Shown: positions 1 to 64,000 of the stretch, piece by piece
Numbering within the stretch: the first letter of the stretch is position 1
Layout: every line of letters begins with the position of its first letter
Source of the DNA: Pseudomonas sp. MPC6
GTDB taxonomy: Bacteria; Pseudomonadota; Gammaproteobacteria; Pseudomonadales; Pseudomonadaceae
Direction: 5' to 3'
Length of the DNA stretch: 64,000 nt
NCBI RefSeq assembly: GCF_006094435.1
Contig: NZ_CP034783.1
Location: 2,569,001 to 2,633,000 of the forward strand
Notes under the pieces: model-generated
Databases searched by the model: none
What the model saw: only the letters and a program-made list of their open reading frames with translations
Told to the model about the DNA's origin: nothing
Made by a program: the position numbers and the translations under genes

Positions 1-711
1 ACCGTCCATGCCCAGCGCCGCGATATTCGGGTTCAGGTACGAGCCGCCCATGATGTCGAGGATCACATTGACGCCTTTGCCAGCAGTTTTCTCCTGGATG
101 ACCTGGACGAAATCCTGCTCGCGATAATTGATCGCCTCGGCCCCCAGCTGACGAATCGCCGCGCACTTTTCTTCACTGCCCGCCGTGGCGAAGGCCTTGA
201 TCCCGAATTCGCGACACAACATCAGCGCGGTGGTGCCGATGCCGCTGGTTCCGCCATGGATCAATGCGCGCTGGCCTTTGCTGGCGCCACCGAGGTCGAA
301 CAGGTTGGCCCACACGGTGAAGAAGGTTTCCGGGATCGCCGCGGCTTGCAGCCAGTCCATGCCTTGGGGAATCGGCAGTGCCTGACTGGCCGGGGCGACG
401 CAATACTGCGCATATCCGCCGCCATTGGTCAGCGCACACACGCTATCGCCGAGGATGAACTCAGTGACGCCCTGGCCGATCGCCACGACTTCACCGGCCA
501 CTTCCAGCCCGGGGATGGGGCTCATGCCGGGTTTCATCGGGTACTTGCCCGCGCGCTGAATCACGTCGGGGCGGTTGACGCCGGCGGCGTGGACGCGGAT
601 CAGTATTTCGCCGGGCCCAGGGGTGGGGACGGGGACCTGGTTGGGTTGCAGGACTTCGGGGCCTCCGGGTTGGGTGATTTCAACCTGGGTCATGGTTTGG
701 GGCAAAGTCAT
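1..711 (-). CDS. NAD(P)H:quinone oxidoreductase, PIG3-like (3' end outside window)
   Basis: Zinc-independent medium-chain dehydrogenase/reductase that would reduce quinones with NADPH in the cytoplasm. 237 codons are visible and the reading frame is still open at base 1, so the C-terminal part is missing. The N-terminus has the family pattern of a GroES-like fold (PGPGEILIRVHAAGVNRPD) and further on a Rossmann segment ending with GVNVILDIMGGSYLNPN, typical of the PIG3/TP53I3 subgroup. ATG at 711 is preceded by an AGG-type ribosome site; a second ATG lies six codons downstream. It is transcribed in the same direction as the pirin gene, from which it is separated by a 16-bp-stem inverted repeat. 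Confidence 0.9.
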   Translation of the reverse strand, partial: MTLPQTMTQVEITQPGGPEVLQPNQVPVPTPGPGEILIRVHAAGVNRPDVIQRAGKYPMKPGMSPIPGLEVAGEVVAIGQGVTEFILGDSVCALTNGGGYAQYCVAPASQALPIPQGMDWLQAAAIPETFFTVWANLFDLGGASKGQRALIHGGTSGIGTTALMLCREFGIKAFATAGSEEKCAAIRQLGAEAINYREQDFVQVIQEKTAGKGVNVILDIMGGSYLNPNIAALGMDG

Positions 712-765
712 GTCGTCTACCTGTCTGGAAGGTGATCTGTAGATAGGACCGCGTCGTCGCGCGGT

Positions 766-809
766 AGATCAAAAGATCGCAACAGCAACAGCCTGCGATC
801 TTTTGATCT
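766..809. terminator. Perfect 16-bp inverted repeat, probable terminator after pirin gene
   Basis: AGATCAAAAGATCGCA and its exact complement are separated by a 12-base loop. The repeat touches the pirin stop codon and lies before the quinone oxidoreductase start. Related GATCAAAAGATCGCA inverted repeats occur at 61.07 and 63.1 kb, so this is a dispersed family, possibly serving as transcription terminators. Confidence 0.6.
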
Positions 810-1531
810 TATGGCATTTGCGGCAGTTCCTGCGGGCGCAGGTCGAACACCAACACCTCGGCATCCACACCCTTGCTCAAGGTCAACAGCTGTTCATCGC
901 GAACCCGCACCCCATCGCCTTCCTGCAACAGCACGCCGTTGAGTTCGACGCTGCCCCGGGCTACATGCACATAGGCATAGCGATTCGCACCCAGCGCCAG
1001 GCTGGCGCTTTCCTTGCCATCGATCAGGCCGGCATACACCCGCGCATCCTGGCGCACCTTCAGCGAACCCTGTGTCCCCTCAGGGGAAATGATCAGTTGC
1101 AGGCGGCCGCGTTTCTTCTGTGTGCTGAAATGCTCCTGCTGATAACGCGGTTTGGCGCCGCTCAGTTCCGGCACGATCCAGATTTGCAGGAAATGCACCG
1201 GCCGGGTCGCCGAGTGGTTGAACTCGCTGTGAGCGACGCCGCTGCCGGCGCTCATCAGTTGCACATCGCCGGGGCGGATCACCGAACCGGTGCCCAGGGT
1301 GTCCTTGTGTTCCAGGGCGCCTTCGAGCACATAGGAGAAAATCTCCATGTCGCGGTGCGGGTGCTGCCCAAAGCCTTTGCCGGCCGCCACGCGATCATCG
1401 TTGATCACCAGCAGGTCGGAAAATCCCTGCTCTTTCGGGTTGCGGTAGTTGGCGAAGGAAAAGGTGTGGAAGGACTTCAACCAACCGTGATTGGCGGCGC
1501 CGCGATCAGAAGCTTTGCGAAGGGTCAGCAT
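809..1531 (-). CDS. Pirin family protein
   Basis: Bicupin protein of 240 aa; some pirins are quercetinases (YhhW-like) and others act as redox-sensing cofactors. The N-terminal cupin keeps the pirin metal-ligand signature FGQHPHRDMEIFSYVLEG (about residues 54-71) and the downstream SGSGVAHSEFN segment, giving the expected three His and one Glu. Length is normal for bacterial pirins. The start at 1531 has an AGGAGA ribosome site eight bases upstream. The substrate cannot be read from sequence. It is divergent from the GlxA-type regulator at 1853, with a palindrome between them. Confidence 0.9.
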   Translation of the reverse strand: MLTLRKASDRGAANHGWLKSFHTFSFANYRNPKEQGFSDLLVINDDRVAAGKGFGQHPHRDMEIFSYVLEGALEHKDTLGTGSVIRPGDVQLMSAGSGVAHSEFNHSATRPVHFLQIWIVPELSGAKPRYQQEHFSTQKKRGRLQLIISPEGTQGSLKVRQDARVYAGLIDGKESASLALGANRYAYVHVARGSVELNGVLLQEGDGVRVRDEQLLTLSKGVDAEVLVFDLRPQELPQMP

Positions 1532-1645
1532 GATGGAATTCTCCTGTGGGGACGTTGATTCGTCCGAGTGAGGAGAAGGTTAATGGTTACTGGTGGGTGC
1601 AATAAGTAGGTGGAAATTGAAATACTGTCGCGTTTAGGTTGACAG

Positions 1646-1659
1646 TTAGCCGCGGCTAA
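1646..1659. promoter_or_regulatory. Palindromic operator candidate TTAGCCGCGGCTAA
   Basis: A perfect 14-base palindrome immediately follows a TTGACA hexamer, and a further TTAGCCG half copy lies about 25 bases on (near 1670). It sits between the divergent pirin and GlxA-type genes, where a repressor or activator site would be expected. The protein that binds is unknown. Confidence 0.4.
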
Positions 1660-1710
1660 TAAGGTATTCTTAGCCGACACTGCATCTCTTAATGCCGGGC
1701 GCATACCCTT

Positions 1711-1800
1711 GTGGGAGCGGGCTTGCTCGCGAAAGCGGTTTGACAGTCACCATCATTGTTGAATGTGAAAACGCTTTCGCGAGCAAGCCCGCTCCCACAG
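1711..1800. repeat. REP inverted pair
   Basis: Two GTGGGAGCGGGCTTGCTCGC-type arms in opposite orientation, about 90 bases end to end. This is the standard Pseudomonas REP doublet, able to fold into a long hairpin. It lies upstream of the gene at 1853. Confidence 0.9.
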
Positions 1801-1852
1801 GGGTTTGGTGTTTGGCAGACTTACCTTCTTATGACCTCAGTGATTTGAACTC

Positions 1853-2803
1853 ATGAAAACCGTGGCAATGGTGTTGTTCCCCGACTTTCTCCTGCTCGAC
1901 ATGGCCGGGCCCATGGAGGTGTTTTCCATCGCCAACCGTTATCTGCCACAGGCCCAGCGCTATGAGCTGTCCACCATCGGCACCGAACACGGCGCGCTGC
2001 AGGCCTCCAACGGCGTCAGCGTCCAGGCCGACCGGCACATCGATCAGGCAACCGAGGCCTATGACCTGTTACTGGTGCCCGGCGGTCCCGGGGCCTATAA
2101 CGAAAAACATCCGCCGTTGCTTGGCTGGCTGCACGGCGCTGTCAGCCGCGCAGGCCGGTATGGTTCGATCTGCACCGGCGCCTTCGTGCTGGGGCATGCC
2201 GGGCTGCTCGACGGCTACCGCGTCACCACCCACTGGCACTACACCGAACGACTGGTCAAGGGCTTTCCCAAAGCGAGGGTAGAGACCGACCAGATCTACG
2301 TGCTGGACCGTAACCTCATCACGTCCGGCGGCGTCACTGCCGGTATCGACCTGGCGCTGGCGGTGGTCGCCGAAGACCATGGCAAGAAAGTCGCCCAGGA
2401 CGTGGCCAAGGTGTTGCTGGTGGTGATGAAGCGCCAGGGCGGGCAGGCGCAATTCAGCCCGTTGACGGCCGCCGTCGCCCCGCAGGAAACGCCGGTGACC
2501 CGCGTGCAGAACTACATGCTCGAGCATCTCGATGAAACCTTCAGCATCGAGCGCATGGCCGGCTTGGCCACTATGAGCCCACGGCATTTCGCCAGGGTCT
2601 TTACCCGGGAAGTGAACATGACGCCCATGGAGTTTTTGCAGAGTGCGCGCATCGATTGCGCCAGGAACCTGCTGGAAACCAGCGACCTGCCCCTCAAGAC
2701 CGTGGCCTTCAAAAGTGGCTTCGGCAGCGTGCGGCACATGCGTTTCCTGTTCAGTGAAAAGCTCGGCCTGACCCCGACCCAGTACCGCGAACAGTTCAGC
2801 TAG
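1853..2803 (+). CDS. GlxA family transcriptional regulator (DJ-1/PfpI + AraC HTH)
   Basis: 316-aa DNA-binding regulator. Residues about 1-190 form a DJ-1/PfpI-like domain (PGGPGAYNE and the nucleophile-elbow-like GSICTGAFVLGHAG are visible). Residues about 220-316 are a double AraC-type helix-turn-helix (IERMAGLATMSPRHFARVF, then LKTVAFKSGFGSVRHMRFLF). Family members such as CdhR, ArgR and GbdR respond to amino-acid or quaternary-amine catabolites, but the ligand here is not deducible. The ribosome site is weak. It stands alone, followed by an unrelated regulator. Confidence 0.9.
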   Translation: MKTVAMVLFPDFLLLDMAGPMEVFSIANRYLPQAQRYELSTIGTEHGALQASNGVSVQADRHIDQATEAYDLLLVPGGPGAYNEKHPPLLGWLHGAVSRAGRYGSICTGAFVLGHAGLLDGYRVTTHWHYTERLVKGFPKARVETDQIYVLDRNLITSGGVTAGIDLALAVVAEDHGKKVAQDVAKVLLVVMKRQGGQAQFSPLTAAVAPQETPVTRVQNYMLEHLDETFSIERMAGLATMSPRHFARVFTREVNMTPMEFLQSARIDCARNLLETSDLPLKTVAFKSGFGSVRHMRFLFSEKLGLTPTQYREQFS

Positions 2804-2987
2804 AGCATTCTTGTCCGTTGTGCGCACCCTGATGTCCGCGACGCTCCCACCATGGTGGTTGTACCGTCACCGAGGCCTGCCAAGATAGCGCTGAACCCTT
2901 TGCGATGGAGATGCGGGAGCCTGGATGAGGTGTGCGATAGAGCGTTGCTGCACTGTGCGCCGGTCCGGTTCCAGCACGAGAACCTGC

Positions 2988-4406
2988 ATGAACAGCCTCA
3001 GAGATTTGAACAGCGAAGCGCTGCTGCGATTCGGTCCCTATGTGTTCCACCTGCGTCAGCGACTGGTCCTGCAGGGTGATCGGCCGCTGCGCATGGGTGG
3101 ACGGGCCCTGGATATCTTGCAGGTGCTGGTGGAGCGTGCCGGCTCAGTGGTCGGCAAGGACGAGCTGATCGCGCGGGTCTGGCCGACGTCGGTGGTCGAG
3201 GACATCAACCTGCGGGTGCACATTGCGGCGTTGCGCCGGGCATTGGCTGACGGCCAGGACGGGCAGCGTTATATCGTCAATATTCCGCAACGCGGCTACA
3301 GCTTCATCGCACCGGTGCAGCACGAACCGGACGGTGCGCCGGTCTCGCTCGAGACGCTGCAGAAAGCCCGGCACAACCTGCCTGCGCGGTTGTCGCCGGT
3401 GACAGGGAGGGACTCGATCGTCGGCAGCCTGGTGCGGCAGCTGCCCGTTCGCCGGCTGATGACCCTGGTCGGTCCCGCCGGCATCGGCAAGACCACCGTA
3501 GCATTGCGCGTGGCCGAGTTGCTGTTGCAGCACTATCAGGATGGCGTCTGGCGGGTGGATCTGGCGGTAATCGATGACCCGGCGCAAGTGATCGATCATT
3601 TGAGGCGAGTGCTCGAACTGGACGTTGGCACCCGCCTTGACGTGTTGGCGCAACGGCATACGTTGCTACTGCTCGATAATTGCGAACACCTGCTCGACCC
3701 TTGCCGGACTTTGGTCGAAGACTTGCTGATGGCAGCGCCCCGGTTGTCGATCCTGGTGACCAGTCGCGAACCGTTGCAGGCGTCGGGGGAAACGGTGCAG
3801 CGTTTGCCACCTTTGGCGGTACCGCCCGCTTCGGCGATGCACAGTGTGACCGAGGCCATGGGCTATTCGGCGGTGCAGTTGTTCGTCAGCCGTGCACGCG
3901 CCCGTCAGCAAGGCTTTACCCTGCGGGAACAGGACCTGCAGGCTGTAAGGGAAATCTGTCGGCGGCTCGATGGTTTGCCCCTGGCCATCGAACTGGCGGC
4001 AGTGCAAATCGACGCGTTGGCGCTGGTCGGTTTGCAGGCCCAGCTCGACAATTGTTTTGAGCTGCTGACCCAGGGCCGGCGTACGGCGGTCCCACGGCAT
4101 CAAACCCTGAAAGCGGCGCTGGACTGGAGCTATGAACGGCTGAGTCCGGTGGAGCAGGCCGTTTTGCAGCGTCTGGCAGTATTCAAGAGGGCCTTTACCC
4201 TGGAAGCGGCAATCGGCGTGATCGGTTGCGCGCAGCTGCTGCCTGGCCGTCTGGTCGAAGTGATCGAACGCCTGGCGCTAAAATCCTTGCTGTCGCTGGA
4301 GCAGGGCAGCGGCGTGACTCGTTACGGTTTCCTCAACACCACTCGCAGCTACGCCCTGGAAAAACTCCAACACGAGGGTAATGCTGAATTTCAGGCGGCC
4401 AGATAG
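2988..4406 (+). CDS. Winged-helix/NB-ARC-like ATPase regulator, half-length paralogue
   Basis: About 472 aa. An OmpR/CadC-type winged helix (about residues 10-100, including VVEDINLRVHIAALRRAL) is followed by a STAND-type ATPase with Walker A GPAGIGKTT and Walker B TLLLLDNCEHL. The layout matches the convergent 932-aa gene at 4391-7189, but this copy stops just after the ATPase (LNTTRSYALEKL) and lacks the TPR-like sensor half. I chose ATG 2988 because it aligns with the paralogue's N-terminus; ATG 2925 in the same frame is possible. The 3' end overlaps the convergent gene by 16 bases. Either a naturally short regulator or a truncated duplicate. Confidence 0.75.
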   Translation: MNSLRDLNSEALLRFGPYVFHLRQRLVLQGDRPLRMGGRALDILQVLVERAGSVVGKDELIARVWPTSVVEDINLRVHIAALRRALADGQDGQRYIVNIPQRGYSFIAPVQHEPDGAPVSLETLQKARHNLPARLSPVTGRDSIVGSLVRQLPVRRLMTLVGPAGIGKTTVALRVAELLLQHYQDGVWRVDLAVIDDPAQVIDHLRRVLELDVGTRLDVLAQRHTLLLLDNCEHLLDPCRTLVEDLLMAAPRLSILVTSREPLQASGETVQRLPPLAVPPASAMHSVTEAMGYSAVQLFVSRARARQQGFTLREQDLQAVREICRRLDGLPLAIELAAVQIDALALVGLQAQLDNCFELLTQGRRTAVPRHQTLKAALDWSYERLSPVEQAVLQRLAVFKRAFTLEAAIGVIGCAQLLPGRLVEVIERLALKSLLSLEQGSGVTRYGFLNTTRSYALEKLQHEGNAEFQAAR

Positions 4407-7189
4407 CGCTGCAAGCGATCGAGTAAGCAACGGACCGTCGTCAGGTCCGGTGTGCTGAAGCCTTCGGTGAAGCGCTGGTAGATCGGCGCCAGGAGCTCAT
4501 GGGCTTGCCCATAACGGCCCTGACGCAGCCAAAGCTGCGCCAATGCGGTGGCGCTGCTCAGTTCCCAGGTCAGGGCGCCTTGGGTTTTTGCCACGTTGAG
4601 CGCCCTGATCAATAGCGCCTCGGCCGCCGCGGTTTTCAGCGGGCAGTCTTCGCTCAGTAGCGCTTGTGCCCTGGCCCGCAGAATCTCCGGCGTGCTCCAG
4701 CCTGCAGCGCCGGTATCGGCCCGGTGCAGCAAGGCGTCATCGACGAAACGGCTGTCCAGCGTGACCATGATGTCCTTGATCAACCCGCTGCCCGGTTGTG
4801 GCTGCGGTCGCGCTTCGGGGTGGTCGATCACCTGCGCATACTGGCGAGCCCAGGTGTAGAACAGCAGCACCGAATGTTTTTGGGCTTGCTCCAGCAGCAG
4901 GCGCAACAGTTCGCGGGCGGTACGGGTATCGCCGTTGTAATGGGCGATCAGGCAGCCGGCCAGCGCCAGGGTGTAGCAGATGGACGTGCCGTGGTCGATC
5001 TGGATCGCGATATCCAGCGCCTGGCGGGCAGTGCGCCAGGCCTGTTCCGGTTGACCCTGCAACCAGAGAATGCGCGCCAGGATGGTCAGGGCGGCAACGC
5101 TCTGGTCGTACTGCACGCCGAAACCGTGGGTAAAGCGGTTGAGGTGCCCGCTCTGGGCCATGCGCTGCAGGACCTGTTCGGCATTCACCCGTGCCGCTGG
5201 TTGATCGCCAGCGAAGTGCAGGGCCAGCACCCGCAAGCGCTGCGCACTGAGGGACAATAGTGCATCGCCCTGCAGCCCCAACTGGTCGAACTGCCGGCTC
5301 TGTTCCAGCGCCGTTTGATAGTTGGCGCAACCGAGGTTGACCGCCATGTGCCCGGACACCGCTCGCAGTTGACCATCCAGGTCGTTGCACGATGTGGCCA
5401 GCGCCCGGGCGTCGACAAAGGCTTCGACCGTTTCCGCCGTTCCGCCCTGGGTGTGGTAGCACGAACTGCCAAGGGCCAGCTTGAGGGTCATTTTCAGTTG
5501 CGCGCAGCGCTCGGGTGCGGCGTCGAGCAAGGCCAGCGCCTTGCGCACATAGGCCCCGTGTTCCTTGAGCAGCGACAGTTCCTGCCACAGCGGCGTGGAC
5601 GTCGCGGCCAGATGGATCGCCAGGGTCTGCGGTCCTTGGGCAGTCAGGCCCCAGTCGAGGGCCGAGCGAATGTCTTCCAGGCTTCGGGCGTAGCGCTCGA
5701 TCCACAGTCGGGTCGCGATCAGCTCCCAGTCGTGCCGGGCCTGACGCATCAGGGTCAGGCAGTGTTCGGCATGGCGTTCCCGGGTGCCCTGCAAATCGGC
5801 GGCCTGGTCGAGTTTTTCCAGGGCATAGCTGCGAGTGGTGTCGAGTAGACGGTAGAACACTTCTTCATCGCCCACTTCCACGTTGAGCAGCGATTTGGCC
5901 ACCAGTTGCGTGATCGAGCCAAACACCGTGCGGGGTTCGATGTGTTCGCCGACAATCACCGCCGCGGCCGACTGCAGGGTGAAGCCACCCCTGAATATCC
6001 CCAGTCGACGCAGGCAGGTCTGTTCGCACGGGCTGAGCAGTTCGAAGCTCCAGTCCAGCGTGGCGCGCAGGGTTTGATGGCGCCCCAGCGCCGAATGACC
6101 GCCTTGGGTGAGCAGGTCAAAACTGCCTTGCAGTTGCTCCAGCAGGCCGCTCAGGCCCAGGCTGCCTACCTGCGCCGCCGCCAGTTCGATGGCCAGCGGA
6201 ATGCCGTCCAGACGACGGCAGATTTCAATGGCCAGCGGCAACTCGTCATCGGTCAGTTCGAAGCTGTCATGGCTGGCCATCGCCCGTTCGACGAACAACT
6301 GCAGCGCGGAGAACTCCAGGGCCCGGGCGCGCTCGGTGATGGGGGGAGGGCAGTCCAGCGAGTCCAGGCGCTGGACGTATTCGCCTTCGGCCCGCAGGCT
6401 CTCGCGGCTGGTGGCCAGGATATGCACCTGGGGTGCACCGCGCAGGATGCTTTCGCTCAGTACCGCGATCGCGTCGATCAGGTGTTCACAGTTGTCGATC
6501 ACCAGCAGCATCTGTCGCTCGCGCAAGCACGCCGCGAGGCCGCTCGTGGGTTCTGCATCGTGCAGTGACAGGTCAAGCAGCGTCGCCAGGTGATGGGTGA
6601 TCATCGACGGGTCGTTGATGGGGGCCAGGTCCAACAGGCGGATGCCGTCCCGGTAGCGCCCGAGCAGTTGTTCGGCAACGCGCAACGCCACGGTGGTCTT
6701 GCCGATGCCGCCGGGGCCGACCAGGGTGATGAAGCGCTGGCGAGCCAGTTGCACCACCAGACTGTCGACCAATGACTGGCGACCGATCGGGCGGGTGCGG
6801 CGTACGGGCAGGTTGTGGCCGTTCGGTGGGGGGGCGTCGCTACCGGGATGTGGGGCGACCTGTTCCAGCGAATAGGGCGCTACAAAACTGTAGCCACGCT
6901 GGGCGACGGTGACGATGTAACGCTGGCCGGCCTGACCGTCGCCAAGGGCTTTGCGCAACGCCGCCATGTGTACACGCAGGTTGATGTCTTCCACGATGCT
7001 TTTTGGCCAGACCCGGGCGATCAGCGATTGTTTGCTGACCACATTCCCGGCGTGTTCCAGCAGGATCAACAGAATGTCCAGGGCTCTCCGACCCAGGCGC
7101 AAGGGCTGGTCGGCTTCCATCACCAGGCGTTGGCTGGGATAGACCCGGTAAGGGCCAAAATGGATGGCCTGTTCGGGGAAAAGGGTCAA
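4391..7189 (-). CDS. Winged-helix/STAND ATPase/TPR transcriptional regulator
   Basis: 932-aa regulator. An N-terminal Trans_reg_C winged helix (VVEDINLRVHMAALRKAL) is followed by an NB-ARC-like ATPase (Walker A GPGGIGKTT, Walker B MLLVIDNCEHL, and the ATSRE sensor segment) and a C-terminal half of about 450 residues rich in helical TPR-like repeats. STAND proteins of this build usually act as ligand-gated transcription activators; the signal is unknown. The start codon is TTG at 7189, supported by GGAG seven bases upstream. It is tail to tail with a half-length paralogue, which suggests an inverted local duplication. Confidence 0.85.
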   Translation of the reverse strand: MTLFPEQAIHFGPYRVYPSQRLVMEADQPLRLGRRALDILLILLEHAGNVVSKQSLIARVWPKSIVEDINLRVHMAALRKALGDGQAGQRYIVTVAQRGYSFVAPYSLEQVAPHPGSDAPPPNGHNLPVRRTRPIGRQSLVDSLVVQLARQRFITLVGPGGIGKTTVALRVAEQLLGRYRDGIRLLDLAPINDPSMITHHLATLLDLSLHDAEPTSGLAACLRERQMLLVIDNCEHLIDAIAVLSESILRGAPQVHILATSRESLRAEGEYVQRLDSLDCPPPITERARALEFSALQLFVERAMASHDSFELTDDELPLAIEICRRLDGIPLAIELAAAQVGSLGLSGLLEQLQGSFDLLTQGGHSALGRHQTLRATLDWSFELLSPCEQTCLRRLGIFRGGFTLQSAAAVIVGEHIEPRTVFGSITQLVAKSLLNVEVGDEEVFYRLLDTTRSYALEKLDQAADLQGTRERHAEHCLTLMRQARHDWELIATRLWIERYARSLEDIRSALDWGLTAQGPQTLAIHLAATSTPLWQELSLLKEHGAYVRKALALLDAAPERCAQLKMTLKLALGSSCYHTQGGTAETVEAFVDARALATSCNDLDGQLRAVSGHMAVNLGCANYQTALEQSRQFDQLGLQGDALLSLSAQRLRVLALHFAGDQPAARVNAEQVLQRMAQSGHLNRFTHGFGVQYDQSVAALTILARILWLQGQPEQAWRTARQALDIAIQIDHGTSICYTLALAGCLIAHYNGDTRTARELLRLLLEQAQKHSVLLFYTWARQYAQVIDHPEARPQPQPGSGLIKDIMVTLDSRFVDDALLHRADTGAAGWSTPEILRARAQALLSEDCPLKTAAAEALLIRALNVAKTQGALTWELSSATALAQLWLRQGRYGQAHELLAPIYQRFTEGFSTPDLTTVRCLLDRLQRYLAA

Positions 7190-7378
7190 CGGGGCACTCC
7201 GCGCAAATTCACAACGATTAACGCGTACTGCGTCAGGTCTGCGCCCAAAACTCTCCTATCAGGGCTGATGCGTCAAGAGCATGCCAAAGATCGTGGCGCG
7301 ACTGGCGTAGCGCATGAGCCACTGCATCGGGACGCGGATCAGCTGCGTACCGATGAACAATGGTCAATGCCCAACCTT

Positions 7379-7477
7379 GTAGGAGCGAGCTCGCTCGCGA
7401 TGGACTCAAAGGCAACGCGTTCATTCAGAAGGAACGCGTTATCGTTAACGTCCATCGCGAGCGAGCTCGCTCCTACA
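7379..7477. repeat. REP inverted pair
   Basis: GTAGGAGCGAGCTCGCTCGCGATGG and its complement flank about 50 bases that contain a second nested ACGCGTT inverted repeat. It occupies most of the gap between the two minus-strand regulators. No gene was seen in 7190-7499. Confidence 0.9.
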
Positions 7478-7499
7478 GGGGCCACGGCAAGCCTGGCGA

Positions 7500-7913
7500 C
7501 TACTGGAGGGTGCGGGGGAGGGCTCGCAGGGTCTGGCAGCGCCAGGCAAACGGGTTGATGCCCTCGCTGCGGGTGAAGATATGGCAGAAGTGCGCCTGAT
7601 CGCAGAAGCCGCATTCCAGGCTGATTTGCGTCAGCGTCAAGTCAGTGTTGCGAATCAGCTGCTTGGCCCGCGCAATGCGCTGGTGACGAATCCAGTCCTG
7701 GGGCGAGAGGCCGGTGCTGCACTTGAACGCGCGGGAGAAATGACTGCGCGAGAGCGCACAGGCCTGGGCCAGTTCGGTGACTTCCAGCGGTTCACCGAGA
7801 CGGTCGAGGATCAGCTGCTTGACCAGGCGCACGCGCCATTGGGTGAGGCCACCGGTGGTTTTCTTCGTTTCATTGACTGGCGCGCGAGCAGCGCTTTGCT
7901 GACAGTGAGCCAT
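7500..7913 (-). CDS. Short AraC-family transcriptional regulator
   Basis: 137-aa protein that is essentially only the AraC/XylS DNA-binding domain: ELAQACALSRSHFSRAFK (first helix-turn-helix) and LTQISLECGFCDQAHFCHIFTR (second). It has no N-terminal sensor domain, so it may respond through its abundance or through a partner. Short AraC proteins of this kind are common in Pseudomonas. It is divergent from the LysR gene at 8073 across about 160 bases. Confidence 0.85.
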   Translation of the reverse strand: MAHCQQSAARAPVNETKKTTGGLTQWRVRLVKQLILDRLGEPLEVTELAQACALSRSHFSRAFKCSTGLSPQDWIRHQRIARAKQLIRNTDLTLTQISLECGFCDQAHFCHIFTRSEGINPFAWRCQTLRALPRTLQ

Positions 7914-8072
7914 GGCAAATGTCCGTGTTGGAGAGATCCATTCTTGGTCCCGGGCGCTCTGGCAAGCGAGTTAATCGTTGTTAATTCTTCGTTTGTGACG
8001 GGCAGTCTCGAGCAAAGTCAGACACAATCTTCAGCCCCCGCGCCTGGCTGAACACATAAGGGACTCTTGCTG

Positions 8073-8993
8073 ATGAACCGTAACGATCTGCGCCGCGTCG
8101 ACATGAACCTGCTGGTGATTTTCGAGGCCTTGATGTTTGAAAAGAACCTGACCCGTGTGGCGGAAAAGCTGTTCATGGGCCAACCGGCGGTGAGCGCGGC
8201 GCTGGGGCGATTACGCGATTTGTTCGACGATCCGCTGTTGCTGCGCAACGGCCGCGGGATGGAACCGACGGCGCGCGCGCTGGCGATTCTCAAGGAACTG
8301 CAGCCGGCGATGGACACCATTTCCGGGGCGGTCAGCCGGGCCAAGGAATTCGATCCGGCGACCAGCTGCGATGTGTTTCGCATCGGGCTTTCGGACGATG
8401 CCGAGTTTGGCTTGTTCCCGCCGTTGTTGACGCAACTGCGGGAGGAGGCGCCGGGGATCATTGTTGTGGTGCGTCGGGCCAACTATCTGTTGATGCCAGC
8501 GTTGCTGGCGTCAGGGGAGATCTCGGTGGGGGTCAGTTACACCACGGATCTGCCGGCCAATGCCAAGCGCAAGACGTTGCGCGACATTCCATGCAAGGTG
8601 TTGCGCGGTGACAAGCGACCGGGGTCGCTGACCCTGGACGAATACTGTGAGCGGCCCCATGCGATGGTGTCGTTTTCAGGGGATCTGAGCGGCAACATCG
8701 ATCTAGACCTGGCGAAGATCGGGCGCAGTCGACGGGTGGTATTGGGAGTGCCGCAGTTCAGTGGGTTGCGGGCGCTGCTGGCCGGGACGGAGATGATTGC
8801 GACGGTGCCTGATTATGCGGCGTGTGCGTTGGTCGAGGGGTGTGCGTTGCGCACCGAGGATCCACCCTTTCCGATAGAGGCGGCGCAGCTGTCGATGGCG
8901 TGGAGCGGGGTGCATGACAATGATCCGGCGGAACGGTGGTTGCGGGCGCGGATCGGTCAGTTCATGTCCGAGCCGCTGAACATCCCGATCTGA
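8073..8993 (+). CDS. LysR-family transcriptional regulator
   Basis: 306-aa LTTR. The N-terminal helix-turn-helix reads LTRVAEKLFMGQPAVSAALGRLR (counted within residues 25-50), followed by an effector-binding domain. ATG 8073 is preferred over the upstream in-frame TTG because AGGGAC sits at the right distance before it. It lies directly upstream of, and in the same direction as, the monooxygenase/amidohydrolase/isochorismatase operon that begins at 9194. It probably controls that operon, though that is inference from position only. Confidence 0.9.
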   Translation: MNRNDLRRVDMNLLVIFEALMFEKNLTRVAEKLFMGQPAVSAALGRLRDLFDDPLLLRNGRGMEPTARALAILKELQPAMDTISGAVSRAKEFDPATSCDVFRIGLSDDAEFGLFPPLLTQLREEAPGIIVVVRRANYLLMPALLASGEISVGVSYTTDLPANAKRKTLRDIPCKVLRGDKRPGSLTLDEYCERPHAMVSFSGDLSGNIDLDLAKIGRSRRVVLGVPQFSGLRALLAGTEMIATVPDYAACALVEGCALRTEDPPFPIEAAQLSMAWSGVHDNDPAERWLRARIGQFMSEPLNIPI

Positions 8994-9193
8994 AAAAGAG
9001 CACGTACATCCAATTTTCTCCGCCTTCACCCCGGCACTATCAAACCCGGTTCCGGCGCCTTGACGCCGGTGATTTTTGATTTGTGCAAGGTAGTCTATGA
9101 ACGTTTCGCGACGGGAGGCTGCAAAGCCCCGCATCCTTACCGCCGGCCCGGGGCGGCTGGCATTCAATCTTCGTTACCGCGGAGCCTTGCGTC

Positions 9194-9784
9194 ATGCCTG
9201 AAGTCAATCGTTTCGAAGAAGTCGTGACCCTGGTCATCAAACACCGGGTCAAGGCCGGGTTCGAGGTGCCTTACGAAGCCTGGTTGCGCAACATCGTCAG
9301 CATTGCCGGGCAACAGGAAGGGCATCTGGGGGTGGATGTGATGCGCGGCAAGAACGCCGGCCTCGACCTGTACACCTGCGTGCTGCGCTTCTGCTCCACC
9401 GAAGCGATGCAGCGCTGGCTCGATTCGCCGCAACGCCAGACCCTGGTCGAGCAAGCCACGCCGATGCTGGCGGACGGCGACCAGACCGAGGTCAACCCGG
9501 TCAACGAGTTCTGGTTCGCCCCCCAGGCCGATGCAGGTCCACCACCGCCTCGGTGGAAGCAGGCGGTGGTGACGCTGTTGGTGATTCTGCCGCACACCTT
9601 GCTGGTGCCACTGCTCTGGGGACCGCTGTTGCAGCTCAACGCCTTCCTCTCCCACTACGTGGTCGCGACGTTTCTGATCACCCTGACCATTGTGGTGTCG
9701 GTGGTGTACCTGTTCATGCCGATGGCGACGCGCCTGTTCGCGCCCTGGCTTTCCTCTTCCACTCAGCCTAAGGAAACGCGATGA
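9194..9784 (+). CDS. Antibiotic biosynthesis monooxygenase (ABM) domain protein with two membrane helices
   Basis: 196 aa. Residues about 8-105 resemble an ABM dimeric alpha-beta barrel (VTLVIKHRVKAG, GHLGVDVMRGK). The C-terminal third carries two hydrophobic helices (about residues 120-145 and 152-175), so the domain is anchored in the inner membrane. ABM domains oxidise small aromatic substrates or serve as small dimerising folds; the activity here is unknown. The stop overlaps the next gene's start by ATGA, indicating translational coupling. First gene of a three-gene operon. Confidence 0.85.
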   Translation: MPEVNRFEEVVTLVIKHRVKAGFEVPYEAWLRNIVSIAGQQEGHLGVDVMRGKNAGLDLYTCVLRFCSTEAMQRWLDSPQRQTLVEQATPMLADGDQTEVNPVNEFWFAPQADAGPPPPRWKQAVVTLLVILPHTLLVPLLWGPLLQLNAFLSHYVVATFLITLTIVVSVVYLFMPMATRLFAPWLSSSTQPKETR

Positions 9785-11619
9785 GCGCCGATCTGATTTT
9801 ATTCAATGGCCAATTTCATACCGTTGACCGGGAAAATCCGCGTGCCAGCGCCGTGGCCATCCGCGACGGCCGCTTCGTCGCGGTCGGCACCGACGCCGAA
9901 GCCATGGCGCTGCGCAGCTCGGCTACCCAGGTTGTCGACCTCAAGGGCCGCTGCGTCATCCCCGGCCTCAACGACTCGCACCTGCACCTGATCCGCGGCG
10001 GCCTGAACTACAACCTCGAACTGCGCTGGGAAGGCGTGCCGTCGGTGGTCGATGCCCTGCGCATGCTCAAGGATCAGGCCGACCGGACGCCGACACCGCA
10101 GTGGGTGCGCGTGGTCGGTGGCTGGAACGAATTCCAGTTCGCCGAAAAGCGTATGCCGACCCTGGAAGAACTCAACCAGGCGGCGCCCGACACGCCGGTG
10201 TTCGTGCTGCATCTGTACGATCGCGCCTTGCTCAACCGCGCAGCGCTGCGCGTGGCCGGTTACACCCGAAATACGCCGAACCCGCCGGGTGGCGAGATTG
10301 TGCGCGATGCCAACGGCGAGCCGACCGGCATGCTGGTGGCGCGGCCCAACGCGATGATTCTGTACTCGACCCTGGCCAAGGGCCCGAAGCTGCCGCTGGA
10401 ATATCAGGTCAACTCGACCCGCCAGTTCATGCGCGAGCTCAACCGCCTGGGCCTGACCAGCGCCATCGATGCCGGCGGTGGTTTCCAGAACTATCCGGAC
10501 GATTATCAGGTGATCGAACAGTTGGCCAAGGATCAGCTACTGACCATTCGCATCGCCTACAACCTGTTCACCCAGAAGCCCAAGGAAGAACTGACCGACT
10601 TCAAGAACTGGACCAGCAGCGTCACGTTGCACCAGGGTGACGATTACCTGCGCCACAACGGCGCCGGGGAGATGCTGGTGTTCTCGGCGGCGGATTTCGA
10701 AGACTTCCTCGAACCGCGTCCGGACCTGCCACAGACCATGGAAGACGAGCTGGAACCGGTGGTTCGCCATTTGGTCGAGCAGCGCTGGCCATTCCGCTTG
10801 CATGCCACCTACGACGAATCCATCAGCCGCATGCTCGACGTGTTCGAGAAGGTCAATCGCGACATCCCGTTCAATGGCTTGCCGTGGTTTTTCGACCACG
10901 CCGAAACCATCGCCCCGAAAAACATCGAGCGGGTGAGGGCGTTGGGTGGCGGCATCGCCATTCAGGATCGCATGGCGTTCCAGGGTGAATACTTCGTCGA
11001 GCGCTACGGCGCCAAGGCCGCCGAAGCTACGCCACCGATCAAGCGCATGCTGGCAGAAGGGGTACCGGTTGGCGCCGGCACCGACGCCACGCGAGTGTCC
11101 AGCTACAACCCCTGGACCTCGTTGTACTGGATGGTCAGTGGCCGCACCGTCGGTGGCCTGGAACTCCACAGTGAAGGACTTTCCCGCCAGACCGCATTGG
11201 AGTTGTTCACCCACGGCAGTGCCTGGTTCTCTTCCGAGCAGGGCAAGAAAGGCATGATCAAGGTCGGCCAGCTGGCTGACCTGGCCGCCCTGAGTGCGGA
11301 CTTTTTCAGTGTCGATGAAGAAGCGATCAAATGGATCGAGTCAGTGTTGACCGTGGTCGGCGGCAAAGTGGTGTACGCCGCCGGTGATTTCGAAAAACTG
11401 GGCCCCGCCAGTGTGCCGGTACTACCGGACTGGTCGCCGGTGGTCAAGGTGCCGGGCCACTGGCGTCCGACTTCGCCGATGCAGGCGCAGGTTCACCATT
11501 GCAGCGGGCCGTGCGCAGTGCACTCCCACAGCCATGAACGGGCGCGGTTGTCCAACGCGCCGGTCAGCGATTTCGCCGGTTTCTGGGGCGCCTTTGGCTG
11601 CTCGTGTTTTGCCTTCTGA
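9781..11619 (+). CDS. Amidohydrolase family protein (YtcJ-like)
   Basis: 612-aa metal-dependent hydrolase of the YtcJ/amidohydrolase 3 group. Visible signatures are the N-terminal composite domain (LILFNGQFHTVD), the metal-binding NDSHLHLIRGG, a mid HATYDE, the FDHAETI histidine and the late GAGTDATRVSSYNPW aspartate segment. The family hydrolyses cyclic or linear C-N bonds; the substrate is not predictable. The C-terminus has an odd His/Cys-rich tail (HHCSGPCAVHSHSHE and GCSC). Translationally coupled to the ABM gene. Confidence 0.88.
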   Translation: MSADLILFNGQFHTVDRENPRASAVAIRDGRFVAVGTDAEAMALRSSATQVVDLKGRCVIPGLNDSHLHLIRGGLNYNLELRWEGVPSVVDALRMLKDQADRTPTPQWVRVVGGWNEFQFAEKRMPTLEELNQAAPDTPVFVLHLYDRALLNRAALRVAGYTRNTPNPPGGEIVRDANGEPTGMLVARPNAMILYSTLAKGPKLPLEYQVNSTRQFMRELNRLGLTSAIDAGGGFQNYPDDYQVIEQLAKDQLLTIRIAYNLFTQKPKEELTDFKNWTSSVTLHQGDDYLRHNGAGEMLVFSAADFEDFLEPRPDLPQTMEDELEPVVRHLVEQRWPFRLHATYDESISRMLDVFEKVNRDIPFNGLPWFFDHAETIAPKNIERVRALGGGIAIQDRMAFQGEYFVERYGAKAAEATPPIKRMLAEGVPVGAGTDATRVSSYNPWTSLYWMVSGRTVGGLELHSEGLSRQTALELFTHGSAWFSSEQGKKGMIKVGQLADLAALSADFFSVDEEAIKWIESVLTVVGGKVVYAAGDFEKLGPASVPVLPDWSPVVKVPGHWRPTSPMQAQVHHCSGPCAVHSHSHERARLSNAPVSDFAGFWGAFGCSCFAF

Positions 11620-11630
11620 CCCATACCAAA

Positions 11631-11655
11631 AACGCCGGCCCGCTGGACCGGCGTT
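11631..11655. other. Intercistronic hairpin
   Basis: AACGCCGG and CCGGCGTT form a perfect 8-bp stem with a 9-base loop between the amidohydrolase and isochorismatase genes. There is no T-run, so it is more likely an RNA processing or stability element than a terminator. Confidence 0.5.
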
Positions 11656-11687
11656 CCAAGCGACAACCATCCACCGAGGAGTTTTCC

Positions 11688-12314
11688 ATGAGCAACGTTC
11701 CCTACAAACGCCTGAACAAAGACGACGCCGTTGTGCTGTTGGTCGATCACCAGACCGGCCTGATTTCGCTGGTCCAGGATTTTTCGCCGAATGAATTCAA
11801 GAACAACGTGCTGGCCCTGGGCGACGTGGCCAAATTCTTCAAGCTGCCGACCATCCTCACCACAAGCTTCGAAAACGGCCCGAACGGCCCGATCGTGCCC
11901 GAGTTGAAGGAGCAGTTTCCGGACGCGCCGTACATTCCGCGTCCAGGCCAGATCAACGCCTGGGACAACGAAGATTTCGTCAACGCCGTGAAAGCCACTG
12001 GCCGCAAACAGCTGATCATCGCCGGTGTGGTGACTGATGTGTGCGTGACCTTCCCGACCTTGTCGGCGCTGGCCGAAGGTTTTGAAGTGTTCGTGGTCAC
12101 CGACGCTTCCGGCACCTTCAACGAAACCGTGCAACAGGCAGCCTGGGCGCGCATGACGGCGGCCGGTGCACAACTGGTGAACTGGTTCTCGGTGGCGTGT
12201 GAACTGCAAGGCGACTGGCGCAACGACATGGAAGGCCTGGCGAATTTGCTGTCGCCACGCATTCCCAACTACCGCAACTTGATGAACAGCTACTCGGTGC
12301 TGACCTCCAGATAA
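11688..12314 (+). CDS. Isochorismatase-like cysteine hydrolase (YcaC-type)
   Basis: 208-aa alpha/beta hydrolase of the isochorismatase superfamily. Catalytic elements visible are the Asp in VVLLVDHQTGL, a Lys near the middle, and the nucleophile Cys in GVVTDVCVTFPTL. Closest in pattern to YcaC, whose physiological substrate is not settled. ATG 11688 follows GAGGA by seven bases; an upstream extension of the frame is judged non-coding because it runs through the hairpin. Last gene of the ABM-amidohydrolase operon, and followed by a strong inverted repeat. Confidence 0.88.
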   Translation: MSNVPYKRLNKDDAVVLLVDHQTGLISLVQDFSPNEFKNNVLALGDVAKFFKLPTILTTSFENGPNGPIVPELKEQFPDAPYIPRPGQINAWDNEDFVNAVKATGRKQLIIAGVVTDVCVTFPTLSALAEGFEVFVVTDASGTFNETVQQAAWARMTAAGAQLVNWFSVACELQGDWRNDMEGLANLLSPRIPNYRNLMNSYSVLTSR

Positions 12315-12332
12315 GAAGTCAACGCACACCCT

Positions 12333-12422
12333 TGTAGGAGCTGGCTTGCCAGCGAAGGCGGTGGGTCAGTCGACACATGTATTAACTGACCCACCGCCTT
12401 CGCTGGCAAGCCAGCTCCTACA
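12333..12422. repeat. REP inverted pair with about 38-bp perfect arms, probable terminator
   Basis: TGTAGGAGCTGGCTTGCCAG-type arms extend into GGTGGGTCAGT/ACTGACCCACC, giving an unusually long perfect stem with a loop of about 14 bases. It sits between convergent genes (isochorismatase and the small frameshifted ORF), a typical REP position. Confidence 0.85.
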
Positions 12423-12444
12423 GGGGGATGTATGCACCCGCCAT

Positions 12445-12634
12445 TCAACGCTTGTGCAGCCACCCCAAAAACCCCGCTTTCTTGATCGGCACCGGCTTGG
12501 CCAACAATGCCAACCGGCTGTTCTGCTGCCGCACCGCCTGCAGATGTTTGAACGGGGCGAGGTTGCCAGAGCAAGGCATCGATCACCAGCAGCAGGGTGC
12601 TCCAGGACTGCAGGTGAGCAAGCAGGAAGGACAT
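12445..12634 (-). pseudogene. Small ORF with an apparent one-base frameshift
   Basis: ATG 12634 has GGAG six bases upstream and opens MSFLLAHLQSWSTLLLVID, a hydrophobic start. The frame then drifts, while the next frame ends neatly with NSRLALLAKPVPIKK and GFLGWLHKR followed by TGA at 12447-12445. The span is 190 bases. Removing one C from the CCCC run near 12555 joins the two parts into a 62-aa protein. Either a decayed gene, a sequencing error or programmed slippage. It is divergent from the LysR gene at 12758. Function unknown. Confidence 0.5.
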
Positions 12635-12757
12635 GGGAGACTCCGGCGGCAAGAGGGTTGCTTATCAGGTGAAGTGTGCTTTGTGACACAGATTAATAGG
12701 ATGCTGGAAAGGGAAAAAGCGGCTATAAAGGGCATGACTGTCAACCAGGACGTGACA

Positions 12758-13654
12758 ATGAACCCTTTCGAAGACATGCGTATTTTTTGCCAGGTCATGG
12801 ACTCGGGCAGCTTCACGGCAGCGGCCGATCAATTGGGCCTGTCCAAGCAATTCGTCAGCCGGCGGCTGATGCAGCTCGAAGAGCGCCTGGGCGTGCGTTT
12901 GCTCAACCGGTCTACCCGGCGCCTGGACGTCACGCCCCTGGGGCAGAGTTACTACGAGTCGGCCTTGCGCCTGCTCGGTGAAGTGGAGCAGGTCGAGCAG
13001 GGTATCGCCGGCCAGACCACAGAGCCGCGGGGCACCATACGCGTGAGTGCGCCGTTGTCATTCGCACTGGCGCACCTGGGCTGTCTGCTGCCGCTGTTCT
13101 TGCAGCGATATCGCGACGTCACGGTGGAAGTCGACTTGAGCGACAGGCCAGTGGACCTGCTCAGCGAGGGCTACGATCTGGCCCTGCGCATCGGCAATCT
13201 GGAAGATTCGACGCTGATCGCCCGACGCATCGCCTCCATCCAGCGCGTGTATTGCGCCAGCCCGGCGTACCTGGCCGAGCGCGGCACGCCGCTCAAGCCC
13301 GAAGACTTGCACAATCATGACTGCCTGCCGTATGGCCATGGTCGTCAAGTGCAATGGCGATTCGCAGGGCAGGGCAAGCCGCTGGCGGTCAACGTCACCG
13401 GGCGGATGCGGGTCAACAACGGTGAATTGCTCAAGGATGCGGCGATTGCCGGGATGGGGATTACTTACCTGCCGACGTTCATTGTCGGCGCGGCATTGAA
13501 GGATGGGCGGCTGGTGCCGGTGCTGGACGGTTTTCGGCCGGAGCCGCTGACGTTATCGGCGGTGTATCCGCAGCATCGTCAAGGGTCGAGGCCGGTGCGG
13601 GCGTTGATCGAGTTCTTGCGCGAGCGGCTGGATCGGGCTGAGGAGATTTTATAG
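12758..13654 (+). CDS. LysR-family transcriptional regulator
   Basis: 298-aa LTTR of the CrgA/DsdC-like group. The helix-turn-helix is FTAAADQLGLSKQFVSRRL followed by LEERLGVRLLNRSTRRL. The effector domain keeps SYYESALRLL and DLALRIGNLEDSTLIARR. I chose ATG 12758 (MNPFEDMRIF), where LysR homology begins, with CAGGA upstream; the frame is open much further 5' but that part overlaps REP sequence and the divergent small ORF. Targets unknown. Confidence 0.88.
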   Translation: MNPFEDMRIFCQVMDSGSFTAAADQLGLSKQFVSRRLMQLEERLGVRLLNRSTRRLDVTPLGQSYYESALRLLGEVEQVEQGIAGQTTEPRGTIRVSAPLSFALAHLGCLLPLFLQRYRDVTVEVDLSDRPVDLLSEGYDLALRIGNLEDSTLIARRIASIQRVYCASPAYLAERGTPLKPEDLHNHDCLPYGHGRQVQWRFAGQGKPLAVNVTGRMRVNNGELLKDAAIAGMGITYLPTFIVGAALKDGRLVPVLDGFRPEPLTLSAVYPQHRQGSRPVRALIEFLRERLDRAEEIL

Positions 13655-13672
13655 ATCGAAGCACATTTTCAA

Positions 13673-13764
13673 TGTGGGAGACCGGCTTGCCGGCGAAGGC
13701 GGAGTGTCATCCGGCATTGATGTAGTCTGACACTGCGCTTTCGCCGGCAAGCCGGACTCCCACA
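13673..13764. repeat. REP inverted pair
   Basis: GTGGGAGACCGGCTTGCCGGCG and its near complement enclose about 40 bases. It lies between the convergent LysR gene and the glycine-rich protein gene and probably ends both transcripts. Confidence 0.85.
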
Positions 13765-13796
13765 GGCTACTGCGGGGCTGATGTGATGAGTGTGTG

Positions 13797-14288
13797 TCAG
13801 GACCTTTTGTCGTCGCCTGGCTCGCCACCGACATGCACACCGTGATCGTCGCCGACTTCGCCGGCACGATGCACACCGTGGTCATCGCCGACTTCGCCGG
13901 CGCGATGTACCCCATGGTCGTCACCCGGTTGATCATGGGTGCCACTGCGACCGGAGGATGAGGCGGAGTTGCCTGAATGCCCCGAGCCATGGTCGCTGCC
14001 GCTGTGATCGCCGCCACTGTGACCGCTGCCGCTATTGCCGCCACTGCCGCTGCCCCCGTGACCACCACCATTGCCGCTTCCACTGCTTCCACCTCCATGA
14101 CTGCCGCCACCGCCGCCACTACCGCCGCCACCGCCGCCACCACTACCGCCGCCACCGCCTCCACCACCACCGCCACCATCCTTGGCCTGAGCACTCGATA
14201 CACCGGACAACCCGTCCGGCATCAATACGGCGGACGCAGACAGAACCGCGCCAATCGCCACCGCCAGCAACAGCCTTTTCATGTGCAT
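13797..14288 (-). CDS. Exported glycine-rich protein with C-terminal repeats
   Basis: 163 aa. A signal peptide (MKRLLLAVAIGAVLSASA, likely cleaved after SAQA) is followed by about 90 residues of almost pure Gly/Ser/His low complexity and then three copies of a 12-residue unit, DDHGVHRAGEVG, the last diverged to VHVGGEPG. The DNA behind these copies is nearly identical, so unit number may vary. The start at 14288 has GGAG six bases upstream. Placed 28 bases beyond the end of gspF on the same strand. Its His/Gly/Asp content could bind metal, but no known domain is visible. Confidence 0.6.
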   Translation of the reverse strand: MHMKRLLLAVAIGAVLSASAVLMPDGLSGVSSAQAKDGGGGGGGGGGGSGGGGGGGSGGGGGSHGGGSSGSGNGGGHGGSGSGGNSGSGHSGGDHSGSDHGSGHSGNSASSSGRSGTHDQPGDDHGVHRAGEVGDDHGVHRAGEVGDDHGVHVGGEPGDDKRS

Positions 14289-14316
14289 ATCGATCTCCGT
14301 CTTGTTGTCGGGTGTA

Positions 14317-15504
14317 TCAGTGAATGCTCGAGGCCAATTCGAAAATCGGGATGTACATCAGGATCACGATGACCCCGATCAGCAAGCCGATGAAGGTCAT
14401 GAGCAGGGGTTCGAACAGCCGCACGAACCATTCGATCCAGCGGCTGATTTCTTCGTCGTAGAAGTCGGCGCTGCGTTCCATCATCTGCCCGAGGTTGCCG
14501 GACTGTTCGCCGGCGCGCAGCAGGCGCAGGGATACCGGTGTCACCAGGTGATTGAGTTCCAGCGCGGCCGACAGCGATTGCCCTTCGCGCACCCGTTCGC
14601 AGGCCTGGTCCAGGCGGGCGCGGGAGGCGACGGTCAGCAGGCCGCGGACCATGCCCATGGCCGTGACGAGGGGGATGCCGCCTTGCAGCAGGATGCCCAG
14701 GGAGCGGTAAAAGCGCGCCAGTTCGTACATGAAGATGCGTTGATGGACCGCCGGGAGTTTCTCAATGACCCTGTCCAGGCCTCGGCGAAAGGCCGGTTGG
14801 CGCTGGAGGAAGGCGAGGGCGACGATGATCGCCGCCAAGGCACCGAAGAATTCACCCTGGTGCGCGTGCAGGAACATCCCGCCGCTCATCAGGACCTGCG
14901 ACAGCCACGGCAGGTTCGAGCCCAGGCCTTCGAACACCAGGCTGAAACGCGGCACCACGTAGCCCATCAGGAACAACACCACGCCGCCGCCCACCACCAG
15001 CAACAGCAAGGGGTAGATCGACGCGCTGACGATCTTCTGTCGAACCTCGTCCATGCGCTGGCGATAGCTGACATAGCGGCCGAGGGCATCGCCCACGGCG
15101 CCGGTTTTTTCACTCGATTGCACCAGCGCGACATAGAGCGGCGGGAATACCGCCGACAATTGCCCGAGGGCCTGGGAGAACGACTTGCCTTCATACAGCA
15201 GGCGCACCAGTTCGCTCAAGGTCTTGCGGGCCTGGGGCGCATTTTCTTTTTCCGCCAGGCTTTCCAGCGCATCGATCAACGGCAGGCCGGCGTTGAGCAA
15301 GGTGGTCAGTTCCTGGCTGAACAACACCAGGTTGAACGTCTCGCGCTTGTGCAAGCGCAACGCCCGCCAATGCCGCTCGACGTGCAGGCTCACCACCCGC
15401 AAGCCCTGGTCTTCGACGATACGCCGGGCTTCGCTGTGGCCGGGGGCTTCGACTGTCATCGAGACCACACCCGCCTTGCCCACGGCCTTGAGGTGAAAGC
15501 GCAT
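14317..15504 (-). CDS. gspF: Type II secretion system inner-membrane protein GspF
   Basis: 395-aa polytopic inner-membrane platform protein of type II secretion/type IV pilus systems. Two GspF repeats are visible, each with the cytoplasmic helical bundle (ELTTLLNAGLPLIDALESLA; ELARFYRSLGILLQGGIPLV), and hydrophobic helices lie near residues 170-195, 220-240 and 370-390. Starts 12 bases after gspG with GAGGGAC as ribosome site. The larger secretion operon at 29.0-36.9 kb has no GspF of its own, so this gene probably supplies it. Confidence 0.93.
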   Translation of the reverse strand: MRFHLKAVGKAGVVSMTVEAPGHSEARRIVEDQGLRVVSLHVERHWRALRLHKRETFNLVLFSQELTTLLNAGLPLIDALESLAEKENAPQARKTLSELVRLLYEGKSFSQALGQLSAVFPPLYVALVQSSEKTGAVGDALGRYVSYRQRMDEVRQKIVSASIYPLLLLVVGGGVVLFLMGYVVPRFSLVFEGLGSNLPWLSQVLMSGGMFLHAHQGEFFGALAAIIVALAFLQRQPAFRRGLDRVIEKLPAVHQRIFMYELARFYRSLGILLQGGIPLVTAMGMVRGLLTVASRARLDQACERVREGQSLSAALELNHLVTPVSLRLLRAGEQSGNLGQMMERSADFYDEEISRWIEWFVRLFEPLLMTFIGLLIGVIVILMYIPIFELASSIH

Positions 15505-15516
15505 GTTCGTCCCTCG

Positions 15517-15951
15517 TCATTGCCAGCTGGTGATTTCGGCGTTTTCGCCTTCGCCGCCGGGTTGGCCGTCCTTGCCCATGGACAGCAGGTCGTACTCGCC
15601 GTTTTCGCCGGGGTGGCGGTAGGTGTAGTTGTGGCCCCAGGGATCCTGCGGCAGCTTTTTCTGCAAATAAGGACCGGTCCAGCGGGTCTCATCGCTCGGC
15701 GCGGTGATCAGCGCCTGCAAGCCCTGTTCGGTCGACGGGTAATGACCGACCTCCAGCCGGTACAGATCCAGGGCCTTGCCCAGGCCCTCGATTTGCGCCT
15801 TGGCCACCTTCACTTCGGAACGCCCCAGCTGGGCGAAATACTTCGGCGCGACGATGCCGGCCAACAGCCCGAGCACGACCAGCACCACCAACAGTTCGAG
15901 CAGGGTGAACCCGCTTTGCGTTCGCGGGGTACTACACAGACGCTGATTCAT
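15517..15951 (-). CDS. gspG: Type II secretion major pseudopilin GspG
   Basis: 144-aa major pseudopilin. The prepilin peptidase site is SG|FTLLELLVVLVVLGLLAG with Glu at +5, followed by the GspG body (GKALDLYRLEVGHYPSTEQG, DPWGHNYTYRHPG, GEYDLLSMGKDG). This includes the conserved Ca-binding C-terminal region. ATG 15951 has GAGGTC upstream. Operon with gspF. A -24/-12 sequence lies immediately upstream, so the 5' leader would be very short if that promoter is used. Confidence 0.94.
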   Translation of the reverse strand: MNQRLCSTPRTQSGFTLLELLVVLVVLGLLAGIVAPKYFAQLGRSEVKVAKAQIEGLGKALDLYRLEVGHYPSTEQGLQALITAPSDETRWTGPYLQKKLPQDPWGHNYTYRHPGENGEYDLLSMGKDGQPGGEGENAEITSWQ

Positions 15952-15969
15952 GATGACCTCACACAGTGG

Positions 15970-15984
15970 GCAAAAGGGTCGCCA
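15970..15984 (-). promoter_or_regulatory. Candidate sigma-54 promoter for gspG-gspF
   Basis: Read on the minus strand: TGGCGACCCTTTTGC, with GG and GC separated by exactly 10 bases as in the TGGCAC-N5-TTGC consensus. The inferred start of transcription (about 15958) is only about 7 bases from the gspG ATG, which weakens the call. Confidence 0.45.
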
Positions 15985-16059
15985 TGACGGCTTATGCAAT
16001 TGCCATGCTCACGCCCGGATACCCCGCTGCAAGCCCCGGATCACGGGCCTTGGCCGAGT

Positions 16060-16074
16060 CGGCACAGTGCTTGC
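16060..16074 (+). promoter_or_regulatory. Candidate sigma-54 promoter for the lytic transglycosylase gene
   Basis: CGGCACAGTGCTTGC has GG-N10-GC and a perfect TTGC. Transcription would start near 16086, 60 bases before ATG 16146. The nearby CCCC/GGGG palindrome would lie downstream of this promoter. Confidence 0.5.
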
Positions 16075-16110
16075 GTACAGCAGGTGTACGACCGGCCATT
16101 GGGGCATTAG

Positions 16111-16125
16111 CCCCATTTTTCGGGG
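16111..16125. promoter_or_regulatory. CCCC-N7-GGGG element (looser copy of the cluster motif)
   Basis: CCCCATTTTTCGGGG has one extra spacer base compared with the N6 form found at five other loci in this window, and it overlaps a GGGGCATTAGCCCC hairpin. It lies about 160 bases upstream of the inferred gspG transcription start, matching the spacing of the other copies. Confidence 0.4.
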
Positions 16126-16145
16126 CCGGTCAGGGAGGCAGAGCA

Positions 16146-16754
16146 ATGAAAACACTCACCATGGGACTGCTCGGGCTGCTGCTGCAGACCGGTGTCGTAC
16201 AGGCCGATGTGTTCGTGTCCGTGGACGCCAAGGGCAGCTACGTGCTGTCCAATGTCTACCGTCCCGGTCGCACCTACGAGCGGGTGATTCATGAGCCTGA
16301 ATCCGCCCAGGCCAGCACTGGCGGGCAACCGCAGATGATTGCCCGGCAACCCTATGCCGAGCTGGTGTCTGCGGCGGCGGCGGCCAATCAACTGCCGGCG
16401 GCGCTGTTGCATGCCGTGATCCAGACCGAGTCCAGCTACAACGCCGGCGCGACCTCACCCAAGGGCGCCGGCGGGCTGATGCAACTGATGCCCGACACCG
16501 CCCGGGAAATGGGCGTGATCGACGTCTACGACCCCAAGGCCAACATCCAGGGCGGCGCCCGTTATCTCAAGCGCCTGATGACCCTCTTCGGCAATGACAT
16601 CAGCCTCGCCGTAGCGGCCTACAACGCCGGGCCGCAAGCGGTGCTCAGCCGTGGCGGGGTGATCCCGCCGTTCGCCGAAACCCAGCGTTATGTGCCCAGC
16701 GTGTTGCGCCAGTACCGACGCTTGCAGGGCCTGGCCGTGGATGCACCGTTGTGA
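16146..16754 (+). CDS. Exported lytic transglycosylase (SLT domain)
   Basis: 202 aa. A signal peptide (MGLLGLLLQTGVVQA) is followed by a short DUF4124-like segment (DVFVSVDAKGSYVLSNV) and a goose-lysozyme-like SLT domain with catalytic Glu in VIQTESSYNAGATS, then GAGGLMQLMPDTA and AVAAYNAGP. It would cut peptidoglycan in the periplasm. Divergent from gspG-gspF, which suggests it opens the wall for the secretion machine. ATG 16146 follows GGGAGG; the frame is open further upstream but homology starts here. Confidence 0.9.
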   Translation: MKTLTMGLLGLLLQTGVVQADVFVSVDAKGSYVLSNVYRPGRTYERVIHEPESAQASTGGQPQMIARQPYAELVSAAAAANQLPAALLHAVIQTESSYNAGATSPKGAGGLMQLMPDTAREMGVIDVYDPKANIQGGARYLKRLMTLFGNDISLAVAAYNAGPQAVLSRGGVIPPFAETQRYVPSVLRQYRRLQGLAVDAPL

Positions 16755-16776
16755 TCGGCAGCTGTGGGACAAGTTT

Positions 16777-16816
16777 CCCCAACAATGGGGCAAGAAGTCC
16801 CGACCCGTAAAAGGGG
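16777..16816. promoter_or_regulatory. Two CCCC-N6-GGGG-type elements upstream of mnxG
   Basis: CCCCAACAATGGGG at 16777-16790 is a full match; ACCCGTAAAAGGGG at 16803-16816 has one mismatch. Their centres lie about 131 and 105 bases upstream of the inferred mnxG transcription start, the usual distance for an NtrC-type activator. The reverse arrangement GGGGAATATCCCC follows at 16825. Confidence 0.65.
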
Positions 16817-16888
16817 GAATGGGTGGGGAATATCCCCCGGCTTAGCAAATGCTATCTGTAACTGATTGATAAACAACAATAATATTTA

Positions 16889-16903
16889 TGGCATGCGGAT
16901 TGC
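16889..16903 (+). promoter_or_regulatory. Sigma-54 promoter of mnxG
   Basis: TGGCATGCGGATTGC matches TGGCAC-N5-TTGC at all but one position, with exact GG-N10-GC spacing. Transcription would begin about 16915, 46 bases before the mnxG ATG. Confidence 0.75.
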
Positions 16904-16960
16904 TCCAAGGGACTTGTCGAGAATTATTCCCTGTGAGCACCCACAGCGAGGCCCGTGATC

Positions 16961-19900
16961 ATGACCGGCATACCCAACGCTCAGTCCCTTTTCAAATTGC
17001 TGCTGTTGGTGGCGCCGATGCTCGGCATCGGGGTGGCCGAAGCGGCGTTGCGCTGTGAACGCAATCTGGTGGCCAACGTCGTGGCCCTGGATCAGCCACT
17101 GATGTTCAACCGCCTTGGCGCGCAGAACGTCAACGGCATGATGTTCGCCCTGCGCCGCGACGTGGTCGACGACCATGACCGGTCCCTGGCCCAGGGCGGC
17201 TCGGCGGTGCCGGGCAAAGTCTCGCTGCGACCGGACAAGCGTCCGCGGCCATTGGTGCTGCGGGTCGCGGCGGGTGACTGCCTGACCATCAACCTGCAGA
17301 ACCTGCTGGCTTATCAGGCCAACCCCGGTTCCCACGAAGACGGTGAAGGAGTAGAGGGCGAGGTTGAAATCGGTAACGAGGTCAACTTCAAGGTCGACGA
17401 GCAGGTCAAGGATCGACACGTCGGCTTCCAGGTCAACGGCATGCAGGCGGTCAATAGTATCGATGACATTGCGTCCTATACCGGGCGCAACGCCAATACC
17501 TTGATCGCCCCGGGTGCCAGCCGTTCCTACACCCTGTACGCCGAGCGCGAAGGCGCATTCGCCGCCAGCAACCGCGGCGCGACCTTCGGTGGCGAAGGGG
17601 ATGCGGGCAACGTGGCCAACGGTCTGTTCGGCCAGGTGGTGGTGGTGCCCAAGGGTGGCCGCACTTATCGCAACACCGTGACCGAAGAAGAAATGCGCCT
17701 GGCCAGCGCCGGCCGCACCCCGGCCGGCCAGCCGATCGTCGACTATCAGGCGCGTTACCCGCAGCGCGAGCCGTGGATCCGTGAAGGCAAGGCCGGCACG
17801 CCGATCATCAATATGGTCGACGGCAACGAAATCATCTCCAGCGAGAGCGACGCGATCGTGATGGGCAGCAACGCCGATGGCAGCTTCCCGCCTTCGACCT
17901 ACCCGCTGGAAGCCCTCGGCAAACGCAACCCGGCGATCCCCAATCGCCTGGAGCCGTTCCGCGATTTTGCTTCGCAGTTCCAGGATGAAACCGCCGCGAC
18001 CCAGGCGTTCCCCGCGTATTGGGCTGACCCGGTGATGGCCCACGTGCTGGAGCCGACCCGCGACTCGTTCATGATCAACTACGGCTCCGGCGGCATGGGG
18101 GCCGAGGTGGTGGCCAACCGTCTGGGCGTCGGGCCGATGCACGACTGCCTGTCCTGCGCCTACGAAGAGTTCTTCCTCAGCTCCCACACCGTCGGCGACG
18201 TGGCGATGCTGGTGGACGTACCGGCCAACACCGGCCTGGAAGGCATTCTCCCGGGGCAGGTACCGAACGCCGATCAGATCGGGGTCAAGGCGACCATGGC
18301 GCTGTACCCGTCCGAACCGTCGAACGTCAACCACAGCTACATCGGTGACTTCGTAAAATTCCGCAACACCCACAACGGTCACGAGCAGCATATTTTCCAC
18401 CTGCACGGGCACCAGTGGTTGTTCAACCCCAACGACGACAACTCCGATTATGTGGACGCCCAGGGCATCGGCCCGGGTGCCGGCTACACCTATGAAATCG
18501 CCAACGGTGGTTCGGGCAACCGCAATCGCGTAGCGGGCGATGCGATCTATCACTGCCACTTCTATCCACACTTTGCCCAAGGCATGTGGAGCATGTGGCG
18601 GGTGCACGATGTGTTTGAAGAAGGCACCAGACTCGAAGTATCCCAACAAGGCAGCGACGGTTTCCACAGCGAACCTTATGCATTGCGCAGCGGCAAACCG
18701 GCGGCTGGCGCTCGGGCCTTGCCCGATGGCGAGATCGTTGCCGGGACCCCGATCCCCGCGGTAGTGCCGCTGCCGGGCAAAGCCATGGCACCGATGCCGG
18801 GCAAGGTCGCGGTGGTGCCGAAAATCGGCGAAACCCTGGTGGCCGGTGGCGATGATGACGAGGAGGATGACGATGGCGAACACCACGGCGGCAGCGGCGG
18901 CGCCCAGGCCATCGGTTCCCTGGCCCTGGTCGATCGCAGTGAAGCCAACCGCAATGCCGACGGCAGCCTGAAAAACCCTGGCTATCCGTTCTGGATCGGC
19001 GGCATGGAAACCTCAGTCGGCCAACGCCCACCAACCCCGCCACTGGACATGCTCGACGCAGCCAAGGCTCAGTCCTTGAAAACCAGCGGCAATGCGTTGT
19101 GGACCAACCTCGACCCGGCTCAGTCCGGCGGCTGGGACGGCGGCCTGGGGCGCCATTCCCTGGATGGCTTCTCCGCCGGTGGCGAGGCGCACACCATTAC
19201 CACCTCCCTGGATTTCTCCAAGGAAGTGACCCGGGCCAAACCCATCTACATGCCGGAAGAGGGCACCGAAGTCGAACAGGCGGCCATGGCGTTCCACGCC
19301 AAAAAAGACCACCCAAGCTTTGCCGTGCTGCCGGGCAATCAGGTGGTGGCGCGCAATTTCCGCACCAACGGCGCGTTACCGATCGCGGGCGCTCCGTATT
19401 ACGAACCGTGCATGGATGACCGGCAAAAACGCCTGACCAGCAGCGCCGGCACCGGCGAGTTCAATAGCGGTGAACGGGTTGACGGCATGTCCTACACCGG
19501 TTCCTCGACCTTCACCGCCGACCGTCCACGGGTCTATAAAGCCGCGAACATCCAGTTCGACGCGGTGTACAACAAGGTCGGCTACCACTTCCCGCAAGCG
19601 CGCATCCTGGCGCTATGGGAAGACGCCTGGCCGGTGATCACCAAGCAGCGCCCACCAGAGCCGCTGGTGATGCGCATGAACACTTTCGACTGCGTGCAGT
19701 ACCAGCAAACCAACCTGGTGCCGGCCACCTATGAGATGGACGACTATCAGGTGCGCACGCCGACCGACGTGATCGGCCAACACATTCACCTGCCGAAATG
19801 GGACCTGACAGCGGCCGACGGTTCGGCCAACGGCTGGAACTACGAGGACGGCGTGCTTTCCCCAGGTGCCGTGCAAGAACGCATCCACGCCATTCGCGAG

Positions 19901-22777
19901 TTCAACCAGTGCACAGGCACCGACCCGCGTGACGGCACGCCGGCCTGTCCAAAAGCCAAGGCGCACCCGTTCTTTGGCCAATACGGCCGGGCCGACTGGG
20001 TCGGCGCGCGCACGGCGATGCAGCGCTGGTTCGTCGACCCGGTGGTCAACGCCAAAGGTGTCGACCGTGGCCTGGGGACCATTTTTACCCACGACCACTT
20101 AGGCCCATCGACTCACCAACAGATTGGTCTGTACGCCACCGTGCTGGCCGAACCTGCCGGCTCCACCTGGTTCCACGCCGAAACCGGCGAGCCGTTGTAC
20201 AGCGGCGCGCGGCAGGACGGCGGACCGACTTCGTGGCAGGCGGTGGTGTCTACCGGCGACCTGGACGGCGACGGCAAGAACGACAGCTTCCGTGAGTTCT
20301 TCCTTGAGTACAGCGACTTCCAGCATGCCTATGAAGCCGGTGTGTATGTCGGTGCCGGCCCCAACGGCGTGCCTAACCCGCAAGCCTTCCCGGCCACCGC
20401 CGACAGCTTCCGCTACGCAATCAACCCGCCGGTGCGCAATAACGCCAGCAACCTGCTGGAAGGGATCGTCGAAGTGCAAGGCGGGCAGGTACCCGGTTGC
20501 CCAAGCCGCCCATGCCCGCAAGCGATCTCGGTCGATGACCCGGGCATGTTCGTGGTCAATTACCGCAACGAACCGCTGGCCCTGCGGGTATATGACCCGA
20601 ACAAGGTCGGCCCGGACGGCAAGCGCGGCATGCAGGCCGACGGCCTCGGCGGCGACCTGGCGTATGCCATGCAAAGCCGTACCGACCGTGCGATCCCGGC
20701 AATGAACCTGGCGCCGAACCTGGTCACTGCGGCCACCGGCCCCACCGGCGGCACCACGCTGTTCCCGCCGCACATCAACCGTGGCGGCGCGGAGCCGGGC
20801 GACCCGTTCACCCCGATGCTGCGCACCTACACCGGTGACAACGTGCGGCTGCGGGTACATGCCGGCGGTCACGAAGAAGAGCACAACGTGACCCTGCACG
20901 GCGTGAAATGGCTGCAGAGCGGGTCCGGGTTCGGCAACAGCTCCAACTCGGGCTGGCGCTCGTCGCAGATGGTCGGGATCTCCGAGCAGCTGGGCTTCAA
21001 TGCGCCGGTGTCGATGATGTCCAGCTCGGCCGCGACCACCGGGGATTACCTGTACTCGATGGACGCCTCCCTGGAAGGCTACTGGAGCGGGATCTGGGGC
21101 GTGATGCGCAACTACACGGCCCAGCGCAGCGATCTGTTCGCGGTGCCGAACAACGCGAAACCGACGGGTATGCGCAATACGGTTGCGTTCGATGGCATCT
21201 GCCCACGGTACGGCGCCAACCCGAATGGCATCGGTACCCGGCCGACCGTGCAACGCAACTATGAAGTGGTCGCGGCGCTGGCCAACGACATTCTGCGCAA
21301 TCCGCTGAACCTGGCGATCGGCGATCCGGCCGGGCTCGGGCAACATGTCGGCGGGCCGTTGAATCCGGCGGGCGGCACCCTGGTGTTCAACTCACGGACG
21401 GTGAGCATTCCGCAGGTTACCGTAACCGACCCTGAAGACGGTGAGACCTTCACCATCGGCGGGCAAAGCGGGCCACTGCATGACCCGACGGCGATCCTGT
21501 ATGTGCGCAAGGGCGACCTAGATCCGATCACCGGCAAGCTCAAGCCTGGCATACCTGTCGAACCGCTGGTACTGCGCGCGGCGGCCGGTGATTGCATCAA
21601 CATCACCCTGGAAAACCGTCTGCCACTGATCATGCCGGACCTGACCCAGACTGCAGTGATGCAAGGCATGGTCAAGCGCGATCGCAACAGCGGCCTGGGC
21701 GCGACCACCTTCAGCAACAACCTGATGCGGCCGTCCAGCCACGTTGGCCTGCACGCGCAACTGCTGGCGTATGACATCACCAAGTCCGACGGCACCAACG
21801 TCGGCGCCAACCCGATCCAGACCGTGCCGCCACGGGTGGGCACAGTCGGCGCGTACCCGACGCGTACCTATAAGTACTACGCCGGGCACCTGGAACGTGA
21901 AGGCAAGCCGATCACGCAACTGGGCCGTAATGTCGACAACATCAACGCCACGGCGGTGGAGTTCGGCGGGTTGAATTTCACCCCGGCGGACGTCATCAAA
22001 CAGCCGCAGAAAGGCCTGGGCGGGGCGATGAGCATCCTGCCGATCGGGGCGACCTGGGTTGACGATGCGCGCAAAGTGACGGCCACGGTCACCGCACCGG
22101 GGCAAACCACCTACCGCGACTTTGCGATGGTCTGGCAGAAAGCCTTGAACATCCGCTGGGCCGACGGCCGGCCGGTGGAAGGCATTGCCGCCGAAGGCCT
22201 GGGTGTGCCGACCGATCCGCAGGACAACTCGAGCATGGCCATCAACTACAAAGCCGAGCCGCTGTGGTTCCGCTTCGGGCTGGCACCGGATGCGCCCTTC
22301 GGGCATGCCGATGGCCATGGTTACGGTGACGTGCCCAATGCGCACATGGCCTACAGCAACGCACTGGTGGGAGGCGATCCGCAAACGCCAGTACTGTATG
22401 TGAAGCCGGGGCAACCGTTCCGCACCCACATCATGATGCCCACCGGTGGCAGCCGCGGTACGACCTTCCAGCTTGACGGTCACGTCTGGTCGGTCAACCC
22501 GTTCCAGTCGGAGAAGAGCGATACCGGCGGTTACCCGATGAGTACACCAGGGGTGGGTTCGGTGCGGTTCGGCTTTAACCCGATGTCGATGTACATCGGC
22601 GCACGGGAAAGCATCCTGCCGGCGGCGCACTTCAGCTTCATGCACCCGAGCGCCGGGGGCAGCAATGCGATACCGGGCGACTACCTGTTCCGTGACTACG
22701 GCGCCTACGGCAACACCGCCGGGCTTTGGGGATTGCTGCGGGTAACCAACGAGCCCGAACCGGCACCGGCACCGTAG
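16961..22777 (+). CDS. mnxG: Giant multicopper oxidase MnxG, Mn(II) oxidase
   Basis: 1938-aa exported multicopper oxidase; in P. putida GB-1 the homologue of this exceptional size oxidises Mn(II) to Mn(III/IV). A signal peptide (LLLLVAPMLGIGVAEA) is followed by several cupredoxin domains. Copper-ligand motifs include HIFHLHGHQW (about residue 477) and HCHFYPHF (about 531). Further His-rich segments are FTHDHLGPSTH (about 1043), EEEHNVTLHGVKW (about 1304) and HFSFMHPSAGG (about 1890). An acidic, His-containing linker DDDEEDDDGEHHGG lies near residue 633 and might bind metal. ATG 16961 has GAGG nine bases upstream; the in-frame GTG 16955 lacks one. Driven by a sigma-54 promoter, and heads the gene group that runs to 28796. 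Confidence 0.92.
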   Translation: MTGIPNAQSLFKLLLLVAPMLGIGVAEAALRCERNLVANVVALDQPLMFNRLGAQNVNGMMFALRRDVVDDHDRSLAQGGSAVPGKVSLRPDKRPRPLVLRVAAGDCLTINLQNLLAYQANPGSHEDGEGVEGEVEIGNEVNFKVDEQVKDRHVGFQVNGMQAVNSIDDIASYTGRNANTLIAPGASRSYTLYAEREGAFAASNRGATFGGEGDAGNVANGLFGQVVVVPKGGRTYRNTVTEEEMRLASAGRTPAGQPIVDYQARYPQREPWIREGKAGTPIINMVDGNEIISSESDAIVMGSNADGSFPPSTYPLEALGKRNPAIPNRLEPFRDFASQFQDETAATQAFPAYWADPVMAHVLEPTRDSFMINYGSGGMGAEVVANRLGVGPMHDCLSCAYEEFFLSSHTVGDVAMLVDVPANTGLEGILPGQVPNADQIGVKATMALYPSEPSNVNHSYIGDFVKFRNTHNGHEQHIFHLHGHQWLFNPNDDNSDYVDAQGIGPGAGYTYEIANGGSGNRNRVAGDAIYHCHFYPHFAQGMWSMWRVHDVFEEGTRLEVSQQGSDGFHSEPYALRSGKPAAGARALPDGEIVAGTPIPAVVPLPGKAMAPMPGKVAVVPKIGETLVAGGDDDEEDDDGEHHGGSGGAQAIGSLALVDRSEANRNADGSLKNPGYPFWIGGMETSVGQRPPTPPLDMLDAAKAQSLKTSGNALWTNLDPAQSGGWDGGLGRHSLDGFSAGGEAHTITTSLDFSKEVTRAKPIYMPEEGTEVEQAAMAFHAKKDHPSFAVLPGNQVVARNFRTNGALPIAGAPYYEPCMDDRQKRLTSSAGTGEFNSGERVDGMSYTGSSTFTADRPRVYKAANIQFDAVYNKVGYHFPQARILALWEDAWPVITKQRPPEPLVMRMNTFDCVQYQQTNLVPATYEMDDYQVRTPTDVIGQHIHLPKWDLTAADGSANGWNYEDGVLSPGAVQERIHAIREFNQCTGTDPRDGTPACPKAKAHPFFGQYGRADWVGARTAMQRWFVDPVVNAKGVDRGLGTIFTHDHLGPSTHQQIGLYATVLAEPAGSTWFHAETGEPLYSGARQDGGPTSWQAVVSTGDLDGDGKNDSFREFFLEYSDFQHAYEAGVYVGAGPNGVPNPQAFPATADSFRYAINPPVRNNASNLLEGIVEVQGGQVPGCPSRPCPQAISVDDPGMFVVNYRNEPLALRVYDPNKVGPDGKRGMQADGLGGDLAYAMQSRTDRAIPAMNLAPNLVTAATGPTGGTTLFPPHINRGGAEPGDPFTPMLRTYTGDNVRLRVHAGGHEEEHNVTLHGVKWLQSGSGFGNSSNSGWRSSQMVGISEQLGFNAPVSMMSSSAATTGDYLYSMDASLEGYWSGIWGVMRNYTAQRSDLFAVPNNAKPTGMRNTVAFDGICPRYGANPNGIGTRPTVQRNYEVVAALANDILRNPLNLAIGDPAGLGQHVGGPLNPAGGTLVFNSRTVSIPQVTVTDPEDGETFTIGGQSGPLHDPTAILYVRKGDLDPITGKLKPGIPVEPLVLRAAAGDCINITLENRLPLIMPDLTQTAVMQGMVKRDRNSGLGATTFSNNLMRPSSHVGLHAQLLAYDITKSDGTNVGANPIQTVPPRVGTVGAYPTRTYKYYAGHLEREGKPITQLGRNVDNINATAVEFGGLNFTPADVIKQPQKGLGGAMSILPIGATWVDDARKVTATVTAPGQTTYRDFAMVWQKALNIRWADGRPVEGIAAEGLGVPTDPQDNSSMAINYKAEPLWFRFGLAPDAPFGHADGHGYGDVPNAHMAYSNALVGGDPQTPVLYVKPGQPFRTHIMMPTGGSRGTTFQLDGHVWSVNPFQSEKSDTGGYPMSTPGVGSVRFGFNPMSMYIGARESILPAAHFSFMHPSAGGSNAIPGDYLFRDYGAYGNTAGLWGLLRVTNEPEPAPAP

Positions 22778-22787
22778 GAGCGATGGG

Positions 22788-22809
22788 AGGGGGGCAAATG
22801 TCCCCCTTT
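22788..22809 (+). terminator. Weak hairpin after mnxG
   Basis: AGGGGG and CCCCCT form a 6-bp stem with an 8-base loop followed by only TTTG. It may attenuate rather than stop transcription into the gene at 23031. Confidence 0.4.
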
Positions 22810-22989
22810 GTAGGAGCGAGCTTGCTCGCGATGGACGCCAACGATAAAGCGGGCAACCTGAAACCCCGCGGCGTTCTCAGGCTTTTCGCGAGCAAGCTCG
22901 CTCCTACAGGGATGGTCGTCAACGATAACGCGGCACACCTGACACGCCGCGGTGTTCTCAGGCTTTTCGCGAGCAAGCTCGCTCCTACA
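22808..22989. repeat. Cluster of three REP elements
   Basis: One GTAGGAGCGAGCTTGCTCGCG copy is followed by two inverted CGCGAGCAAGCTCGCTCCTAC copies. The last two are within near-duplicate units of about 77 bases (both contain CGGCGTTCTCAGGC/CGGTGTTCTCAGGC). The cluster fills the mnxG-propeller gap and could adjust mRNA levels between the two genes. Confidence 0.85.
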
Positions 22990-23030
22990 AGGGCGATTAG
23001 ACAGGCACAGATCTGTAAGGGGAGAACAAT

Positions 23031-24983
23031 ATGAACAGGACCATCATAGTCGCCGTTTGGGCGCTGCTTGTCGGGTTGGCGCTGATCTGGCTGGGCGTAT
23101 GGCGCGCGTGGCAGCCGGTGTTGCTCAGCGAAGTGGCGGTGCCGAAGACCTGGAGCAAAAACACCCTGGTGCGTGACGGGGTGACGGTGGCATATGAGCT
23201 GAAGCCGCTGGCCGGAAGCGGTGTGCTGCGCGAGGGTGAGTTCGCCGACGTGCGCTTTCGGGTCACCGACAGCGCCTCGGGCCAGCCACTGTCGGGCGTC
23301 GCTCCCGGTGCCTGGCTCGACCCGGAAACCATCGCCGCCGACGAGGCCCAGGGGCGTGAGCAAAGCTGCAAATCCCGGGTCGGGGTGTTCCTGAAATCGA
23401 GCATCGGCGCACGGCCGCTGCTCGACCTCAACAGCTACTTCCTGCTGGTGATGAACCGCGATGCCAGCGTCTCGGTGGTCGACCCTTCGGTATCGGTGGG
23501 CGGGATCACCAGCACCATGGCGCGGATCGATATCAAGCAACCGCCGATGGACTGGGTGACGCCCCGGGACAACAAACGCGTGTTCGTGTCGATGCCCACT
23601 GCCGGGGAGGTGGCGGTGATCGACAGCGAGCAATTCAAGTTGCTCGACTCGGTAGCCGCCGGCAGCAACCCGGTGCGGTTGGCGTTGCAGCCGGACGAAC
23701 GCCTGCTGTGGGTCGGCAACAACGCAAAGGCTGCCGAGGACTCCGGGGTCACGGTGATCGACACCCAGAGCCTCAAGGTGCTCAAACACCTGCCCACCGG
23801 TGCCGGGCATCACGAAATCACGTTCAGCAAGGACAGCCGTCATGCCTTCGTCACCAACCGCGACGACGGCACGCTCAGCATCATCGACATTGCCAGCCTG
23901 ACCATCAGCAAACAATTGAAGACCGGTTCGCACCCGTTATCGGCCGCATACTCGTCGCTGTCCCAGGCGGTGTATGTCAGCGATGGCGAGGACGGCACCG
24001 TGACGGTGGTCGATAGCGCCAGCCTGGCGGTGCGCCGGGTGATCAAGATCAAACAGGGGCTGGGCCCGATGGGCTTCAGCGCCGACGGACGTTTCGGCAT
24101 CGTGCTCAATACCCTGGAGAACCAGGCCGCGGTCATCGACGCCGCCACCGATGCATTGATCCATGAACTGGACGTGTCCGCCGAACCCTATCAAGTGGTG
24201 TTCACCAAGGCCTACGCCTACATCCGCGGACTGGCCTCGGCCAAGGTGACGATGATCAACCTGTCGTCTCTGGGTGAAGGCCGCAAGCCGATCAGCCAGG
24301 GTTTCGAAGCAGGGCCGCAAGCGCCACGCCTGGCCGGTGACTTGCCGCTGGCGTCGAGCCTGGCGGTGTCGCGGGACGACAACGCAGTATTCGTGGTCAA
24401 CCCGGTGGACAACACCACTTACTTCTACGCTGAAGGCATGAACACGCCGATGTCCGGTTACCCCAATCGCGGCCAGGTGGCCCGTGCGGCACTGGTCATC
24501 GACCGAAGCCTGCGCGAAGTCGAGCCGGGACTGTACAGCTCGCGGATCAAGCTGCCAGGCGCCGGGAGGTTTGACGTGGCTTTCCTGCTCAACCAGCCGA
24601 ACATCATCCATTGCTTCACGGCGTCGGTCGAGGAGGACAAAACCCTTGTCCAGCACCCGGGCCTGCCGAAAGTGGAGTTCATGCTCGACAAAACCACGGC
24701 CGCTCTCGGCAGCCCTTACGTCGTGCGCTTTCGCATCGTCCAGGGCAAACAGAAGGCCCAGCGCAGTGGCGTGAAAGACGTCCAGGTGCGCTACTTCCGC
24801 GCCCCGACGTCCCGCGCCCAGGAAGTCGCTGCCCTGGAGGTGGGTGACGGGATTTATGAAGCGCCGGTAACCCTCGACCAGAACGGCGCCTGGTACCTGC
24901 ATGTGCGCGCAGCCTCCCTCGGCGCGAGTTTCGACGACAAGACATTTGCCAGCGTTCGGGTCCTGCCCGGCGATACCCACTAA
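23031..24983 (+). CDS. Membrane-anchored YVTN beta-propeller protein
   Basis: 650 aa. One N-terminal membrane helix (IIVAVWALLVGLALIWLGV, about residues 5-23) is followed by a periplasmic region with at least five WD/YVTN-type blades recognisable by the recurring pattern of A-V-ID or S-IIDIASL strands (for example VFVSMPTAGEVAVID, AFVTNRDDGTLSIID, VYVSDGEDGTVTVVD). The C-terminal 150 residues resemble an Ig-like FixH/YtkA segment. Such propellers often pair with copper or cytochrome enzymes. It follows mnxG and precedes two SCO genes, so a role in maturing or docking MnxG is likely but unproven. Confidence 0.8.
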   Translation: MNRTIIVAVWALLVGLALIWLGVWRAWQPVLLSEVAVPKTWSKNTLVRDGVTVAYELKPLAGSGVLREGEFADVRFRVTDSASGQPLSGVAPGAWLDPETIAADEAQGREQSCKSRVGVFLKSSIGARPLLDLNSYFLLVMNRDASVSVVDPSVSVGGITSTMARIDIKQPPMDWVTPRDNKRVFVSMPTAGEVAVIDSEQFKLLDSVAAGSNPVRLALQPDERLLWVGNNAKAAEDSGVTVIDTQSLKVLKHLPTGAGHHEITFSKDSRHAFVTNRDDGTLSIIDIASLTISKQLKTGSHPLSAAYSSLSQAVYVSDGEDGTVTVVDSASLAVRRVIKIKQGLGPMGFSADGRFGIVLNTLENQAAVIDAATDALIHELDVSAEPYQVVFTKAYAYIRGLASAKVTMINLSSLGEGRKPISQGFEAGPQAPRLAGDLPLASSLAVSRDDNAVFVVNPVDNTTYFYAEGMNTPMSGYPNRGQVARAALVIDRSLREVEPGLYSSRIKLPGAGRFDVAFLLNQPNIIHCFTASVEEDKTLVQHPGLPKVEFMLDKTTAALGSPYVVRFRIVQGKQKAQRSGVKDVQVRYFRAPTSRAQEVAALEVGDGIYEAPVTLDQNGAWYLHVRAASLGASFDDKTFASVRVLPGDTH

Positions 24984-24995
24984 GAGGAAACTGAC

Positions 24996-25652
24996 ATGAA
25001 TCGATTCGCAAACAGTGGGCTGCTGACGCTCTGCCTGTTGACCGCCAGTGTCGGCCAGGCCCTGGCGCACTCGGCAGATGAACACGCCGGCCATGAAATG
25101 CCGGCCAAAAGCGCCAGCTCGGAGAGCGCCCAGGTCAAGTTCGCCGACGTGGCTCTGGTGGACCAGAACGGTAAGGCAGTGCGCCTGGAAAAGGATCTGG
25201 TGACCGACAAGATCGTGGTCATGAGCTTCATCTACACCAGTTGCACCACGGTCTGCCCGGTAGTGTCCTCGATCATGGCCAAGGTGCAGAAACAGCTCGG
25301 CGCCCGGGTCGGCAGCGAAGTGCAGCTGGTCTCCATCAGCATCGACCCGCAACGCGATGACGCCAAACGCCTGAACGACTATGCCCGCACCTTCCAGAAC
25401 GGTCCGGGCTGGAGCTGGCTCACCGGCAGCGTGCAGTCGGTCAACGAAACCCTCAAGGGCCTGGGCAGCTTCAGCGGCGATTTCAAAAGCCATCAGCCAT
25501 TGATCCTGGTGGGGGACGGCAATAGCCGCAACTGGACCCGTTATTACGGCTTCACCGACCCGGTCGTGCTGAGCCGTGAAGTGGAAAAACTCAGCGGCCA
25601 GCGCAACGGACGTAACAAGCACACGGCCATTGCCATGGAGCAGCACCCATGA
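24996..25652 (+). CDS. SCO1/SenC family copper chaperone (first copy)
   Basis: 218-aa exported thioredoxin-fold protein. A signal peptide (ending QALA) is followed by the copper-binding CxxxC in YTSCTTVCPVV and the distal His in KSHQPLILVGDG. A short His-rich stretch (HSADEHAGHEM) follows the signal peptide. SCO proteins deliver copper to cuproenzymes or keep their cysteines reduced. It overlaps the next SCO gene by ATGA and sits in the mnxG group, so MnxG is its likely client. Confidence 0.9.
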   Translation: MNRFANSGLLTLCLLTASVGQALAHSADEHAGHEMPAKSASSESAQVKFADVALVDQNGKAVRLEKDLVTDKIVVMSFIYTSCTTVCPVVSSIMAKVQKQLGARVGSEVQLVSISIDPQRDDAKRLNDYARTFQNGPGWSWLTGSVQSVNETLKGLGSFSGDFKSHQPLILVGDGNSRNWTRYYGFTDPVVLSREVEKLSGQRNGRNKHTAIAMEQHP

Positions 25653-26269
25653 AAGCGCTTGCCTTGATTCTCCTGACGATGGGCCTTTGCGTAAGCAGCG
25701 ACCGGGCGTTCTCCCATGAAGGGCACGCGAGCGCCGCGCCTGCGGTGGCCACCGCGCAACCGGCCGGCGGCACCCGCGATGCGCAGACCTGGTTCACCGA
25801 CACGCCGCTGCAGGACCAGAACGGCAACACCCTGCGCTTCTACAGCGACGCGTTGCAGAACCGCGTGGTGCTGCTGAACGTGATTTTCACCAGCTGCAAC
25901 GATGCCTGCCCGCTGATCACCCGCAAGCTCAAGGAAGTTCGCGAGGTGCTGGGTGACAAGGCCGATGGCATCACCTTTATCTCCCTTACCAGTGATCCGC
26001 TGCGGGACACCCCGGCGGTGCTCAAGGCTTATACCTTGAAGCAGGGCGTCGATGGGCCCCACTGGCTTTTTCTCACGGGCGACAAGGCGCAGATCGACCT
26101 TGTACTGAGCCGCATCGGCCAGATCCTGCCGAGCCCCGAGCAGCATTCCACCCAATTGATCGTAGGGGACGTCGCCAACAAGCGCTGGAGCAAGATCCGT
26201 CCCGATGCCCCGGCCGCCGCCATTGCCCAGCGCTTGCAGTTGCTGACAATGCCCGTGGCCGGCCGTTGA
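25649..26269 (+). CDS. SCO1/SenC family copper chaperone (second copy)
   Basis: 206-aa exported SCO protein with CxxxC in FTSCNDACPLI and the distal His in EQHSTQLIVGD. It is clearly diverged from the copy immediately upstream, with which it overlaps by four bases. Two adjacent SCO proteins plus a third fused to cytochrome c at 51.3 kb mean three copper-handling proteins serve two multicopper oxidases. Confidence 0.9.
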   Translation: MKALALILLTMGLCVSSDRAFSHEGHASAAPAVATAQPAGGTRDAQTWFTDTPLQDQNGNTLRFYSDALQNRVVLLNVIFTSCNDACPLITRKLKEVREVLGDKADGITFISLTSDPLRDTPAVLKAYTLKQGVDGPHWLFLTGDKAQIDLVLSRIGQILPSPEQHSTQLIVGDVANKRWSKIRPDAPAAAIAQRLQLLTMPVAGR

Positions 26270-26278
26270 GCCCGCGCC

Positions 26279-27829
26279 ATGAAGACCTTACTCATCCTCG
26301 GCCTGCTCCTGCTCGGCGGCATCAGTTTCGCCGCCCAGGGGCTGCCCCTGAGCCCCAGTGAAAGTGCCGGCAAGCGGCTGTATCGCGAAGGGGTGTCGGG
26401 CAGCGGTGAGCCGATCATGGCCCGGGTCGGTGCGGCGAACATGCTGCTGCCGGCCAGCAGCCTGCCGTGCGCCAACTGCCATGGCAACGACGGCCAGGGG
26501 CGGCCGGAAGGCGGGGTACGGCCGCCGGACCTGAGCTGGTCGCGACTCACCAGCAGCTATGGCCAGCAGCAAATCAATGGCCGTGACTACCCGGCGTATA
26601 CCGAAGGCCTGTTGGCGCGGGCGATTCAGGAAGGACGCGATCCGGGCAACAATCGGCTCGATCCGGCGATGCCGCGGTTCGTGTTGTCGATGAATGATCA
26701 GCGCAACCTCACGGCCTACCTCAAGCGGCTGGCCGATGACCGCGACCCGGGCCTGACCGCCGGGAACCTGCATCTGGGCACGTTATTGCCACGCGAGGGA
26801 CCGTTGAGCGAGGAGGGCGCCACGGTGGCTGCGGTGCTCAGGGGCAGCGTGGCGCGCATCAACGAAGCGGGCGGGATTCATGGTCGGCAGTTGTACCTGA
26901 CGATTGTCGACCCGGGCCCGGACCGCGCCAGTGCCGAGCAGGCGCTGGACCAATTGATCAATCAGGAGCAGGTGTTTGCGTTGATCGCGCCGCTGGTCCC
27001 GGCACTGGACTCGGATCTGGCGGCACGCCTGGAACGGGCCGGTATCCCGCTGATCGGGCCGTTGTCGCTGCTGGGGACGGCCCAGGTCAGTCGGCAGATC
27101 TTCGAGCCGCTGCCGGGGTTGCGTGAACAACTGATCGCCCTGGCCGATTACGCCACCAACAGTTTGCGGGTGCTCCAGGGACCGACGCTGATCACCTACC
27201 CGGACGAGCCCGGACAACAGGTGGCGGCGCAGAACCTCAGCCAGTACCTGCAGGATCACGCCTGGCAAAAGGTGAGCCTGCAAGCCTATGACCCGGCACG
27301 GGACGATTTGCCACTGGGCTCGCGCTCGGTGTTCTACCTGGGCAGCGGCGGCGGTTTCAGTCGCCTCGCCGCGCGCTTGCAGACCGCGGGGCAGGTGCCT
27401 TACCTGTTCGCCGCCTCGAACCAGGTGGCGGGCGATCTGTTGCAAGTGCCCAGTGGTTTTTCCCGGCGGGTGTTTCTCGCCTATCCGTTCGTGCCCAGTG
27501 ACTGGACGCTGGCCGGACGCCTGGCCCTGACCCGCATGCGCGAGCACCAGGGGCTCGGCGGGCAGCACGCGGTGCTGCAAGTGGGCGCCTTCAGTTCGAT
27601 GCTGCTGTTCAGCGAGGGCATGAAGCAGGCCGGGCGCGACGCCAGCCGCGAGAAGCTCGTCAGCGCCCTCGAGGGCCTGCATGACTTCGAGACCGGGCTG
27701 ACCCCGAGGATCAGCTTCGGTCCGGGTCGCCGCCAGGGCTTGAGCGGCGCGCACATCGTTACCGTCGAGCTGCCCGGCCAGCGCTTCTATCTGGTAGCCC
27801 CCTACAAACCCATTGCCGCCACGCCATGA
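26279..27829 (+). CDS. Cytochrome c fused to an ABC-type periplasmic binding domain
   Basis: 516 aa. A signal peptide is followed by a class I cytochrome c domain (haem site PCANCHGNDGQG about residues 62-73, Pro/Met ligand region near AMPRFVLSM) and then a Leu/Ile/Val-binding-protein-like domain (from about residue 160, LGTLLPREGPLSEEGATVA, IVDPGPDRASAEQALDQL). No permease or ATPase gene is nearby, so it is unlikely to serve uptake. It may sense a ligand or pass electrons for the Mn-oxidase group. Co-directional, nine bases after the second SCO gene. Confidence 0.85.
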   Translation: MKTLLILGLLLLGGISFAAQGLPLSPSESAGKRLYREGVSGSGEPIMARVGAANMLLPASSLPCANCHGNDGQGRPEGGVRPPDLSWSRLTSSYGQQQINGRDYPAYTEGLLARAIQEGRDPGNNRLDPAMPRFVLSMNDQRNLTAYLKRLADDRDPGLTAGNLHLGTLLPREGPLSEEGATVAAVLRGSVARINEAGGIHGRQLYLTIVDPGPDRASAEQALDQLINQEQVFALIAPLVPALDSDLAARLERAGIPLIGPLSLLGTAQVSRQIFEPLPGLREQLIALADYATNSLRVLQGPTLITYPDEPGQQVAAQNLSQYLQDHAWQKVSLQAYDPARDDLPLGSRSVFYLGSGGGFSRLAARLQTAGQVPYLFAASNQVAGDLLQVPSGFSRRVFLAYPFVPSDWTLAGRLALTRMREHQGLGGQHAVLQVGAFSSMLLFSEGMKQAGRDASREKLVSALEGLHDFETGLTPRISFGPGRRQGLSGAHIVTVELPGQRFYLVAPYKPIAATP

Positions 27830-27842
27830 CCGGAGGTCGATG

Positions 27843-28796
27843 ATGAAACTCAATACTGTGCTGCTCCTGCTGGTGATGTCGGTGCCCGCGGCGTTTGGGG
27901 GCAACGGCCCGGTCGCTGCCCGGGTCAACGGCGAGGACATTTCCGAATGGCGCCTGGAGCGTTATTTCGCCGAGTACCTGGAGGACCAGGGCCGGGCCGT
28001 GGCCAGCATTCGCAATCCCAAGGCCTACAAACAATTGCGTCAGGCCGCCCTCAATGCGCTGATCGACCGCGAGCTGCTGTGGCAGGAAGCGGTCAAGCGC
28101 GGGGTGGTGATCAGCGACGCCACGGTGCGCAGCCAGGTCGACCAGACTCGGCAGGCCATCGGCGATCCCGCCAAGTTCGCCCGGCGCCTGGAAGACGCCG
28201 GCTTCGACGAAGCCGGTTATATCGAATACACCCGCCGTGAGCTCGCCGCTCGTCAGGTGTTCGCCGAGCTGACCCAGGCCGCCGGGCCGGACGAAAAGCA
28301 GATCCGCGCCTTCTACGAAGCGCATCGCGCCGAGATGAGCCGGCCCGAGGAAGTCCAGGCCCGGCACATCCTGATCAAAGTGGCGCAGGATGCCGACCCT
28401 TCCACAGTTGAAGCCGCGCGACTACGCTTGGAGCGGATGCGGCTGGAAATCAGTCAGGGCGAGGACTTCGCCAGCGTGGCCCGGGCCGGTTCCGAAGATG
28501 CATCCGCCAGCGAAGGCGGGGACCTGGGCTATTTCCCCCGGGGGCGCATGTTGCCGGAGTTCGAAGCGGCGGCGTTCGCCTTGGCAACGGGAGCTGTCAG
28601 TACGCCTGTGCGTACGGCGGTCGGCTGGCATTTGATCAAGGTGCAGAACCACCTGGAGGCGACCGATGTCTCAGAGGAGCAAGGGCTTGAGATGGTCCGG
28701 GTGTACCTTGCCCGGCAACACCAGGCCCAGGCTCGTCGAGACGTTCTGGCGCAGTTACGTTCCAGTAATCGAATCGAGCGAATTGACGATGATTGA
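27843..28796 (+). CDS. Periplasmic peptidyl-prolyl isomerase, PpiC/SurA-like parvulin
   Basis: 317 aa. A signal peptide is followed by a SurA-N-like chaperone region and a parvulin domain (about residues 170-270; VQARHILIKVAQDAD, GGDLGYFPRGRMLPEFEAAAF, VGWHLIKVQ). It would help fold exported proteins, plausibly MnxG or its partners. ATG 27843 is favoured over ATG 27840 because GGAGG then lies six bases away. Last gene of the mnxG group; its end is followed directly by the regulatory region of the secretion operon. Confidence 0.9.
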   Translation: MKLNTVLLLLVMSVPAAFGGNGPVAARVNGEDISEWRLERYFAEYLEDQGRAVASIRNPKAYKQLRQAALNALIDRELLWQEAVKRGVVISDATVRSQVDQTRQAIGDPAKFARRLEDAGFDEAGYIEYTRRELAARQVFAELTQAAGPDEKQIRAFYEAHRAEMSRPEEVQARHILIKVAQDADPSTVEAARLRLERMRLEISQGEDFASVARAGSEDASASEGGDLGYFPRGRMLPEFEAAAFALATGAVSTPVRTAVGWHLIKVQNHLEATDVSEEQGLEMVRVYLARQHQAQARRDVLAQLRSSNRIERIDDD

Positions 28797-28805
28797 AGGT
28801 TTACC

Positions 28806-28862
28806 CCCCAATACTGGGGAAAGAACTTCAGTGCCACTCCACACGCTTCCCCGCCTTTGGGG
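28806..28862. promoter_or_regulatory. Two CCCC-N6-GGGG elements upstream of the secretion/curli operon
   Basis: CCCCAATACTGGGG (28806-28819) and CCCCGCCTTTGGGG (28849-28862) are both perfect in the arms and 43 bases apart centre to centre, close to four helix turns. They sit about 151 and 108 bases before the inferred transcription start near 28964. Confidence 0.7.
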
Positions 28863-28937
28863 GGAGGGGGTGCTGGAAGATAGGGCATTGTCTTCAAATT
28901 CAAGGACATGAAGAGATAATAATACCGGCGCCCAGCC

Positions 28938-28952
28938 TGGCATGAAGTGTGC
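28938..28952 (+). promoter_or_regulatory. Sigma-54 promoter of the secretion/curli operon
   Basis: TGGCATGAAGTGTGC has exact GG-N10-GC spacing; the -12 element reads GTGC instead of TTGC. It precedes the TTG start at 29019 by about 67 bases. Confidence 0.6.
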
Positions 28953-29018
28953 GTTAGTCCTGTAAAGGGCGCACTCCCAGGGCTGGAACATCGGACCTGC
29001 GGTTTCAAGGAGTCGACC

Positions 29019-29552
29019 TTGTTAAACAAAGTACTGGTTGTCGAAGACGAACAGCTCCTTGGCGAAAACCTCAAGGATTACCTTCAGGCGCAAGGGTTGG
29101 ACGTCCGGATTGCACATGACGGAGCGACGGGTATCGGTGAAGCCGAACGGTTCGCCCCCGATGTGATGGTGTTCGATTACCGCTTGCCCGATATGGAAGG
29201 CTTTGAGGTGCTCGATGCTGTCCGCCGGAACAGGAATTGTCATTTTGTACTGATCACGGGGCACCCCACCGCTGAAGTCTGTGAGCGGGCCCGGCAACTC
29301 GGAGTCAGTCATATCCTGTTCAAACCCTTTCCATTGGCGGAATTGGCCCGGGCAGTCTGCGATCTTCTGGGCATGCAGCGCGAACCCAAAGCAGGCATGA
29401 GCACATCCGAAGGTTTTGTCGAACGACGCCAGAGCAGGACCGAAAGTTTCCCGCTGCAGTTGTACGACGGCAGTTGGGTGCTGGCAGATCGTCGACGAAT
29501 TCCATCGACGTCCGAGGCACCAGACGACGGACAATTGCTCACCGGGGATTAG
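29019..29552 (+). CDS. Stand-alone response-regulator receiver protein
   Basis: 177 aa. CheY-like receiver (residues about 4-120) with acidic pocket VEDE, phospho-acceptor D53 in VMVFDYRLPDMEG, Thr in LITGHP and Lys in ILFKPFPL. The tail of about 55 residues has no recognisable DNA-binding or enzyme domain. The receiver resembles that of MnxR (53859), so it could compete for the same kinases as a phosphate sink. The start is TTG with AAGGAG six bases upstream. First gene of the operon running to csgG. Confidence 0.82.
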   Translation: MLNKVLVVEDEQLLGENLKDYLQAQGLDVRIAHDGATGIGEAERFAPDVMVFDYRLPDMEGFEVLDAVRRNRNCHFVLITGHPTAEVCERARQLGVSHILFKPFPLAELARAVCDLLGMQREPKAGMSTSEGFVERRQSRTESFPLQLYDGSWVLADRRRIPSTSEAPDDGQLLTGD

Positions 29553-29621
29553 GGGCGCGACAAGCTGTAATGGCTCGCCGCGTCGACAGGGCTCAAAGCC
29601 CCCGGCGTTGGAGAGCATGCC

Positions 29622-31328
29622 ATGGACCGTCTATCCCTTGTCGTCGAACCGGCGCTGCTGGACTGTGTACCGTCTCGTTTTTCCAGTGAGCAACTGGCCC
29701 AGGCCCGGGCCCGGGCCACCAGCTCCGGCGAGCGGGTCCTGGAAGCCCTCGGGGTGCTGTGCGAACTGGCCCCCATGCCTTTCATCCAGTGCCTCGGCGC
29801 GACCCTGCATTATCCGGTGCTCGACACCGACAGCCTGTTTCAAGCCACCCCGGTGTTCGACCGGGTCACCCTGGCCCAATGCCTCAAGCGCGAATTCATC
29901 CTGCTGCGTCACGCCGATGCGGTGATCGGTGTGTTTGCCGACCCCTTCGACACCTCGCGCCTGGCCTGGATCGATGACTGCCTGCATGGCGCGCCGCTGT
30001 ACCTGGTGCACGCCGACGACCTGAAAGCCTACCTGGCGCGCCACGAAGAGAGCTTCCACGCGGTGGAATCGCTCAACGCCCAGGCCGACGCCAACATCGA
30101 AATCGATACCCTGCAAAGCCTGTCCCTGACCAGCATCAGCGAAGACGCCAGCGTGGTGGTCAAGCTGGTCAACTCGACCCTGTACGACGCGCTGAAAATG
30201 CACGCCAGCGACATCCACCTGGGCACCACCGGCAGCGGCCTGGTGATCAAGTACCGCATCGACGGCGTGCTGAACAACATCAGCAAGATCCAGGGCAGCG
30301 AGTTCGCCGAACAGGTGATTTCCCGGGTCAAGGTCATGGCCGAACTGGACATCGGTGAAAAACGCGTGCCCCAGGACGGTCGGTTCAAGATCGGTATCAG
30401 CGGCCGACAGATCGACTTCCGGGTCTCGATCATGCCGAGCATTTTCGGCGAGGACGCGGTGCTGCGGGTACTGGACAAACAGGACCTGGCGGACAAGGTC
30501 AGCGGCGTGCAGTTGCAGGCCCTGGGCTTTGAAGAACACACCCTGCGCCAGCTGCGCCGGCTGGCCGCCGAACCCTACGGCATGGTGCTGGTCACCGGTC
30601 CGACCGGCAGCGGCAAGACCACCACCCTCTACGCGATGATCACCGAGATCAACCACGGCGTGGACAAGATCATCACCATCGAAGACCCGGTGGAATATCA
30701 ATTGCCCGGCGTGCTGCAAATCCCGGTCAACGAAAAGAAAGGCCTGACCTTCGCCCGCGGCCTGCGCTCGATCCTGCGCCATGACCCGGACAAGATCATG
30801 GTCGGTGAAATCCGTGACCCCGACACCGCACAGATCGCCGTGCAGTCGGCGCTCACCGGGCACCTGGTGTTCACCACCATTCACGCCAACAACGTATTCG
30901 ATGTGATCGGCCGCTTCACCCAGATGGAAATCGACCCCTACAGCCTGGTCTCGGCGCTCAACGCGGTGCTGGCCCAGCGCCTGATCCGCCTGGTGTGCGC
31001 CAGTTGCAGTGCGCCGAGCTATCCGACCGAGGAGGAGCTGCGCCTCTCCGGACTCGATCCGCAACAGGTCGACCACTTCCAGTTTGTCCACGGCAAGGGC
31101 TGCGGCCATTGCCGGGGCACCGGTTATCGCGGGCGTACCGCAATTGCCGAGCTGCTGCATCTGGACGACGAGCTGCGGCAGATGATCGTCGAGCGCCAAC
31201 CCGTTTCGAAAATCAAGGCACACGCTTGCACCCGTGGCTTGCGCCTGTTGCGCGAGTCGGCGCTGGAACTGGTTGCAGAAGGGCGGACCACGCTCGAGGA
31301 GATCAATCGTGTCACTTTTGTCTCGTGA
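29622..31328 (+). CDS. gspE: GspE/PilB-type secretion ATPase
   Basis: 568-aa cytoplasmic hexameric motor. The N-terminal GspE-N domain leads into the ATPase with Walker A GPTGSGKTTTLYA, the Asp box IITIEDPVEYQLPG, Walker B KIMVGEIRDPDTA and the His box LTGHLVFTTIHANN. A zinc-binding tetracysteine region reads CASCSAP and CGHCRGTGYRG. Full length for the family. It powers pseudopilus assembly. The 3' end overlaps the next gene by 20 bases. Confidence 0.93.
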   Translation: MDRLSLVVEPALLDCVPSRFSSEQLAQARARATSSGERVLEALGVLCELAPMPFIQCLGATLHYPVLDTDSLFQATPVFDRVTLAQCLKREFILLRHADAVIGVFADPFDTSRLAWIDDCLHGAPLYLVHADDLKAYLARHEESFHAVESLNAQADANIEIDTLQSLSLTSISEDASVVVKLVNSTLYDALKMHASDIHLGTTGSGLVIKYRIDGVLNNISKIQGSEFAEQVISRVKVMAELDIGEKRVPQDGRFKIGISGRQIDFRVSIMPSIFGEDAVLRVLDKQDLADKVSGVQLQALGFEEHTLRQLRRLAAEPYGMVLVTGPTGSGKTTTLYAMITEINHGVDKIITIEDPVEYQLPGVLQIPVNEKKGLTFARGLRSILRHDPDKIMVGEIRDPDTAQIAVQSALTGHLVFTTIHANNVFDVIGRFTQMEIDPYSLVSALNAVLAQRLIRLVCASCSAPSYPTEEELRLSGLDPQQVDHFQFVHGKGCGHCRGTGYRGRTAIAELLHLDDELRQMIVERQPVSKIKAHACTRGLRLLRESALELVAEGRTTLEEINRVTFVS

Positions 31329-32112
31329 TCGTTTTGTCGCCGTGCTCGGCGCCAGCAGCGTCGGCCTGGGCCAGCGCAAGGGCAACGACACCCTGTGGCT
31401 GGGCAGCGTCGGCTTTATCGACGAAGGCTTCCATGCCTGGGCCGTGGCCCTGGACACCCTCGACCGGCTGCTGGCTGAACACACCCGGGCCGGTGCCGAA
31501 TTGAGCGTGGTGATTTCCGGGCACTTCAGCCGTTTTTGCCTGGTGCCCTGGAGCGACCAGATCAGCAGCCCTGACGAACTGCAGGGGTTCGCGCACCTGT
31601 GTTTCGAAGACCTCTACGGCGTACCGACTCAACCCTGGAGCCTGGTGTTGTCGGCCGAGCCTGCTGGCTACGACCGTATCGCCAGCGCGCTGCCGCAAGA
31701 CCTGCTGGCGCGCCTGCGCAGCCTGGTGAGCGAGCGCGGCCTGCGCTTGCGCTCGGTGCAGCCGTACCTGATGGCGGCCTTCAACCACTTCGATAAAAGC
31801 CTCGACGCCGGCGACTTCCTGTTCGTGGTCGCCGAGCCGGTGCGCAGTGTGTTGCTGCTGGCCCGGGAAGGGCGTTGGGCGGCGGTGCGTTCGGTCGGCA
31901 CCGGCGACAGCGACGCCGCACTGACCGCGCTGATCGGTCGCGAAAGCCAGTTGCAGGCCTCCACCAGCGAGCGGCCATTGAACGTCTACCTGCATGCGCC
32001 GGCGCGTATCGAGGCGCAGCCCGACGTACCCGGTGTGCAGCTGCGCACCCTTGAAGAGGACCGGACCGGCGTACGCGATGCGTTGTACGTCATGTCTCGG
32101 GCGGTGGCCTGA
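31309..32112 (+). CDS. PilM/GspL-cytoplasmic-like assembly protein
   Basis: 267 aa without signal peptide. Weakly resembles the actin-like cytoplasmic part of GspL or PilM (LSVVISGHFSRFCLVPWSDQI, then HLCFEDLYGVPTQPWSLVLS). In such machines this protein links the ATPase to the PilN-like inner-membrane protein. I chose GTG 31309, with GAGGAG seven bases upstream; this start lies inside gspE. The following gene carries the single-span part that a true GspL has fused, so the split PilM + PilN layout fits MSHA/T4P-like systems. Confidence 0.7.
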   Translation: MSLLSRDRFVAVLGASSVGLGQRKGNDTLWLGSVGFIDEGFHAWAVALDTLDRLLAEHTRAGAELSVVISGHFSRFCLVPWSDQISSPDELQGFAHLCFEDLYGVPTQPWSLVLSAEPAGYDRIASALPQDLLARLRSLVSERGLRLRSVQPYLMAAFNHFDKSLDAGDFLFVVAEPVRSVLLLAREGRWAAVRSVGTGDSDAALTALIGRESQLQASTSERPLNVYLHAPARIEAQPDVPGVQLRTLEEDRTGVRDALYVMSRAVA

Positions 32113-32113
32113 C

Positions 32114-32659
32114 ATGCGCGCCCTGATGCTCGACTTCCAGCCGCGTCGCCGCTCGGGCCCCTTGGGCTGGAGCCTGCTGGCCGGTGGCCTGGTGCTGACC
32201 CTGGGCTGCTTCTTCATCCAGCAGCACCTCAGTGAACAGGCCGCGCAACAGCAAGGCCATCTGCAGTCCGCCCAGCGCGTCCTCACCGGCGACGCCGGCA
32301 GCAAGACCAGCCTGACCCCGGCCGAGACCCGGGAACAGGCGCAGAACCTGGCCGAGATGCGCAAGGTTTCGCAGCAACTGCGCCGGCCCTGGGAACGGCT
32401 GTTCGCCATGCTCGAAACCCTGCCCCGGGATGACATCGCCTTGCTGACCCTGACCCCGGATGCGCGCAAGGGCCAGGTGCGGATCAGCGCCGAGGCACGG
32501 GACCTGGAAGCCATGCTCGCGTTCCACCAGCGCCTCGAAGCCAGCGACGAGCTGTCCGACGTGTCGCTGCTCAGCCACGAAATCGTCGTCAAATCGCCGG
32601 AGCAACCGGTGCAATTCAACCTGTCGGCCAGCTGGGAGATCGGTGATGCAAATCTCTAG
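32114..32659 (+). CDS. PilN-like inner-membrane assembly protein
   Basis: 181 aa. A short basic N-terminus (DFQPRRRSGPLG), one membrane helix (about residues 17-37), a coiled-coil-prone stretch and a small ferredoxin-like periplasmic domain (LPRDDIALLTLTPDARKGQ, ISAEARDLEAMLAFHQRLE) match PilN or the C-terminal part of GspL. One base after the PilM-like gene; overlaps the PilO-like gene by 14 bases. Confidence 0.72.
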   Translation: MRALMLDFQPRRRSGPLGWSLLAGGLVLTLGCFFIQQHLSEQAAQQQGHLQSAQRVLTGDAGSKTSLTPAETREQAQNLAEMRKVSQQLRRPWERLFAMLETLPRDDIALLTLTPDARKGQVRISAEARDLEAMLAFHQRLEASDELSDVSLLSHEIVVKSPEQPVQFNLSASWEIGDANL

Positions 32660-33194
32660 ATTGATCGTCCACGAATACTTGCAAGGCCTGGGCGTGCCCG
32701 GCCTGGCCGGGCTGGCAATGCTGCTGCTGGCGCTGCTGTATGGCCTGGGCGGCCTGATGCCGGACTGGCAGGCGCTGCAAACCCTCAGCCAGCAGACCCG
32801 CGAAGCCGGCGAGTACCTGGCCCGGGTCGAAGACGGCAGCGTCGCCGCCCCGGTGGTGCCGCAACGCCAGCTCGACGATTTTCGCAGCAAGCTGCCGTCC
32901 CAGCCCCAGGCCACGGTTGCCATCGACAAGATCTACGCGCTGGCGGCCCAGGAACACATCACCCTGGCCCGCGGTGAGTATTCCCTGGGCATCGACCCCA
33001 AGACCCATCTGGCTCGCTATCAGATCTTGCTGCCGGTGCGCGGCAGCTACCCGCAACTGCGGCGCTTCCTGCATGCCTTGCTCGGCCAGCTGCCGGCAGT
33101 GGTGGTCGAGGACGTGGAGTTCCAGCGCAAGAAAATCGCCGACACCGACCTGACCGGGCGGATCCGCATGACCCTTTACCTGTCGAGGTCATGA
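32646..33194 (+). CDS. PilO/GspM-like inner-membrane assembly protein
   Basis: 182 aa. A single membrane helix (about residues 17-38), a coiled segment and a ferredoxin-like domain with RYQILLPVRGSYPQLRRFLHAL, the usual core of PilO/GspM. It would pair with the PilN-like protein in the inner-membrane alignment complex. Overlaps both neighbours, so translation is coupled through this part of the operon. Confidence 0.75.
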   Translation: MQISRLIVHEYLQGLGVPGLAGLAMLLLALLYGLGGLMPDWQALQTLSQQTREAGEYLARVEDGSVAAPVVPQRQLDDFRSKLPSQPQATVAIDKIYALAAQEHITLARGEYSLGIDPKTHLARYQILLPVRGSYPQLRRFLHALLGQLPAVVVEDVEFQRKKIADTDLTGRIRMTLYLSRS

Positions 33195-33712
33195 TGAATA
33201 CCAAGCGCGCAGTGGGTTGGGTGGCGTTCTTCGGCGTGGCCGCGGCGCTGACCTGGTTGCCCGATTACTTCATGCCGTCGGAACAGGTCGAGGTCTCGGT
33301 CGTCGCCGCGTCCACCTCGGGTATCGGCAAAACCCGCGGCGCACTGCCAGCGGGGTCGGCCGCGAAAAAGCCGGCGGTGGTCAAGGACCTGACCCCGGCA
33401 GGCGATCTGTTTGCCGCCCGCAGCTGGAAGGCGGCCCCGACGCTTGCCAGCGTCACCGAACAACCCGTCATCGTCACCCCGGTGGTGCAAGCCCCCAGCG
33501 CACCGCCGATGCCATTCCAGTTCATCGGTCGGCTGGATGACCGTTCCGACCTGCAAGTGTTTTTGCAGAACGGCGAAAAAATATACGTCGTGCGCAAAGG
33601 GGATGTGATCGACGAAACCTGGCGGATCGAGGGCATTTCCGATGTGGAACTGAGCTTTATCTACCTGCCGCTGCATTTGTCCCAGACCTTGTCTGTGGGG
33701 AGCACGCAATGA
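33191..33712 (+). CDS. PilP/GspC-like inner-membrane protein
   Basis: 173 aa. One N-terminal membrane segment, a Pro/Ala-rich linker and a small C-terminal beta domain (PFQFIGRLDDRSDLQVFLQNGEKIYVVRKGDVIDETWRIEGI cut here into its features: FIGR, ...VFLQNGE, VVRKGDVID, WRIEGI) typical of PilP/GspC homology regions. It would connect the inner-membrane complex to the secretin encoded next. ATG overlaps the previous stop (ATGATGA) and the end overlaps the secretin start by four bases. Confidence 0.75.
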   Translation: MMNTKRAVGWVAFFGVAAALTWLPDYFMPSEQVEVSVVAASTSGIGKTRGALPAGSAAKKPAVVKDLTPAGDLFAARSWKAAPTLASVTEQPVIVTPVVQAPSAPPMPFQFIGRLDDRSDLQVFLQNGEKIYVVRKGDVIDETWRIEGISDVELSFIYLPLHLSQTLSVGSTQ

Positions 33713-35541
33713 ACCAATCCCGTTTGTTGATAAGCCTTGGCCTGTGCACAGTGCTGGTCGCGTGCAGTACGGCGCAAGTGGCCAACAAGGAAGCGTCCGA
33801 GCTGATCGAACAGGGCCAGTACGAAGCCGGCCTGGCCCGGGTCGAGGAAGGGCTGCGGGAGAACCCGCGCGATACCGAGTTGCACCTGCTGCGCAACAGC
33901 GGTCGGGCCAAGGCGATCACGGCGCTGCTGACTCAGGGCGACACCGATCGCGCACGCCGGGATTTCGCCTCGGCACGCATGGCCTACAGCCGGGTGCTGA
34001 CCATCGAGCCGAACAACCGCCGCGCCCAGGACGCCCTGCGCCAGCTTGAGTATCTGCGCAGCATGGAAGACAAACTCGAACTGGCCCGTGGCGACTTGCG
34101 TCGCGGTGACATCTACGGCGCCGATCGCCAGGTGAAACAGATCCTCGAACTCGACCCGAAGAATGAAGGCGCGCTGGAACTGCAAGGCAACATCCGCCTG
34201 GTCCAGAGCCGCAACGTGATCCCCTATCCGCAGCTGCGCACCCGCCTGGACCGGCCGGTGACCCTGGAATTTCGCGACGCCAACCTGAAGGTGATTTTCG
34301 AAGTGCTGTCCCAGGTCGCCGGTTTGAATTTCATCTTCGACAAGGACCTGCGCCCGGACATGAAAGCCACCATCTTCGTGCGCGACGTGCGAATCGAAGA
34401 CGCCGTGGAGCTGCTGCTGCAACAGAACCAGCTGCACCAGAAAGTGGTGAACGAAAACACTTTGCTGATCTACCCGGACTCGCCGCAGAAGGTCAAGGAT
34501 TACCAGGAGCTGGTGATGCGCACCTTCTACCTGACCAGCATCGATGCCAACACCGCGCTGAACATGATCAAGACCATGCTCAAGACCCGCGACGTGTTCG
34601 TCGACGAACGCCTCAATACCCTGACCATGCGCGACAGCGAAGACGCCGTGCGCATGGCGGAAAAGCTCCTGCAGTCGCAAGACCAGTCCAACCCGGAAGT
34701 GGTGCTGGAAGTGGAGGTGATGGAAGTCGCCACCCAGCGGATTCTCGACCTGGGCCTGCAATGGCCCAACACTTTTGGCGTGGTCAACAGCGACGGTTCG
34801 GCGGTGACCTTGCTCGATCAACTCAAGGGCATCAACTCCGGCCGGATCAGCATCTCGCCATCGCCCCAGGCCAAGATCAACGCCCAGGACAACGACATCA
34901 ACACCCTGGCCAGCCCGGTGATTCGCGTCAGCAACCGCGAGCAGGCACGCATCCACATCGGTCAGCGCGTGCCGATCATCAGCGCCACCTCGGTGCCGTC
35001 GACCCAGGGCCCGGTGATCACCGAAAGCGTCACTTACCTGGATGTCGGTCTGAAACTGGAAGTGCAGCCGACCGTGCACCTGAACAACGAAGTGGCGATC
35101 AAGATCGCCCTGGAAGTCAGTAACGCCACCCCGCTGGAGCCGACCCGCCAGGGCACGATTCCGGTGCAGGTCGACACCCGTAACGCCCAGACCACCCTGC
35201 GCCTGCATGACGGCGAAACCCAGATCCTCGCCGGCCTGATGCGCAACGACCATGGGGCGACCGGCAACAAGATTCCCGGCCTTGGCGACATACCCGGGTT
35301 GGGCCGTTTGTTCGGCAGCAACAAGGACACCGTCGGCAAGTCGGAACTGGTGCTGTCGATCACCCCGCGGATCGTGCGCAACCTGCCGTACCAGAGCCCG
35401 TCGGACATGGAATTCCCGACCGGCACCGAAACCAGCATGCACATCCAGGCGCCGGACCGGCAGCTGGAGTCGGCTGCTGCGCCGGCGGCTATCGATCGGC
35501 CGGTCGCGGTCACCACCCAAGTCGTTATCGAGAAGCCTTGA
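33709..35541 (+). CDS. gspD: Secretin GspD/PilQ/MshL-like outer-membrane lipoprotein
   Basis: 610-aa secretin forming the outer-membrane channel. The signal peptide ends in lipobox VLVACS, so it is probably lipidated. Residues about 25-130 look like TPR repeats (EASELIEQGQYEAGLARVEE). Then follow an STN/N0-like domain (VTLEFRDANLKVIFEVLS), an N1 domain (VMRTFYLTSIDANTALNMIKTML cut: TFYLTSIDANTALN) and the secretin beta-barrel gate with VPIISAT and GLGDIPGLGRLFGS. The N-terminal TPR fusion is more like MshL-type secretins than classical GspD. Confidence 0.9.
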   Translation: MNQSRLLISLGLCTVLVACSTAQVANKEASELIEQGQYEAGLARVEEGLRENPRDTELHLLRNSGRAKAITALLTQGDTDRARRDFASARMAYSRVLTIEPNNRRAQDALRQLEYLRSMEDKLELARGDLRRGDIYGADRQVKQILELDPKNEGALELQGNIRLVQSRNVIPYPQLRTRLDRPVTLEFRDANLKVIFEVLSQVAGLNFIFDKDLRPDMKATIFVRDVRIEDAVELLLQQNQLHQKVVNENTLLIYPDSPQKVKDYQELVMRTFYLTSIDANTALNMIKTMLKTRDVFVDERLNTLTMRDSEDAVRMAEKLLQSQDQSNPEVVLEVEVMEVATQRILDLGLQWPNTFGVVNSDGSAVTLLDQLKGINSGRISISPSPQAKINAQDNDINTLASPVIRVSNREQARIHIGQRVPIISATSVPSTQGPVITESVTYLDVGLKLEVQPTVHLNNEVAIKIALEVSNATPLEPTRQGTIPVQVDTRNAQTTLRLHDGETQILAGLMRNDHGATGNKIPGLGDIPGLGRLFGSNKDTVGKSELVLSITPRIVRNLPYQSPSDMEFPTGTETSMHIQAPDRQLESAAAPAAIDRPVAVTTQVVIEKP

Positions 35542-35543
35542 TC

Positions 35544-36017
35544 ATGAACGCCTCGCAACGTGGTTTTACCCTGATCGAAGTCGTGGTGACGCTGGCCCTG
35601 ATCGGCCTGCTGGCGGGTATGGCCGCGCCGCTGACCGAGACCGTGGTGCGCCGGGGCAAGGAACAGGAGCTGCGCACGGCGCTGTACCAGCTTCGCGACG
35701 CCATCGACGCCTACAAGCGCGCCTTTGACGCCGGCTATATCGAGAAGTCGCTGAACAACAGCGGCTATCCACCCAATCTGCAAGTGCTGGTGGACGGCGT
35801 GCGCGATGTGCGCAGCGCCAAGGGCGCCAAGTTCTATTTCCTGCGCCGGGTGCCCCGTGACCCGCTGGCTCCGGTCAAGCGCGACGACGAAGGCGGCTGG
35901 GGCTTGCGTTCCTATGACAGTACGGCTCAAAGCCCGCGGGAGGGCGAAGACGTCTTTGACGTCTACTCCCAGGCGCGCGGCAAGGGTCTCAACGGCATCG
36001 CCTACCGGGAGTGGTGA
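35544..36017 (+). CDS. Type II secretion pseudopilin
   Basis: 157 aa. Prepilin cleavage site RG|FTLIEVVVTLALIGLLAGM with Glu at +5, followed by a long first helix. The body (RTALYQLRDAIDAYKRAFDAG, FYFLRRVPRDPLAP, EGEDVFDVYSQ) resembles GspG-like pseudopilins of MSHA-type clusters. ATG 35544 is preferred to TTG 35538. No prepilin peptidase gene is in the window, so PilD elsewhere would process it. Confidence 0.87.
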   Translation: MNASQRGFTLIEVVVTLALIGLLAGMAAPLTETVVRRGKEQELRTALYQLRDAIDAYKRAFDAGYIEKSLNNSGYPPNLQVLVDGVRDVRSAKGAKFYFLRRVPRDPLAPVKRDDEGGWGLRSYDSTAQSPREGEDVFDVYSQARGKGLNGIAYREW

Positions 36018-36020
36018 CTT

Positions 36021-36395
36021 ATGCGCCGGGAAAAGGGTTTTACCCTGCTGGAACTGATGGTGGTCATGGCAATCATCGCGACCCTGATGACCATCGCCTT
36101 GCCCCGCTATTTCAACAGCCTCGAAGCCTCGAAGGAGACCACCCTGCGCCAGAGCCTGTCGGCGATGCGCGAGGCGCTGGACCACTACTACGGCGACACC
36201 GGGCGCTACCCCGATTCCATCGAACAACTGGTGGAGCAGCGTTACCTGCGCAACCCGCCGATGGACCCGATTGCCGAGCGCAAGGACCTGTGGGTCCTGG
36301 TGGCGCCGCCGGACGGTGTGCCGGGCGGGGTTGCCGATATCAAGAGCGGTGCCACAGGGAGGGCGCGTGATGGCAGCCTTTATGCCGAGTGGTAG
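36021..36395 (+). CDS. Type II secretion pseudopilin, GspG-like
   Basis: 124 aa. Prepilin cleavage site KG|FTLLELMVVMAIIATLMTI with Glu at +5. The short body (SAMREALDHYYGDTGRYPDSIEQL, NPPMDPIAERKDLWVLV) matches the GspG family. Three bases after the previous pseudopilin gene and overlapping the next by 26 bases. Together with gspG at 15.9 kb the machine has several GspG-like subunits. Confidence 0.87.
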   Translation: MRREKGFTLLELMVVMAIIATLMTIALPRYFNSLEASKETTLRQSLSAMREALDHYYGDTGRYPDSIEQLVEQRYLRNPPMDPIAERKDLWVLVAPPDGVPGGVADIKSGATGRARDGSLYAEW

Positions 36396-36906
36396 GCCCT
36401 CGAACCAGGCGGGTTTCACCTACCTGGGCGTGCTGTTCCTGATCATGGTGATGGGCATGGGCCTGGCCAGTGCCGGCGAATTATGGTCGACCGCCTCGCG
36501 CCGTGACCGTGAACGCCAGTTGCTCTGGGTCGGGACCCAGTACGCCCAGGCCTTGCGCAGCTATTACCGCAGTTCGCCGGGCCTGGCGCAGTACCCCAAA
36601 GAACTGGCGGACCTGGTGCAGGACGAACGTTTTCCCAACGCCAAACACCATATTCGCCAGCTGTACCCGGACCCGATCGGGGGCGGCGAATGGACCCTGA
36701 TGCGCGGTTTCGACGGGCGCATCACCGGCCTCTACAGCCCCTCGACGGACAAGCCGCTCAAACAGGCGGATTTCCCCAGTCAATGGTCGGACTTCACCGG
36801 CATGGCCAGTTACAAGGACTGGCAGTTCGTGGCCGAGAAGGCGTTCCTCGAGGGCACGTCGGGGCCGAAAAGTCCGTCCAGGTCTGCACAAGGAGTGATG
36901 CCATGA
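36370..36906 (+). CDS. Atypical pseudopilin lacking Glu+5
   Basis: 178 aa. The prepilin-like start is AG|FTYLGVLFLIMVMGMGLAS: the cleavage Gly and Phe+1 are kept but the residue at +5 is Gly instead of Glu. The helix is followed by WSTASRRDRERQLLWVGTQYA, the pattern seen in the minor pseudopilin of MSHA-like operons. Loss of Glu+5 is known for tip pseudopilins such as GspK, so this could cap the pseudopilus. ATG 36370; the stop overlaps csgE by ATGA. Confidence 0.75.
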   Translation: MAAFMPSGRPSNQAGFTYLGVLFLIMVMGMGLASAGELWSTASRRDRERQLLWVGTQYAQALRSYYRSSPGLAQYPKELADLVQDERFPNAKHHIRQLYPDPIGGGEWTLMRGFDGRITGLYSPSTDKPLKQADFPSQWSDFTGMASYKDWQFVAEKAFLEGTSGPKSPSRSAQGVMP

Positions 36907-37292
36907 ACCGATTCTGCCTGGCCCTGATCCTGCTGCTGGCGACGCCGTTTGCCGCGGCCGCCGAAGAGGACGAAATGATGGGCTTTATCGTCGACGACAC
37001 CATCTCGCACATCGGCCACGAGTTTTATTACGCGTTCAGTGAACGCCTGCGCGCCACCAGTCCCATGGATTTCAACCTGGTGGTACGCGAACGACCTTCC
37101 GCACGCTGGGGCAGCCTGGTGACGGTGGAGTACCAACAGCGTTTGGTTTATCGGCGCTTCCTGCCGCCGAACACCGTGGATCTCAAGGAGGAGGCGTACG
37201 ACGCCGCCGACTGGGTGCGCGGGCAGATCGTCAAACGCAAGCTGGAAGCCTTGTTGCAGGACACCACGGACCTTGAGAGGGACGAACTATGA
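36903..37292 (+). CDS. csgE: Curli assembly protein CsgE
   Basis: 129-aa periplasmic curli accessory factor. A signal peptide (LALILLLATPFAAAA) is followed by the CsgE core (FIVDDTISHIGHEFYYAFSE, NLVVRERPSARWGSLVTVEY, VDLKEEAYDAADWVRGQI). CsgE caps the CsgG channel from the periplasm and directs curli subunits into it. AAGGAG lies upstream, and the start overlaps the preceding pseudopilin stop, so curli and secretion genes are translationally linked. Confidence 0.93.
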   Translation: MNRFCLALILLLATPFAAAAEEDEMMGFIVDDTISHIGHEFYYAFSERLRATSPMDFNLVVRERPSARWGSLVTVEYQQRLVYRRFLPPNTVDLKEEAYDAADWVRGQIVKRKLEALLQDTTDLERDEL

Positions 37293-37723
37293 AAACCAAA
37301 ACGTTGTTGCGCCGCCCCGGACTTTCACTGGCCGCCATCTGCTTGCTCGGGTTGGCCAGTGGCGGCCTGGTCCAGGCCACGGAGCTGGTCTACACGCCGA
37401 TCAACCCGTCATTCGGCGGCAACCCGTTGAACGGAACCTGGCTGCTCAACAAAGCCCAGTCGCAAAACGACTACGACGATCCGGACTTGAAAGAGCGGAC
37501 CTCGCTGGCCGGGACCTCGGCCCTCGAACGCTTCAGCAGCCAGTTGCAATCGCGGTTGCTGGGACAGTTGCTGGACAACATCTCCACCGGCAACACGGGG
37601 AGCCTGTCCACCGACGCTTTTATCGTCAACGTCATCGACGACTCCGGCGCACTGACTATTGAAGTGACCGACCGCGCGACCGGCGAAATTTCGGAAATCC
37701 AGGTGAATGGCCTGGCCCCTTGA
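37289..37723 (+). CDS. csgF: Curli assembly protein CsgF
   Basis: 144-aa exported protein. After the signal peptide the mature N-terminus TELVYTPINPSFGGNPLNG is the almost invariant CsgF segment that inserts into the CsgG pore, followed by TWLLNKAQSQN. CsgF extends the pore at the cell surface and places CsgB there. Overlaps csgE by ATGA. Length normal. Confidence 0.95.
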   Translation: MKTKTLLRRPGLSLAAICLLGLASGGLVQATELVYTPINPSFGGNPLNGTWLLNKAQSQNDYDDPDLKERTSLAGTSALERFSSQLQSRLLGQLLDNISTGNTGSLSTDAFIVNVIDDSGALTIEVTDRATGEISEIQVNGLAP

Positions 37724-37751
37724 GGGGCTCGGTCAACGGGGAGACAAGGAC

Positions 37752-38618
37752 ATGAAAAAGATCATAGCGCTAGGGCTGATGTTGGCGGCATTACAAGGGT
37801 GCAGTCTGCGCGAGCCGATGTCGGCGGAGCAGGACACCGAAACCCCGACCCTGACACCTCGGGCGTCGACTTATTACGACTTGCTGAACATGCCACGCCC
37901 CAAAGGCCGGTTGATGGCGGTGGTGTACGGCTTCCGGGATCAGACCGGGCAGTACAAACCGACCCCGGCCAGTTCCTTTTCCACCAGCGTGACCCAGGGC
38001 GCGGCGAGCATGTTGATGGACGCGATGCAGGCCAGCGGCTGGTTCGTGGTGCTGGAACGCGAGGGGCTGCAGAACCTGCTGACCGAACGCAAGATCATCC
38101 GCGCTTCGCAGAAAAAACCGAATACGCCGATGAATATCCAGGGTGAGCTGCCACCGCTGCAGGCGGCGAACATGATGCTCGAGGGCGGGATCATTGCGTA
38201 CGACACCAACGTGCGCAGCGGCGGGGAAGGGGCCGGTTACCTGGGCATCGACGTTTCCCGCGAGTATCGGGTGGATCAGGTCACGGTGAACCTGCGGGCG
38301 GTGGATGTGCGCAGCGGGCAGATCCTGGCCAACGTGATGACCAGCAAGACCATCTACTCCGTGGCCCGCAGTGCCGGGGTGTTCAAGTTTATCGAGTTCA
38401 AGAAGTTGCTCGAGGCTGAGGTCGGGTACACCACCAACGAGCCGGCGCAGTTGTGTGTGTTGTCGGCGATCGAGGCGGCGGTGGGGCATCTGTTGGCCCA
38501 GGGGATTGAACGCAAGATGTGGCAGGTGGCGGGGGATAAGACCGCGCCGCTGCAGGATGAGACGCTGGATCGGTATTTGACCCAGGCCAAGGTGGTGCCT
38601 GAGGGTAAGGAAGAGTGA
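37752..38618 (+). CDS. csgG: Curli secretion channel lipoprotein CsgG
   Basis: 288-aa outer-membrane lipoprotein forming the nonameric curli pore. The lipobox is LAALQGCS. The core includes AVYGFRDQTGQYKP, FSTSVTQGAASMLMDAMQASGWF, VVLEREGLQNLLTERKII and the transmembrane-hairpin region around GGEGAGYLGIDVSREYRVDQV. Length matches the family. Last gene of the operon that starts with the receiver protein at 29019; followed by about 1.7 kb without a gene. Confidence 0.96.
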   Translation: MKKIIALGLMLAALQGCSLREPMSAEQDTETPTLTPRASTYYDLLNMPRPKGRLMAVVYGFRDQTGQYKPTPASSFSTSVTQGAASMLMDAMQASGWFVVLEREGLQNLLTERKIIRASQKKPNTPMNIQGELPPLQAANMMLEGGIIAYDTNVRSGGEGAGYLGIDVSREYRVDQVTVNLRAVDVRSGQILANVMTSKTIYSVARSAGVFKFIEFKKLLEAEVGYTTNEPAQLCVLSAIEAAVGHLLAQGIERKMWQVAGDKTAPLQDETLDRYLTQAKVVPEGKEE

Positions 38619-39005
38619 ACGTGGCGGCCTTCGGGCCGACCAGGTTCTTGTGGGTTGAGTACATATCCATTGCTGCGGTAACGGCCGCTTATGGTTTCGC
38701 CCTGACGGTCGACTCCCTTTGGCAAACGCCCCAAAGGAAGCAAAGGTCTCGCCCCGGCGTCCGGCCCCTCGCCAAGGCTCGGGGTTCCTTCGCTCCGGTG
38801 TCCATCCGGGGACACTGCCCTCCGGTCTGCTTCGCGACGACCTACATGCAGCGTGTTCGACTGCGTCGAACGGCGCTGCGCGCCACTCCCCGGATGAACA
38901 CCTCCACTCAGCCTCCCGAAGGGGCGGGTGGATCAAGATCAAAAGCTGCAGGCGAGCTAACGCTCGGCCTGATGAGTGGTGAGAAGCGAAAGAAGTACAC
39001 CGATC
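38619..39005. repeat. Non-coding stretch resembling a dispersed Pseudomonas repeat
   Basis: No convincing gene is present. The sequence (including GGTTTCGCCCTGACGGTCG, CCCTTTGGCAAACGCCCC and TCGCCAAGGCTCGGGG) is of a type I recall as repeated, non-coding and often wrongly annotated in fluorescent Pseudomonas genomes. Open frames here on both strands have arginine/proline-rich, non-protein-like translations. Confidence 0.5.
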
Positions 39006-39008
39006 CAA

Positions 39009-39945
39009 TGTAGGAGCTGGCTTGCCAGCGAAGGCGGCCTGACAGCCGACCTGATCCTGCGGATCTACCCGGACCTTGTAGGAGCTGGCTTGCCAGCGAA
39101 GGCGGCCTGACAGCCGACCTGATCCTGCGGCTCTATCCGGACTTTGTAGGAGCTGGCTTGCCAGCGAAGGCGGCCTGACAGCCGACCTGATCCTGCGGCT
39201 CTATCCGGACCTTGTAGGAGCTGGCTTGCCAGCGAAGGCGGCCTGACAGCCAGCCTGATCCTGCGGATCTACCCGGACCTTGTAGGAGCTGGCTTGCCAG
39301 CGAAGACGGCCTGACAGCCGACCTGATCCTGCGGATCTACCCAAACCCCTTGTAGGAGCTGGCTTGCCAGCGAAGACGGCCTGACAGCCGACCTGATCCT
39401 GCGGATCTACCCGGACCTTGTAGGAGCTGGCTTGCCAGCGAAGACGGCCTGACAGCCGACCTGATCCTGCGGATCTACCCGGACCTTGTAGGAGCTGGCT
39501 TGCCAGCGAAGACGGCCTGACAGCCAACCTGATCCTGCGGATTTACCCGGACCTTGTAGGAGCTGGCTTGCCAGCGAAGACGGCCTGACAGCCGACCTGA
39601 TCCTGCGGATTTACCCGGACCTTGTAGGAGCTGGCTTGCCAGCGAAGACGGCCTGACAGCCAACCTGATCCTGCGGATCTACCCGGACCTTGTAGGAGCT
39701 GGCTTGCCAGCGAAGACGGCCTGACAGCCAACCTGATCCTGCGGATCTACCCGGACCTTGTAGGAGCTGGCTTGCCAGCGAAGGCGGCTGACAGCCAACC
39801 TGATCCTGCGGATTTACCCGGACCTTGTAGGAGCTGGCTTGCCAGCGAAGGCGGCCTGACAGCCGACCTGATCCTGCGGATCTACCCGGACCTTGTAGGA
39901 GCTGGCTTGCCAGCGAAGGCGGCTGACAGCCAACCAGACTTTTAT
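39009..39945 (+). repeat. Tandem array of 14 REP-containing units, period about 68 bp
   Basis: The core GTAGGAGCTGGCTTGCCAGC recurs 14 times in the same orientation, near 39009, 39079, 39145, 39213, 39281, 39352, 39419, 39487, 39555, 39623, 39691, 39759, 39826 and 39894. The rest of each unit (GCGGCCTGACAGCC, CCTGATCCTGCGG, ATCTACCCGGACC) is nearly invariant; differences are single bases plus a few one- to three-base indels. REPs usually occur singly or as inverted pairs, so this direct array is unusual. It lies between csgG and the csgBA operon. Confidence 0.95.
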
Positions 39946-40061
39946 GGGTTCAAGTAGTGGTCTGTAGGACTGACTTGAAGGCTACACCACCTTGCGCCAT
40001 TGCCTACAACTACGCCAGAATCCGCCGGCTTGTGCGCCTTGTCCCTGGTCTTTATTGTTGT

Positions 40062-40244
40062 CCGATCGCTGCCAATTCAGCGATCGGGTTTAGCGATCCG
40101 AACAGTTACAGGGAGCAACAGCACTCCAGTCCTCATTGCAGGTTTTTTATGTCTGCAATTTGATCATGGCGGCTGTGCGTCGGAGACTTTCGGGTCTGCC
40201 GGGTTTTCCTGTACCCCCGGTTCGCTAACCTTCGTACAGCCGCC
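40062..40244 (+). other. Structured leader candidate upstream of the DUF6124 gene
   Basis: Three foldable pieces occur in a row. CCGATCGCTG/CAGCGATCGG is a perfect 10-bp hairpin (40062-40087). ATTGCAG/CTGCAAT is a 7-bp hairpin (40135-40159). A 12-bp outer stem GGCGGCTGTGCG/CGTACAGCCGCC with one G-U pair (40168-40179 with 40233-40244) encloses two smaller hairpins (AGAC/GTCT and CCGGG/CCCGG), a three-way junction. It ends about 58 bases before the ATG. Could be a cis-regulatory RNA or a mobile-element end. Confidence 0.5.
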
Positions 40245-40302
40245 ACCCTTGCTTGTTTAGCGACAGGTCATGGTGGTTTCATTTTTCTACAGGATCTTCA
40301 CC

Positions 40303-40632
40303 ATGCCCAAACCGACACCTAATCCCCCAGAATCGCAAACCGAAAGCACCACCCCCAGCTGCGCCTCCAGCTTTAGCCTCAAACCCGCCATTCTCAAAAG
40401 CCATGTACCCCACAAACCCAGCACAATGTTCGTCATCGCCCCGGATATCGATACCGAAAGCCTGTTGGCCCACGCCTGTGAATCGCTGGCTTCCGCGAGT
40501 GTCATGGCCAGTGACTTCGCGACCTTTGTAGATGGGCCGCAGCGCAGCATGGTGTTGGGCATCCAGCAGGTGATCATGCTGGCCGACCTGGCAGTCAACC
40601 GGGCACTGGATAACCTCGATCCCCAAGGTTGA
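40303..40632 (+). CDS. DUF6124 (formerly DUF3077) family small protein
   Basis: 109-aa cytoplasmic protein of unknown function common in Pseudomonas. A Pro/Ser/Thr-rich N-terminus (residues 1-30) is followed by the conserved body TMFVIAPDIDTESLLAHAC, ESLASASVMASDFA and MLADLAVNRALD. Starts at ATG 40303. It is preceded by a strikingly structured leader. It lies between the csg blocks but shows no sign of belonging to them. Confidence 0.75.
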   Translation: MPKPTPNPPESQTESTTPSCASSFSLKPAILKSHVPHKPSTMFVIAPDIDTESLLAHACESLASASVMASDFATFVDGPQRSMVLGIQQVIMLADLAVNRALDNLDPQG

Positions 40633-40718
40633 CCCTCAACCACAGGAAATCCTCATGTGGGCCATGTTGCGATGACATCCTGATAGCCGACAATCAATCT
40701 CGACCGTACTCGATCCAC

Positions 40719-40823
40719 TGTAGGAGCTGGCTTGTCGGATCGCCGCACCGCAGCGAAGGCGATTTCACATTTAACGATGATGTTGACTGATCCACCGCTT
40801 TCGCTGGCAAGCCAGCTCCTACA
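40719..40823. repeat. REP inverted pair with interrupted left arm
   Basis: The left GTAGGAGCTGGCTTG arm is interrupted by TCGGATCGCCGCACCG before continuing AGCGAAGGCG; the right arm is intact. The same type of insert (TCTGATCGCCGCACCG) occurs in the REP at 56.76 kb. Confidence 0.8.
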
Positions 40824-40858
40824 GGGGGCAGCGGCGCACATCCTGGTCCATGCGGACG

Positions 40859-40897
40859 AAAAAAAACCGCGATCCCAAAAAGAGTCGCGGTTTTTTT
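40859..40897 (-). terminator. Rho-independent terminator of the csgBA operon
   Basis: AAAAACCGCGA and TCGCGGTTTTT form an 11-bp stem with A/T runs on both sides, so it works in both directions. It starts ten bases after the csgA stop codon. Confidence 0.9.
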
Positions 40898-40907
40898 GTT
40901 GGCGAAA

Positions 40908-42356
40908 CTACTGCTGCAGAACAGTCGCCTGGTTACCCGTCCCATACTGCTGCACAGTCGCCATCTGCGTCATCCCACTCTGATCAACCCTGGCAATGTT
41001 CCCCGTCCCCTCCTGGGTCACATACGCCACGTTCAGGCTGTCAGCCTGTTTCACAGTGATCTGGTTATCACTCCCATACTGGGTAGTGAACGCCTGGTTA
41101 TCCATGCCCGACTGATCGTACTCGGTACTGTTCCCCGAACCGTTGCTGGTGCCCAGGGCCAGGTTGGTGGTGCCGCGTTGCGAGGCGATGAGGATGTTGT
41201 CGCTGCCGTTCTGGTCGAAGTACAGCTCGTTGTAGTTGTCGGCCTGGCTGACGGTGGTCTTGTTGCCGGTACCGGCCTGGTTGGTGGTCATGATTTGGCC
41301 GGCGCCGGCCTGGGTGAAGCTGGCGGTGTTGTCGCTGCCGGTCTGGTTGACGGTTGCGCGCTGGTTGCTGCCGAACTGGCCACCGGCTTGCGGACCTTTC
41401 CAGTTGCTGGCGTAGACCTTGTTGTCGTTACCCACCGAGTTGGCGGTGAGCACATGGCTGTCGCCGGTCTGGTAGGTGAAGTGCACGTTGCCGGTGCCCT
41501 GTTGGTACAGCGCCAGGGTCGAGCTGGTGGATTCGAACTGGTCGGCGTAGATCGCGTTGGCGTCGCCGATTTGCAGGATCTGGGCGACGTTGTTGTTGCC
41601 GAAGCTCTGGTCGACGATGGTTTCGTTGGCTGTACCGATCTGGTCGACGGTGGCCTGGCTGGCGAGTTGGGTGTCCTGCCAGACTTCGCTGCCGTTCATG
41701 TCGCCCAGCTGGTTGATGGTCACGGTGCCGCCCTCACCCGCGGTCTGGTGGCCGTAGGCGTAGTTGACTTCGCCCGCCTGGTTGATGTTGATCTGCCCGG
41801 CCAGGTGGCCGATCTGTTCGCCGGTGCCGTAGTTGGCGGTGCCGTACTGGATGACTGTCGCGTTGTTGCCGGTACCGTACAAGAGTTGCTCGACGTTGGC
41901 TTCGTTGCTGTCACCAAGCTGCAAGGTGGTGGCGGTATTACCGTCCTGGCCTTCCTGGTAGATGAAGGAGAAGTTGCCGGTGCCTTGCTGTTGCTGCAAC
42001 GCCTGGTTGGCGCCGAGTACGCCGATCGACTGGCTGGCATGACTGGTGTTACCGGCACCGACCTGTTGCTGGACGATAGTGCTGCCGTTTTCGTACAGCT
42101 GCTCGGCATAACCGGCGTTGAAGTCACCGACCTGATCCTGGGTAATGGTGCCGGTGGCACCTTCTTGCTTGGCGGCTGCGTTGTTGCCTTCGCCGAGTTG
42201 GGTCTGGGTGGCGGTACTGAAACTGGCCTGGATTTGCGTCACCTCGGCGATGTTGGCGGTACCGACCTGGTTCTGGGTGGAAAGGCTGTCGTCAGCCATC
42301 GCCTGGGCACTGACAATGACCAGGATGGCGGCGGTGAGGGGCGTCAGTTTGAACAT
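40908..42356 (-). CDS. csgA: Large curlin subunit CsgA
   Basis: 482-aa exported amyloid subunit. Signal peptide MFKLTPLTAAILVIVSAQAMA is shown in part by its AILVIVSAQAMA end. The rest is built of roughly twenty imperfect 22-23-residue curlin repeats with the pattern Q-x-G-x-x-N-x-A-x-x-x-Q (for example VGTANIAEVTQ, TGNNATVIQYGTAN, QEGTGNIARVDQSG). Enteric CsgA is about 150 aa with five repeats, so this is about three times longer, as in other Pseudomonas. I chose ATG 42356, with GGAGG upstream. It follows csgB by 28 bases. Confidence 0.9.
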   Translation of the reverse strand: MFKLTPLTAAILVIVSAQAMADDSLSTQNQVGTANIAEVTQIQASFSTATQTQLGEGNNAAAKQEGATGTITQDQVGDFNAGYAEQLYENGSTIVQQQVGAGNTSHASQSIGVLGANQALQQQQGTGNFSFIYQEGQDGNTATTLQLGDSNEANVEQLLYGTGNNATVIQYGTANYGTGEQIGHLAGQININQAGEVNYAYGHQTAGEGGTVTINQLGDMNGSEVWQDTQLASQATVDQIGTANETIVDQSFGNNNVAQILQIGDANAIYADQFESTSSTLALYQQGTGNVHFTYQTGDSHVLTANSVGNDNKVYASNWKGPQAGGQFGSNQRATVNQTGSDNTASFTQAGAGQIMTTNQAGTGNKTTVSQADNYNELYFDQNGSDNILIASQRGTTNLALGTSNGSGNSTEYDQSGMDNQAFTTQYGSDNQITVKQADSLNVAYVTQEGTGNIARVDQSGMTQMATVQQYGTGNQATVLQQ

Positions 42357-42384
42357 GATGAAACCTCCAAAGTGGGGCAATGCT

Positions 42385-42846
42385 TTAGCGATACTGTTTG
42401 ACTGAAACGCTCATGCCGTTTCCCGACTGGGTCACGGCACTCGAGAGCCCCGTGCCGGCCTGGTCGATGCTGGCGTCGTTGTTGTTGCCGTTCTGGGAAA
42501 TCTGCGCGCGGTTGTGGCTGCCGTTTTGTGTGATTTCGGCGTTGTTGCCCGAACCTTGCTGGGTGATCAGGGCCATCAGGTCGCTGCCTTGCTGCAGGAT
42601 GTACGCTTCCTGATTGCTCCCCGACTGGACAATGCGACCGAGCAGCGACTGGCCGTTCTGTTGCAGCAGCGCGACGTTGGCCTGGCCGTTCTGGTCGATC
42701 AGCGCTTGCTGGCCGATCGGCGCTGGCCATTCGCCGAGGTCGGCTCCGGGCGCCAGGTCGTCGTTCTCCATCAAATCATCGGCCCGCACGCCCGCACTGC
42801 TGCAAAGCAGAAGCAGGCAGAGCAGGGTGGCGGTCGATCTTTTCAT
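42385..42846 (-). CDS. csgB: Curlin nucleator CsgB
   Basis: 153-aa exported minor curlin. A signal peptide (ending SAGVRA) and a short acidic spacer precede five or so curlin repeats (QQALIDQNGQANVALLQQ, IVQSGSNQEAYILQQGS, ITQNGSHNRAQISQNGNNN), ending in VKQYR, a basic end as in enteric CsgB. It would seed CsgA fibres at the surface with CsgF. Lies between the exported-protein genes and csgA on one minus-strand transcript. Confidence 0.9.
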   Translation of the reverse strand: MKRSTATLLCLLLLCSSAGVRADDLMENDDLAPGADLGEWPAPIGQQALIDQNGQANVALLQQNGQSLLGRIVQSGSNQEAYILQQGSDLMALITQQGSGNNAEITQNGSHNRAQISQNGNNNDASIDQAGTGLSSAVTQSGNGMSVSVKQYR

Positions 42847-42906
42847 GGCGGTGTCCTTTGGGAAGAGGCTTGCCCCACCGACCGGCCAGATCGGTGGGGC
42901 GAGGGC

Positions 42907-45141
42907 TTACTGCACGGTAACGGCGACCGTGCGCACGGTGCCCTGGGACGAGCGGATGGTCGCTGTCGGGTTCGCCGACGGGATCACCGTGGTGCTGTTG
43001 CTCACCGTCAGCCGCCAGCGTCCGGTCAACGGCACCGTGGTGGTGCCGAGGGTCACCAGCCCGGTCGGCGTGGTCACCTGGATGGTGATGGTGTTGCCGG
43101 TGGTCACCGATGATGTGCCCGAGAAGTCCCAGTTGAAGCGGTTGTTGGAGCGGGCCGTCACCGTGGCCGCGGTCACCGCGAAGGTTTCCGCTGCTGGCCT
43201 TGGCGAGACTTGCACCGTGACCGTCGCCGGTGCCGACTGGGCGCCGAAGCTGTCCCTGGCGACGTAGGTAAAGGTCGTGGTGAAGGCCGTCGTGACCGTG
43301 GCCGGTGGGGTGTAGGTGATCACGGTGCCGTCAGTGCTGACGGTGCCGCGACCGGCCGCTGGCTGGGTCTGGATGGCGACGGTTAACGGCACGTTGCCTT
43401 CCGGATCGGTGTCGTTGGCCAGCACGTTGATCGGTACCGCCACGCCCAGGGTCGCGATGCTGTCGACGACGGCCACCGGAGGCTGGTTAGGCGCCACGGT
43501 GATGGTCACGGTCGCCGGAGCGGTCGAGGCCAGGCCTTTGACGTCTTGCGCCTTGTAGGTGAAGGTCGTGGTCAGCGGTGCGTTGACTACGGCCGGTGGG
43601 GTATAGACCACCGCTGCCGTGCCGCTCAAGGCGACGGTGCCCTGGTTAGCGGCCGGTTGGGTCAGCGCGGTGATGCTCAGTGGCGTGTTGCCGTCCGGGT
43701 CGCTGTCGTTGCCCAGCAGGTTGAGGGTGATCGGCACCCCGAAGCTGGTGCTGCCGGTGTCGGCCACGGCCAATGGCGCCTGGTTTTCACCGGTGTCCGG
43801 GGCCGAACCGACCACCACGACCGGCTCGGTATCGCTGCCGCCCCTGGCGGATTTGATCGTGACGGTGGCCGGTGGCTGCGGCAGATCGGCGACGGTCAGG
43901 CGTTGCAGGGTGCCGGTCTTCGACAGACGTCCGTAACCCTGGGCGACCATGTCCGGTACCGCCACTTCGTCAGTGGAGGTGGCCTCGATCAGCAGGCTGT
44001 GATTGCTCCAGTTGTACCGAGCGGTCTGGACTTTCACCACGTCGGTGAGCTTGCTCGACACTGCCGTCGGCCGGGTGGTACCTGTCGGGTTGGTGGCGGT
44101 GACCACCACGACCGGCGGCACGTTGCCGGTGAACTGACGCTGGCCGAAGAACAAGCCATTGTTGTCGCCGGTCATGTTGATCAGGCATGGCGACAGCGGT
44201 GGGCCGGGTACCAGCGCAATGCTTTCGCGCAAGCACAGGCTCGACGTGTTGCCCGATTTGCCGAAGACTTCGACCCGCGTACCGGTGTCGGTGCGCCGGT
44301 AAGTGGCGCGGTCGATTTCCACCGGGGTCTGGGCACGGTTGTCGAGGACTTTGCCGGATACGGTGAACAGGTTGGTCTCGATGGTCCCGGCCGGTCCCTG
44401 GATACGCACGAAGTTGGTGTTGTTGGGGCTGCCGGTGACCTGCTCGGTGAGGTTCGGATCGCCGACGAAGGTGTCGACGGTTCCGGTGTCCGGGTTCATC
44501 TCGGTGTAGGGGCCGTTGACGCTACGCAGGAACGGGCCGACGTTGCCATTGAGCACGCCGCTGAAATTACCGGGTGCACCGATGCCGATGTCGCGGGTGA
44601 TATTGATGGCACGCCTGCCAGGCGTGGTGACGTTGACCGTTTCCACCCCGTAAGGGTGGGTGATGGTGTAGACCCCGGCGGTCGGCACTGAGATGCGCAG
44701 GCGAATCCGCGCGAAGCTTTGCTGATCGCCATCGACCGGGTTTTCCGAGGCGAATGCCGCCTCGATCCCGGCCACGTAGACTTCCAGCTCATAGCCGCTG
44801 TTACCGACCTGCGGGATTGCGGTCTCGGCCAGGAACCAGAAGGCTTCCGGCGGCCAGTTGTCGGGGAAGATCATCGGCTGAGCGTCGTCGTAGACCCCGG
44901 GTTCCGCCAGCAATATGCACATATAGGCCGGTGGCACGCTGGGCGGCACCCGCGAGCTCGCGGCCCGGGACTGGCACAGTTCCATCGACAGCTGATTGTT
45001 GTCCTGATACCACATGGGGAATTTCCCCGTGGCGAAGGTGTAAGGACCGGGGTCGACGGCGGCGAGTTGCGCGAACGCGCTGCCGGACAGCGATAACGTC
45101 AGTCCCAGGGCGTTGAGCGCCAGGCGTGGCCAATTGTTCAT
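42907..45141 (-). CDS. Large exported protein with two tandem-95/cadherin-like repeats
   Basis: 744 aa. A signal peptide (ALGLTLSLSGSAFA) is followed by an N-terminal domain of about 430 residues shared with the next upstream gene (WYQD, DAQPMIFPDNWPPEAFWF, RRAINITRDIGIG, FLRSVNGPYTE, NTNFVRI). Then come two Ig/cadherin-like repeats of about 95 residues (VPITLNLLGNDSDPDGN; VPINVLANDTDPEGN, DxDPxGN calcium-type loops) and a C-terminal beta domain. ATG 45141 has GGAGG four bases upstream. No known enzyme motif; probably a surface or matrix protein co-expressed with curli. Confidence 0.8.
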   Translation of the reverse strand: MNNWPRLALNALGLTLSLSGSAFAQLAAVDPGPYTFATGKFPMWYQDNNQLSMELCQSRAASSRVPPSVPPAYMCILLAEPGVYDDAQPMIFPDNWPPEAFWFLAETAIPQVGNSGYELEVYVAGIEAAFASENPVDGDQQSFARIRLRISVPTAGVYTITHPYGVETVNVTTPGRRAINITRDIGIGAPGNFSGVLNGNVGPFLRSVNGPYTEMNPDTGTVDTFVGDPNLTEQVTGSPNNTNFVRIQGPAGTIETNLFTVSGKVLDNRAQTPVEIDRATYRRTDTGTRVEVFGKSGNTSSLCLRESIALVPGPPLSPCLINMTGDNNGLFFGQRQFTGNVPPVVVVTATNPTGTTRPTAVSSKLTDVVKVQTARYNWSNHSLLIEATSTDEVAVPDMVAQGYGRLSKTGTLQRLTVADLPQPPATVTIKSARGGSDTEPVVVVGSAPDTGENQAPLAVADTGSTSFGVPITLNLLGNDSDPDGNTPLSITALTQPAANQGTVALSGTAAVVYTPPAVVNAPLTTTFTYKAQDVKGLASTAPATVTITVAPNQPPVAVVDSIATLGVAVPINVLANDTDPEGNVPLTVAIQTQPAAGRGTVSTDGTVITYTPPATVTTAFTTTFTYVARDSFGAQSAPATVTVQVSPRPAAETFAVTAATVTARSNNRFNWDFSGTSSVTTGNTITIQVTTPTGLVTLGTTTVPLTGRWRLTVSNSTTVIPSANPTATIRSSQGTVRTVAVTVQ

Positions 45142-45176
45142 GATGCCTCCTGATGAGGATCTGGGCATGTGAGCGT

Positions 45177-46523
45177 TCATTGCACGATGACCACTTCTTC
45201 GGTGTCGCTGCCGCCATTGGATGACGTCACGCGAACCCTGGCCGGTGGAATCGGCGAGATCCCGGTGGCCAGGGTTTTCACCGCGCCTTCGCCACTGAGG
45301 GCGCCGATGGCGGCACCGCTGGCGGATGAGGCGGTGAGCACTGGCGGCGAAGTTTCATCACTGGTCGAGGCCACGAGGGTCAGTTGCCCGCTGCTGAGGC
45401 TGTACTCCGCACGCTGGATCACCACCAGGTCGGTCAGCGCCATGGACAAGCTGGTCGGTGTGCTGGTGGGGATCGCCAGGTGGTTGTCCGCGGTCACCTG
45501 CACCGTGCTCGGCAAGGTCGGGTTGGCCGCGGACTGCGCGTACCAGTTGCCGGTGGTGTTGGCTTCGCTCATGTTCAGCACCGGGCTGCTGCTGGTCACG
45601 GTGGCAGTCGCCGGCGGCGGAGGTGCCATGACGAACACGTCCTGCTGGGCGATCGGCGCGCTTGCACCGGCTTTGCGCGAGTAAGTGCTGCGCTGGGCGA
45701 TCACCGGCGTCGGCCGCACCACCGTCGACAACTTGCCGGAGATGCTGAACAGCGTGGTGCGCAGATCCAGGCCATTGGGCCCTTCGATGCGCACGAAGTT
45801 GGTGTTGAACGGGCTGCCGGTGATGGCCTCTTCGAGGTTCGGATCGCCGATGAATTGCTCGGCTGCACCGGTCAGCGGATTGGTCTCGGTGTACGGGCCG
45901 TTGACGCTGCGCAGGAAGGGGCCGACGTCACCCTTGAGGGCGCCGTCATAGGTTTTCGGTGAGCCGATGCCGATGTCGCGGGTCATGTTGATCGCCCGCC
46001 GCCCGGGCACATCGACGTTGAACACATCGACGCCGTAGGGGTGGGTGACGACGTAGGTGCCGGCGGTGGGCACATCGATGCGAATGCGCACCCGGGCGAA
46101 GCTGAGCTGGTCGCCCTCGACCGGTTCTTCCGCAGCGAAAGCCGCTTCGATGGCGGTGCCAAACGACAGGTCGATGCCCCGGGTGGCGTCGACGATGGCC
46201 GCATCGGCGCTGAACCAGAACGCCTCGTCAGGGAAATTGGTCGGGAAGACGATCGGCTGTGCGTCATCGAACACGCCGGGGGTCGGCAGCAACGTGCACA
46301 TGTACGACGGCGCACCGGGTGCGCCGGGAGCCCTGGAGCTGACGGCCTTGGACAGGCACAGGTCGAGGGTTCGACCGTGGGTGTCCTGATACCAGGCGGC
46401 GAACGAGCCGTTGGCGGGCAGATAGGGTCCGGGGTCGACGGCATACAACGCCGCCTGGGCGATGCCTTGGGCCAGAGCACTCACGACCAGCGCGGCCGCG
46501 GTTTTGGACAGTAAAGGGTGCAT
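45177..46523 (-). CDS. Exported protein, paralogue of the 744-aa neighbour
   Basis: 448 aa. A signal peptide (AAALVVSALAQGIAQA) is followed by the same domain as in the downstream gene: YAVDPGPY, WYQDTHGRTLDLCLSKA, DAQPIVFPTNFPDEAFWF, RRAINMTRDIGIG, SVNGPYTETNP and the ending NGGSDTEEVVIVQ. It lacks the cadherin-like repeats. The pair probably arose by tandem duplication. Function unknown. First gene of the csgBA operon, about 50 bases downstream of a good sigma-54 promoter. Confidence 0.8.
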   Translation of the reverse strand: MHPLLSKTAAALVVSALAQGIAQAALYAVDPGPYLPANGSFAAWYQDTHGRTLDLCLSKAVSSRAPGAPGAPSYMCTLLPTPGVFDDAQPIVFPTNFPDEAFWFSADAAIVDATRGIDLSFGTAIEAAFAAEEPVEGDQLSFARVRIRIDVPTAGTYVVTHPYGVDVFNVDVPGRRAINMTRDIGIGSPKTYDGALKGDVGPFLRSVNGPYTETNPLTGAAEQFIGDPNLEEAITGSPFNTNFVRIEGPNGLDLRTTLFSISGKLSTVVRPTPVIAQRSTYSRKAGASAPIAQQDVFVMAPPPPATATVTSSSPVLNMSEANTTGNWYAQSAANPTLPSTVQVTADNHLAIPTSTPTSLSMALTDLVVIQRAEYSLSSGQLTLVASTSDETSPPVLTASSASGAAIGALSGEGAVKTLATGISPIPPARVRVTSSNGGSDTEEVVIVQ

Positions 46524-46583
46524 GAGTTAATCCCTCTATCAGAGTACCTGTCCCGTGAGGTGGGTCAGTTGAGAGGGTCTTCG

Positions 46584-46598
46584 GCAACTTCCGTACCA
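46584..46598 (-). promoter_or_regulatory. Sigma-54 promoter of the exported-protein/csgBA operon
   Basis: Read on the minus strand: TGGTACGGAAGTTGC. It matches TGGYAC-N5-TTGC fully, with GG-N10-GC spacing. Transcription would start about 46572, about 50 bases before ATG 46523. Confidence 0.75.
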
Positions 46599-46687
46599 AG
46601 CGGCGAAAACGATCCTGAGAGGTCCGGGGCGCGGGCCTGCGGCGGGCAAACGCTGTCAGGCCATCGCTCGATCAAGCGGGCCATTGT

Positions 46688-46772
46688 CCCCAGCATTGGG
46701 GGTAGGTGGGGAAGGCGGGGAGGTGTGGGATAGCTACCACAGCCTTTGCCGGTCCAAACCCCGACATCGGGC
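46688..46772. promoter_or_regulatory. Two CCCC-N6-GGGG-type elements between csg-linked operon and mnxS1
   Basis: CCCCAGCATTGGGG (46688-46701) is a full match and lies about 122 bases upstream of the minus-strand transcription start. CCCCGACATCGGGC (46759-46772) has one mismatch and lies closer to the mnxS1 start. A third, weaker copy GGCCAGCATTGGGC at 46777 shares the AGCATT spacer. Confidence 0.65.
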
Positions 46773-46821
46773 AAACGGCCAGCATTGGGCTATAACCCTA
46801 TAGGGGAAACGTCGGGAACAA

Positions 46822-48276
46822 ATGTCCATGAACATGCCTACCAAAGCGCTCCTGTCGCAGGAGGGCGATACCCGCCTGCACTCGCGCAAGCCGCCGTTCA
46901 ATCTGTTGCGCTGGTTTTCGCTGATCAGCCTGGCGGTGATCGGTACGGTTGCGGTGGCGCTGGGGGCGGTGTCCACGCGGTTCGTGATTACCGAGAGCGT
47001 GCAGCGCGATGCCTTGCTGACGTCGCAGTTCATTCAGGCGATCGCCTCGGCCGAGGTGCGCCATGTGTCGATCCCCAACGTGCGGACTATGGGCGAGCTG
47101 CTCGACCCCCGCAAGGACAAGGACTTTCCCGACGTCGACCCGATGGCCCGGGCCAATGCCCGTGGCGAATTCCTCGACCATATCGAACACTTGCCGGACG
47201 TGATCCTGGCCAACATCTACGCCCCCGACCGCATGGTGATCTGGTCGACGAACCCGGCATTGATGGGCACCACGATCCATACCGACGACGATCTGGATCA
47301 AGCCTTCGCCTCCAGGACCCCGGTGTCGGCCAGCTATCACGACGTCGACCACGGCCGCATGGAACAGAAGTTCGTGACGCCCCCGGAATACATCTTCATC
47401 GAGAACTACATTCCGTTGTTCGATGCCGACGGCGACAAAGTCACCGCGATGGTCGAGATCTACAAGGAGCCCAAGGACCTGATCAATCGCATGGAGCGCG
47501 GCCTGGTCATGATCTGGCTCGCCACCGCCCTGGGCGGCGGGCTGATTTACCTGGGGCTGTACTGGATCGTGCGCCGGGCCGCGATCCTGTTGGCGGCGCA
47601 ACAGCAGCAACTGATCACCAACGAAACCTTTGTCGCCCTGGGCGAGATGTCGTCGGCGGTCGCCCACAGCCTGCGCAATCCGTTGGCGACCATTCGCTCC
47701 AGCGCTGAACTGGCGCTCGAATTCGACAGCGGCGCGGCGCACAAGAACATCAACGACATCATCGGCCAGGTTGATCGTATGTCGAAATGGGTCAGGGAGC
47801 TGCTGCAATCCTTGCGCCCGCTCAACGACGAGGCGGAGCCGGTCAATCTGGTGGCGGCATTGCATGACAGCCTCATGGCCTTCGAGCAGCAGATCGCCAA
47901 GGCCAACGTCCTGGTCGTGTTCGAGCCCAGGCAGACACCCATGGTCCTGAGTCAGCAGGTGCAGTTGACGCAGATCCTCAACAGTTTGCTGGCCAATGCG
48001 CTGGAGGCGATGGAGAAGGGCGGCACGCTCACCATCGCCCTGGAGCCGACCGATGCCCAAGGCGTTTGCGTGGCGGTGAGCGACACCGGCAAAGGCATGA
48101 GCGAAGAGCAACGCAGCATGGCCTTCCGGCCGTTTTACACCACCAAGCGCGGTGGCCTGGGGGTCGGACTGGTGCTGGTCAAGCGGATCATGGACCGTTT
48201 CGGCGGCGCGGTGACCCTGGAAAGCCGCGAGGGCGAGGGCACCACCGTGCGGCTTTCATTCAAACGGCTCACCTGA
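46822..48276 (+). CDS. mnxS1: Sensor histidine kinase MnxS1
   Basis: 484-aa inner-membrane kinase. Membrane helices at about residues 28-52 and 226-247 enclose a periplasmic sensor of about 170 residues. The kinase core has H-box EMSSAVAHSLRNPLATIRSS, N-box ILNSLLANALEAM, G1 VSDTGKGMSEE and G2 GGLGVGLVLVKR. It shares most of its layout and much sequence with MnxS2 (52397), including the sensor (VxWSTNP, EYxFIENYIP). MnxS1/MnxS2/MnxR is required for Mn(II) oxidation in P. putida GB-1. ATG 46828 is an alternative start. Confidence 0.9.
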   Translation: MSMNMPTKALLSQEGDTRLHSRKPPFNLLRWFSLISLAVIGTVAVALGAVSTRFVITESVQRDALLTSQFIQAIASAEVRHVSIPNVRTMGELLDPRKDKDFPDVDPMARANARGEFLDHIEHLPDVILANIYAPDRMVIWSTNPALMGTTIHTDDDLDQAFASRTPVSASYHDVDHGRMEQKFVTPPEYIFIENYIPLFDADGDKVTAMVEIYKEPKDLINRMERGLVMIWLATALGGGLIYLGLYWIVRRAAILLAAQQQQLITNETFVALGEMSSAVAHSLRNPLATIRSSAELALEFDSGAAHKNINDIIGQVDRMSKWVRELLQSLRPLNDEAEPVNLVAALHDSLMAFEQQIAKANVLVVFEPRQTPMVLSQQVQLTQILNSLLANALEAMEKGGTLTIALEPTDAQGVCVAVSDTGKGMSEEQRSMAFRPFYTTKRGGLGVGLVLVKRIMDRFGGAVTLESREGEGTTVRLSFKRLT

Positions 48277-48293
48277 AATCGGGTATGAACTTT

Positions 48294-48307
48294 CCCCATT
48301 AGCGGGT
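48294..48307. promoter_or_regulatory. CCCC-N6-GGGG-type element upstream of mcoA
   Basis: CCCCATTAGCGGGT has one mismatch in the right arm; a lone CCCC half lies 15 bases further. Its centre is about 128 bases upstream of the inferred mcoA transcription start near 48429. Confidence 0.55.
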
Positions 48308-48402
48308 GCCATTCCCCAGTCGTTTTTCAGTCATGGCACATTGATGTTGATAAGCCACTGTTTTGTCAGGCGTTAACGCTATGTAAAAACTTGTTACAAA
48401 TC

Positions 48403-48417
48403 TGGCGAGCTACTTGC
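48403..48417 (+). promoter_or_regulatory. Sigma-54 promoter of mcoA
   Basis: TGGCGAGCTACTTGC has GG-N10-GC spacing and a perfect TTGC followed by A-rich bases. It lies 36 bases before the mcoA start and downstream of the mnxS1 stop. Confidence 0.7.
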
Positions 48418-48452
48418 AAATCACCATTACCCCTTCATGAGCTTCGAGGCGG

Positions 48453-51266
48453 ATGGTGATGGACAGTAAAGCGCGGTTTCCCTTCAAGCGGTTCGGCTTC
48501 CTGACGCCTTTGAGCGTCCTTCTGACGATGACGCTGGGAACAGCCGGTCTTCGCGCCAGCCCCATCGATGACGAACGACAGCCCGAACCCACCGACCCGT
48601 CGGCGTATTACGACGAGCCCGCCGATAAACCGGCCGCGCTGAATGCCATCCTGACGATGCCGGAAGCCAACGAAGACGCCTTCGATTTGCCCGATGGCGT
48701 CAAAGGCAGCCGCGACACCACGCGCCAGGAAAATATCCTGCCGCCCAAGGTGCAGACCAGCTTCAATTACCCCACCAATGGCAAGCCCAGCCCGCTGTTC
48801 GGCGCTCAGCCGTTCACCCAGCAACTGGTGCTGTTCGAAGAATTCGGCCCGGAAAAACTCGACCCCACCACACCGGCGGCGCCCTTGGGGTTTCCACCGG
48901 CGGCGATCGGCCCGGCACCTGCGCAGGACCCCGGCAGTGCGGCGCGCAGTGCGCCACCCGGCGCGGCCCTCGATGCGTTCTTGCGCCAACCGGGACTGAC
49001 GCCATTTCCGAGCCAGTTCGCCAACGTGGTCGACCGCAATCCGTGGCAGGCGCAGATCGAGTATTTTCTCAACCGGCACATCGGCTCTGCCGCCGAAGGC
49101 CGTCCGCCAGGAAAGGGTTGGTCGCATCAGCGCTGGAACGAGTTCTACCCGCAAGCGGCCTACAAGACCGTGCAGTCCGGTGCGCGAATCAACGGCGGCC
49201 TGCGCGACAGTCGCCAGATGCATGGTTACGCCCTGGGAGAGTTCGGCCCCGGTGGTCTCTATCACAACACCGCCGGTGTACCGCTGACCGATGGCACCGC
49301 CAAAGGCGTCGATGCGCGCTTTCACCCGAACATGCCGGTACAGAACCACAACTCGGTCTGGACCTTCGACGGCACCTTACCCCCAAAATTACTGATGGTG
49401 CGTTACGGCCAGCCGGTGCTGATGCGCCATTACAACGGCTTGCCCATCGACCCGGCGGCCAACATGGGCTTCGGCTTGCACACCATCAGTACCCACGAAC
49501 ACAACGGTCACGCGCCGGCGGAAAGCGACGGTTACGCCAACGCGTTTTTCTTCCCGGGGCAGTATTACGACTATCGCTGGCCAATCCAGCTGGCCGGTTA
49601 CGACAGCATCAATACCCGCGCCGAAGACCCGCGTGCGGCCTTCCCGTGTTCGCCGGGGGAAACCCTCTGGGTCAATGACATGAACCCCGGCCGCAAGACG
49701 TGCGACCACGGCACCATCAAGATCCGTGGCGACTGGCGCGAAACCATGAGCACCCACTGGTTCCACGATCACATGCTCGATTTCACCGCGCAGAACGTCT
49801 ACAAGGGCAACGCGGCGATGATGAACTACTACAGCGCCCTGGACCGCGGGAACGAATCGGTGAACGACGGCGTCAACCTGCGCTTCCCCAGCGGCAGCGC
49901 CTTGCCGTGGGGTAACCGCGACTATGACGTCAACCTGTTGATCGCCGACAAGGCCTGGGATCAGGGCGGTCAACTCTGGTTCAACCCGTTCAACACCGAT
50001 GGTTTTCTCGGTGACCAGGTCCTGGTGAACTGGCAGTGGAAACCGGCCCTGGACGTGCGCGCCCGCAGCTATCGGCTGCGTATCCTCAACGGCTCGGTGT
50101 CGCGTTACTTCAAACTGGCCCTGGTGCGCGAGGTCAAGGGCAACGGCGGTGAATTTCCCGGCCCGAAAAACTCCGGGGTTTCCTACAGTCGGGTGCCGTT
50201 CCACATGATTGCCAACGACGGCAACATCATGGAACACAGCGTGCCGTTCGACGGCAGCATGGACCTGGACGCCGACGGCAATAAACAGAATCACAACGCG
50301 ATCTTGCCGACTCAGGGCATCGCCGAGCGCTTCGACATCATCGTCAACTTCGCGAAAAACGGAATCAAGCCCGGAGACAAGCTGTTCTTCGTCAACCTGC
50401 TGGTGCATGACGACGGCAAGGGCCCAAAAGAGCCCGTTGCCCTGGGTGATGTGCTCTCGGAAAAATACCTGGCGGTACTCAAGCAAAGCAGCAAGGGCCC
50501 GCAGTGGGACAAGGGTGATCCGGCCGTGGGCAAGATCTTGCAGCTCAACGTCAAGGCCTATACCGGTCAGGACCTGGCCATGGACCCGGCCGCCTATGAG
50601 CCGGCCAAACCGGGCAAGGCCGAAGGCATGGCGATGATCCCGCTGAAGATCCATCGCGATACCGTCGCCGACAAGGCGCTGTTGGCCAAGGCCCGTCACC
50701 GCACCTTCACCTACGGGCGCTCGGACGGCACCGACGAAGCGCCCTGGACGGTCAAGACCGACGGCGGGTTCGGTTTCCATATGGACCCGCGTCGCCTGAA
50801 TGCCTCGACCCAGTTGGCCAGTGGCCCCACCGATGCCGGTGTCACCGGTTTCGGCACCCTGGAGGTGTGGAACATCAAGGCCGGCGGCAAGGGCTGGAGC
50901 CACCCGGTGCACGTGCACTTCGAGGAGGGGATCATCCTGAGCCGCGGCGGCAAGGCACCGCCGGAATGGGAAAAATGGGCGCGCAAGGACGTCTATCGCA
51001 TCGGCTCGGAAGACGATGGCCTGGACAGTGTCGAATTCGCGATCAATTTCCGCGAATTCGCCGGGACGTACATGGAGCACTGTCACAACACGCAGCACGA
51101 GGACAACTCCATGCTGCTGCGCTGGGACATCGAGAAACCGGGGCAATTGCAGTTGATGCCGACGCCGCTGCCGAGCTGGGATGGCGTGCGTTACGTCAAC
51201 TCCGCCGCATTGCCGACCTTCCGCACTGGCGATGGCTTCGGCCCGCAAGTGCCGGTCAAGAAATGA
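48453..51266 (+). CDS. mcoA: Multicopper oxidase McoA, second Mn(II) oxidase
   Basis: 937-aa exported multicopper oxidase; in P. putida GB-1 McoA is a Mn(II) oxidase that acts beside MnxG. The signal peptide spans about residues 17-36. All four copper motifs are visible: ISTHEHNGH (about 345), THWFHDHML (about 435), HPVHVHFEEG (about 817) and EHCHNTQHEDNSML (about 875-888), the last giving the type 1 Cys-His pair with Met as likely axial ligand. ATG 48459, six bases inside, fits the GAGG site equally well. Flanked by the two sensor kinases and followed by its own SCO-cytochrome gene. Confidence 0.92.
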   Translation: MVMDSKARFPFKRFGFLTPLSVLLTMTLGTAGLRASPIDDERQPEPTDPSAYYDEPADKPAALNAILTMPEANEDAFDLPDGVKGSRDTTRQENILPPKVQTSFNYPTNGKPSPLFGAQPFTQQLVLFEEFGPEKLDPTTPAAPLGFPPAAIGPAPAQDPGSAARSAPPGAALDAFLRQPGLTPFPSQFANVVDRNPWQAQIEYFLNRHIGSAAEGRPPGKGWSHQRWNEFYPQAAYKTVQSGARINGGLRDSRQMHGYALGEFGPGGLYHNTAGVPLTDGTAKGVDARFHPNMPVQNHNSVWTFDGTLPPKLLMVRYGQPVLMRHYNGLPIDPAANMGFGLHTISTHEHNGHAPAESDGYANAFFFPGQYYDYRWPIQLAGYDSINTRAEDPRAAFPCSPGETLWVNDMNPGRKTCDHGTIKIRGDWRETMSTHWFHDHMLDFTAQNVYKGNAAMMNYYSALDRGNESVNDGVNLRFPSGSALPWGNRDYDVNLLIADKAWDQGGQLWFNPFNTDGFLGDQVLVNWQWKPALDVRARSYRLRILNGSVSRYFKLALVREVKGNGGEFPGPKNSGVSYSRVPFHMIANDGNIMEHSVPFDGSMDLDADGNKQNHNAILPTQGIAERFDIIVNFAKNGIKPGDKLFFVNLLVHDDGKGPKEPVALGDVLSEKYLAVLKQSSKGPQWDKGDPAVGKILQLNVKAYTGQDLAMDPAAYEPAKPGKAEGMAMIPLKIHRDTVADKALLAKARHRTFTYGRSDGTDEAPWTVKTDGGFGFHMDPRRLNASTQLASGPTDAGVTGFGTLEVWNIKAGGKGWSHPVHVHFEEGIILSRGGKAPPEWEKWARKDVYRIGSEDDGLDSVEFAINFREFAGTYMEHCHNTQHEDNSMLLRWDIEKPGQLQLMPTPLPSWDGVRYVNSAALPTFRTGDGFGPQVPVKK

Positions 51267-51283
51267 AGCGGGAGCGCACCGAC

Positions 51284-52294
51284 ATGAACGGGCATACGCC
51301 GCGCTCCCGTGCCTTGGGCGCGCACCTGGTACTGATGCTGGTCTGTTGTCTGCTGGCGAGCCGGTTGCTGGTGGCCCACGAGGTCGCCGAGGCGCCGACT
51401 GCGGCGGCGACACCCTGGGGTGCAGATTATTTCCCCAATACCCTGCTGACCGACCAGGACGGTCGGCAGGTGCATTTCTTCGATGACCTGATCCGGGACA
51501 AGGTGGTGGTGATCAATTTCATCTTCACCACCTGCAGCGATTCCTGCCCGCTGGAAACCGCGCGCCTGCGTCAGGTGCAACAGTTGCTCGGGGACCGGGT
51601 CGGCAAGGACATCTTCTTCTATTCGATCAGCATCGATCCGCTCAGCGACACGCCCGAGGTGCTCAAAGCCTACGCGCAGCGGTTCAAGGTCGGGCCGGGC
51701 TGGCAATTTCTCACCGGCGACTTCGACGCTGTCACCGAACTGCGGCACAAGCTCGGGCTGTTCATCGAAGGCGTCGACAACGGACGCAGCAAAGACCACA
51801 ACCTGAGCCTGATCGTTGGCAACCAGGCCACGGGCCGCTGGATGAAAGCCTCGCCCTTCGAGAACCCGTGGATTCTGGCCGATCAGTTGGCCAACACCTT
51901 GCAGAACTGGAAGCAGCCCAGTGCCGAGCAAAGCTACGCCAATGCACCTGAACTCCGGCCGCCCAGCAGCGGCGAAGAATTGTTTCGCACCCGCTGTGCC
52001 TCATGCCACAGCCTCGGCCCGCAGGACGGGCAAGGCATCGGCATGCGCAGCATCGGTCCCGACCTGATCGGCGTCACTCGCCAGCGAGCGCCGGCATGGC
52101 TGGCGCGCTGGATTCGCGAGCCGGACCGCATGCTGGCCGAAAAGGACCCGATCGCGATGGAATTGTTTGAGCGCTTCGACAAGATACCGATGCCCAACCT
52201 GCGTCTGGATGAGAACGCGGCGCAGTCCATCCTGGCTTTTTTGCAGGAAGAAACCGAGCGGCAGCAGCCGTTGCAGGCGGTGCAAACGCAGTAG
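51284..52294 (+). CDS. SCO1-cytochrome c fusion protein
   Basis: 336 aa. An N-terminal membrane/signal segment (HLVLMLVCCLLASRLL) is followed by an SCO thioredoxin fold (CxxxC in FTTCSDSCPL, distal His in SKDHNLSLIVG) and a class I cytochrome c domain (haem site RTRCASCHSLGP, Met ligand in KIPMPNLRLD). It could couple copper delivery to electron transfer for McoA. ATG 51284 has GGGAG upstream; ATG 51263 overlaps the mcoA stop by ATGA but lacks a ribosome site. Confidence 0.88.
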   Translation: MNGHTPRSRALGAHLVLMLVCCLLASRLLVAHEVAEAPTAAATPWGADYFPNTLLTDQDGRQVHFFDDLIRDKVVVINFIFTTCSDSCPLETARLRQVQQLLGDRVGKDIFFYSISIDPLSDTPEVLKAYAQRFKVGPGWQFLTGDFDAVTELRHKLGLFIEGVDNGRSKDHNLSLIVGNQATGRWMKASPFENPWILADQLANTLQNWKQPSAEQSYANAPELRPPSSGEELFRTRCASCHSLGPQDGQGIGMRSIGPDLIGVTRQRAPAWLARWIREPDRMLAEKDPIAMELFERFDKIPMPNLRLDENAAQSILAFLQEETERQQPLQAVQTQ

Positions 52295-52396
52295 CGGCCA
52301 AATAATATCAATGACGCCATCAACCTTGAACAATGCCACCTACACTGAGTCGAAACACGGCTGAAAAGGCTTGATGCAAGCATCCAGGACCCGCCC

Positions 52397-53890
52397 ATGC
52401 AGATATTGGAACAACACACTACAGCGGCGTCGCAGACGCCGGCTACAGAACGCAAGGGCAGGCGTGGGCCGTTCAATTTGCTGCGCTGGTTCTCCTTGGG
52501 CAGCTTTTTCATCATCGCTGCCGTGGCGCTGGGGTTGGGCTCTGTTTCCACGCGATTCGTGGTGACCGAGAGTGTCGAACGCGATTCCATGCTGACCGCG
52601 CAGTTCATTCAGGCCATGGGTGACGCCGAAATCCGCCATGCTGCGATCAGCCCGAACCGAACCATGGGTGAAATGCTCGATCCACGCCAGGACCATGGGT
52701 ATCCCGACGTCGAACCGGCGACCCGAGCCGCCGCGCGCATCGAGTTTCTCGATCATGTGGAGCATTTGCCCGACCTGCTGCTGGCCACGGTGTATGCCCA
52801 GGACCGTACCGTCGTCTGGTCGACCAACCCCGAGTTGATCGGTGAGCGCATTGAAGGCGATGACGAGCTGGATGAGTCCTTCACCATGAAGGAGTCGGTG
52901 TCCACCAGCTACCACGAGATTGTCGAGGAACGCCCCGAGCAGCGATTGCTGCGCGAACCTGAATACCTGTTCATCGAGAACTATATCCCGATGTTCAATG
53001 CCGACAAAAGCCAAGTGATCGCCATGGTGGAAATCTACAAGGAACCGGTGGATCTGGTGGCGCGCATCCAGCGCGGTTTCAAGGCCATCTGGCTGGCGAC
53101 GGTGCTGGGCGGCGCGGCGATTTACCTGGCGTTGTTCTGGATAGTGCGGCGTGCGGCCAAGCTGCTCGAGAGCCAGCAGAAACAACTGGTCAGCAACGAG
53201 ACCTTTGTTGCCCTGGGGGAGATGTCCTCGGCGGTGGCTCACAGCCTGCGCAATCCGCTGGCGAACATACGTTCCAGTGCCGAACTGGCCCAGGACATCG
53301 CCAGCCTGGGCGCGCAGAAGAACATCGGCGACATCATCAACCAGGTCGATCGCATGTCGCGCTGGGTCCGGGAACTGCTGATGTCGTTGCGACCGGTGAA
53401 TGACGACGATGAGACAGTGGACCTGGTGCTGGCCATCGACGACACCCGGGGTGCCTTCGACGCGCTGATCAAGCGCTACGGGGTCGAGGTGCGTTTCACC
53501 CCACAGGGTTGTCCGCTGGTGGTCAGCCAAAAGGTATTGCTCACGCAGATTCTCAATAGCCTGTTCGCCAATGCCCTGGAAGCCATGCCCAAGGGCGGCG
53601 TGCTCAGTATCGAGATCGAATCGCCGCAGCCGGGGCGGGTGTGCATGACCCTGAGCGACACCGGCAAGGGCATGAACCCGCAGCAACAGCAAATGGTGTT
53701 CAAGCCGTTTTTCACCACCAAACAAGGCGGGTTGGGCGTAGGCCTGGCCCTGGTCAAACGAATAATGGAGCGTTTCGACGGCTCGGTCGAACTGACCAGC
53801 CGGGAGCAGGAAGGAACCCGCGTCAGTCTCAACTTTATAGTGGCAACGGGAGGGGAAAATGGAGCGCAGCATACTGCTGGTCGAGGATGA
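52397..53890 (+). CDS. mnxS2: Sensor histidine kinase MnxS2
   Basis: 497-aa sister of MnxS1. Two membrane helices (about residues 30-55 and 232-255) flank the periplasmic sensor (VVWSTNPELIGERI, EYLFIENYIPMF). The kinase core has EMSSAVAHSLRNPLANIRSS, ILNSLFANALEAM, LSDTGKGMNPQQ and GGLGVGLALVKR. The last 32 bases overlap mnxR, so kinase and regulator are translationally coupled. No CCCC-N6-GGGG element lies in the 100 bases upstream. Two intact kinases for one regulator suggests two input signals. Confidence 0.9.
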   Translation: MQILEQHTTAASQTPATERKGRRGPFNLLRWFSLGSFFIIAAVALGLGSVSTRFVVTESVERDSMLTAQFIQAMGDAEIRHAAISPNRTMGEMLDPRQDHGYPDVEPATRAAARIEFLDHVEHLPDLLLATVYAQDRTVVWSTNPELIGERIEGDDELDESFTMKESVSTSYHEIVEERPEQRLLREPEYLFIENYIPMFNADKSQVIAMVEIYKEPVDLVARIQRGFKAIWLATVLGGAAIYLALFWIVRRAAKLLESQQKQLVSNETFVALGEMSSAVAHSLRNPLANIRSSAELAQDIASLGAQKNIGDIINQVDRMSRWVRELLMSLRPVNDDDETVDLVLAIDDTRGAFDALIKRYGVEVRFTPQGCPLVVSQKVLLTQILNSLFANALEAMPKGGVLSIEIESPQPGRVCMTLSDTGKGMNPQQQQMVFKPFFTTKQGGLGVGLALVKRIMERFDGSVELTSREQEGTRVSLNFIVATGGENGAQHTAGRG

Positions 53891-55289
53891 TGAACTCCTC
53901 GCCGAGAATATTCAGACCTATCTGGAGCGTAAAGACTTCGAGGTGACAGTCTGCCACTCGGCCGAGGATGCACTGGGGCAACTGGGCACGTTCGTGCCTG
54001 ATGTGGTGCTCACCGATAATTCGCTGCCGGGCATGAGCGGTCACGACCTGATCCAGAAGCTGCGCATCAGCGCGCCGGACCTGAAGGTGATCATGATGAC
54101 CGGTTACGGCAACGTCGAAGATGCCGTGACGGCGATGAAGGAGGGCGCGTTCCATTACGTCACCAAGCCGGTGGCCCTGCCGGAGCTCAAGCTGTTGCTG
54201 GACAAGGCCCTGGCCACCGAGCGGATGGAGCGCACGCTGTCGTTCTACCAGGAACGCGAAGCGCAGAAGTCCGGGGTGCAGGCCTTGATCGGCGATTCGG
54301 CGCCCATGCAATATCTTAAAAACACCATCGGCCAGTTGCTCGACGCCGAGCGGCGGATGGCCAACACCGATCTGCCGCCGGTACTCGTCGAAGGCGAGAC
54401 CGGTACCGGCAAGGAACTGGTGGCCCGGGCGCTGCACTTCGACGGTCCGCGCAGCAAAGGCCCGTTCATCGAATTCAACTGCGCGTCGATTCCCTCCAAT
54501 CTGGTGGAGTCGGAACTGTTCGGTCACGAGAAGGGCGCCTTCACCGACGCCAAGGACCGTCGCGTCGGGCTGGTGGAAGCGGCCGATGGCGGTACGCTGT
54601 TTCTCGATGAAGTCGGGGAAATGGACCTGTTGCTGCAAGCCAAACTGCTGAAGTTGCTGGAAGACCGGACCATTCGCCGGGTCGGTTCGGTGAAGGAGCG
54701 CAAAGTCGATTTGCGGGTGATCAGTGCCACCAACTGCAACCTCGAACAGATGGTCCAGCAGGGCAAGTTCCGCCGCGACCTGTTCTTCCGCCTGCGCATC
54801 ATCTCGATCAAAGTGCCGCGCCTGTATGCCCGTGGCGAAGACATCCTGGTGCTGGCCCGGCATTTCCTGGCGATCCATGGCAAACGCTATGGCAAGCCGC
54901 ACCTGCATTTCAGCGACCAGGCCGAAGAGTTGCTGCTCAACTACAGTTGGCCGGGCAACGTGCGCGAGTTGCGCAACATGCTGGAGCAGACCGTGCTGCT
55001 GGCCCAGAGCGACACCATCGCCACCCACCAGTTGAACGTGTGCCTGAGCCTGGTGGACGAGCCTCTGGCGTACCAACAGGAGCTCCAACACAGCGAACCG
55101 CGTCCGGCCTACAACGGCACCGAGTCGATGAACCTGCCGGAAGTGGAGCGCGACATGGTGCGCAAGATGCTCGACAAGACCGACTGGAACGTCACCAAGT
55201 CCGCACGGCTGCTGGGCCTGAGCCGCGACATGCTGCGTTACCGGATCGAAAAACTCGGCCTCGCACGCCCGGATAAACGTCAGTGGTAG
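53859..55289 (+). CDS. mnxR: NtrC-type sigma-54 response regulator MnxR
   Basis: 476 aa. Receiver (phospho-acceptor D53 in VVLTDNSLPGMSG), AAA+ domain (Walker A GETGTGKELVARA, Walker B GGTLFLDEVGEM, sensor region FRRDLFFRLRI) and a Fis-type helix-turn-helix (NVTKSARLLGLSRDMLRYRI). The sigma-54 contact loop reads GAFTDA rather than GAFTGA. It should activate sigma-54 promoters from distant sites; the CCCC-N6-GGGG palindromes found before the cluster's operons are the natural candidates. The 3' end overlaps the convergent gene by ten bases. Confidence 0.92.
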   Translation: MERSILLVEDDELLAENIQTYLERKDFEVTVCHSAEDALGQLGTFVPDVVLTDNSLPGMSGHDLIQKLRISAPDLKVIMMTGYGNVEDAVTAMKEGAFHYVTKPVALPELKLLLDKALATERMERTLSFYQEREAQKSGVQALIGDSAPMQYLKNTIGQLLDAERRMANTDLPPVLVEGETGTGKELVARALHFDGPRSKGPFIEFNCASIPSNLVESELFGHEKGAFTDAKDRRVGLVEAADGGTLFLDEVGEMDLLLQAKLLKLLEDRTIRRVGSVKERKVDLRVISATNCNLEQMVQQGKFRRDLFFRLRIISIKVPRLYARGEDILVLARHFLAIHGKRYGKPHLHFSDQAEELLLNYSWPGNVRELRNMLEQTVLLAQSDTIATHQLNVCLSLVDEPLAYQQELQHSEPRPAYNGTESMNLPEVERDMVRKMLDKTDWNVTKSARLLGLSRDMLRYRIEKLGLARPDKRQW

Positions 55290-55666
55290 ACCTGGGCAGG
55301 CTGTTCCTGGCCGCGGAGGCACGCGAGCATACAGGAGGGGTCGAGCACTTCTTCGTTGACGTAGACGCCGCGTTCCGCGTCATAGGAGCGGATGAACACC
55401 CGCACGGTGGCATCCGCGACGGTCGGCAATCGTGAGTCGTAGAACACATGCTGGCTCGCAATCGGGATGAACTCCCGCGGGGCCGTCGGAATGTACGACC
55501 GCGGCGGCACTGTGCTCAGGGACGGTGGAACGGGATGGGCGAAGGGTTGGTTGTCGCCGTAATAGTTGAACCCGCTGCTGTAATCGGTGGTGGGGGTCAG
55601 GTCGTCCGCCTGGGCGGCGGTGGTCAGGCAGACAGCGAACGCCAGCATCAGATCGGTTTTGCTCAT
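55280..55666 (-). CDS. Small exported protein of unknown function
   Basis: 128 aa. A signal peptide (KTDLMLAFAVCLTTAAQA) is followed by a Pro/Tyr-rich stretch (SSGFNYYGDNQPFAHPVPPS) and a beta-rich end (ATVRVFIRSYDAERGVYVNEE) with two Cys in SCMLACLRG. No domain recognised. ATG 55666 with CAGGTG upstream. Tail-to-tail with mnxR, so it marks the edge of the Mn cluster; whether it belongs to it is unknown. Confidence 0.65.
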   Translation of the reverse strand: MSKTDLMLAFAVCLTTAAQADDLTPTTDYSSGFNYYGDNQPFAHPVPPSLSTVPPRSYIPTAPREFIPIASQHVFYDSRLPTVADATVRVFIRSYDAERGVYVNEEVLDPSCMLACLRGQEQPAQVYH

Positions 55667-55845
55667 GGTTGCACCTGCGAAATCGGTATTCCCGCATTTC
55701 CCCAAGGTCATTAACTATAGCTGTCATATGGGCACGCGTTTGCGATGTCTGGGTTACAAGAAACCAACAAACGCCAAATGGGTTTTTTCAAGGCGCTGAT
55801 CTAGACTCGTGCCGGTCAATCAAGACCCGAGTTCTGGAGCGTGCA

Positions 55846-56652
55846 ATGGAAATGCCGACAAAAGAAAACGCCATCGCCAGCAACCGCGATGCCTGGAATG
55901 ACTCCGCCCGACACCACAAGGACGCCCCGGAATGGCAGGCTCTTTCGAGCGCCGTGGGTCATCGGGGTTTTTCCTGCCTGGATGAGACCCTGACCGATTT
56001 GCTGGAACAGGTCGGCGTCGATGGCAAGGATGTGGTGCAACTGGGCTGCAACAACGGACGCGAAAGCGTTTCGCTGTTTGCGCTGGGTGCCCGCAGCGTG
56101 GTCGGCGTCGACCAGTCCGCCGCCTTCCTCGATCAGGCGCGGGAGCTGGCGTCTCGTTCGCCCCATGCGCCTGAATTCATCGAGGCCGACATCCATCGTC
56201 TGCCGGGCGAACTTCGCGATCGTTTCGACGTGGCGCTGATCACCATCGGCGTCTTGAGCTGGATGCCGGACATCGGCGAATTTTTCCGCCATGTCGAGCA
56301 AACCCTCAAGCCTGGCGGCAGCCTGGTAGTGTACGAAACCCACCCCTTCCTGGAAATGTTCGACCCCGAGTCAGCTGATCCCTTTCGCCCGGACAGCTCG
56401 TACTTTCGCCGCGAACCTTTCGTGCAGGACCAGCCCATCGTCTACGAAGGCCAAGTCGAACAACCCTGCGCGACGTCCTACTGGTTCGTGCACACCCTGG
56501 GCGCGATCTTCACCGGCGCCATCGACGCCGGACTGCAGATCAGTCACTTCAAGGAGTACCCGCATTCCAACCGCGAGGAACTCTATGACCAGTATCAACA
56601 GCAGCAGGCGCAGTTGCCGTTGTGTTTTACGTTGGTGGGGGTGAAGGGTTGA
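55846..56652 (+). CDS. Class I SAM-dependent methyltransferase
   Basis: 268-aa cytoplasmic methyltransferase. Motif I is VVQLGCNNGRESVSLFALGA (SAM-binding glycine loop, with Cys-Asn in place of the usual Gly-x-Gly spacing), followed by the acidic VVGVDQSAAFLDQA, motif DVALITIGVLSWMPD and LKPGGSLVVYETHPF. Substrate unknown. ATG 55846 follows GGAG; upstream in-frame starts overlap the divergent promoter region. Confidence 0.88.
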   Translation: MEMPTKENAIASNRDAWNDSARHHKDAPEWQALSSAVGHRGFSCLDETLTDLLEQVGVDGKDVVQLGCNNGRESVSLFALGARSVVGVDQSAAFLDQARELASRSPHAPEFIEADIHRLPGELRDRFDVALITIGVLSWMPDIGEFFRHVEQTLKPGGSLVVYETHPFLEMFDPESADPFRPDSSYFRREPFVQDQPIVYEGQVEQPCATSYWFVHTLGAIFTGAIDAGLQISHFKEYPHSNREELYDQYQQQQAQLPLCFTLVGVKG

Positions 56653-56677
56653 GTTTCTGAGCTGGACTATGTGTAGC

Positions 56678-56795
56678 TGCCACTGACGCCTTCGCGAGCA
56701 AGCTCGCTCCCACAGGGGATCTGCGTCGGTCACAAAACTCGCTCAAACACAAATAAAATGTGGGAGCGTGGCTTGTCTGATCGCCGCACCGCCAC
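56678..56795. repeat. Two REP elements in opposite orientation
   Basis: CGCGAGCAAGCTCGCTCCCAC is followed about 55 bases later by GTGGGAGCGTGGCTTG with the TCTGATCGCCGCACCG variant tail. They fill most of the gap between the methyltransferase and ABC transporter genes. Confidence 0.8.
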
Positions 56796-56864
56796 AATGA
56801 ACGATAACGCGGTGCCACTGGCGTCCGCTATCCTAGGTCCACTGACCTCAACGAGCCTGCCCCC

Positions 56865-57533
56865 ATGCTGTCGGTCCAAGGCGTCTTCAAAAGCTACGCC
56901 ACTCCCCAGGGTCCATTACCCGTATTGCAAGGTGTCGACCTGACCTTGAAACCCGGCAGCAGCCTGGCGCTGATGGGCGAGTCGGGCAGTGGCAAGAGCA
57001 CCTTGCTGCACTTGATCGCCGGGTTGGACAAGGTCGATCGCGGCAGCATCGTCAGTGGCGGGCATCGCCTGGAACAGATGAGCGAAGGGCAATTGGCAAA
57101 CTGGCGGCGGACTGAAATCGGCCTGGTGTTCCAGCAGTTCAACCTGATCGGCAGCTTGCGCGTGGAAGACAATCTGGCGTTCCAGGCACGGCTGGCGGGG
57201 CGCCATGATCCGCGTTGGCAGGCGCATCTGGTGCAGCGTCTGGGGTTGGCTGATCTGCTGCGGCGTTATCCGGAGCAATTGTCCGGCGGGCAACAGCAGC
57301 GGGTGGCGCTGGGCCGGGCGCTGGCGTCGCAACCGCAACTGCTGCTGGCCGACGAACCCACCGGCAGCCTCGATGAAGCCACCAGCGACGAGGTGTTGAA
57401 GTTGCTGCTGGAACTGCTCGACGACAGCCCCACAACCTTGTTGATGGTCACCCACAGCCCACGGGTCGCGGCGCGACTGGCGGAGAAAGTGGTGCTGCAG
57501 GGTGGCCGTCTGGCTGGCGCGGACGAGCGCTGA
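56865..57533 (+). CDS. ABC transporter ATP-binding protein (LolD/MacB-type)
   Basis: 222-aa ATPase. Walker A GESGSGKSTLLHLIAG, Q-loop LVFQQFNLIGS, signature LSGGQQQRVALGRAL, Walker B LLLADEPTGSLD and the switch His in MVTHSPR are all present. It belongs to the type VII (mechanotransmission) ABC group and pairs with the FtsX-like permease that overlaps its 3' end by 32 bases. Likely works on an envelope substrate rather than by transport through a channel. Confidence 0.93.
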   Translation: MLSVQGVFKSYATPQGPLPVLQGVDLTLKPGSSLALMGESGSGKSTLLHLIAGLDKVDRGSIVSGGHRLEQMSEGQLANWRRTEIGLVFQQFNLIGSLRVEDNLAFQARLAGRHDPRWQAHLVQRLGLADLLRRYPEQLSGGQQQRVALGRALASQPQLLLADEPTGSLDEATSDEVLKLLLELLDDSPTTLLMVTHSPRVAARLAEKVVLQGGRLAGADER

Positions 57534-60006
57534 AGTGCGGGTCTTTGGCGAAACCTTGCGCGCGCTGCTCAGCCATTGGCGGCAGCACCCGGTGCAATTT
57601 TTCAGCGTGCTGACCGGGCTCTGGCTCGCCACCAGTCTGCTGGCCGGCGTGCAGGCGCTGAACAGCCAGGCGCGGGACAGCTATGCCCGGGCCAGCCAGA
57701 TGATCGGCGGTGAACCCCAGGCCAGCCTCAGTACCCCCAGCGGCGCGACCTTTTCCCAGCAAGTGTTTGTCGACCTGCGCCGTGCAGGCTGGCCGGTGTC
57801 GCCGGTGCTGCAGGGCCGGCTGACACTCAAGGGCCATGAAGACCAGCGCTTGCAGCTGATGGGCATCGAGCCGGTGTCGCTGCCGGCCGGTTCCGCGGTG
57901 GCCGGGCAGGCACTGGCGATCGAGCAGATCGTCGAATTTTTCAGCCCGCCGGGCAAGACCTGGATTTCGCCGCAGACCTTGCAGGCCCTGGGCTTGCACG
58001 AAGGTGAACAGCCGTCGAGCCTGGGCGGCGTGGCATTGCCGCCGCTGCGCGTGGAAAACGAGATGGCCCCCGGTGTGTTGCTGGTGGACATCGGCGTCGC
58101 CCAGCAGGTGCTGGGGCTGCCGGATCAACTGTCGCGCCTGCTGCTGCCCAGGGATTTCAGCGCGACGCTGCCCGATCAATTCAAAGGCCAGCTGCAACTC
58201 AAGAGCAGCGGCGATGAGAACAATCTCGCGCGCCTGACCGAGAGTTTTCACCTGAACCTCGATGCCCTGGGGTTTCTGTCATTCGTGGTCGGCTTGTTCA
58301 TCGTTCACGCCGCCATCGGCCTGGCGTTGGAGCAACGCCGAGGATTGTTGCGAACCTTGCGCGCCTGTGGCGTCAGCGCGCGGATGTTGATTGCGTGCCT
58401 GAGCGTCGAACTGGGTGGACTGGCACTGATCGGCGGCCTCGCTGGAGTGATCAGCGGCTACGTGCTGGCCAGCGTGCTGTTGCCGGATGTCGCCGCCAGC
58501 CTGCGCGGGTTGTATGGCGCCGAAGTGGCAGGACGGCTGAGCCTGAGCCCGTGGTGGTGGCTCAGCGGCGTCGGCCTGAGCCTGCTCGGCGCCTTGCTGG
58601 CAGGTGCCAACAGTCTGTGGCGGGCGGCGCGTCTGCCGTTGCTGGCCCTGGCTGATCCGCAGGCCTGGCATCAGGCGCATGCGCGCTGGTTGCGACGCCA
58701 GGGATGGGTGGCCGGGACTGCCGCTTTAATTGCGCTGCTGGCATTGCTGCGGGGCGACAGCCTGGCCAGTGGTTTCGTGCTGATGGCCGCGCTGTTGCTG
58801 GGCGCCGCGCTGGCGCTGCCGGTGGTGCTCAATAGCGTGCTGAGCCTGGTATTGCCGCGCAGTCGCTCGGTGCTCGGCCAATGGTTTGTCGCCGATTGCC
58901 GCCAGCAACTGCCGGCCCTGAGCCTGGCATTGATGGCGCTGCTGTTGGCCCTGGCGGCCAACATCGGTGCCGGCAGCATGACCGCCGGTTTCCGCCAGAC
59001 TTTCAGCGACTGGCTCGAACAACGGTTGACCGCCGAGCTCTACCTCAACCCGCAAAACCCGGCCCAGGCCAGGGAGCTGCACAGCTGGCTCAAACAGCAA
59101 CCGCAGCTCACGGCGGTGCTGCCCAACTGGCAGGTGTCTGTCCAGGTGCAAGGGTGGCCGGCGGATATTTTTGGCGTGATCGATCACCCGACCTACCGCC
59201 AGCACTGGCCGCTGCTGGAAGCCTTGGGCGACAAGCCGTGGGAGCGCCTGGCCGGCGACGATGCGCTGATGCTCAGCGAGCAACTGGCCCGGCGCTTGAA
59301 AGTGCGCCTTGGCGATCACCTGACGATACCGACGCCGGGCGGCCCGTGGTCGCCACAGATCGTCGGGATCTACGCCGACTATGGCAACCCCAAGGGCCAC
59401 ATTCTGGTCAACGCCGACCACTTGCTGCGCGCCTGGCCGCAGTTGACCCCCAACCGCTTCAACTTGCGCATCGACCCGCCGTCGATCCCGGCATTCCTGG
59501 CGGCGCTGCAAGCGCGCTTCCATCTGGATGACAGCCGCATCGTCGATCAGGCGCGGCTCAAGGGCTGGTCCACGCAAGTGTTCGAGCGCACTTTCGCCGC
59601 GACCGCTGCGCTCAACAGCCTGACCCTCGGCGTGGCGGGCGTGGCGTTGTTCATCAGCCTGTTGACCCAGAGCCAGAGCCGCCTCGGGCAGCTTGCACCA
59701 CTGTGGGCGCTGGGTGTGACGCGCCGGCAATTGATGCTGCTCAACCTTGGGCAAACCTGGCTGCTGGCGGTGCTGACGTTGGTGCTGGCATTGCCATTGG
59801 GCATCGCGCTGGCCTGGTGCCTGAATGCCGTGATCAACGTCCAGGCCTTCGGCTGGCGTCTGCCGCTGCAGGTGTTCCCGCTGCAGCTGTTGCAGTTGCT
59901 GGGGTGGGCGCTGCTCGCGACCTTGCTGGCGTCGGCGTGGCCGCTGTACTCGCTGTATCGCACGCAACCGGCGGATCTTCTGAGGACCTTTGCCCATGAG
60001 GATTAA
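57502..60006 (+). CDS. ABC transporter permease, FtsX-like (MacB/LolE superfamily)
   Basis: 834-aa inner-membrane protein with two FtsX-type units: a first helix near residues 35-55, a large periplasmic domain, three helices about 255-385, then several more between 410 and 500, a second periplasmic domain and a last three-helix block (about 695-825). The GTG 57502 start lies inside the ATPase gene; GTG 57535 is an alternative. It forms a three-gene operon with the ATPase and the AttH-like lipoprotein. Confidence 0.88.
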   Translation: MAVWLARTSAEVRVFGETLRALLSHWRQHPVQFFSVLTGLWLATSLLAGVQALNSQARDSYARASQMIGGEPQASLSTPSGATFSQQVFVDLRRAGWPVSPVLQGRLTLKGHEDQRLQLMGIEPVSLPAGSAVAGQALAIEQIVEFFSPPGKTWISPQTLQALGLHEGEQPSSLGGVALPPLRVENEMAPGVLLVDIGVAQQVLGLPDQLSRLLLPRDFSATLPDQFKGQLQLKSSGDENNLARLTESFHLNLDALGFLSFVVGLFIVHAAIGLALEQRRGLLRTLRACGVSARMLIACLSVELGGLALIGGLAGVISGYVLASVLLPDVAASLRGLYGAEVAGRLSLSPWWWLSGVGLSLLGALLAGANSLWRAARLPLLALADPQAWHQAHARWLRRQGWVAGTAALIALLALLRGDSLASGFVLMAALLLGAALALPVVLNSVLSLVLPRSRSVLGQWFVADCRQQLPALSLALMALLLALAANIGAGSMTAGFRQTFSDWLEQRLTAELYLNPQNPAQARELHSWLKQQPQLTAVLPNWQVSVQVQGWPADIFGVIDHPTYRQHWPLLEALGDKPWERLAGDDALMLSEQLARRLKVRLGDHLTIPTPGGPWSPQIVGIYADYGNPKGHILVNADHLLRAWPQLTPNRFNLRIDPPSIPAFLAALQARFHLDDSRIVDQARLKGWSTQVFERTFAATAALNSLTLGVAGVALFISLLTQSQSRLGQLAPLWALGVTRRQLMLLNLGQTWLLAVLTLVLALPLGIALAWCLNAVINVQAFGWRLPLQVFPLQLLQLLGWALLATLLASAWPLYSLYRTQPADLLRTFAHED

Positions 60007-61066
60007 GGTCGGTGTGTTGATTCTGGCATTGCTCGGCGGGTGCGATCACCCGGCGCCTGTCGAGAAAGGCTTCGCGGGGCTGGGCAATCAGGCTGCCGCG
60101 TTCAAGCCGGTGGTGCCTGGCAGGGTCTTCAGTTTCCCGCTGGATCACGGCCCTCACGCCGGTTTTCGCATCGAATGGTGGTATGTCACCGCCAACCTCA
60201 AGGACGCTCAGGGCAACGTGTTTGGCGCGCAATGGACCTTGTTTCGCAGTGCCTTGAACGCGGCGCCCGAGCAAGCTGGCTGGGGTAGCCCGATCATCTG
60301 GCTGGGGCATGCCGCGGTGACGTCGGCAACGGTGCACCACGCCGCCGAACGTTACGCCCGGGGTGGCGTCGGCCAGGCCGGGGTGAACCTGACGCCGTTC
60401 AGTGCGTGGATCGACGATTGGCATTTCAGCAGCCAGGCCAGGGCTGACAACCCGTTGGCCGACCTGCAGCTCAGCGCCCGGGACAAGGCGTTCAACTATC
60501 AATTGCGGCTGACTTCTGCGCGTCCGTTGGTGTTGCAGGGCGACCAGGGTTTCAGCCAGAAGTCCGAACAGGGCGAGGCGTCCTACTACTACAGTCAACC
60601 GTTTTTCCAGGCCAGTGGCACCCTCGAAATCGATGGCAAGTCACATCAGGTCAGTGGCCTGGCCTGGCTCGATCGCGAGTGGAGCAGCCAGCCGCTGACC
60701 GCGAATCAAACGGGCTGGGACTGGTTTTCCCTGCACCTGGACAGCGGCGAGCAGGTCATGCTGTACCGCATGCGGCATAGGGACGGCGAGCCATACCTCA
60801 CTGGCACCTGGATCGACGCCCGGGGGCAGACGCAGTCATTGCATGCCGCCGACATCCTGCTCGCACCACAGGGCACGGCGAACGTCGCCGGCCGCTCCAT
60901 GCCCGTGCGCTGGTCGATCAAGATTCCCGGCAAGCAACTCGACATCACGATCAATGCCCTCAACCCCAATGCCTGGATGGATTTGCGCATTCCCTATTGG
61001 GAGGGACCGGTGCAGGTGACCGGCAGCCATGGCGGGCAGGGGTATCTGGAAATGACCGGCTATTAA
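59996..61066 (+). CDS. Lipoprotein with AttH/CrtC hydroxyneurosporene-synthase-like domain
   Basis: 356-aa lipoprotein (lipobox LALLGGCD). The mature part is a double lipocalin-like fold with the AttH signature FRIEWWYVTANL, then LGHAAVTS, SYYYSQPFF and LAWLDREWSSQ. Such proteins sit next to FtsX-like ABC transporters in many proteobacteria; the ligand is thought to be lipid-like but is not known for this one. Its ATG overlaps the permease stop by 11 bases, so the three proteins likely act together. Confidence 0.88.
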   Translation: MRIKVGVLILALLGGCDHPAPVEKGFAGLGNQAAAFKPVVPGRVFSFPLDHGPHAGFRIEWWYVTANLKDAQGNVFGAQWTLFRSALNAAPEQAGWGSPIIWLGHAAVTSATVHHAAERYARGGVGQAGVNLTPFSAWIDDWHFSSQARADNPLADLQLSARDKAFNYQLRLTSARPLVLQGDQGFSQKSEQGEASYYYSQPFFQASGTLEIDGKSHQVSGLAWLDREWSSQPLTANQTGWDWFSLHLDSGEQVMLYRMRHRDGEPYLTGTWIDARGQTQSLHAADILLAPQGTANVAGRSMPVRWSIKIPGKQLDITINALNPNAWMDLRIPYWEGPVQVTGSHGGQGYLEMTGY

Positions 61067-61067
61067 A

Positions 61068-61131
61068 ATCAAAAGATCGCGTTGCCCTGTAGGAGCTGTC
61101 GAGCGAAAGCGAGGCTGCGATCTCTTGATCT
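61068..61131. repeat. AATCAAAAGATCGC inverted repeat, probable terminator
   Basis: AATCAAAAGATCGC is matched by GCGATCTCTTGATCTT with one mismatch. Related to the repeats at 766 and 63100. It follows the lipoprotein stop codon directly. Confidence 0.6.
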
Positions 61132-61203
61132 TGACCCAATCCCCCCGGAACTCCGAACGCCGCCCAACCCTCTACCGTACGAACGCCCAAGCTGGAGCCC
61201 GTC

Positions 61204-61446
61204 ATGAGCGACGACCTGAAACCGCCCGACCTTGCATCGTGGCAGCGCCTGTTCGAAGACAAGGCCTACTGGCAGCAGTCCCCCGATGCCCATTACGCCG
61301 AACTGTTGCGAGTGGCCGATGATTTGCTGGGGCAGGGCGCCATCGACCTTGAACAGTGGCAGGCCTTGAAGGCCAAGGCCGATCAATCCCATAAAGACTC
61401 GCCTGGAGTAAACGTCGCCCGGGAAGTCGACGACCCCCAAGCCTGA
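61204..61446 (+). CDS. Small hypothetical protein, 80 aa
   Basis: 80-aa acidic, helix-rich cytoplasmic protein (SWQRLFEDKAYWQQSPDAHY, LLRVADDLLGQGAIDLEQW). No family recognised, but the composition is protein-like. A start at ATG 61204, a short gap and a strong ribosome site before the next small gene suggest a two-gene transcript. Confidence 0.7.
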   Translation: MSDDLKPPDLASWQRLFEDKAYWQQSPDAHYAELLRVADDLLGQGAIDLEQWQALKAKADQSHKDSPGVNVAREVDDPQA

Positions 61447-61457
61447 GGAGAACCGTC

Positions 61458-61631
61458 ATGCACCGCAAAGCACCTGAGACCACGGAACACCCCGACGAGC
61501 CGCGGCCGCCCGGAGAAGTCGAACGCGACAACGACGCCCTGCGCCCCACCGATCCGACCCGGCGCAAGGACGGTGGTAAAGGTACCGACAGCGGCGAATC
61601 CACCGCGCAGGAAACCGCGAAGACGCCCTGA
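61458..61631 (+). CDS. Very small hydrophilic protein, 57 aa
   Basis: ATG 61458 follows GAGGAG by seven bases and the frame gives a 57-aa highly charged, Pro/Glu/Thr-rich peptide (PRPPGEVERDNDALRPTDPT, RRKDGGKGTDSGESTAQE). It resembles disordered small proteins common in Pseudomonas. It begins 11 bases after the preceding small gene's stop. Function unknown. Confidence 0.65.
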   Translation: MHRKAPETTEHPDEPRPPGEVERDNDALRPTDPTRRKDGGKGTDSGESTAQETAKTP

Positions 61632-61904
61632 TCCAGGTCAATGCTCGTCGACACGGACAGGGAAAGGATTGAAGTTCAGAGGAAGCGCAAGATGGCTTAT
61701 GACTAACTGTGAAATGCCAGTATGAAAATTGAGCATTGACCCTATATACAGTCTTGTACAACTTTTCTGTATAAGGTCGCTCAATGATCGAACTGGTGAG
61801 TTTAAGCGGTTCAAGTAATGATATTCAGATTATCATTTAATAAAAATGTTTCGATAAATTTCATGTTTATATACGCGCACATATTGTTGAAGTTGCATTA
61901 AAAT

Positions 61905-62045
61905 ACCCCCGTTCGCCCAGTGTCAGGGCTCTTTACCAGTGCATGGATTGCCGAGGCCCCTACACTGGGCGAACACCTTTGCTTGAACATCACGTTAAAA
62001 GTTTCGGCACGAAAAATGGGCGACCGTCATAGTCGCCCATTTTTT
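61905..62045 (+). ncRNA. Small RNA candidate of about 140 nt
   Basis: A TAAAAT hexamer (61899-61904, possible -10) is followed by a long hairpin with 13-base perfect arms GTTCGCCCAGTGT/ACACTGGGCGAAC (61911-61923 with 61962-61974). The inner arms also pair partly. A single-stranded A/T stretch and a strong terminator come next. No clear -35 box was found. Not recognised as a known Pseudomonas small RNA. Confidence 0.5.
62012..62044. terminator. Strong rho-independent terminator
   Basis: AAAAATGGGCGAC and GTCGCCCATTTTT form a 13-bp perfect stem with a 7-base loop and T-run (TTTTTTATT on the plus strand), usable in both directions. No protein gene ends nearby, so it probably ends a non-coding transcript. 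Confidence 0.85.
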
Positions 62046-62423
62046 ATTAGCGATCAATTCTTCTGATGCTATAGATGAATGTATCTCGCGCCACGCTATC
62101 CACATGTCATCCATTGCACCGCAAAAATGTATAAGCCAGATCAACCGCACTCAGAATGTTATTCAGAAGATTTTTCCTCAAGTGCGCTAGAAGTTGCGCG
62201 GTGTTGTGCAATTTGTTGCACTCAACAGCAGACCTTGGTGCGCAGCAGCAAAAATGTTCTTTTACAGCCAGGTCATTGCGTCACCCGGCGCGCATCAAGG
62301 CCATACGCCATCACTCAATTCTCGCGGGCGACAAGTGAAACAAACTGACACCGTGAAGGGTCCATCACACAGGTCCCCCGCGCGGTTCAGCCTGCGAAAA
62401 CCCTGAAATGGAGTGAGAACGAC

Positions 62424-63101
62424 ATGAAAATCCTGATGGTCCTGACGTCACACGATCAATTGGGTGACACCGGCAAGAAAACCGGCTTCTGGCTGGAAGA
62501 GTTCGCCGCACCGTATTACGTGTTCAAGGATGCCGGCGCTCAGTTGACGTTGGCCTCGCCCAAGGGCGGCCAGCCCCCCCTGGACCCGAAAAGCGATGAG
62601 CCGGATGCGCAAACCGCGGCCACCGAGCGTTTTCGCCAAGACTCCGCCGCCCGGTCCGCCCTGGCGTCTACGGCCTTGTTGAGCAGCGTCCGAGCGGCAG
62701 ATTACGATGCGGTGTTCTACCCGGGAGGTCATGGTCCCCTGTGGGATTTGGCCGAAGACCCGAATTCGATCGCGCTGATCGAGACCCTGCACCAGGCGGG
62801 TAAACCGGTCGCGGCAGTCTGCCACGCGCCGGGGGTGTTACGTCACGTCAAGGATGCGGATGGCCAGCCGTTGGTCAAAGGCAAGCGCGTGACGGGCTTC
62901 ACCAACACCGAGGAGGAGGCTGTGCAGCTGACGAATGTCGTGCCGTTTCTGGTGGAGGATATGCTCAAGGCCAATGGCGGTGTTTATTCCAAAGGCGCTG
63001 ATTGGGCGAGCTATGTGGTCACGGATGGCCTGTTGCTGACGGGGCAGAATCCGGCGTCTTCCGAGGCGGTGGCTGAGGCCCTTTTGGCGAAGCTGAAATA
63101 A
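62424..63101 (+). CDS. DJ-1/PfpI type 1 glutamine amidotransferase-like protein
   Basis: 225 aa of the class near YhbO/Hsp31 (GATase1_Hsp31-like). The nucleophile elbow is AAVCHAPGVLRHV with the catalytic Cys at about residue 134, and the early Glu/Asp and YPGGHGPLWDL segments are present. Relatives act as glyoxalases, deglycases or chaperones; the activity here is not determinable. ATG 62424 has GGAGTGAG upstream. Monocistronic, ended by an inverted repeat. Confidence 0.88.
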   Translation: MKILMVLTSHDQLGDTGKKTGFWLEEFAAPYYVFKDAGAQLTLASPKGGQPPLDPKSDEPDAQTAATERFRQDSAARSALASTALLSSVRAADYDAVFYPGGHGPLWDLAEDPNSIALIETLHQAGKPVAAVCHAPGVLRHVKDADGQPLVKGKRVTGFTNTEEEAVQLTNVVPFLVEDMLKANGGVYSKGADWASYVVTDGLLLTGQNPASSEAVAEALLAKLK

Positions 63102-63183
63102 GATCAAAAGATCGCAGCCTCCGGCAGTTCCTGCGGGTGTTTACAACCCCATGCAGGAGCTGCCGCAGGCAGCGATCTTTTGA
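63100..63183. repeat. GATCAAAAGATCGCAG inverted repeat with nested hairpin
   Basis: AGATCAAAAGATCGC pairs with GCGATCTTTTGA, enclosing a second inverted repeat GGCAGTTCCTGC/GCAGGAGCTGCC. It lies between convergent genes and probably ends both transcripts. Confidence 0.7.
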
Positions 63184-63195
63184 CGGCGTTTACGG

Positions 63196-64000
63196 TTATT
63201 TGCTCAATGCTGCGAAACACTCTTCGATCGAACGCCGTTGCGTCTCGGCATACAACCCCAACTCATCGATAGTCGGTCGCCCCAGCGCCTTTTCGAACGC
63301 CTGCCGGTTCGAATGCTCCCCGTAATGGGTTTGTGCCGCATCGCCCAGGTTCGATTGAAAGATCCCCGCCGCGCTGACCGGCAGGAAATCCTCATACACC
63401 AGCGGTTCAACCCGCACGTAGCCCCCGCTCAACAGATCCTCCAGGGTTGCAGATTTCAGCGCGTCCGCCCCCAGGCCTTTTGCTGTGACGAAGTAGCGAA
63501 AGTACGCCAGTTCCTCGAGCCGCATGCCTTCATAGGTATCAGGGAACTCGCTGAAGTGCTGCGCCATCAATTCGTTGTAGCGGACCGCGTTGGCCTCGTT
63601 GGGGAAATCGTCGAGTTCGTCCCGGGCGGCATTCAGCAGGCGGTCGTAAAGTGCCCGGCCCTTGGGGGTGAGCGCGGCACCGCGCTGTTCGATTTCACCG
63701 AAGCGGGCACTGTGGCTGCCGCCAGCCCCGGCTTGATCGGTGAAGGCGACGGGTTCGTCCAGGGCCTTGAAACTGGTCTGGCGCAACAGGATCGGACACT
63801 GACGGCGGGGCGGTCCTTCGATCACCGCTTTGGGCGTGATGCCGTGGGCGGGCATTTGCGCCTGGACGATGTCGATGTCCAGGGTGCGCGGTGTCAGGTG
63901 ATTGATGTGTGGGCCTTTGAACGCCACCACGTCGGCGATCAGGCGATGCTGGGCGCTGAGTTTGCGGTACTGCTCGGCGGTGACCGTGGCGCTGTGGTGC
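63196..64000 (-). CDS. 2-oxoadipate dioxygenase/decarboxylase, HglS/YdcJ (DUF1338), 5' end outside window
   Basis: Partial: the frame runs off the window at base 64000; 268 codons are visible. The family is an Fe(II) VOC-fold enzyme converting 2-oxoadipate to D-2-hydroxyglutarate in D-lysine breakdown. Seen are FKGPHINHLTPRTLDID, GPPRRQCPILLRQTSFKAL, EIEQRGAALTPKGRALYD and the C-terminal YEDFLPVSAAGIFQSNL, all typical of DUF1338. The HHSATVTAEQY segment at the window edge may contain a metal-ligand His. Confidence 0.88.
   Translation of the reverse strand, partial: HHSATVTAEQYRKLSAQHRLIADVVAFKGPHINHLTPRTLDIDIVQAQMPAHGITPKAVIEGPPRRQCPILLRQTSFKALDEPVAFTDQAGAGGSHSARFGEIEQRGAALTPKGRALYDRLLNAARDELDDFPNEANAVRYNELMAQHFSEFPDTYEGMRLEELAYFRYFVTAKGLGADALKSATLEDLLSGGYVRVEPLVYEDFLPVSAAGIFQSNLGDAAQTHYGEHSNRQAFEKALGRPTIDELGLYAETQRRSIEECFAALSK

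Follow-up and report, generated by a model that had tools for sequence, protein, structure and literature searches.

A CCCC-N6-GGGG palindrome upstream of sigma-54 promoters as the predicted enhancer site of MnxR in Pseudomonas

It has long been an open question why bacteria oxidise manganese, and the DNA analysed here (a stretch of 64 kb, hereafter the window), in which manganese oxidase genes lie near secretion and curli genes, raises the narrower one of which regulatory site these genes might share. Enhancers of the NtrC type are inverted repeats that precede a -24/-12 promoter by 100–150 bp, often as pairs and with an IHF site in between. The initial annotation had pointed to a CCCC-N6-GGGG palindrome, and all the copies it listed are present: perfect ones at 16777, 28806, 28849 and 46688, one-mismatch ones at 16803, 46759 and 48294, and a CCCC-N7-GGGG form at 16111. 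In our reading, this palindrome very probably serves as the upstream enhancer for MnxR, a response regulator of the NtrC type and its predicted binder.

Four perfect copies per 64 kb compare with 0.58 expected (Poisson P 0.003), and the four promoter intergenic regions, which were picked post hoc (897 bp), hold 4 perfect copies vs. 0.008 expected. Counted over all 7.22 Mb of the genome, with overlapping copies included, the perfect motif occurs 65 times and the reversed pattern GGGG-N6-CCCC 57 times, so the motif is barely enriched genome-wide. Copies with at most one mismatch are, as a class, not above chance in the window (36 vs. a shuffle mean of 72), and the support for 16803 and 48294 is their conservation. 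A -24/-12 promoter lies downstream of the sites at mnxG, the secretion genes (with GTGC), the exported-protein genes and mcoA, and the palindrome centres at these four promoters fall between -104.5 and -151.5 relative to the inferred start, i.e., at enhancer distance. The distances first proposed were recovered for mnxG (-131.5/-105.5), the secretion genes (-151.5/-108.5) and the exported protein (-122.5), while for mcoA we obtained -128.5 and could not reproduce the value of -160 (the original list had -128 in the mnxS1 slot and -160 in the mcoA slot).

The mnxG gene (16955..22777, + strand; the name is that of the initial annotation) encodes a very large Mn multicopper oxidase without Pfam match, with close relatives in 80 loci. 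Its promoter carries a distal palindrome, CCCCAACAATGGGG (16777..16790, 98 bp before the sigma-54 box), a proximal one-mismatch copy (16803..16817, 71–72 bp before the box), an IHF-like site between enhancer and promoter (16859..16871, - strand, 9/9 specified bases) and the -24/-12 box TGGCATGCGGATTGC (16889..16903, + strand), whose GG and GC are kept in 80/80 aligned rows. A palindrome within one mismatch was found at 60–125 bp in 72 of 81 mnxG promoters and was perfect in 52; among the other nine, four had a perfect copy further upstream, one was represented by only 177 bp of sequence, one had no strict box, and three had no site. Identity to the window at the distal site was 0.74 for the arms vs. 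0.39 for the spacer, while the proximal arms were barely better kept (0.66 vs. 0.56). When mnxG promoters were considered alone, GGGG-N6-CCCC was commoner (68/78) than CCCC-N6-GGGG (51/78).

The second promoter precedes genes for a receiver-domain protein, a type II secretion ATPase, a T2SS M-like protein, a secretin, CsgE, CsgF and CsgG (29020..38618, + strand), for which the start at 29020 and the organisation as an operon are putative. It has a distal palindrome, CCCCAATACTGGGG (28806..28819), a proximal one, CCCCGCCTTTGGGG (28849..28862, 75 bp before the box), and the sigma-54-type box TGGCATGAAGTGTGC (28938..28952, + strand), which is non-consensus, with GTGC replacing TTGC. A perfect copy was present in 76/76 promoters of this family and two copies in 73/76, with first-gene identities down to 46%.

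The exported-protein/curlin genes (42385..46523, - strand) comprise an exported protein without Pfam match (45177–46523), an Ig/cadherin-repeat protein (42907–45180) and a curlin-repeat protein (42385–42846), all on the minus strand. Their sigma-54 box, TGGTACGGAAGTTGC (46584..46598, - strand), is preceded at 89 bp by the palindrome CCCCAGCATTGGGG (46688..46701), located in the divergent spacer shared with mnxS1, and the palindrome was perfect in 27/28 such promoters. The exported protein itself was found almost only together with MnxR, and a single genome with the protein but without MnxR was found (78% complete). On the other side of the spacer lies the sensor kinase gene mnxS1 (46822..48276, + strand), for which the initial annotation had also proposed a sigma-54-linked site, namely the weak one-mismatch palindrome CCCCGACATCGGGC (46759..46772; centre at -193.5 from the exported-protein start). 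This proposal was abandoned and the membership of the copy is doubtful: similar sites occurred in only 9/30 sequences, and a strict sigma-54 box (TGGY-N7-TTGC) was found within the last 200 bp before mnxS1 in 0/30 (window included; two sequences were shorter than 200 bp, and one 62% relative was left out). A -10-like element, CTATAAC (46790..46796, + strand), is found there instead, and CTATA[AC] or TATAAC matches lay within the last 75 bp before mnxS1 in 30/30; sigma-54 control of mnxS1 was thus rejected.

The multicopper oxidase gene mcoA (48453..51266, + strand) has the palindrome CCCCATTAGCGGGT (48294..48307) 95 bp before its sigma-54 box, TGGCGAGCTACTTGC (48403..48417, + strand), and all 32 of the mcoA promoters of the near type showed a copy with one mismatch or better at 60–125 bp (perfect in 3). 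Downstream of mcoA follow the sensor kinase gene mnxS2 (52397..53890, + strand) and mnxR (53859..55289, + strand). In three of six mnxR loci with another arrangement (L294, L297 and L298), a palindrome/sigma-54 pair stands directly before mnxS2-mnxR, which implies autoregulation.

Conservation sets the palindromes apart from their surroundings. At the secretion, exported-protein and mcoA sites, the aligned arms were identical to the window at 0.97–1.00 vs. 0.67–0.77 for the spacers, and CCCC-N6-GGGG ranked first of 4352 inverted dyads when the four promoter families were pooled. The association also extends to unlinked targets: 20/20 chosen exported-protein promoters located 25 kb to 1.3 Mb from mnxR, or on another contig, had the palindrome 88–92 bp before the sigma-54 box (16 perfect). 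IHF-like matches (≥ 8/9 bases) between enhancer and promoter were found for mnxG in 50/79 (shuffled mean 6.8), mcoA in 27/32 (4.7) and the secretion genes in 33/76 (3.2), and in 0/26 exported-protein promoters (0.1); the window's own secretion and exported-protein promoters contain none.

MnxR, the candidate binder, combines a receiver (PF00072), a sigma-54-interaction AAA+ domain (PF00158) and a DNA-binding Fis-type HTH (PF02954). The genome search with PF00158 gave 34 matches, 28 of them strong, and MnxR was the only one listed within the window, in agreement with the earlier claim that it is the sole NtrC-type activator there. The canonical GAFTGA forms the sigma-54 contact loop and is usual, not universal; MnxR carries GAFTDA, and its 51 compared relatives have GAFTDA (47) or GAYTDA (4). 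The recognition-helix segment is nearly invariant among relatives, and one genus has two MnxR paralogues.

Palindrome/sigma-54 pairs were found in 129/131 Pseudomonas genomes with MnxR and 95/267 without it (mean 2.34 vs. 0.41 per genome), and pairs with the reversed pattern in 9/131 and 38/267 (0.09 and 0.18), numbers to be read with the caveat that the genomes are related and hence not independent samples. Two MnxR-bearing genomes had no pair, and several of the listed pairs are the same sequence recurring in many genomes. In the own genome, a looser 3+3-base pair pattern gave six matches (two at mnxG) vs. three for its control. The co-occurrence is also partly confounded, because the Mn genes carry both the motif and MnxR along with them. 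Outside the genus, 13/20 MnxR stretches from other genera lacked a perfect copy, and MnxR (at E 1e-130) was detected in 0/273 other genomes drawn from the class, which confines the wider test to the family.

The palindromes could be a genuine sigma-54 enhancer bound by another bEBP of the genome, where the strong matches to sigma-54 activator domains number about 28. We consider this unlikely: a widespread activator should leave pairs in genomes without MnxR, and the mean there is low. A relaxed pair search of the own genome gave seven matches: four belong to the Mn cluster, one of these being directed back into a gene, and the other three lie in, or overlap, long open frames. The MnxR recognition helix was absent from all 20 of the other activator C-termini that were recovered, seven of the 27 not being recovered, and in P. 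putida CbrB uses a non-palindromic type of subsite according to the accessible text of PMC6296734.

That the palindromes are terminators or other RNA hairpins is very improbable, even if CCCC and GGGG can pair, as the sites lie upstream of promoters (46688 in a divergent spacer) with a recurrent spacing to sigma-54 boxes, and a terminator scan of two regions found none at 46500–46860 and only 16100–16115 at 16000–16960. The terminator reading was accordingly rejected except at 16111, where the N7 copy overlaps the one terminator-like hairpin found (shuffles 0.7). This copy had been annotated as a site before gspGF. Both gspG and gspF are real genes on the minus strand, the arms are conserved in ten aligned sequences (window included), and the window has a TGGC-N7-TTGC match at 15970–15984, 126 bp from 16111 towards gspG and about 18 bp before its likely start. 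A pair of N6–N8 palindrome and sigma-54 box was found in 1 of 74 mnxG loci (of 80), an N8 one; the copy is not tied to a conserved box, and its place in the regulon is doubtful. Chance matches in a GC-rich window, to which the one-mismatch and genome-wide counts given above are favourable, are just as improbable and were rejected for the main sites by cross-species conservation, dyad ranking and the unlinked-target test, 46759 being the one site where chance may still apply.

Conservation, co-occurrence, unlinked targets and the sites before mnxS2-mnxR thus favour a sigma-54 regulon for which MnxR is the best candidate regulator, and point strongly to binding of MnxR at the palindromes. In the mechanism that we propose, MnxR would be phosphorylated by the kinases MnxS1/MnxS2 and bind one or two palindromes that precede the sigma-54 boxes by about 70–120 bp. 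The DNA would loop, IHF taking part at mnxG and at mcoA, and open-complex formation would be driven by MnxR. Four sets of genes would in this way be turned on jointly: mnxG; mcoA and, downstream of it, mnxS2-mnxR; the secretion/CsgEFG genes; and the exported-protein/curlin genes. For mnxS2-mnxR this would amount to positive feedback. Within this scheme, we infer dimer recognition, phosphorylation dependence, co-transcription and the effects on transcription. Somewhat more speculatively, MnxR may run a single extracellular programme: the Mn oxidases, the products of the type II-like secretion genes joined with those for the curli exporter CsgEFG, the exported protein and the curlin-repeat proteins would all be made together, and Mn oxide would be deposited on an amyloid matrix, Mn oxidation being part of a matrix-building response.

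With a precise enhancer motif, the regulon could be read off the sequence of any pseudomonad that has MnxR; the motif links the oxidases with curli and secretion genes, gives exact bases to mutate and predicts new members (a di-haem peroxidase and a small membrane protein). No MnxR motif was found in the accessible parts of the relevant literature, a scope outside which the founding paper lies. As far as the accessible text of the following papers goes, MnxR is required in P. putida GB-1, and strain MS-1 loses Mn oxidation when its rpoN is disrupted by an insertion, a defect that GB-1 rpoN complements (PMC11409713). For GB-1, IHF and sigma-54 sites were predicted and Mn-dependent activation was shown at PmnxG and PmcoA, in a text that names no enhancer motif and does not mention secretion/curli genes, and mnxG/mcoA expression was bimodal (PMC11930936), which the predicted positive feedback on mnxS2-mnxR, if true, could underlie. 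CbrB of P. putida resembles the present case in that it, too, is an activator of sigma-54 promoters that have upstream subsites and involve IHF, and differs in that its subsites are non-palindromic TGTTAC elements (PMC6296734). The MnxR case shares with NtrC-type systems the enhancer layout and the domains of the activator (receiver, AAA+ and Fis-type HTH), but has CCCC/GGGG half-sites, other genes, and GAFTDA rather than GAFTGA.

A scan of the window located the palindrome copies (CCCC-N6-GGGG) named in the initial annotation before mnxG (16777, 16803), the secretion/curli-export operon (28806, 28849), the exported-protein/curlin operon (46688) and mcoA (48294), together with a weak copy before mnxS1 (46759) and an N7 copy on the gspG side (16111). 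In the whole genome (7.22 Mb, window at G000:C4:2569001-2633000), 65 perfect copies were counted vs. 57 of the reversed control GGGG-N6-CCCC, so the motif itself is no genomic oddity. The unusual part is not the genome total, but the density of perfect copies in the window (4 observed vs. 0.58 expected in 64 kb, P 0.003) and in the four promoter spacers (897 bp, picked post hoc; 4 vs. 0.008 expected). Copies with one mismatch or better were rarer in the window than in shuffles, and therefore need conservation in order to count.

The secretion/curli-export promoter was compared in 75 of 80 loci plus the window, five being excluded for having no usable first-gene match or a too-short upstream sequence. 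All 76 promoters carried a perfect copy, kept even where first-gene identity drops to 46%, and 73 carried two non-overlapping ones, usually ~75 and 115–119 bp before the sigma-54-type box and spaced some 42 bp (four helical turns). We counted 23 distinct spacer sequences in the 76 distal sites and 24 in the 73 proximal ones; aligned with the window, the arms/spacers of the two sites had identities of 0.99/0.71 and 0.99/0.69. For mcoA, 40 regions were picked from 119 genomes with a match and used together with the window. The exported-protein gene occurred in 28 of these regions, and its promoter palindrome, mostly 89 bp before the box, was perfect in 27 and had one mismatch in 1. Near-type mcoA promoters (n = 32 including the window) all had a site with ≤ 1 mismatch at 60–125 bp, perfect in 3/32 and with CCCC-N6-GGGT as the main form, while seven of nine more distant mcoA-like promoters had such a site and two had none. 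Arm/spacer identities were 1.00/0.77 (exported protein) and 0.97/0.67 (mcoA), with flank identity also high (0.75 and 0.80, respectively).

The mnxG sample consisted of the window plus 80 named loci, the 80 best of 177; 79 of these 80 are labelled Pseudomonas. A strict sigma-54 box was found in 80/81 promoters, preceded at 60–125 bp by a site with ≤ 1 mismatch in 72/81 (perfect in 52/81). Both a distal site (gap to the box mostly 98–101 for perfect copies) and a proximal one (68–78) recurred; sites with ≤ 1 mismatch lay at 80–125 in 47/81, at 68–78 in 43/81, and at both in 18/81. Among the promoters with no site at 60–125 bp, four (L049, L053, L080, L112) have a perfect copy farther upstream, L104 has just 177 bp of upstream sequence, L091 lacks the strict box, and in L073, L120 and L124 no site with ≤ 1 mismatch was found in 420 bp. 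Arm/spacer identities to the window were 0.74/0.39 (distal) and 0.66/0.56 (proximal).

Every 4-base inverted dyad with spacers of 0–16 (4352 candidates) received a score obtained by multiplying the shares of promoters it matched in the four families. CCCC-N6-GGGG ranked first, largely overlapped by ranks 2 and 3 (CCCC-N7, CCCA-N4); its perfect-copy fractions were 0.65 for mnxG (78 promoters), 1.00 for secretion (76), 0.96 for the exported protein (28) and 0.12 for mcoA (41, both types pooled), and base-shuffled means were ~0.01. Inside single families it was not always first, mnxG being an example: GGGG-N6-CCCC (68 of 78) and GGGG-N5-CCCC (58) outnumber CCCC-N6-GGGG (51), so that this promoter holds additional conserved G/C tracts. 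In the window, conserved G and C tracts (GGGG-N5/6-CCCC) occupy 16804–16840, in the stretch separating the palindromes from the mnxG sigma-54 box.

As initially annotated, MnxR (53859–55289) is the sole activator of its type in the window; of 34 PF00158 matches genome-wide (28 strong), only MnxR lies there. In a census of 398 Pseudomonas genomes, 131 of which were MnxR-positive at E 1e-170, a palindrome paired with a sigma-54 box (CCCC-N6-GGGG, 70–100 bp, TGGY-N7-TTGC) occurred in 129/131 genomes with MnxR vs. 95/267 without, on average 2.34 vs. 0.41 times per genome (2.21 with MnxR after dropping G005, whose ten listed matches are copies of one sequence); the reversed-control pair occurred in 9/131 and 38/267. 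Relaxing the pair criteria in the MPC6 genome yielded 7 matches, of which 4 fall within the Mn cluster and the rest in or overlapping long open frames; a looser 3+3-base form gave 6, two of them at mnxG (control 3). The exported-protein gene tracks MnxR, since 117 of 118 genomes having it (363 searched) also have MnxR; G223 and G331 have MnxR and lack the gene. Its product (45177–46523) has no Pfam or NCBIfam match. From the genomes in which this gene lies away from mnxR, a subset of 20 was selected; in 14 of them the two share a contig, at 25 kb to 1.33 Mb, and in 6 they are on different contigs. Although none of these promoters was used in the alignments, their pairs add to the census counts (those of G200 and G259 were already in its listing), so this test is not independent of the census. 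A palindrome with ≤ 1 mismatch stood 88–92 bp before the sigma-54 box in 20/20, perfect in 16/20. From these sequence patterns we infer that MnxR would bind the palindromes.

MnxR relatives were found in five other genera of the family, in 27 other genomes of 157 (one in Pseudomonas), with ~64–83% identity outside the genus and an almost invariant HTH segment. The perfect palindrome was absent in 13 of 20 stretches fetched from them and present in 7, of which five are supporting (L268, L269, L271, L273, L275; palindrome in the mnxS1/exported-protein intergenic spacer, and in the last three additionally upstream of mnxG), whereas L278 and L280 have it only inside an Ig-repeat gene. By eye, and leaving out L276, L277, L279, L281 and L283–L286, the same spacer holds a one-mismatch form in L267, L270, L272, L274 and L282 and an N5 form in L278 and L280. 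Most members of the genus represented by L270–L275 have two MnxR paralogues; perfect palindromes occur near the paralogue adjacent to mnxG and not near the one adjacent to curli-type genes. The sigma-54 contact loop of MnxR (residues 226–231) reads GAFTDA, not GAFTGA. The 51 relatives compared show GAFTDA (47) or GAYTDA (4). A loop was found in 19 of the genome's 28 activator loci, and among these GAFTDA occurs only in MnxR. Substitutions at the corresponding glycine alter the control of NorR.

Of 12 stretches fetched from pair-bearing census genomes, six contain mnxR; the pair lies directly upstream of mnxS2-mnxR in L294, L297 and L298, and pairs lie only before other Mn genes in L291, L295 and L296. 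Of the former three genomes, two carry mcoA at another place and G201 is without it at E 1e-50. Taken with the window order, mcoA followed by mnxS2-mnxR, the pairs placed before mnxS2-mnxR point to positive feedback of MnxR on these genes. In L180, L290, L292 and L293 a palindrome and sigma-54 box precede a gene resembling di-haem cytochrome c peroxidases (Pfam CCP_MauG in L290; similar by eye in the other three), which is likely an additional MnxR target in some strains. Both elements also precede a ~40-residue open frame with a hydrophobic stretch, similar across L287 (101–360), L288 and L289, and in L287 upstream of efflux-like genes (by eye).

Two promoter assignments have to be revised. 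The sigma-54 start proposed for mnxS1 finds no strict box in 30 mnxS1 promoters, all of which match CTATA[AC] or TATAAC in the last 75 bp; a copy like that at 46759 is kept in 9/30, and since it sits about where a -35 region would fall, it may act differently or have no role. The copy at 16111 does have the N7 form, but it overlaps a terminator-like hairpin, and no conserved sigma-54 box accompanies it towards gspG. At 16060–16125, a sigma-54-like block, CGGCACAGTGCTTGC, is identical in ten aligned sequences. A conserved terminator-like hairpin comes next, ahead of the transglycosylase gene, and the arrangement may be an attenuating leader. The distance of -160 initially given for mcoA could not be reproduced on recalculation.

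The portions of the MnxR literature searched, which do not include the reportedly founding paper on MnxS1/S2/R by Geszvain and Tebo (2010), yielded no MnxR-binding motif. Nothing combining mnxG with a binding motif was found among the matches listed, no link between mnxG and curli appeared in the parts covered, and the sections consulted of a P. resinovorans study (PMC9765421) name no site. The enhancer motif, the additional genes under it and the feedback seem to be new here. An IHF-like site was found in the window at mnxG (9/9 bases) and mcoA (8/9), and no fitting one at the secretion and exported-protein promoters. IHF and sigma-54 sites have been predicted at PmnxG and PmcoA of P. putida GB-1, whose activation is Mn-dependent and bimodal (PMC11930936). 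Mn oxidation depends on rpoN in a relative and requires MnxR in GB-1 (PMC11409713). The layout in the window, one or two palindromes centred at -105 to -151 followed by a -24/-12 box, matches that of NtrC-type enhancers.
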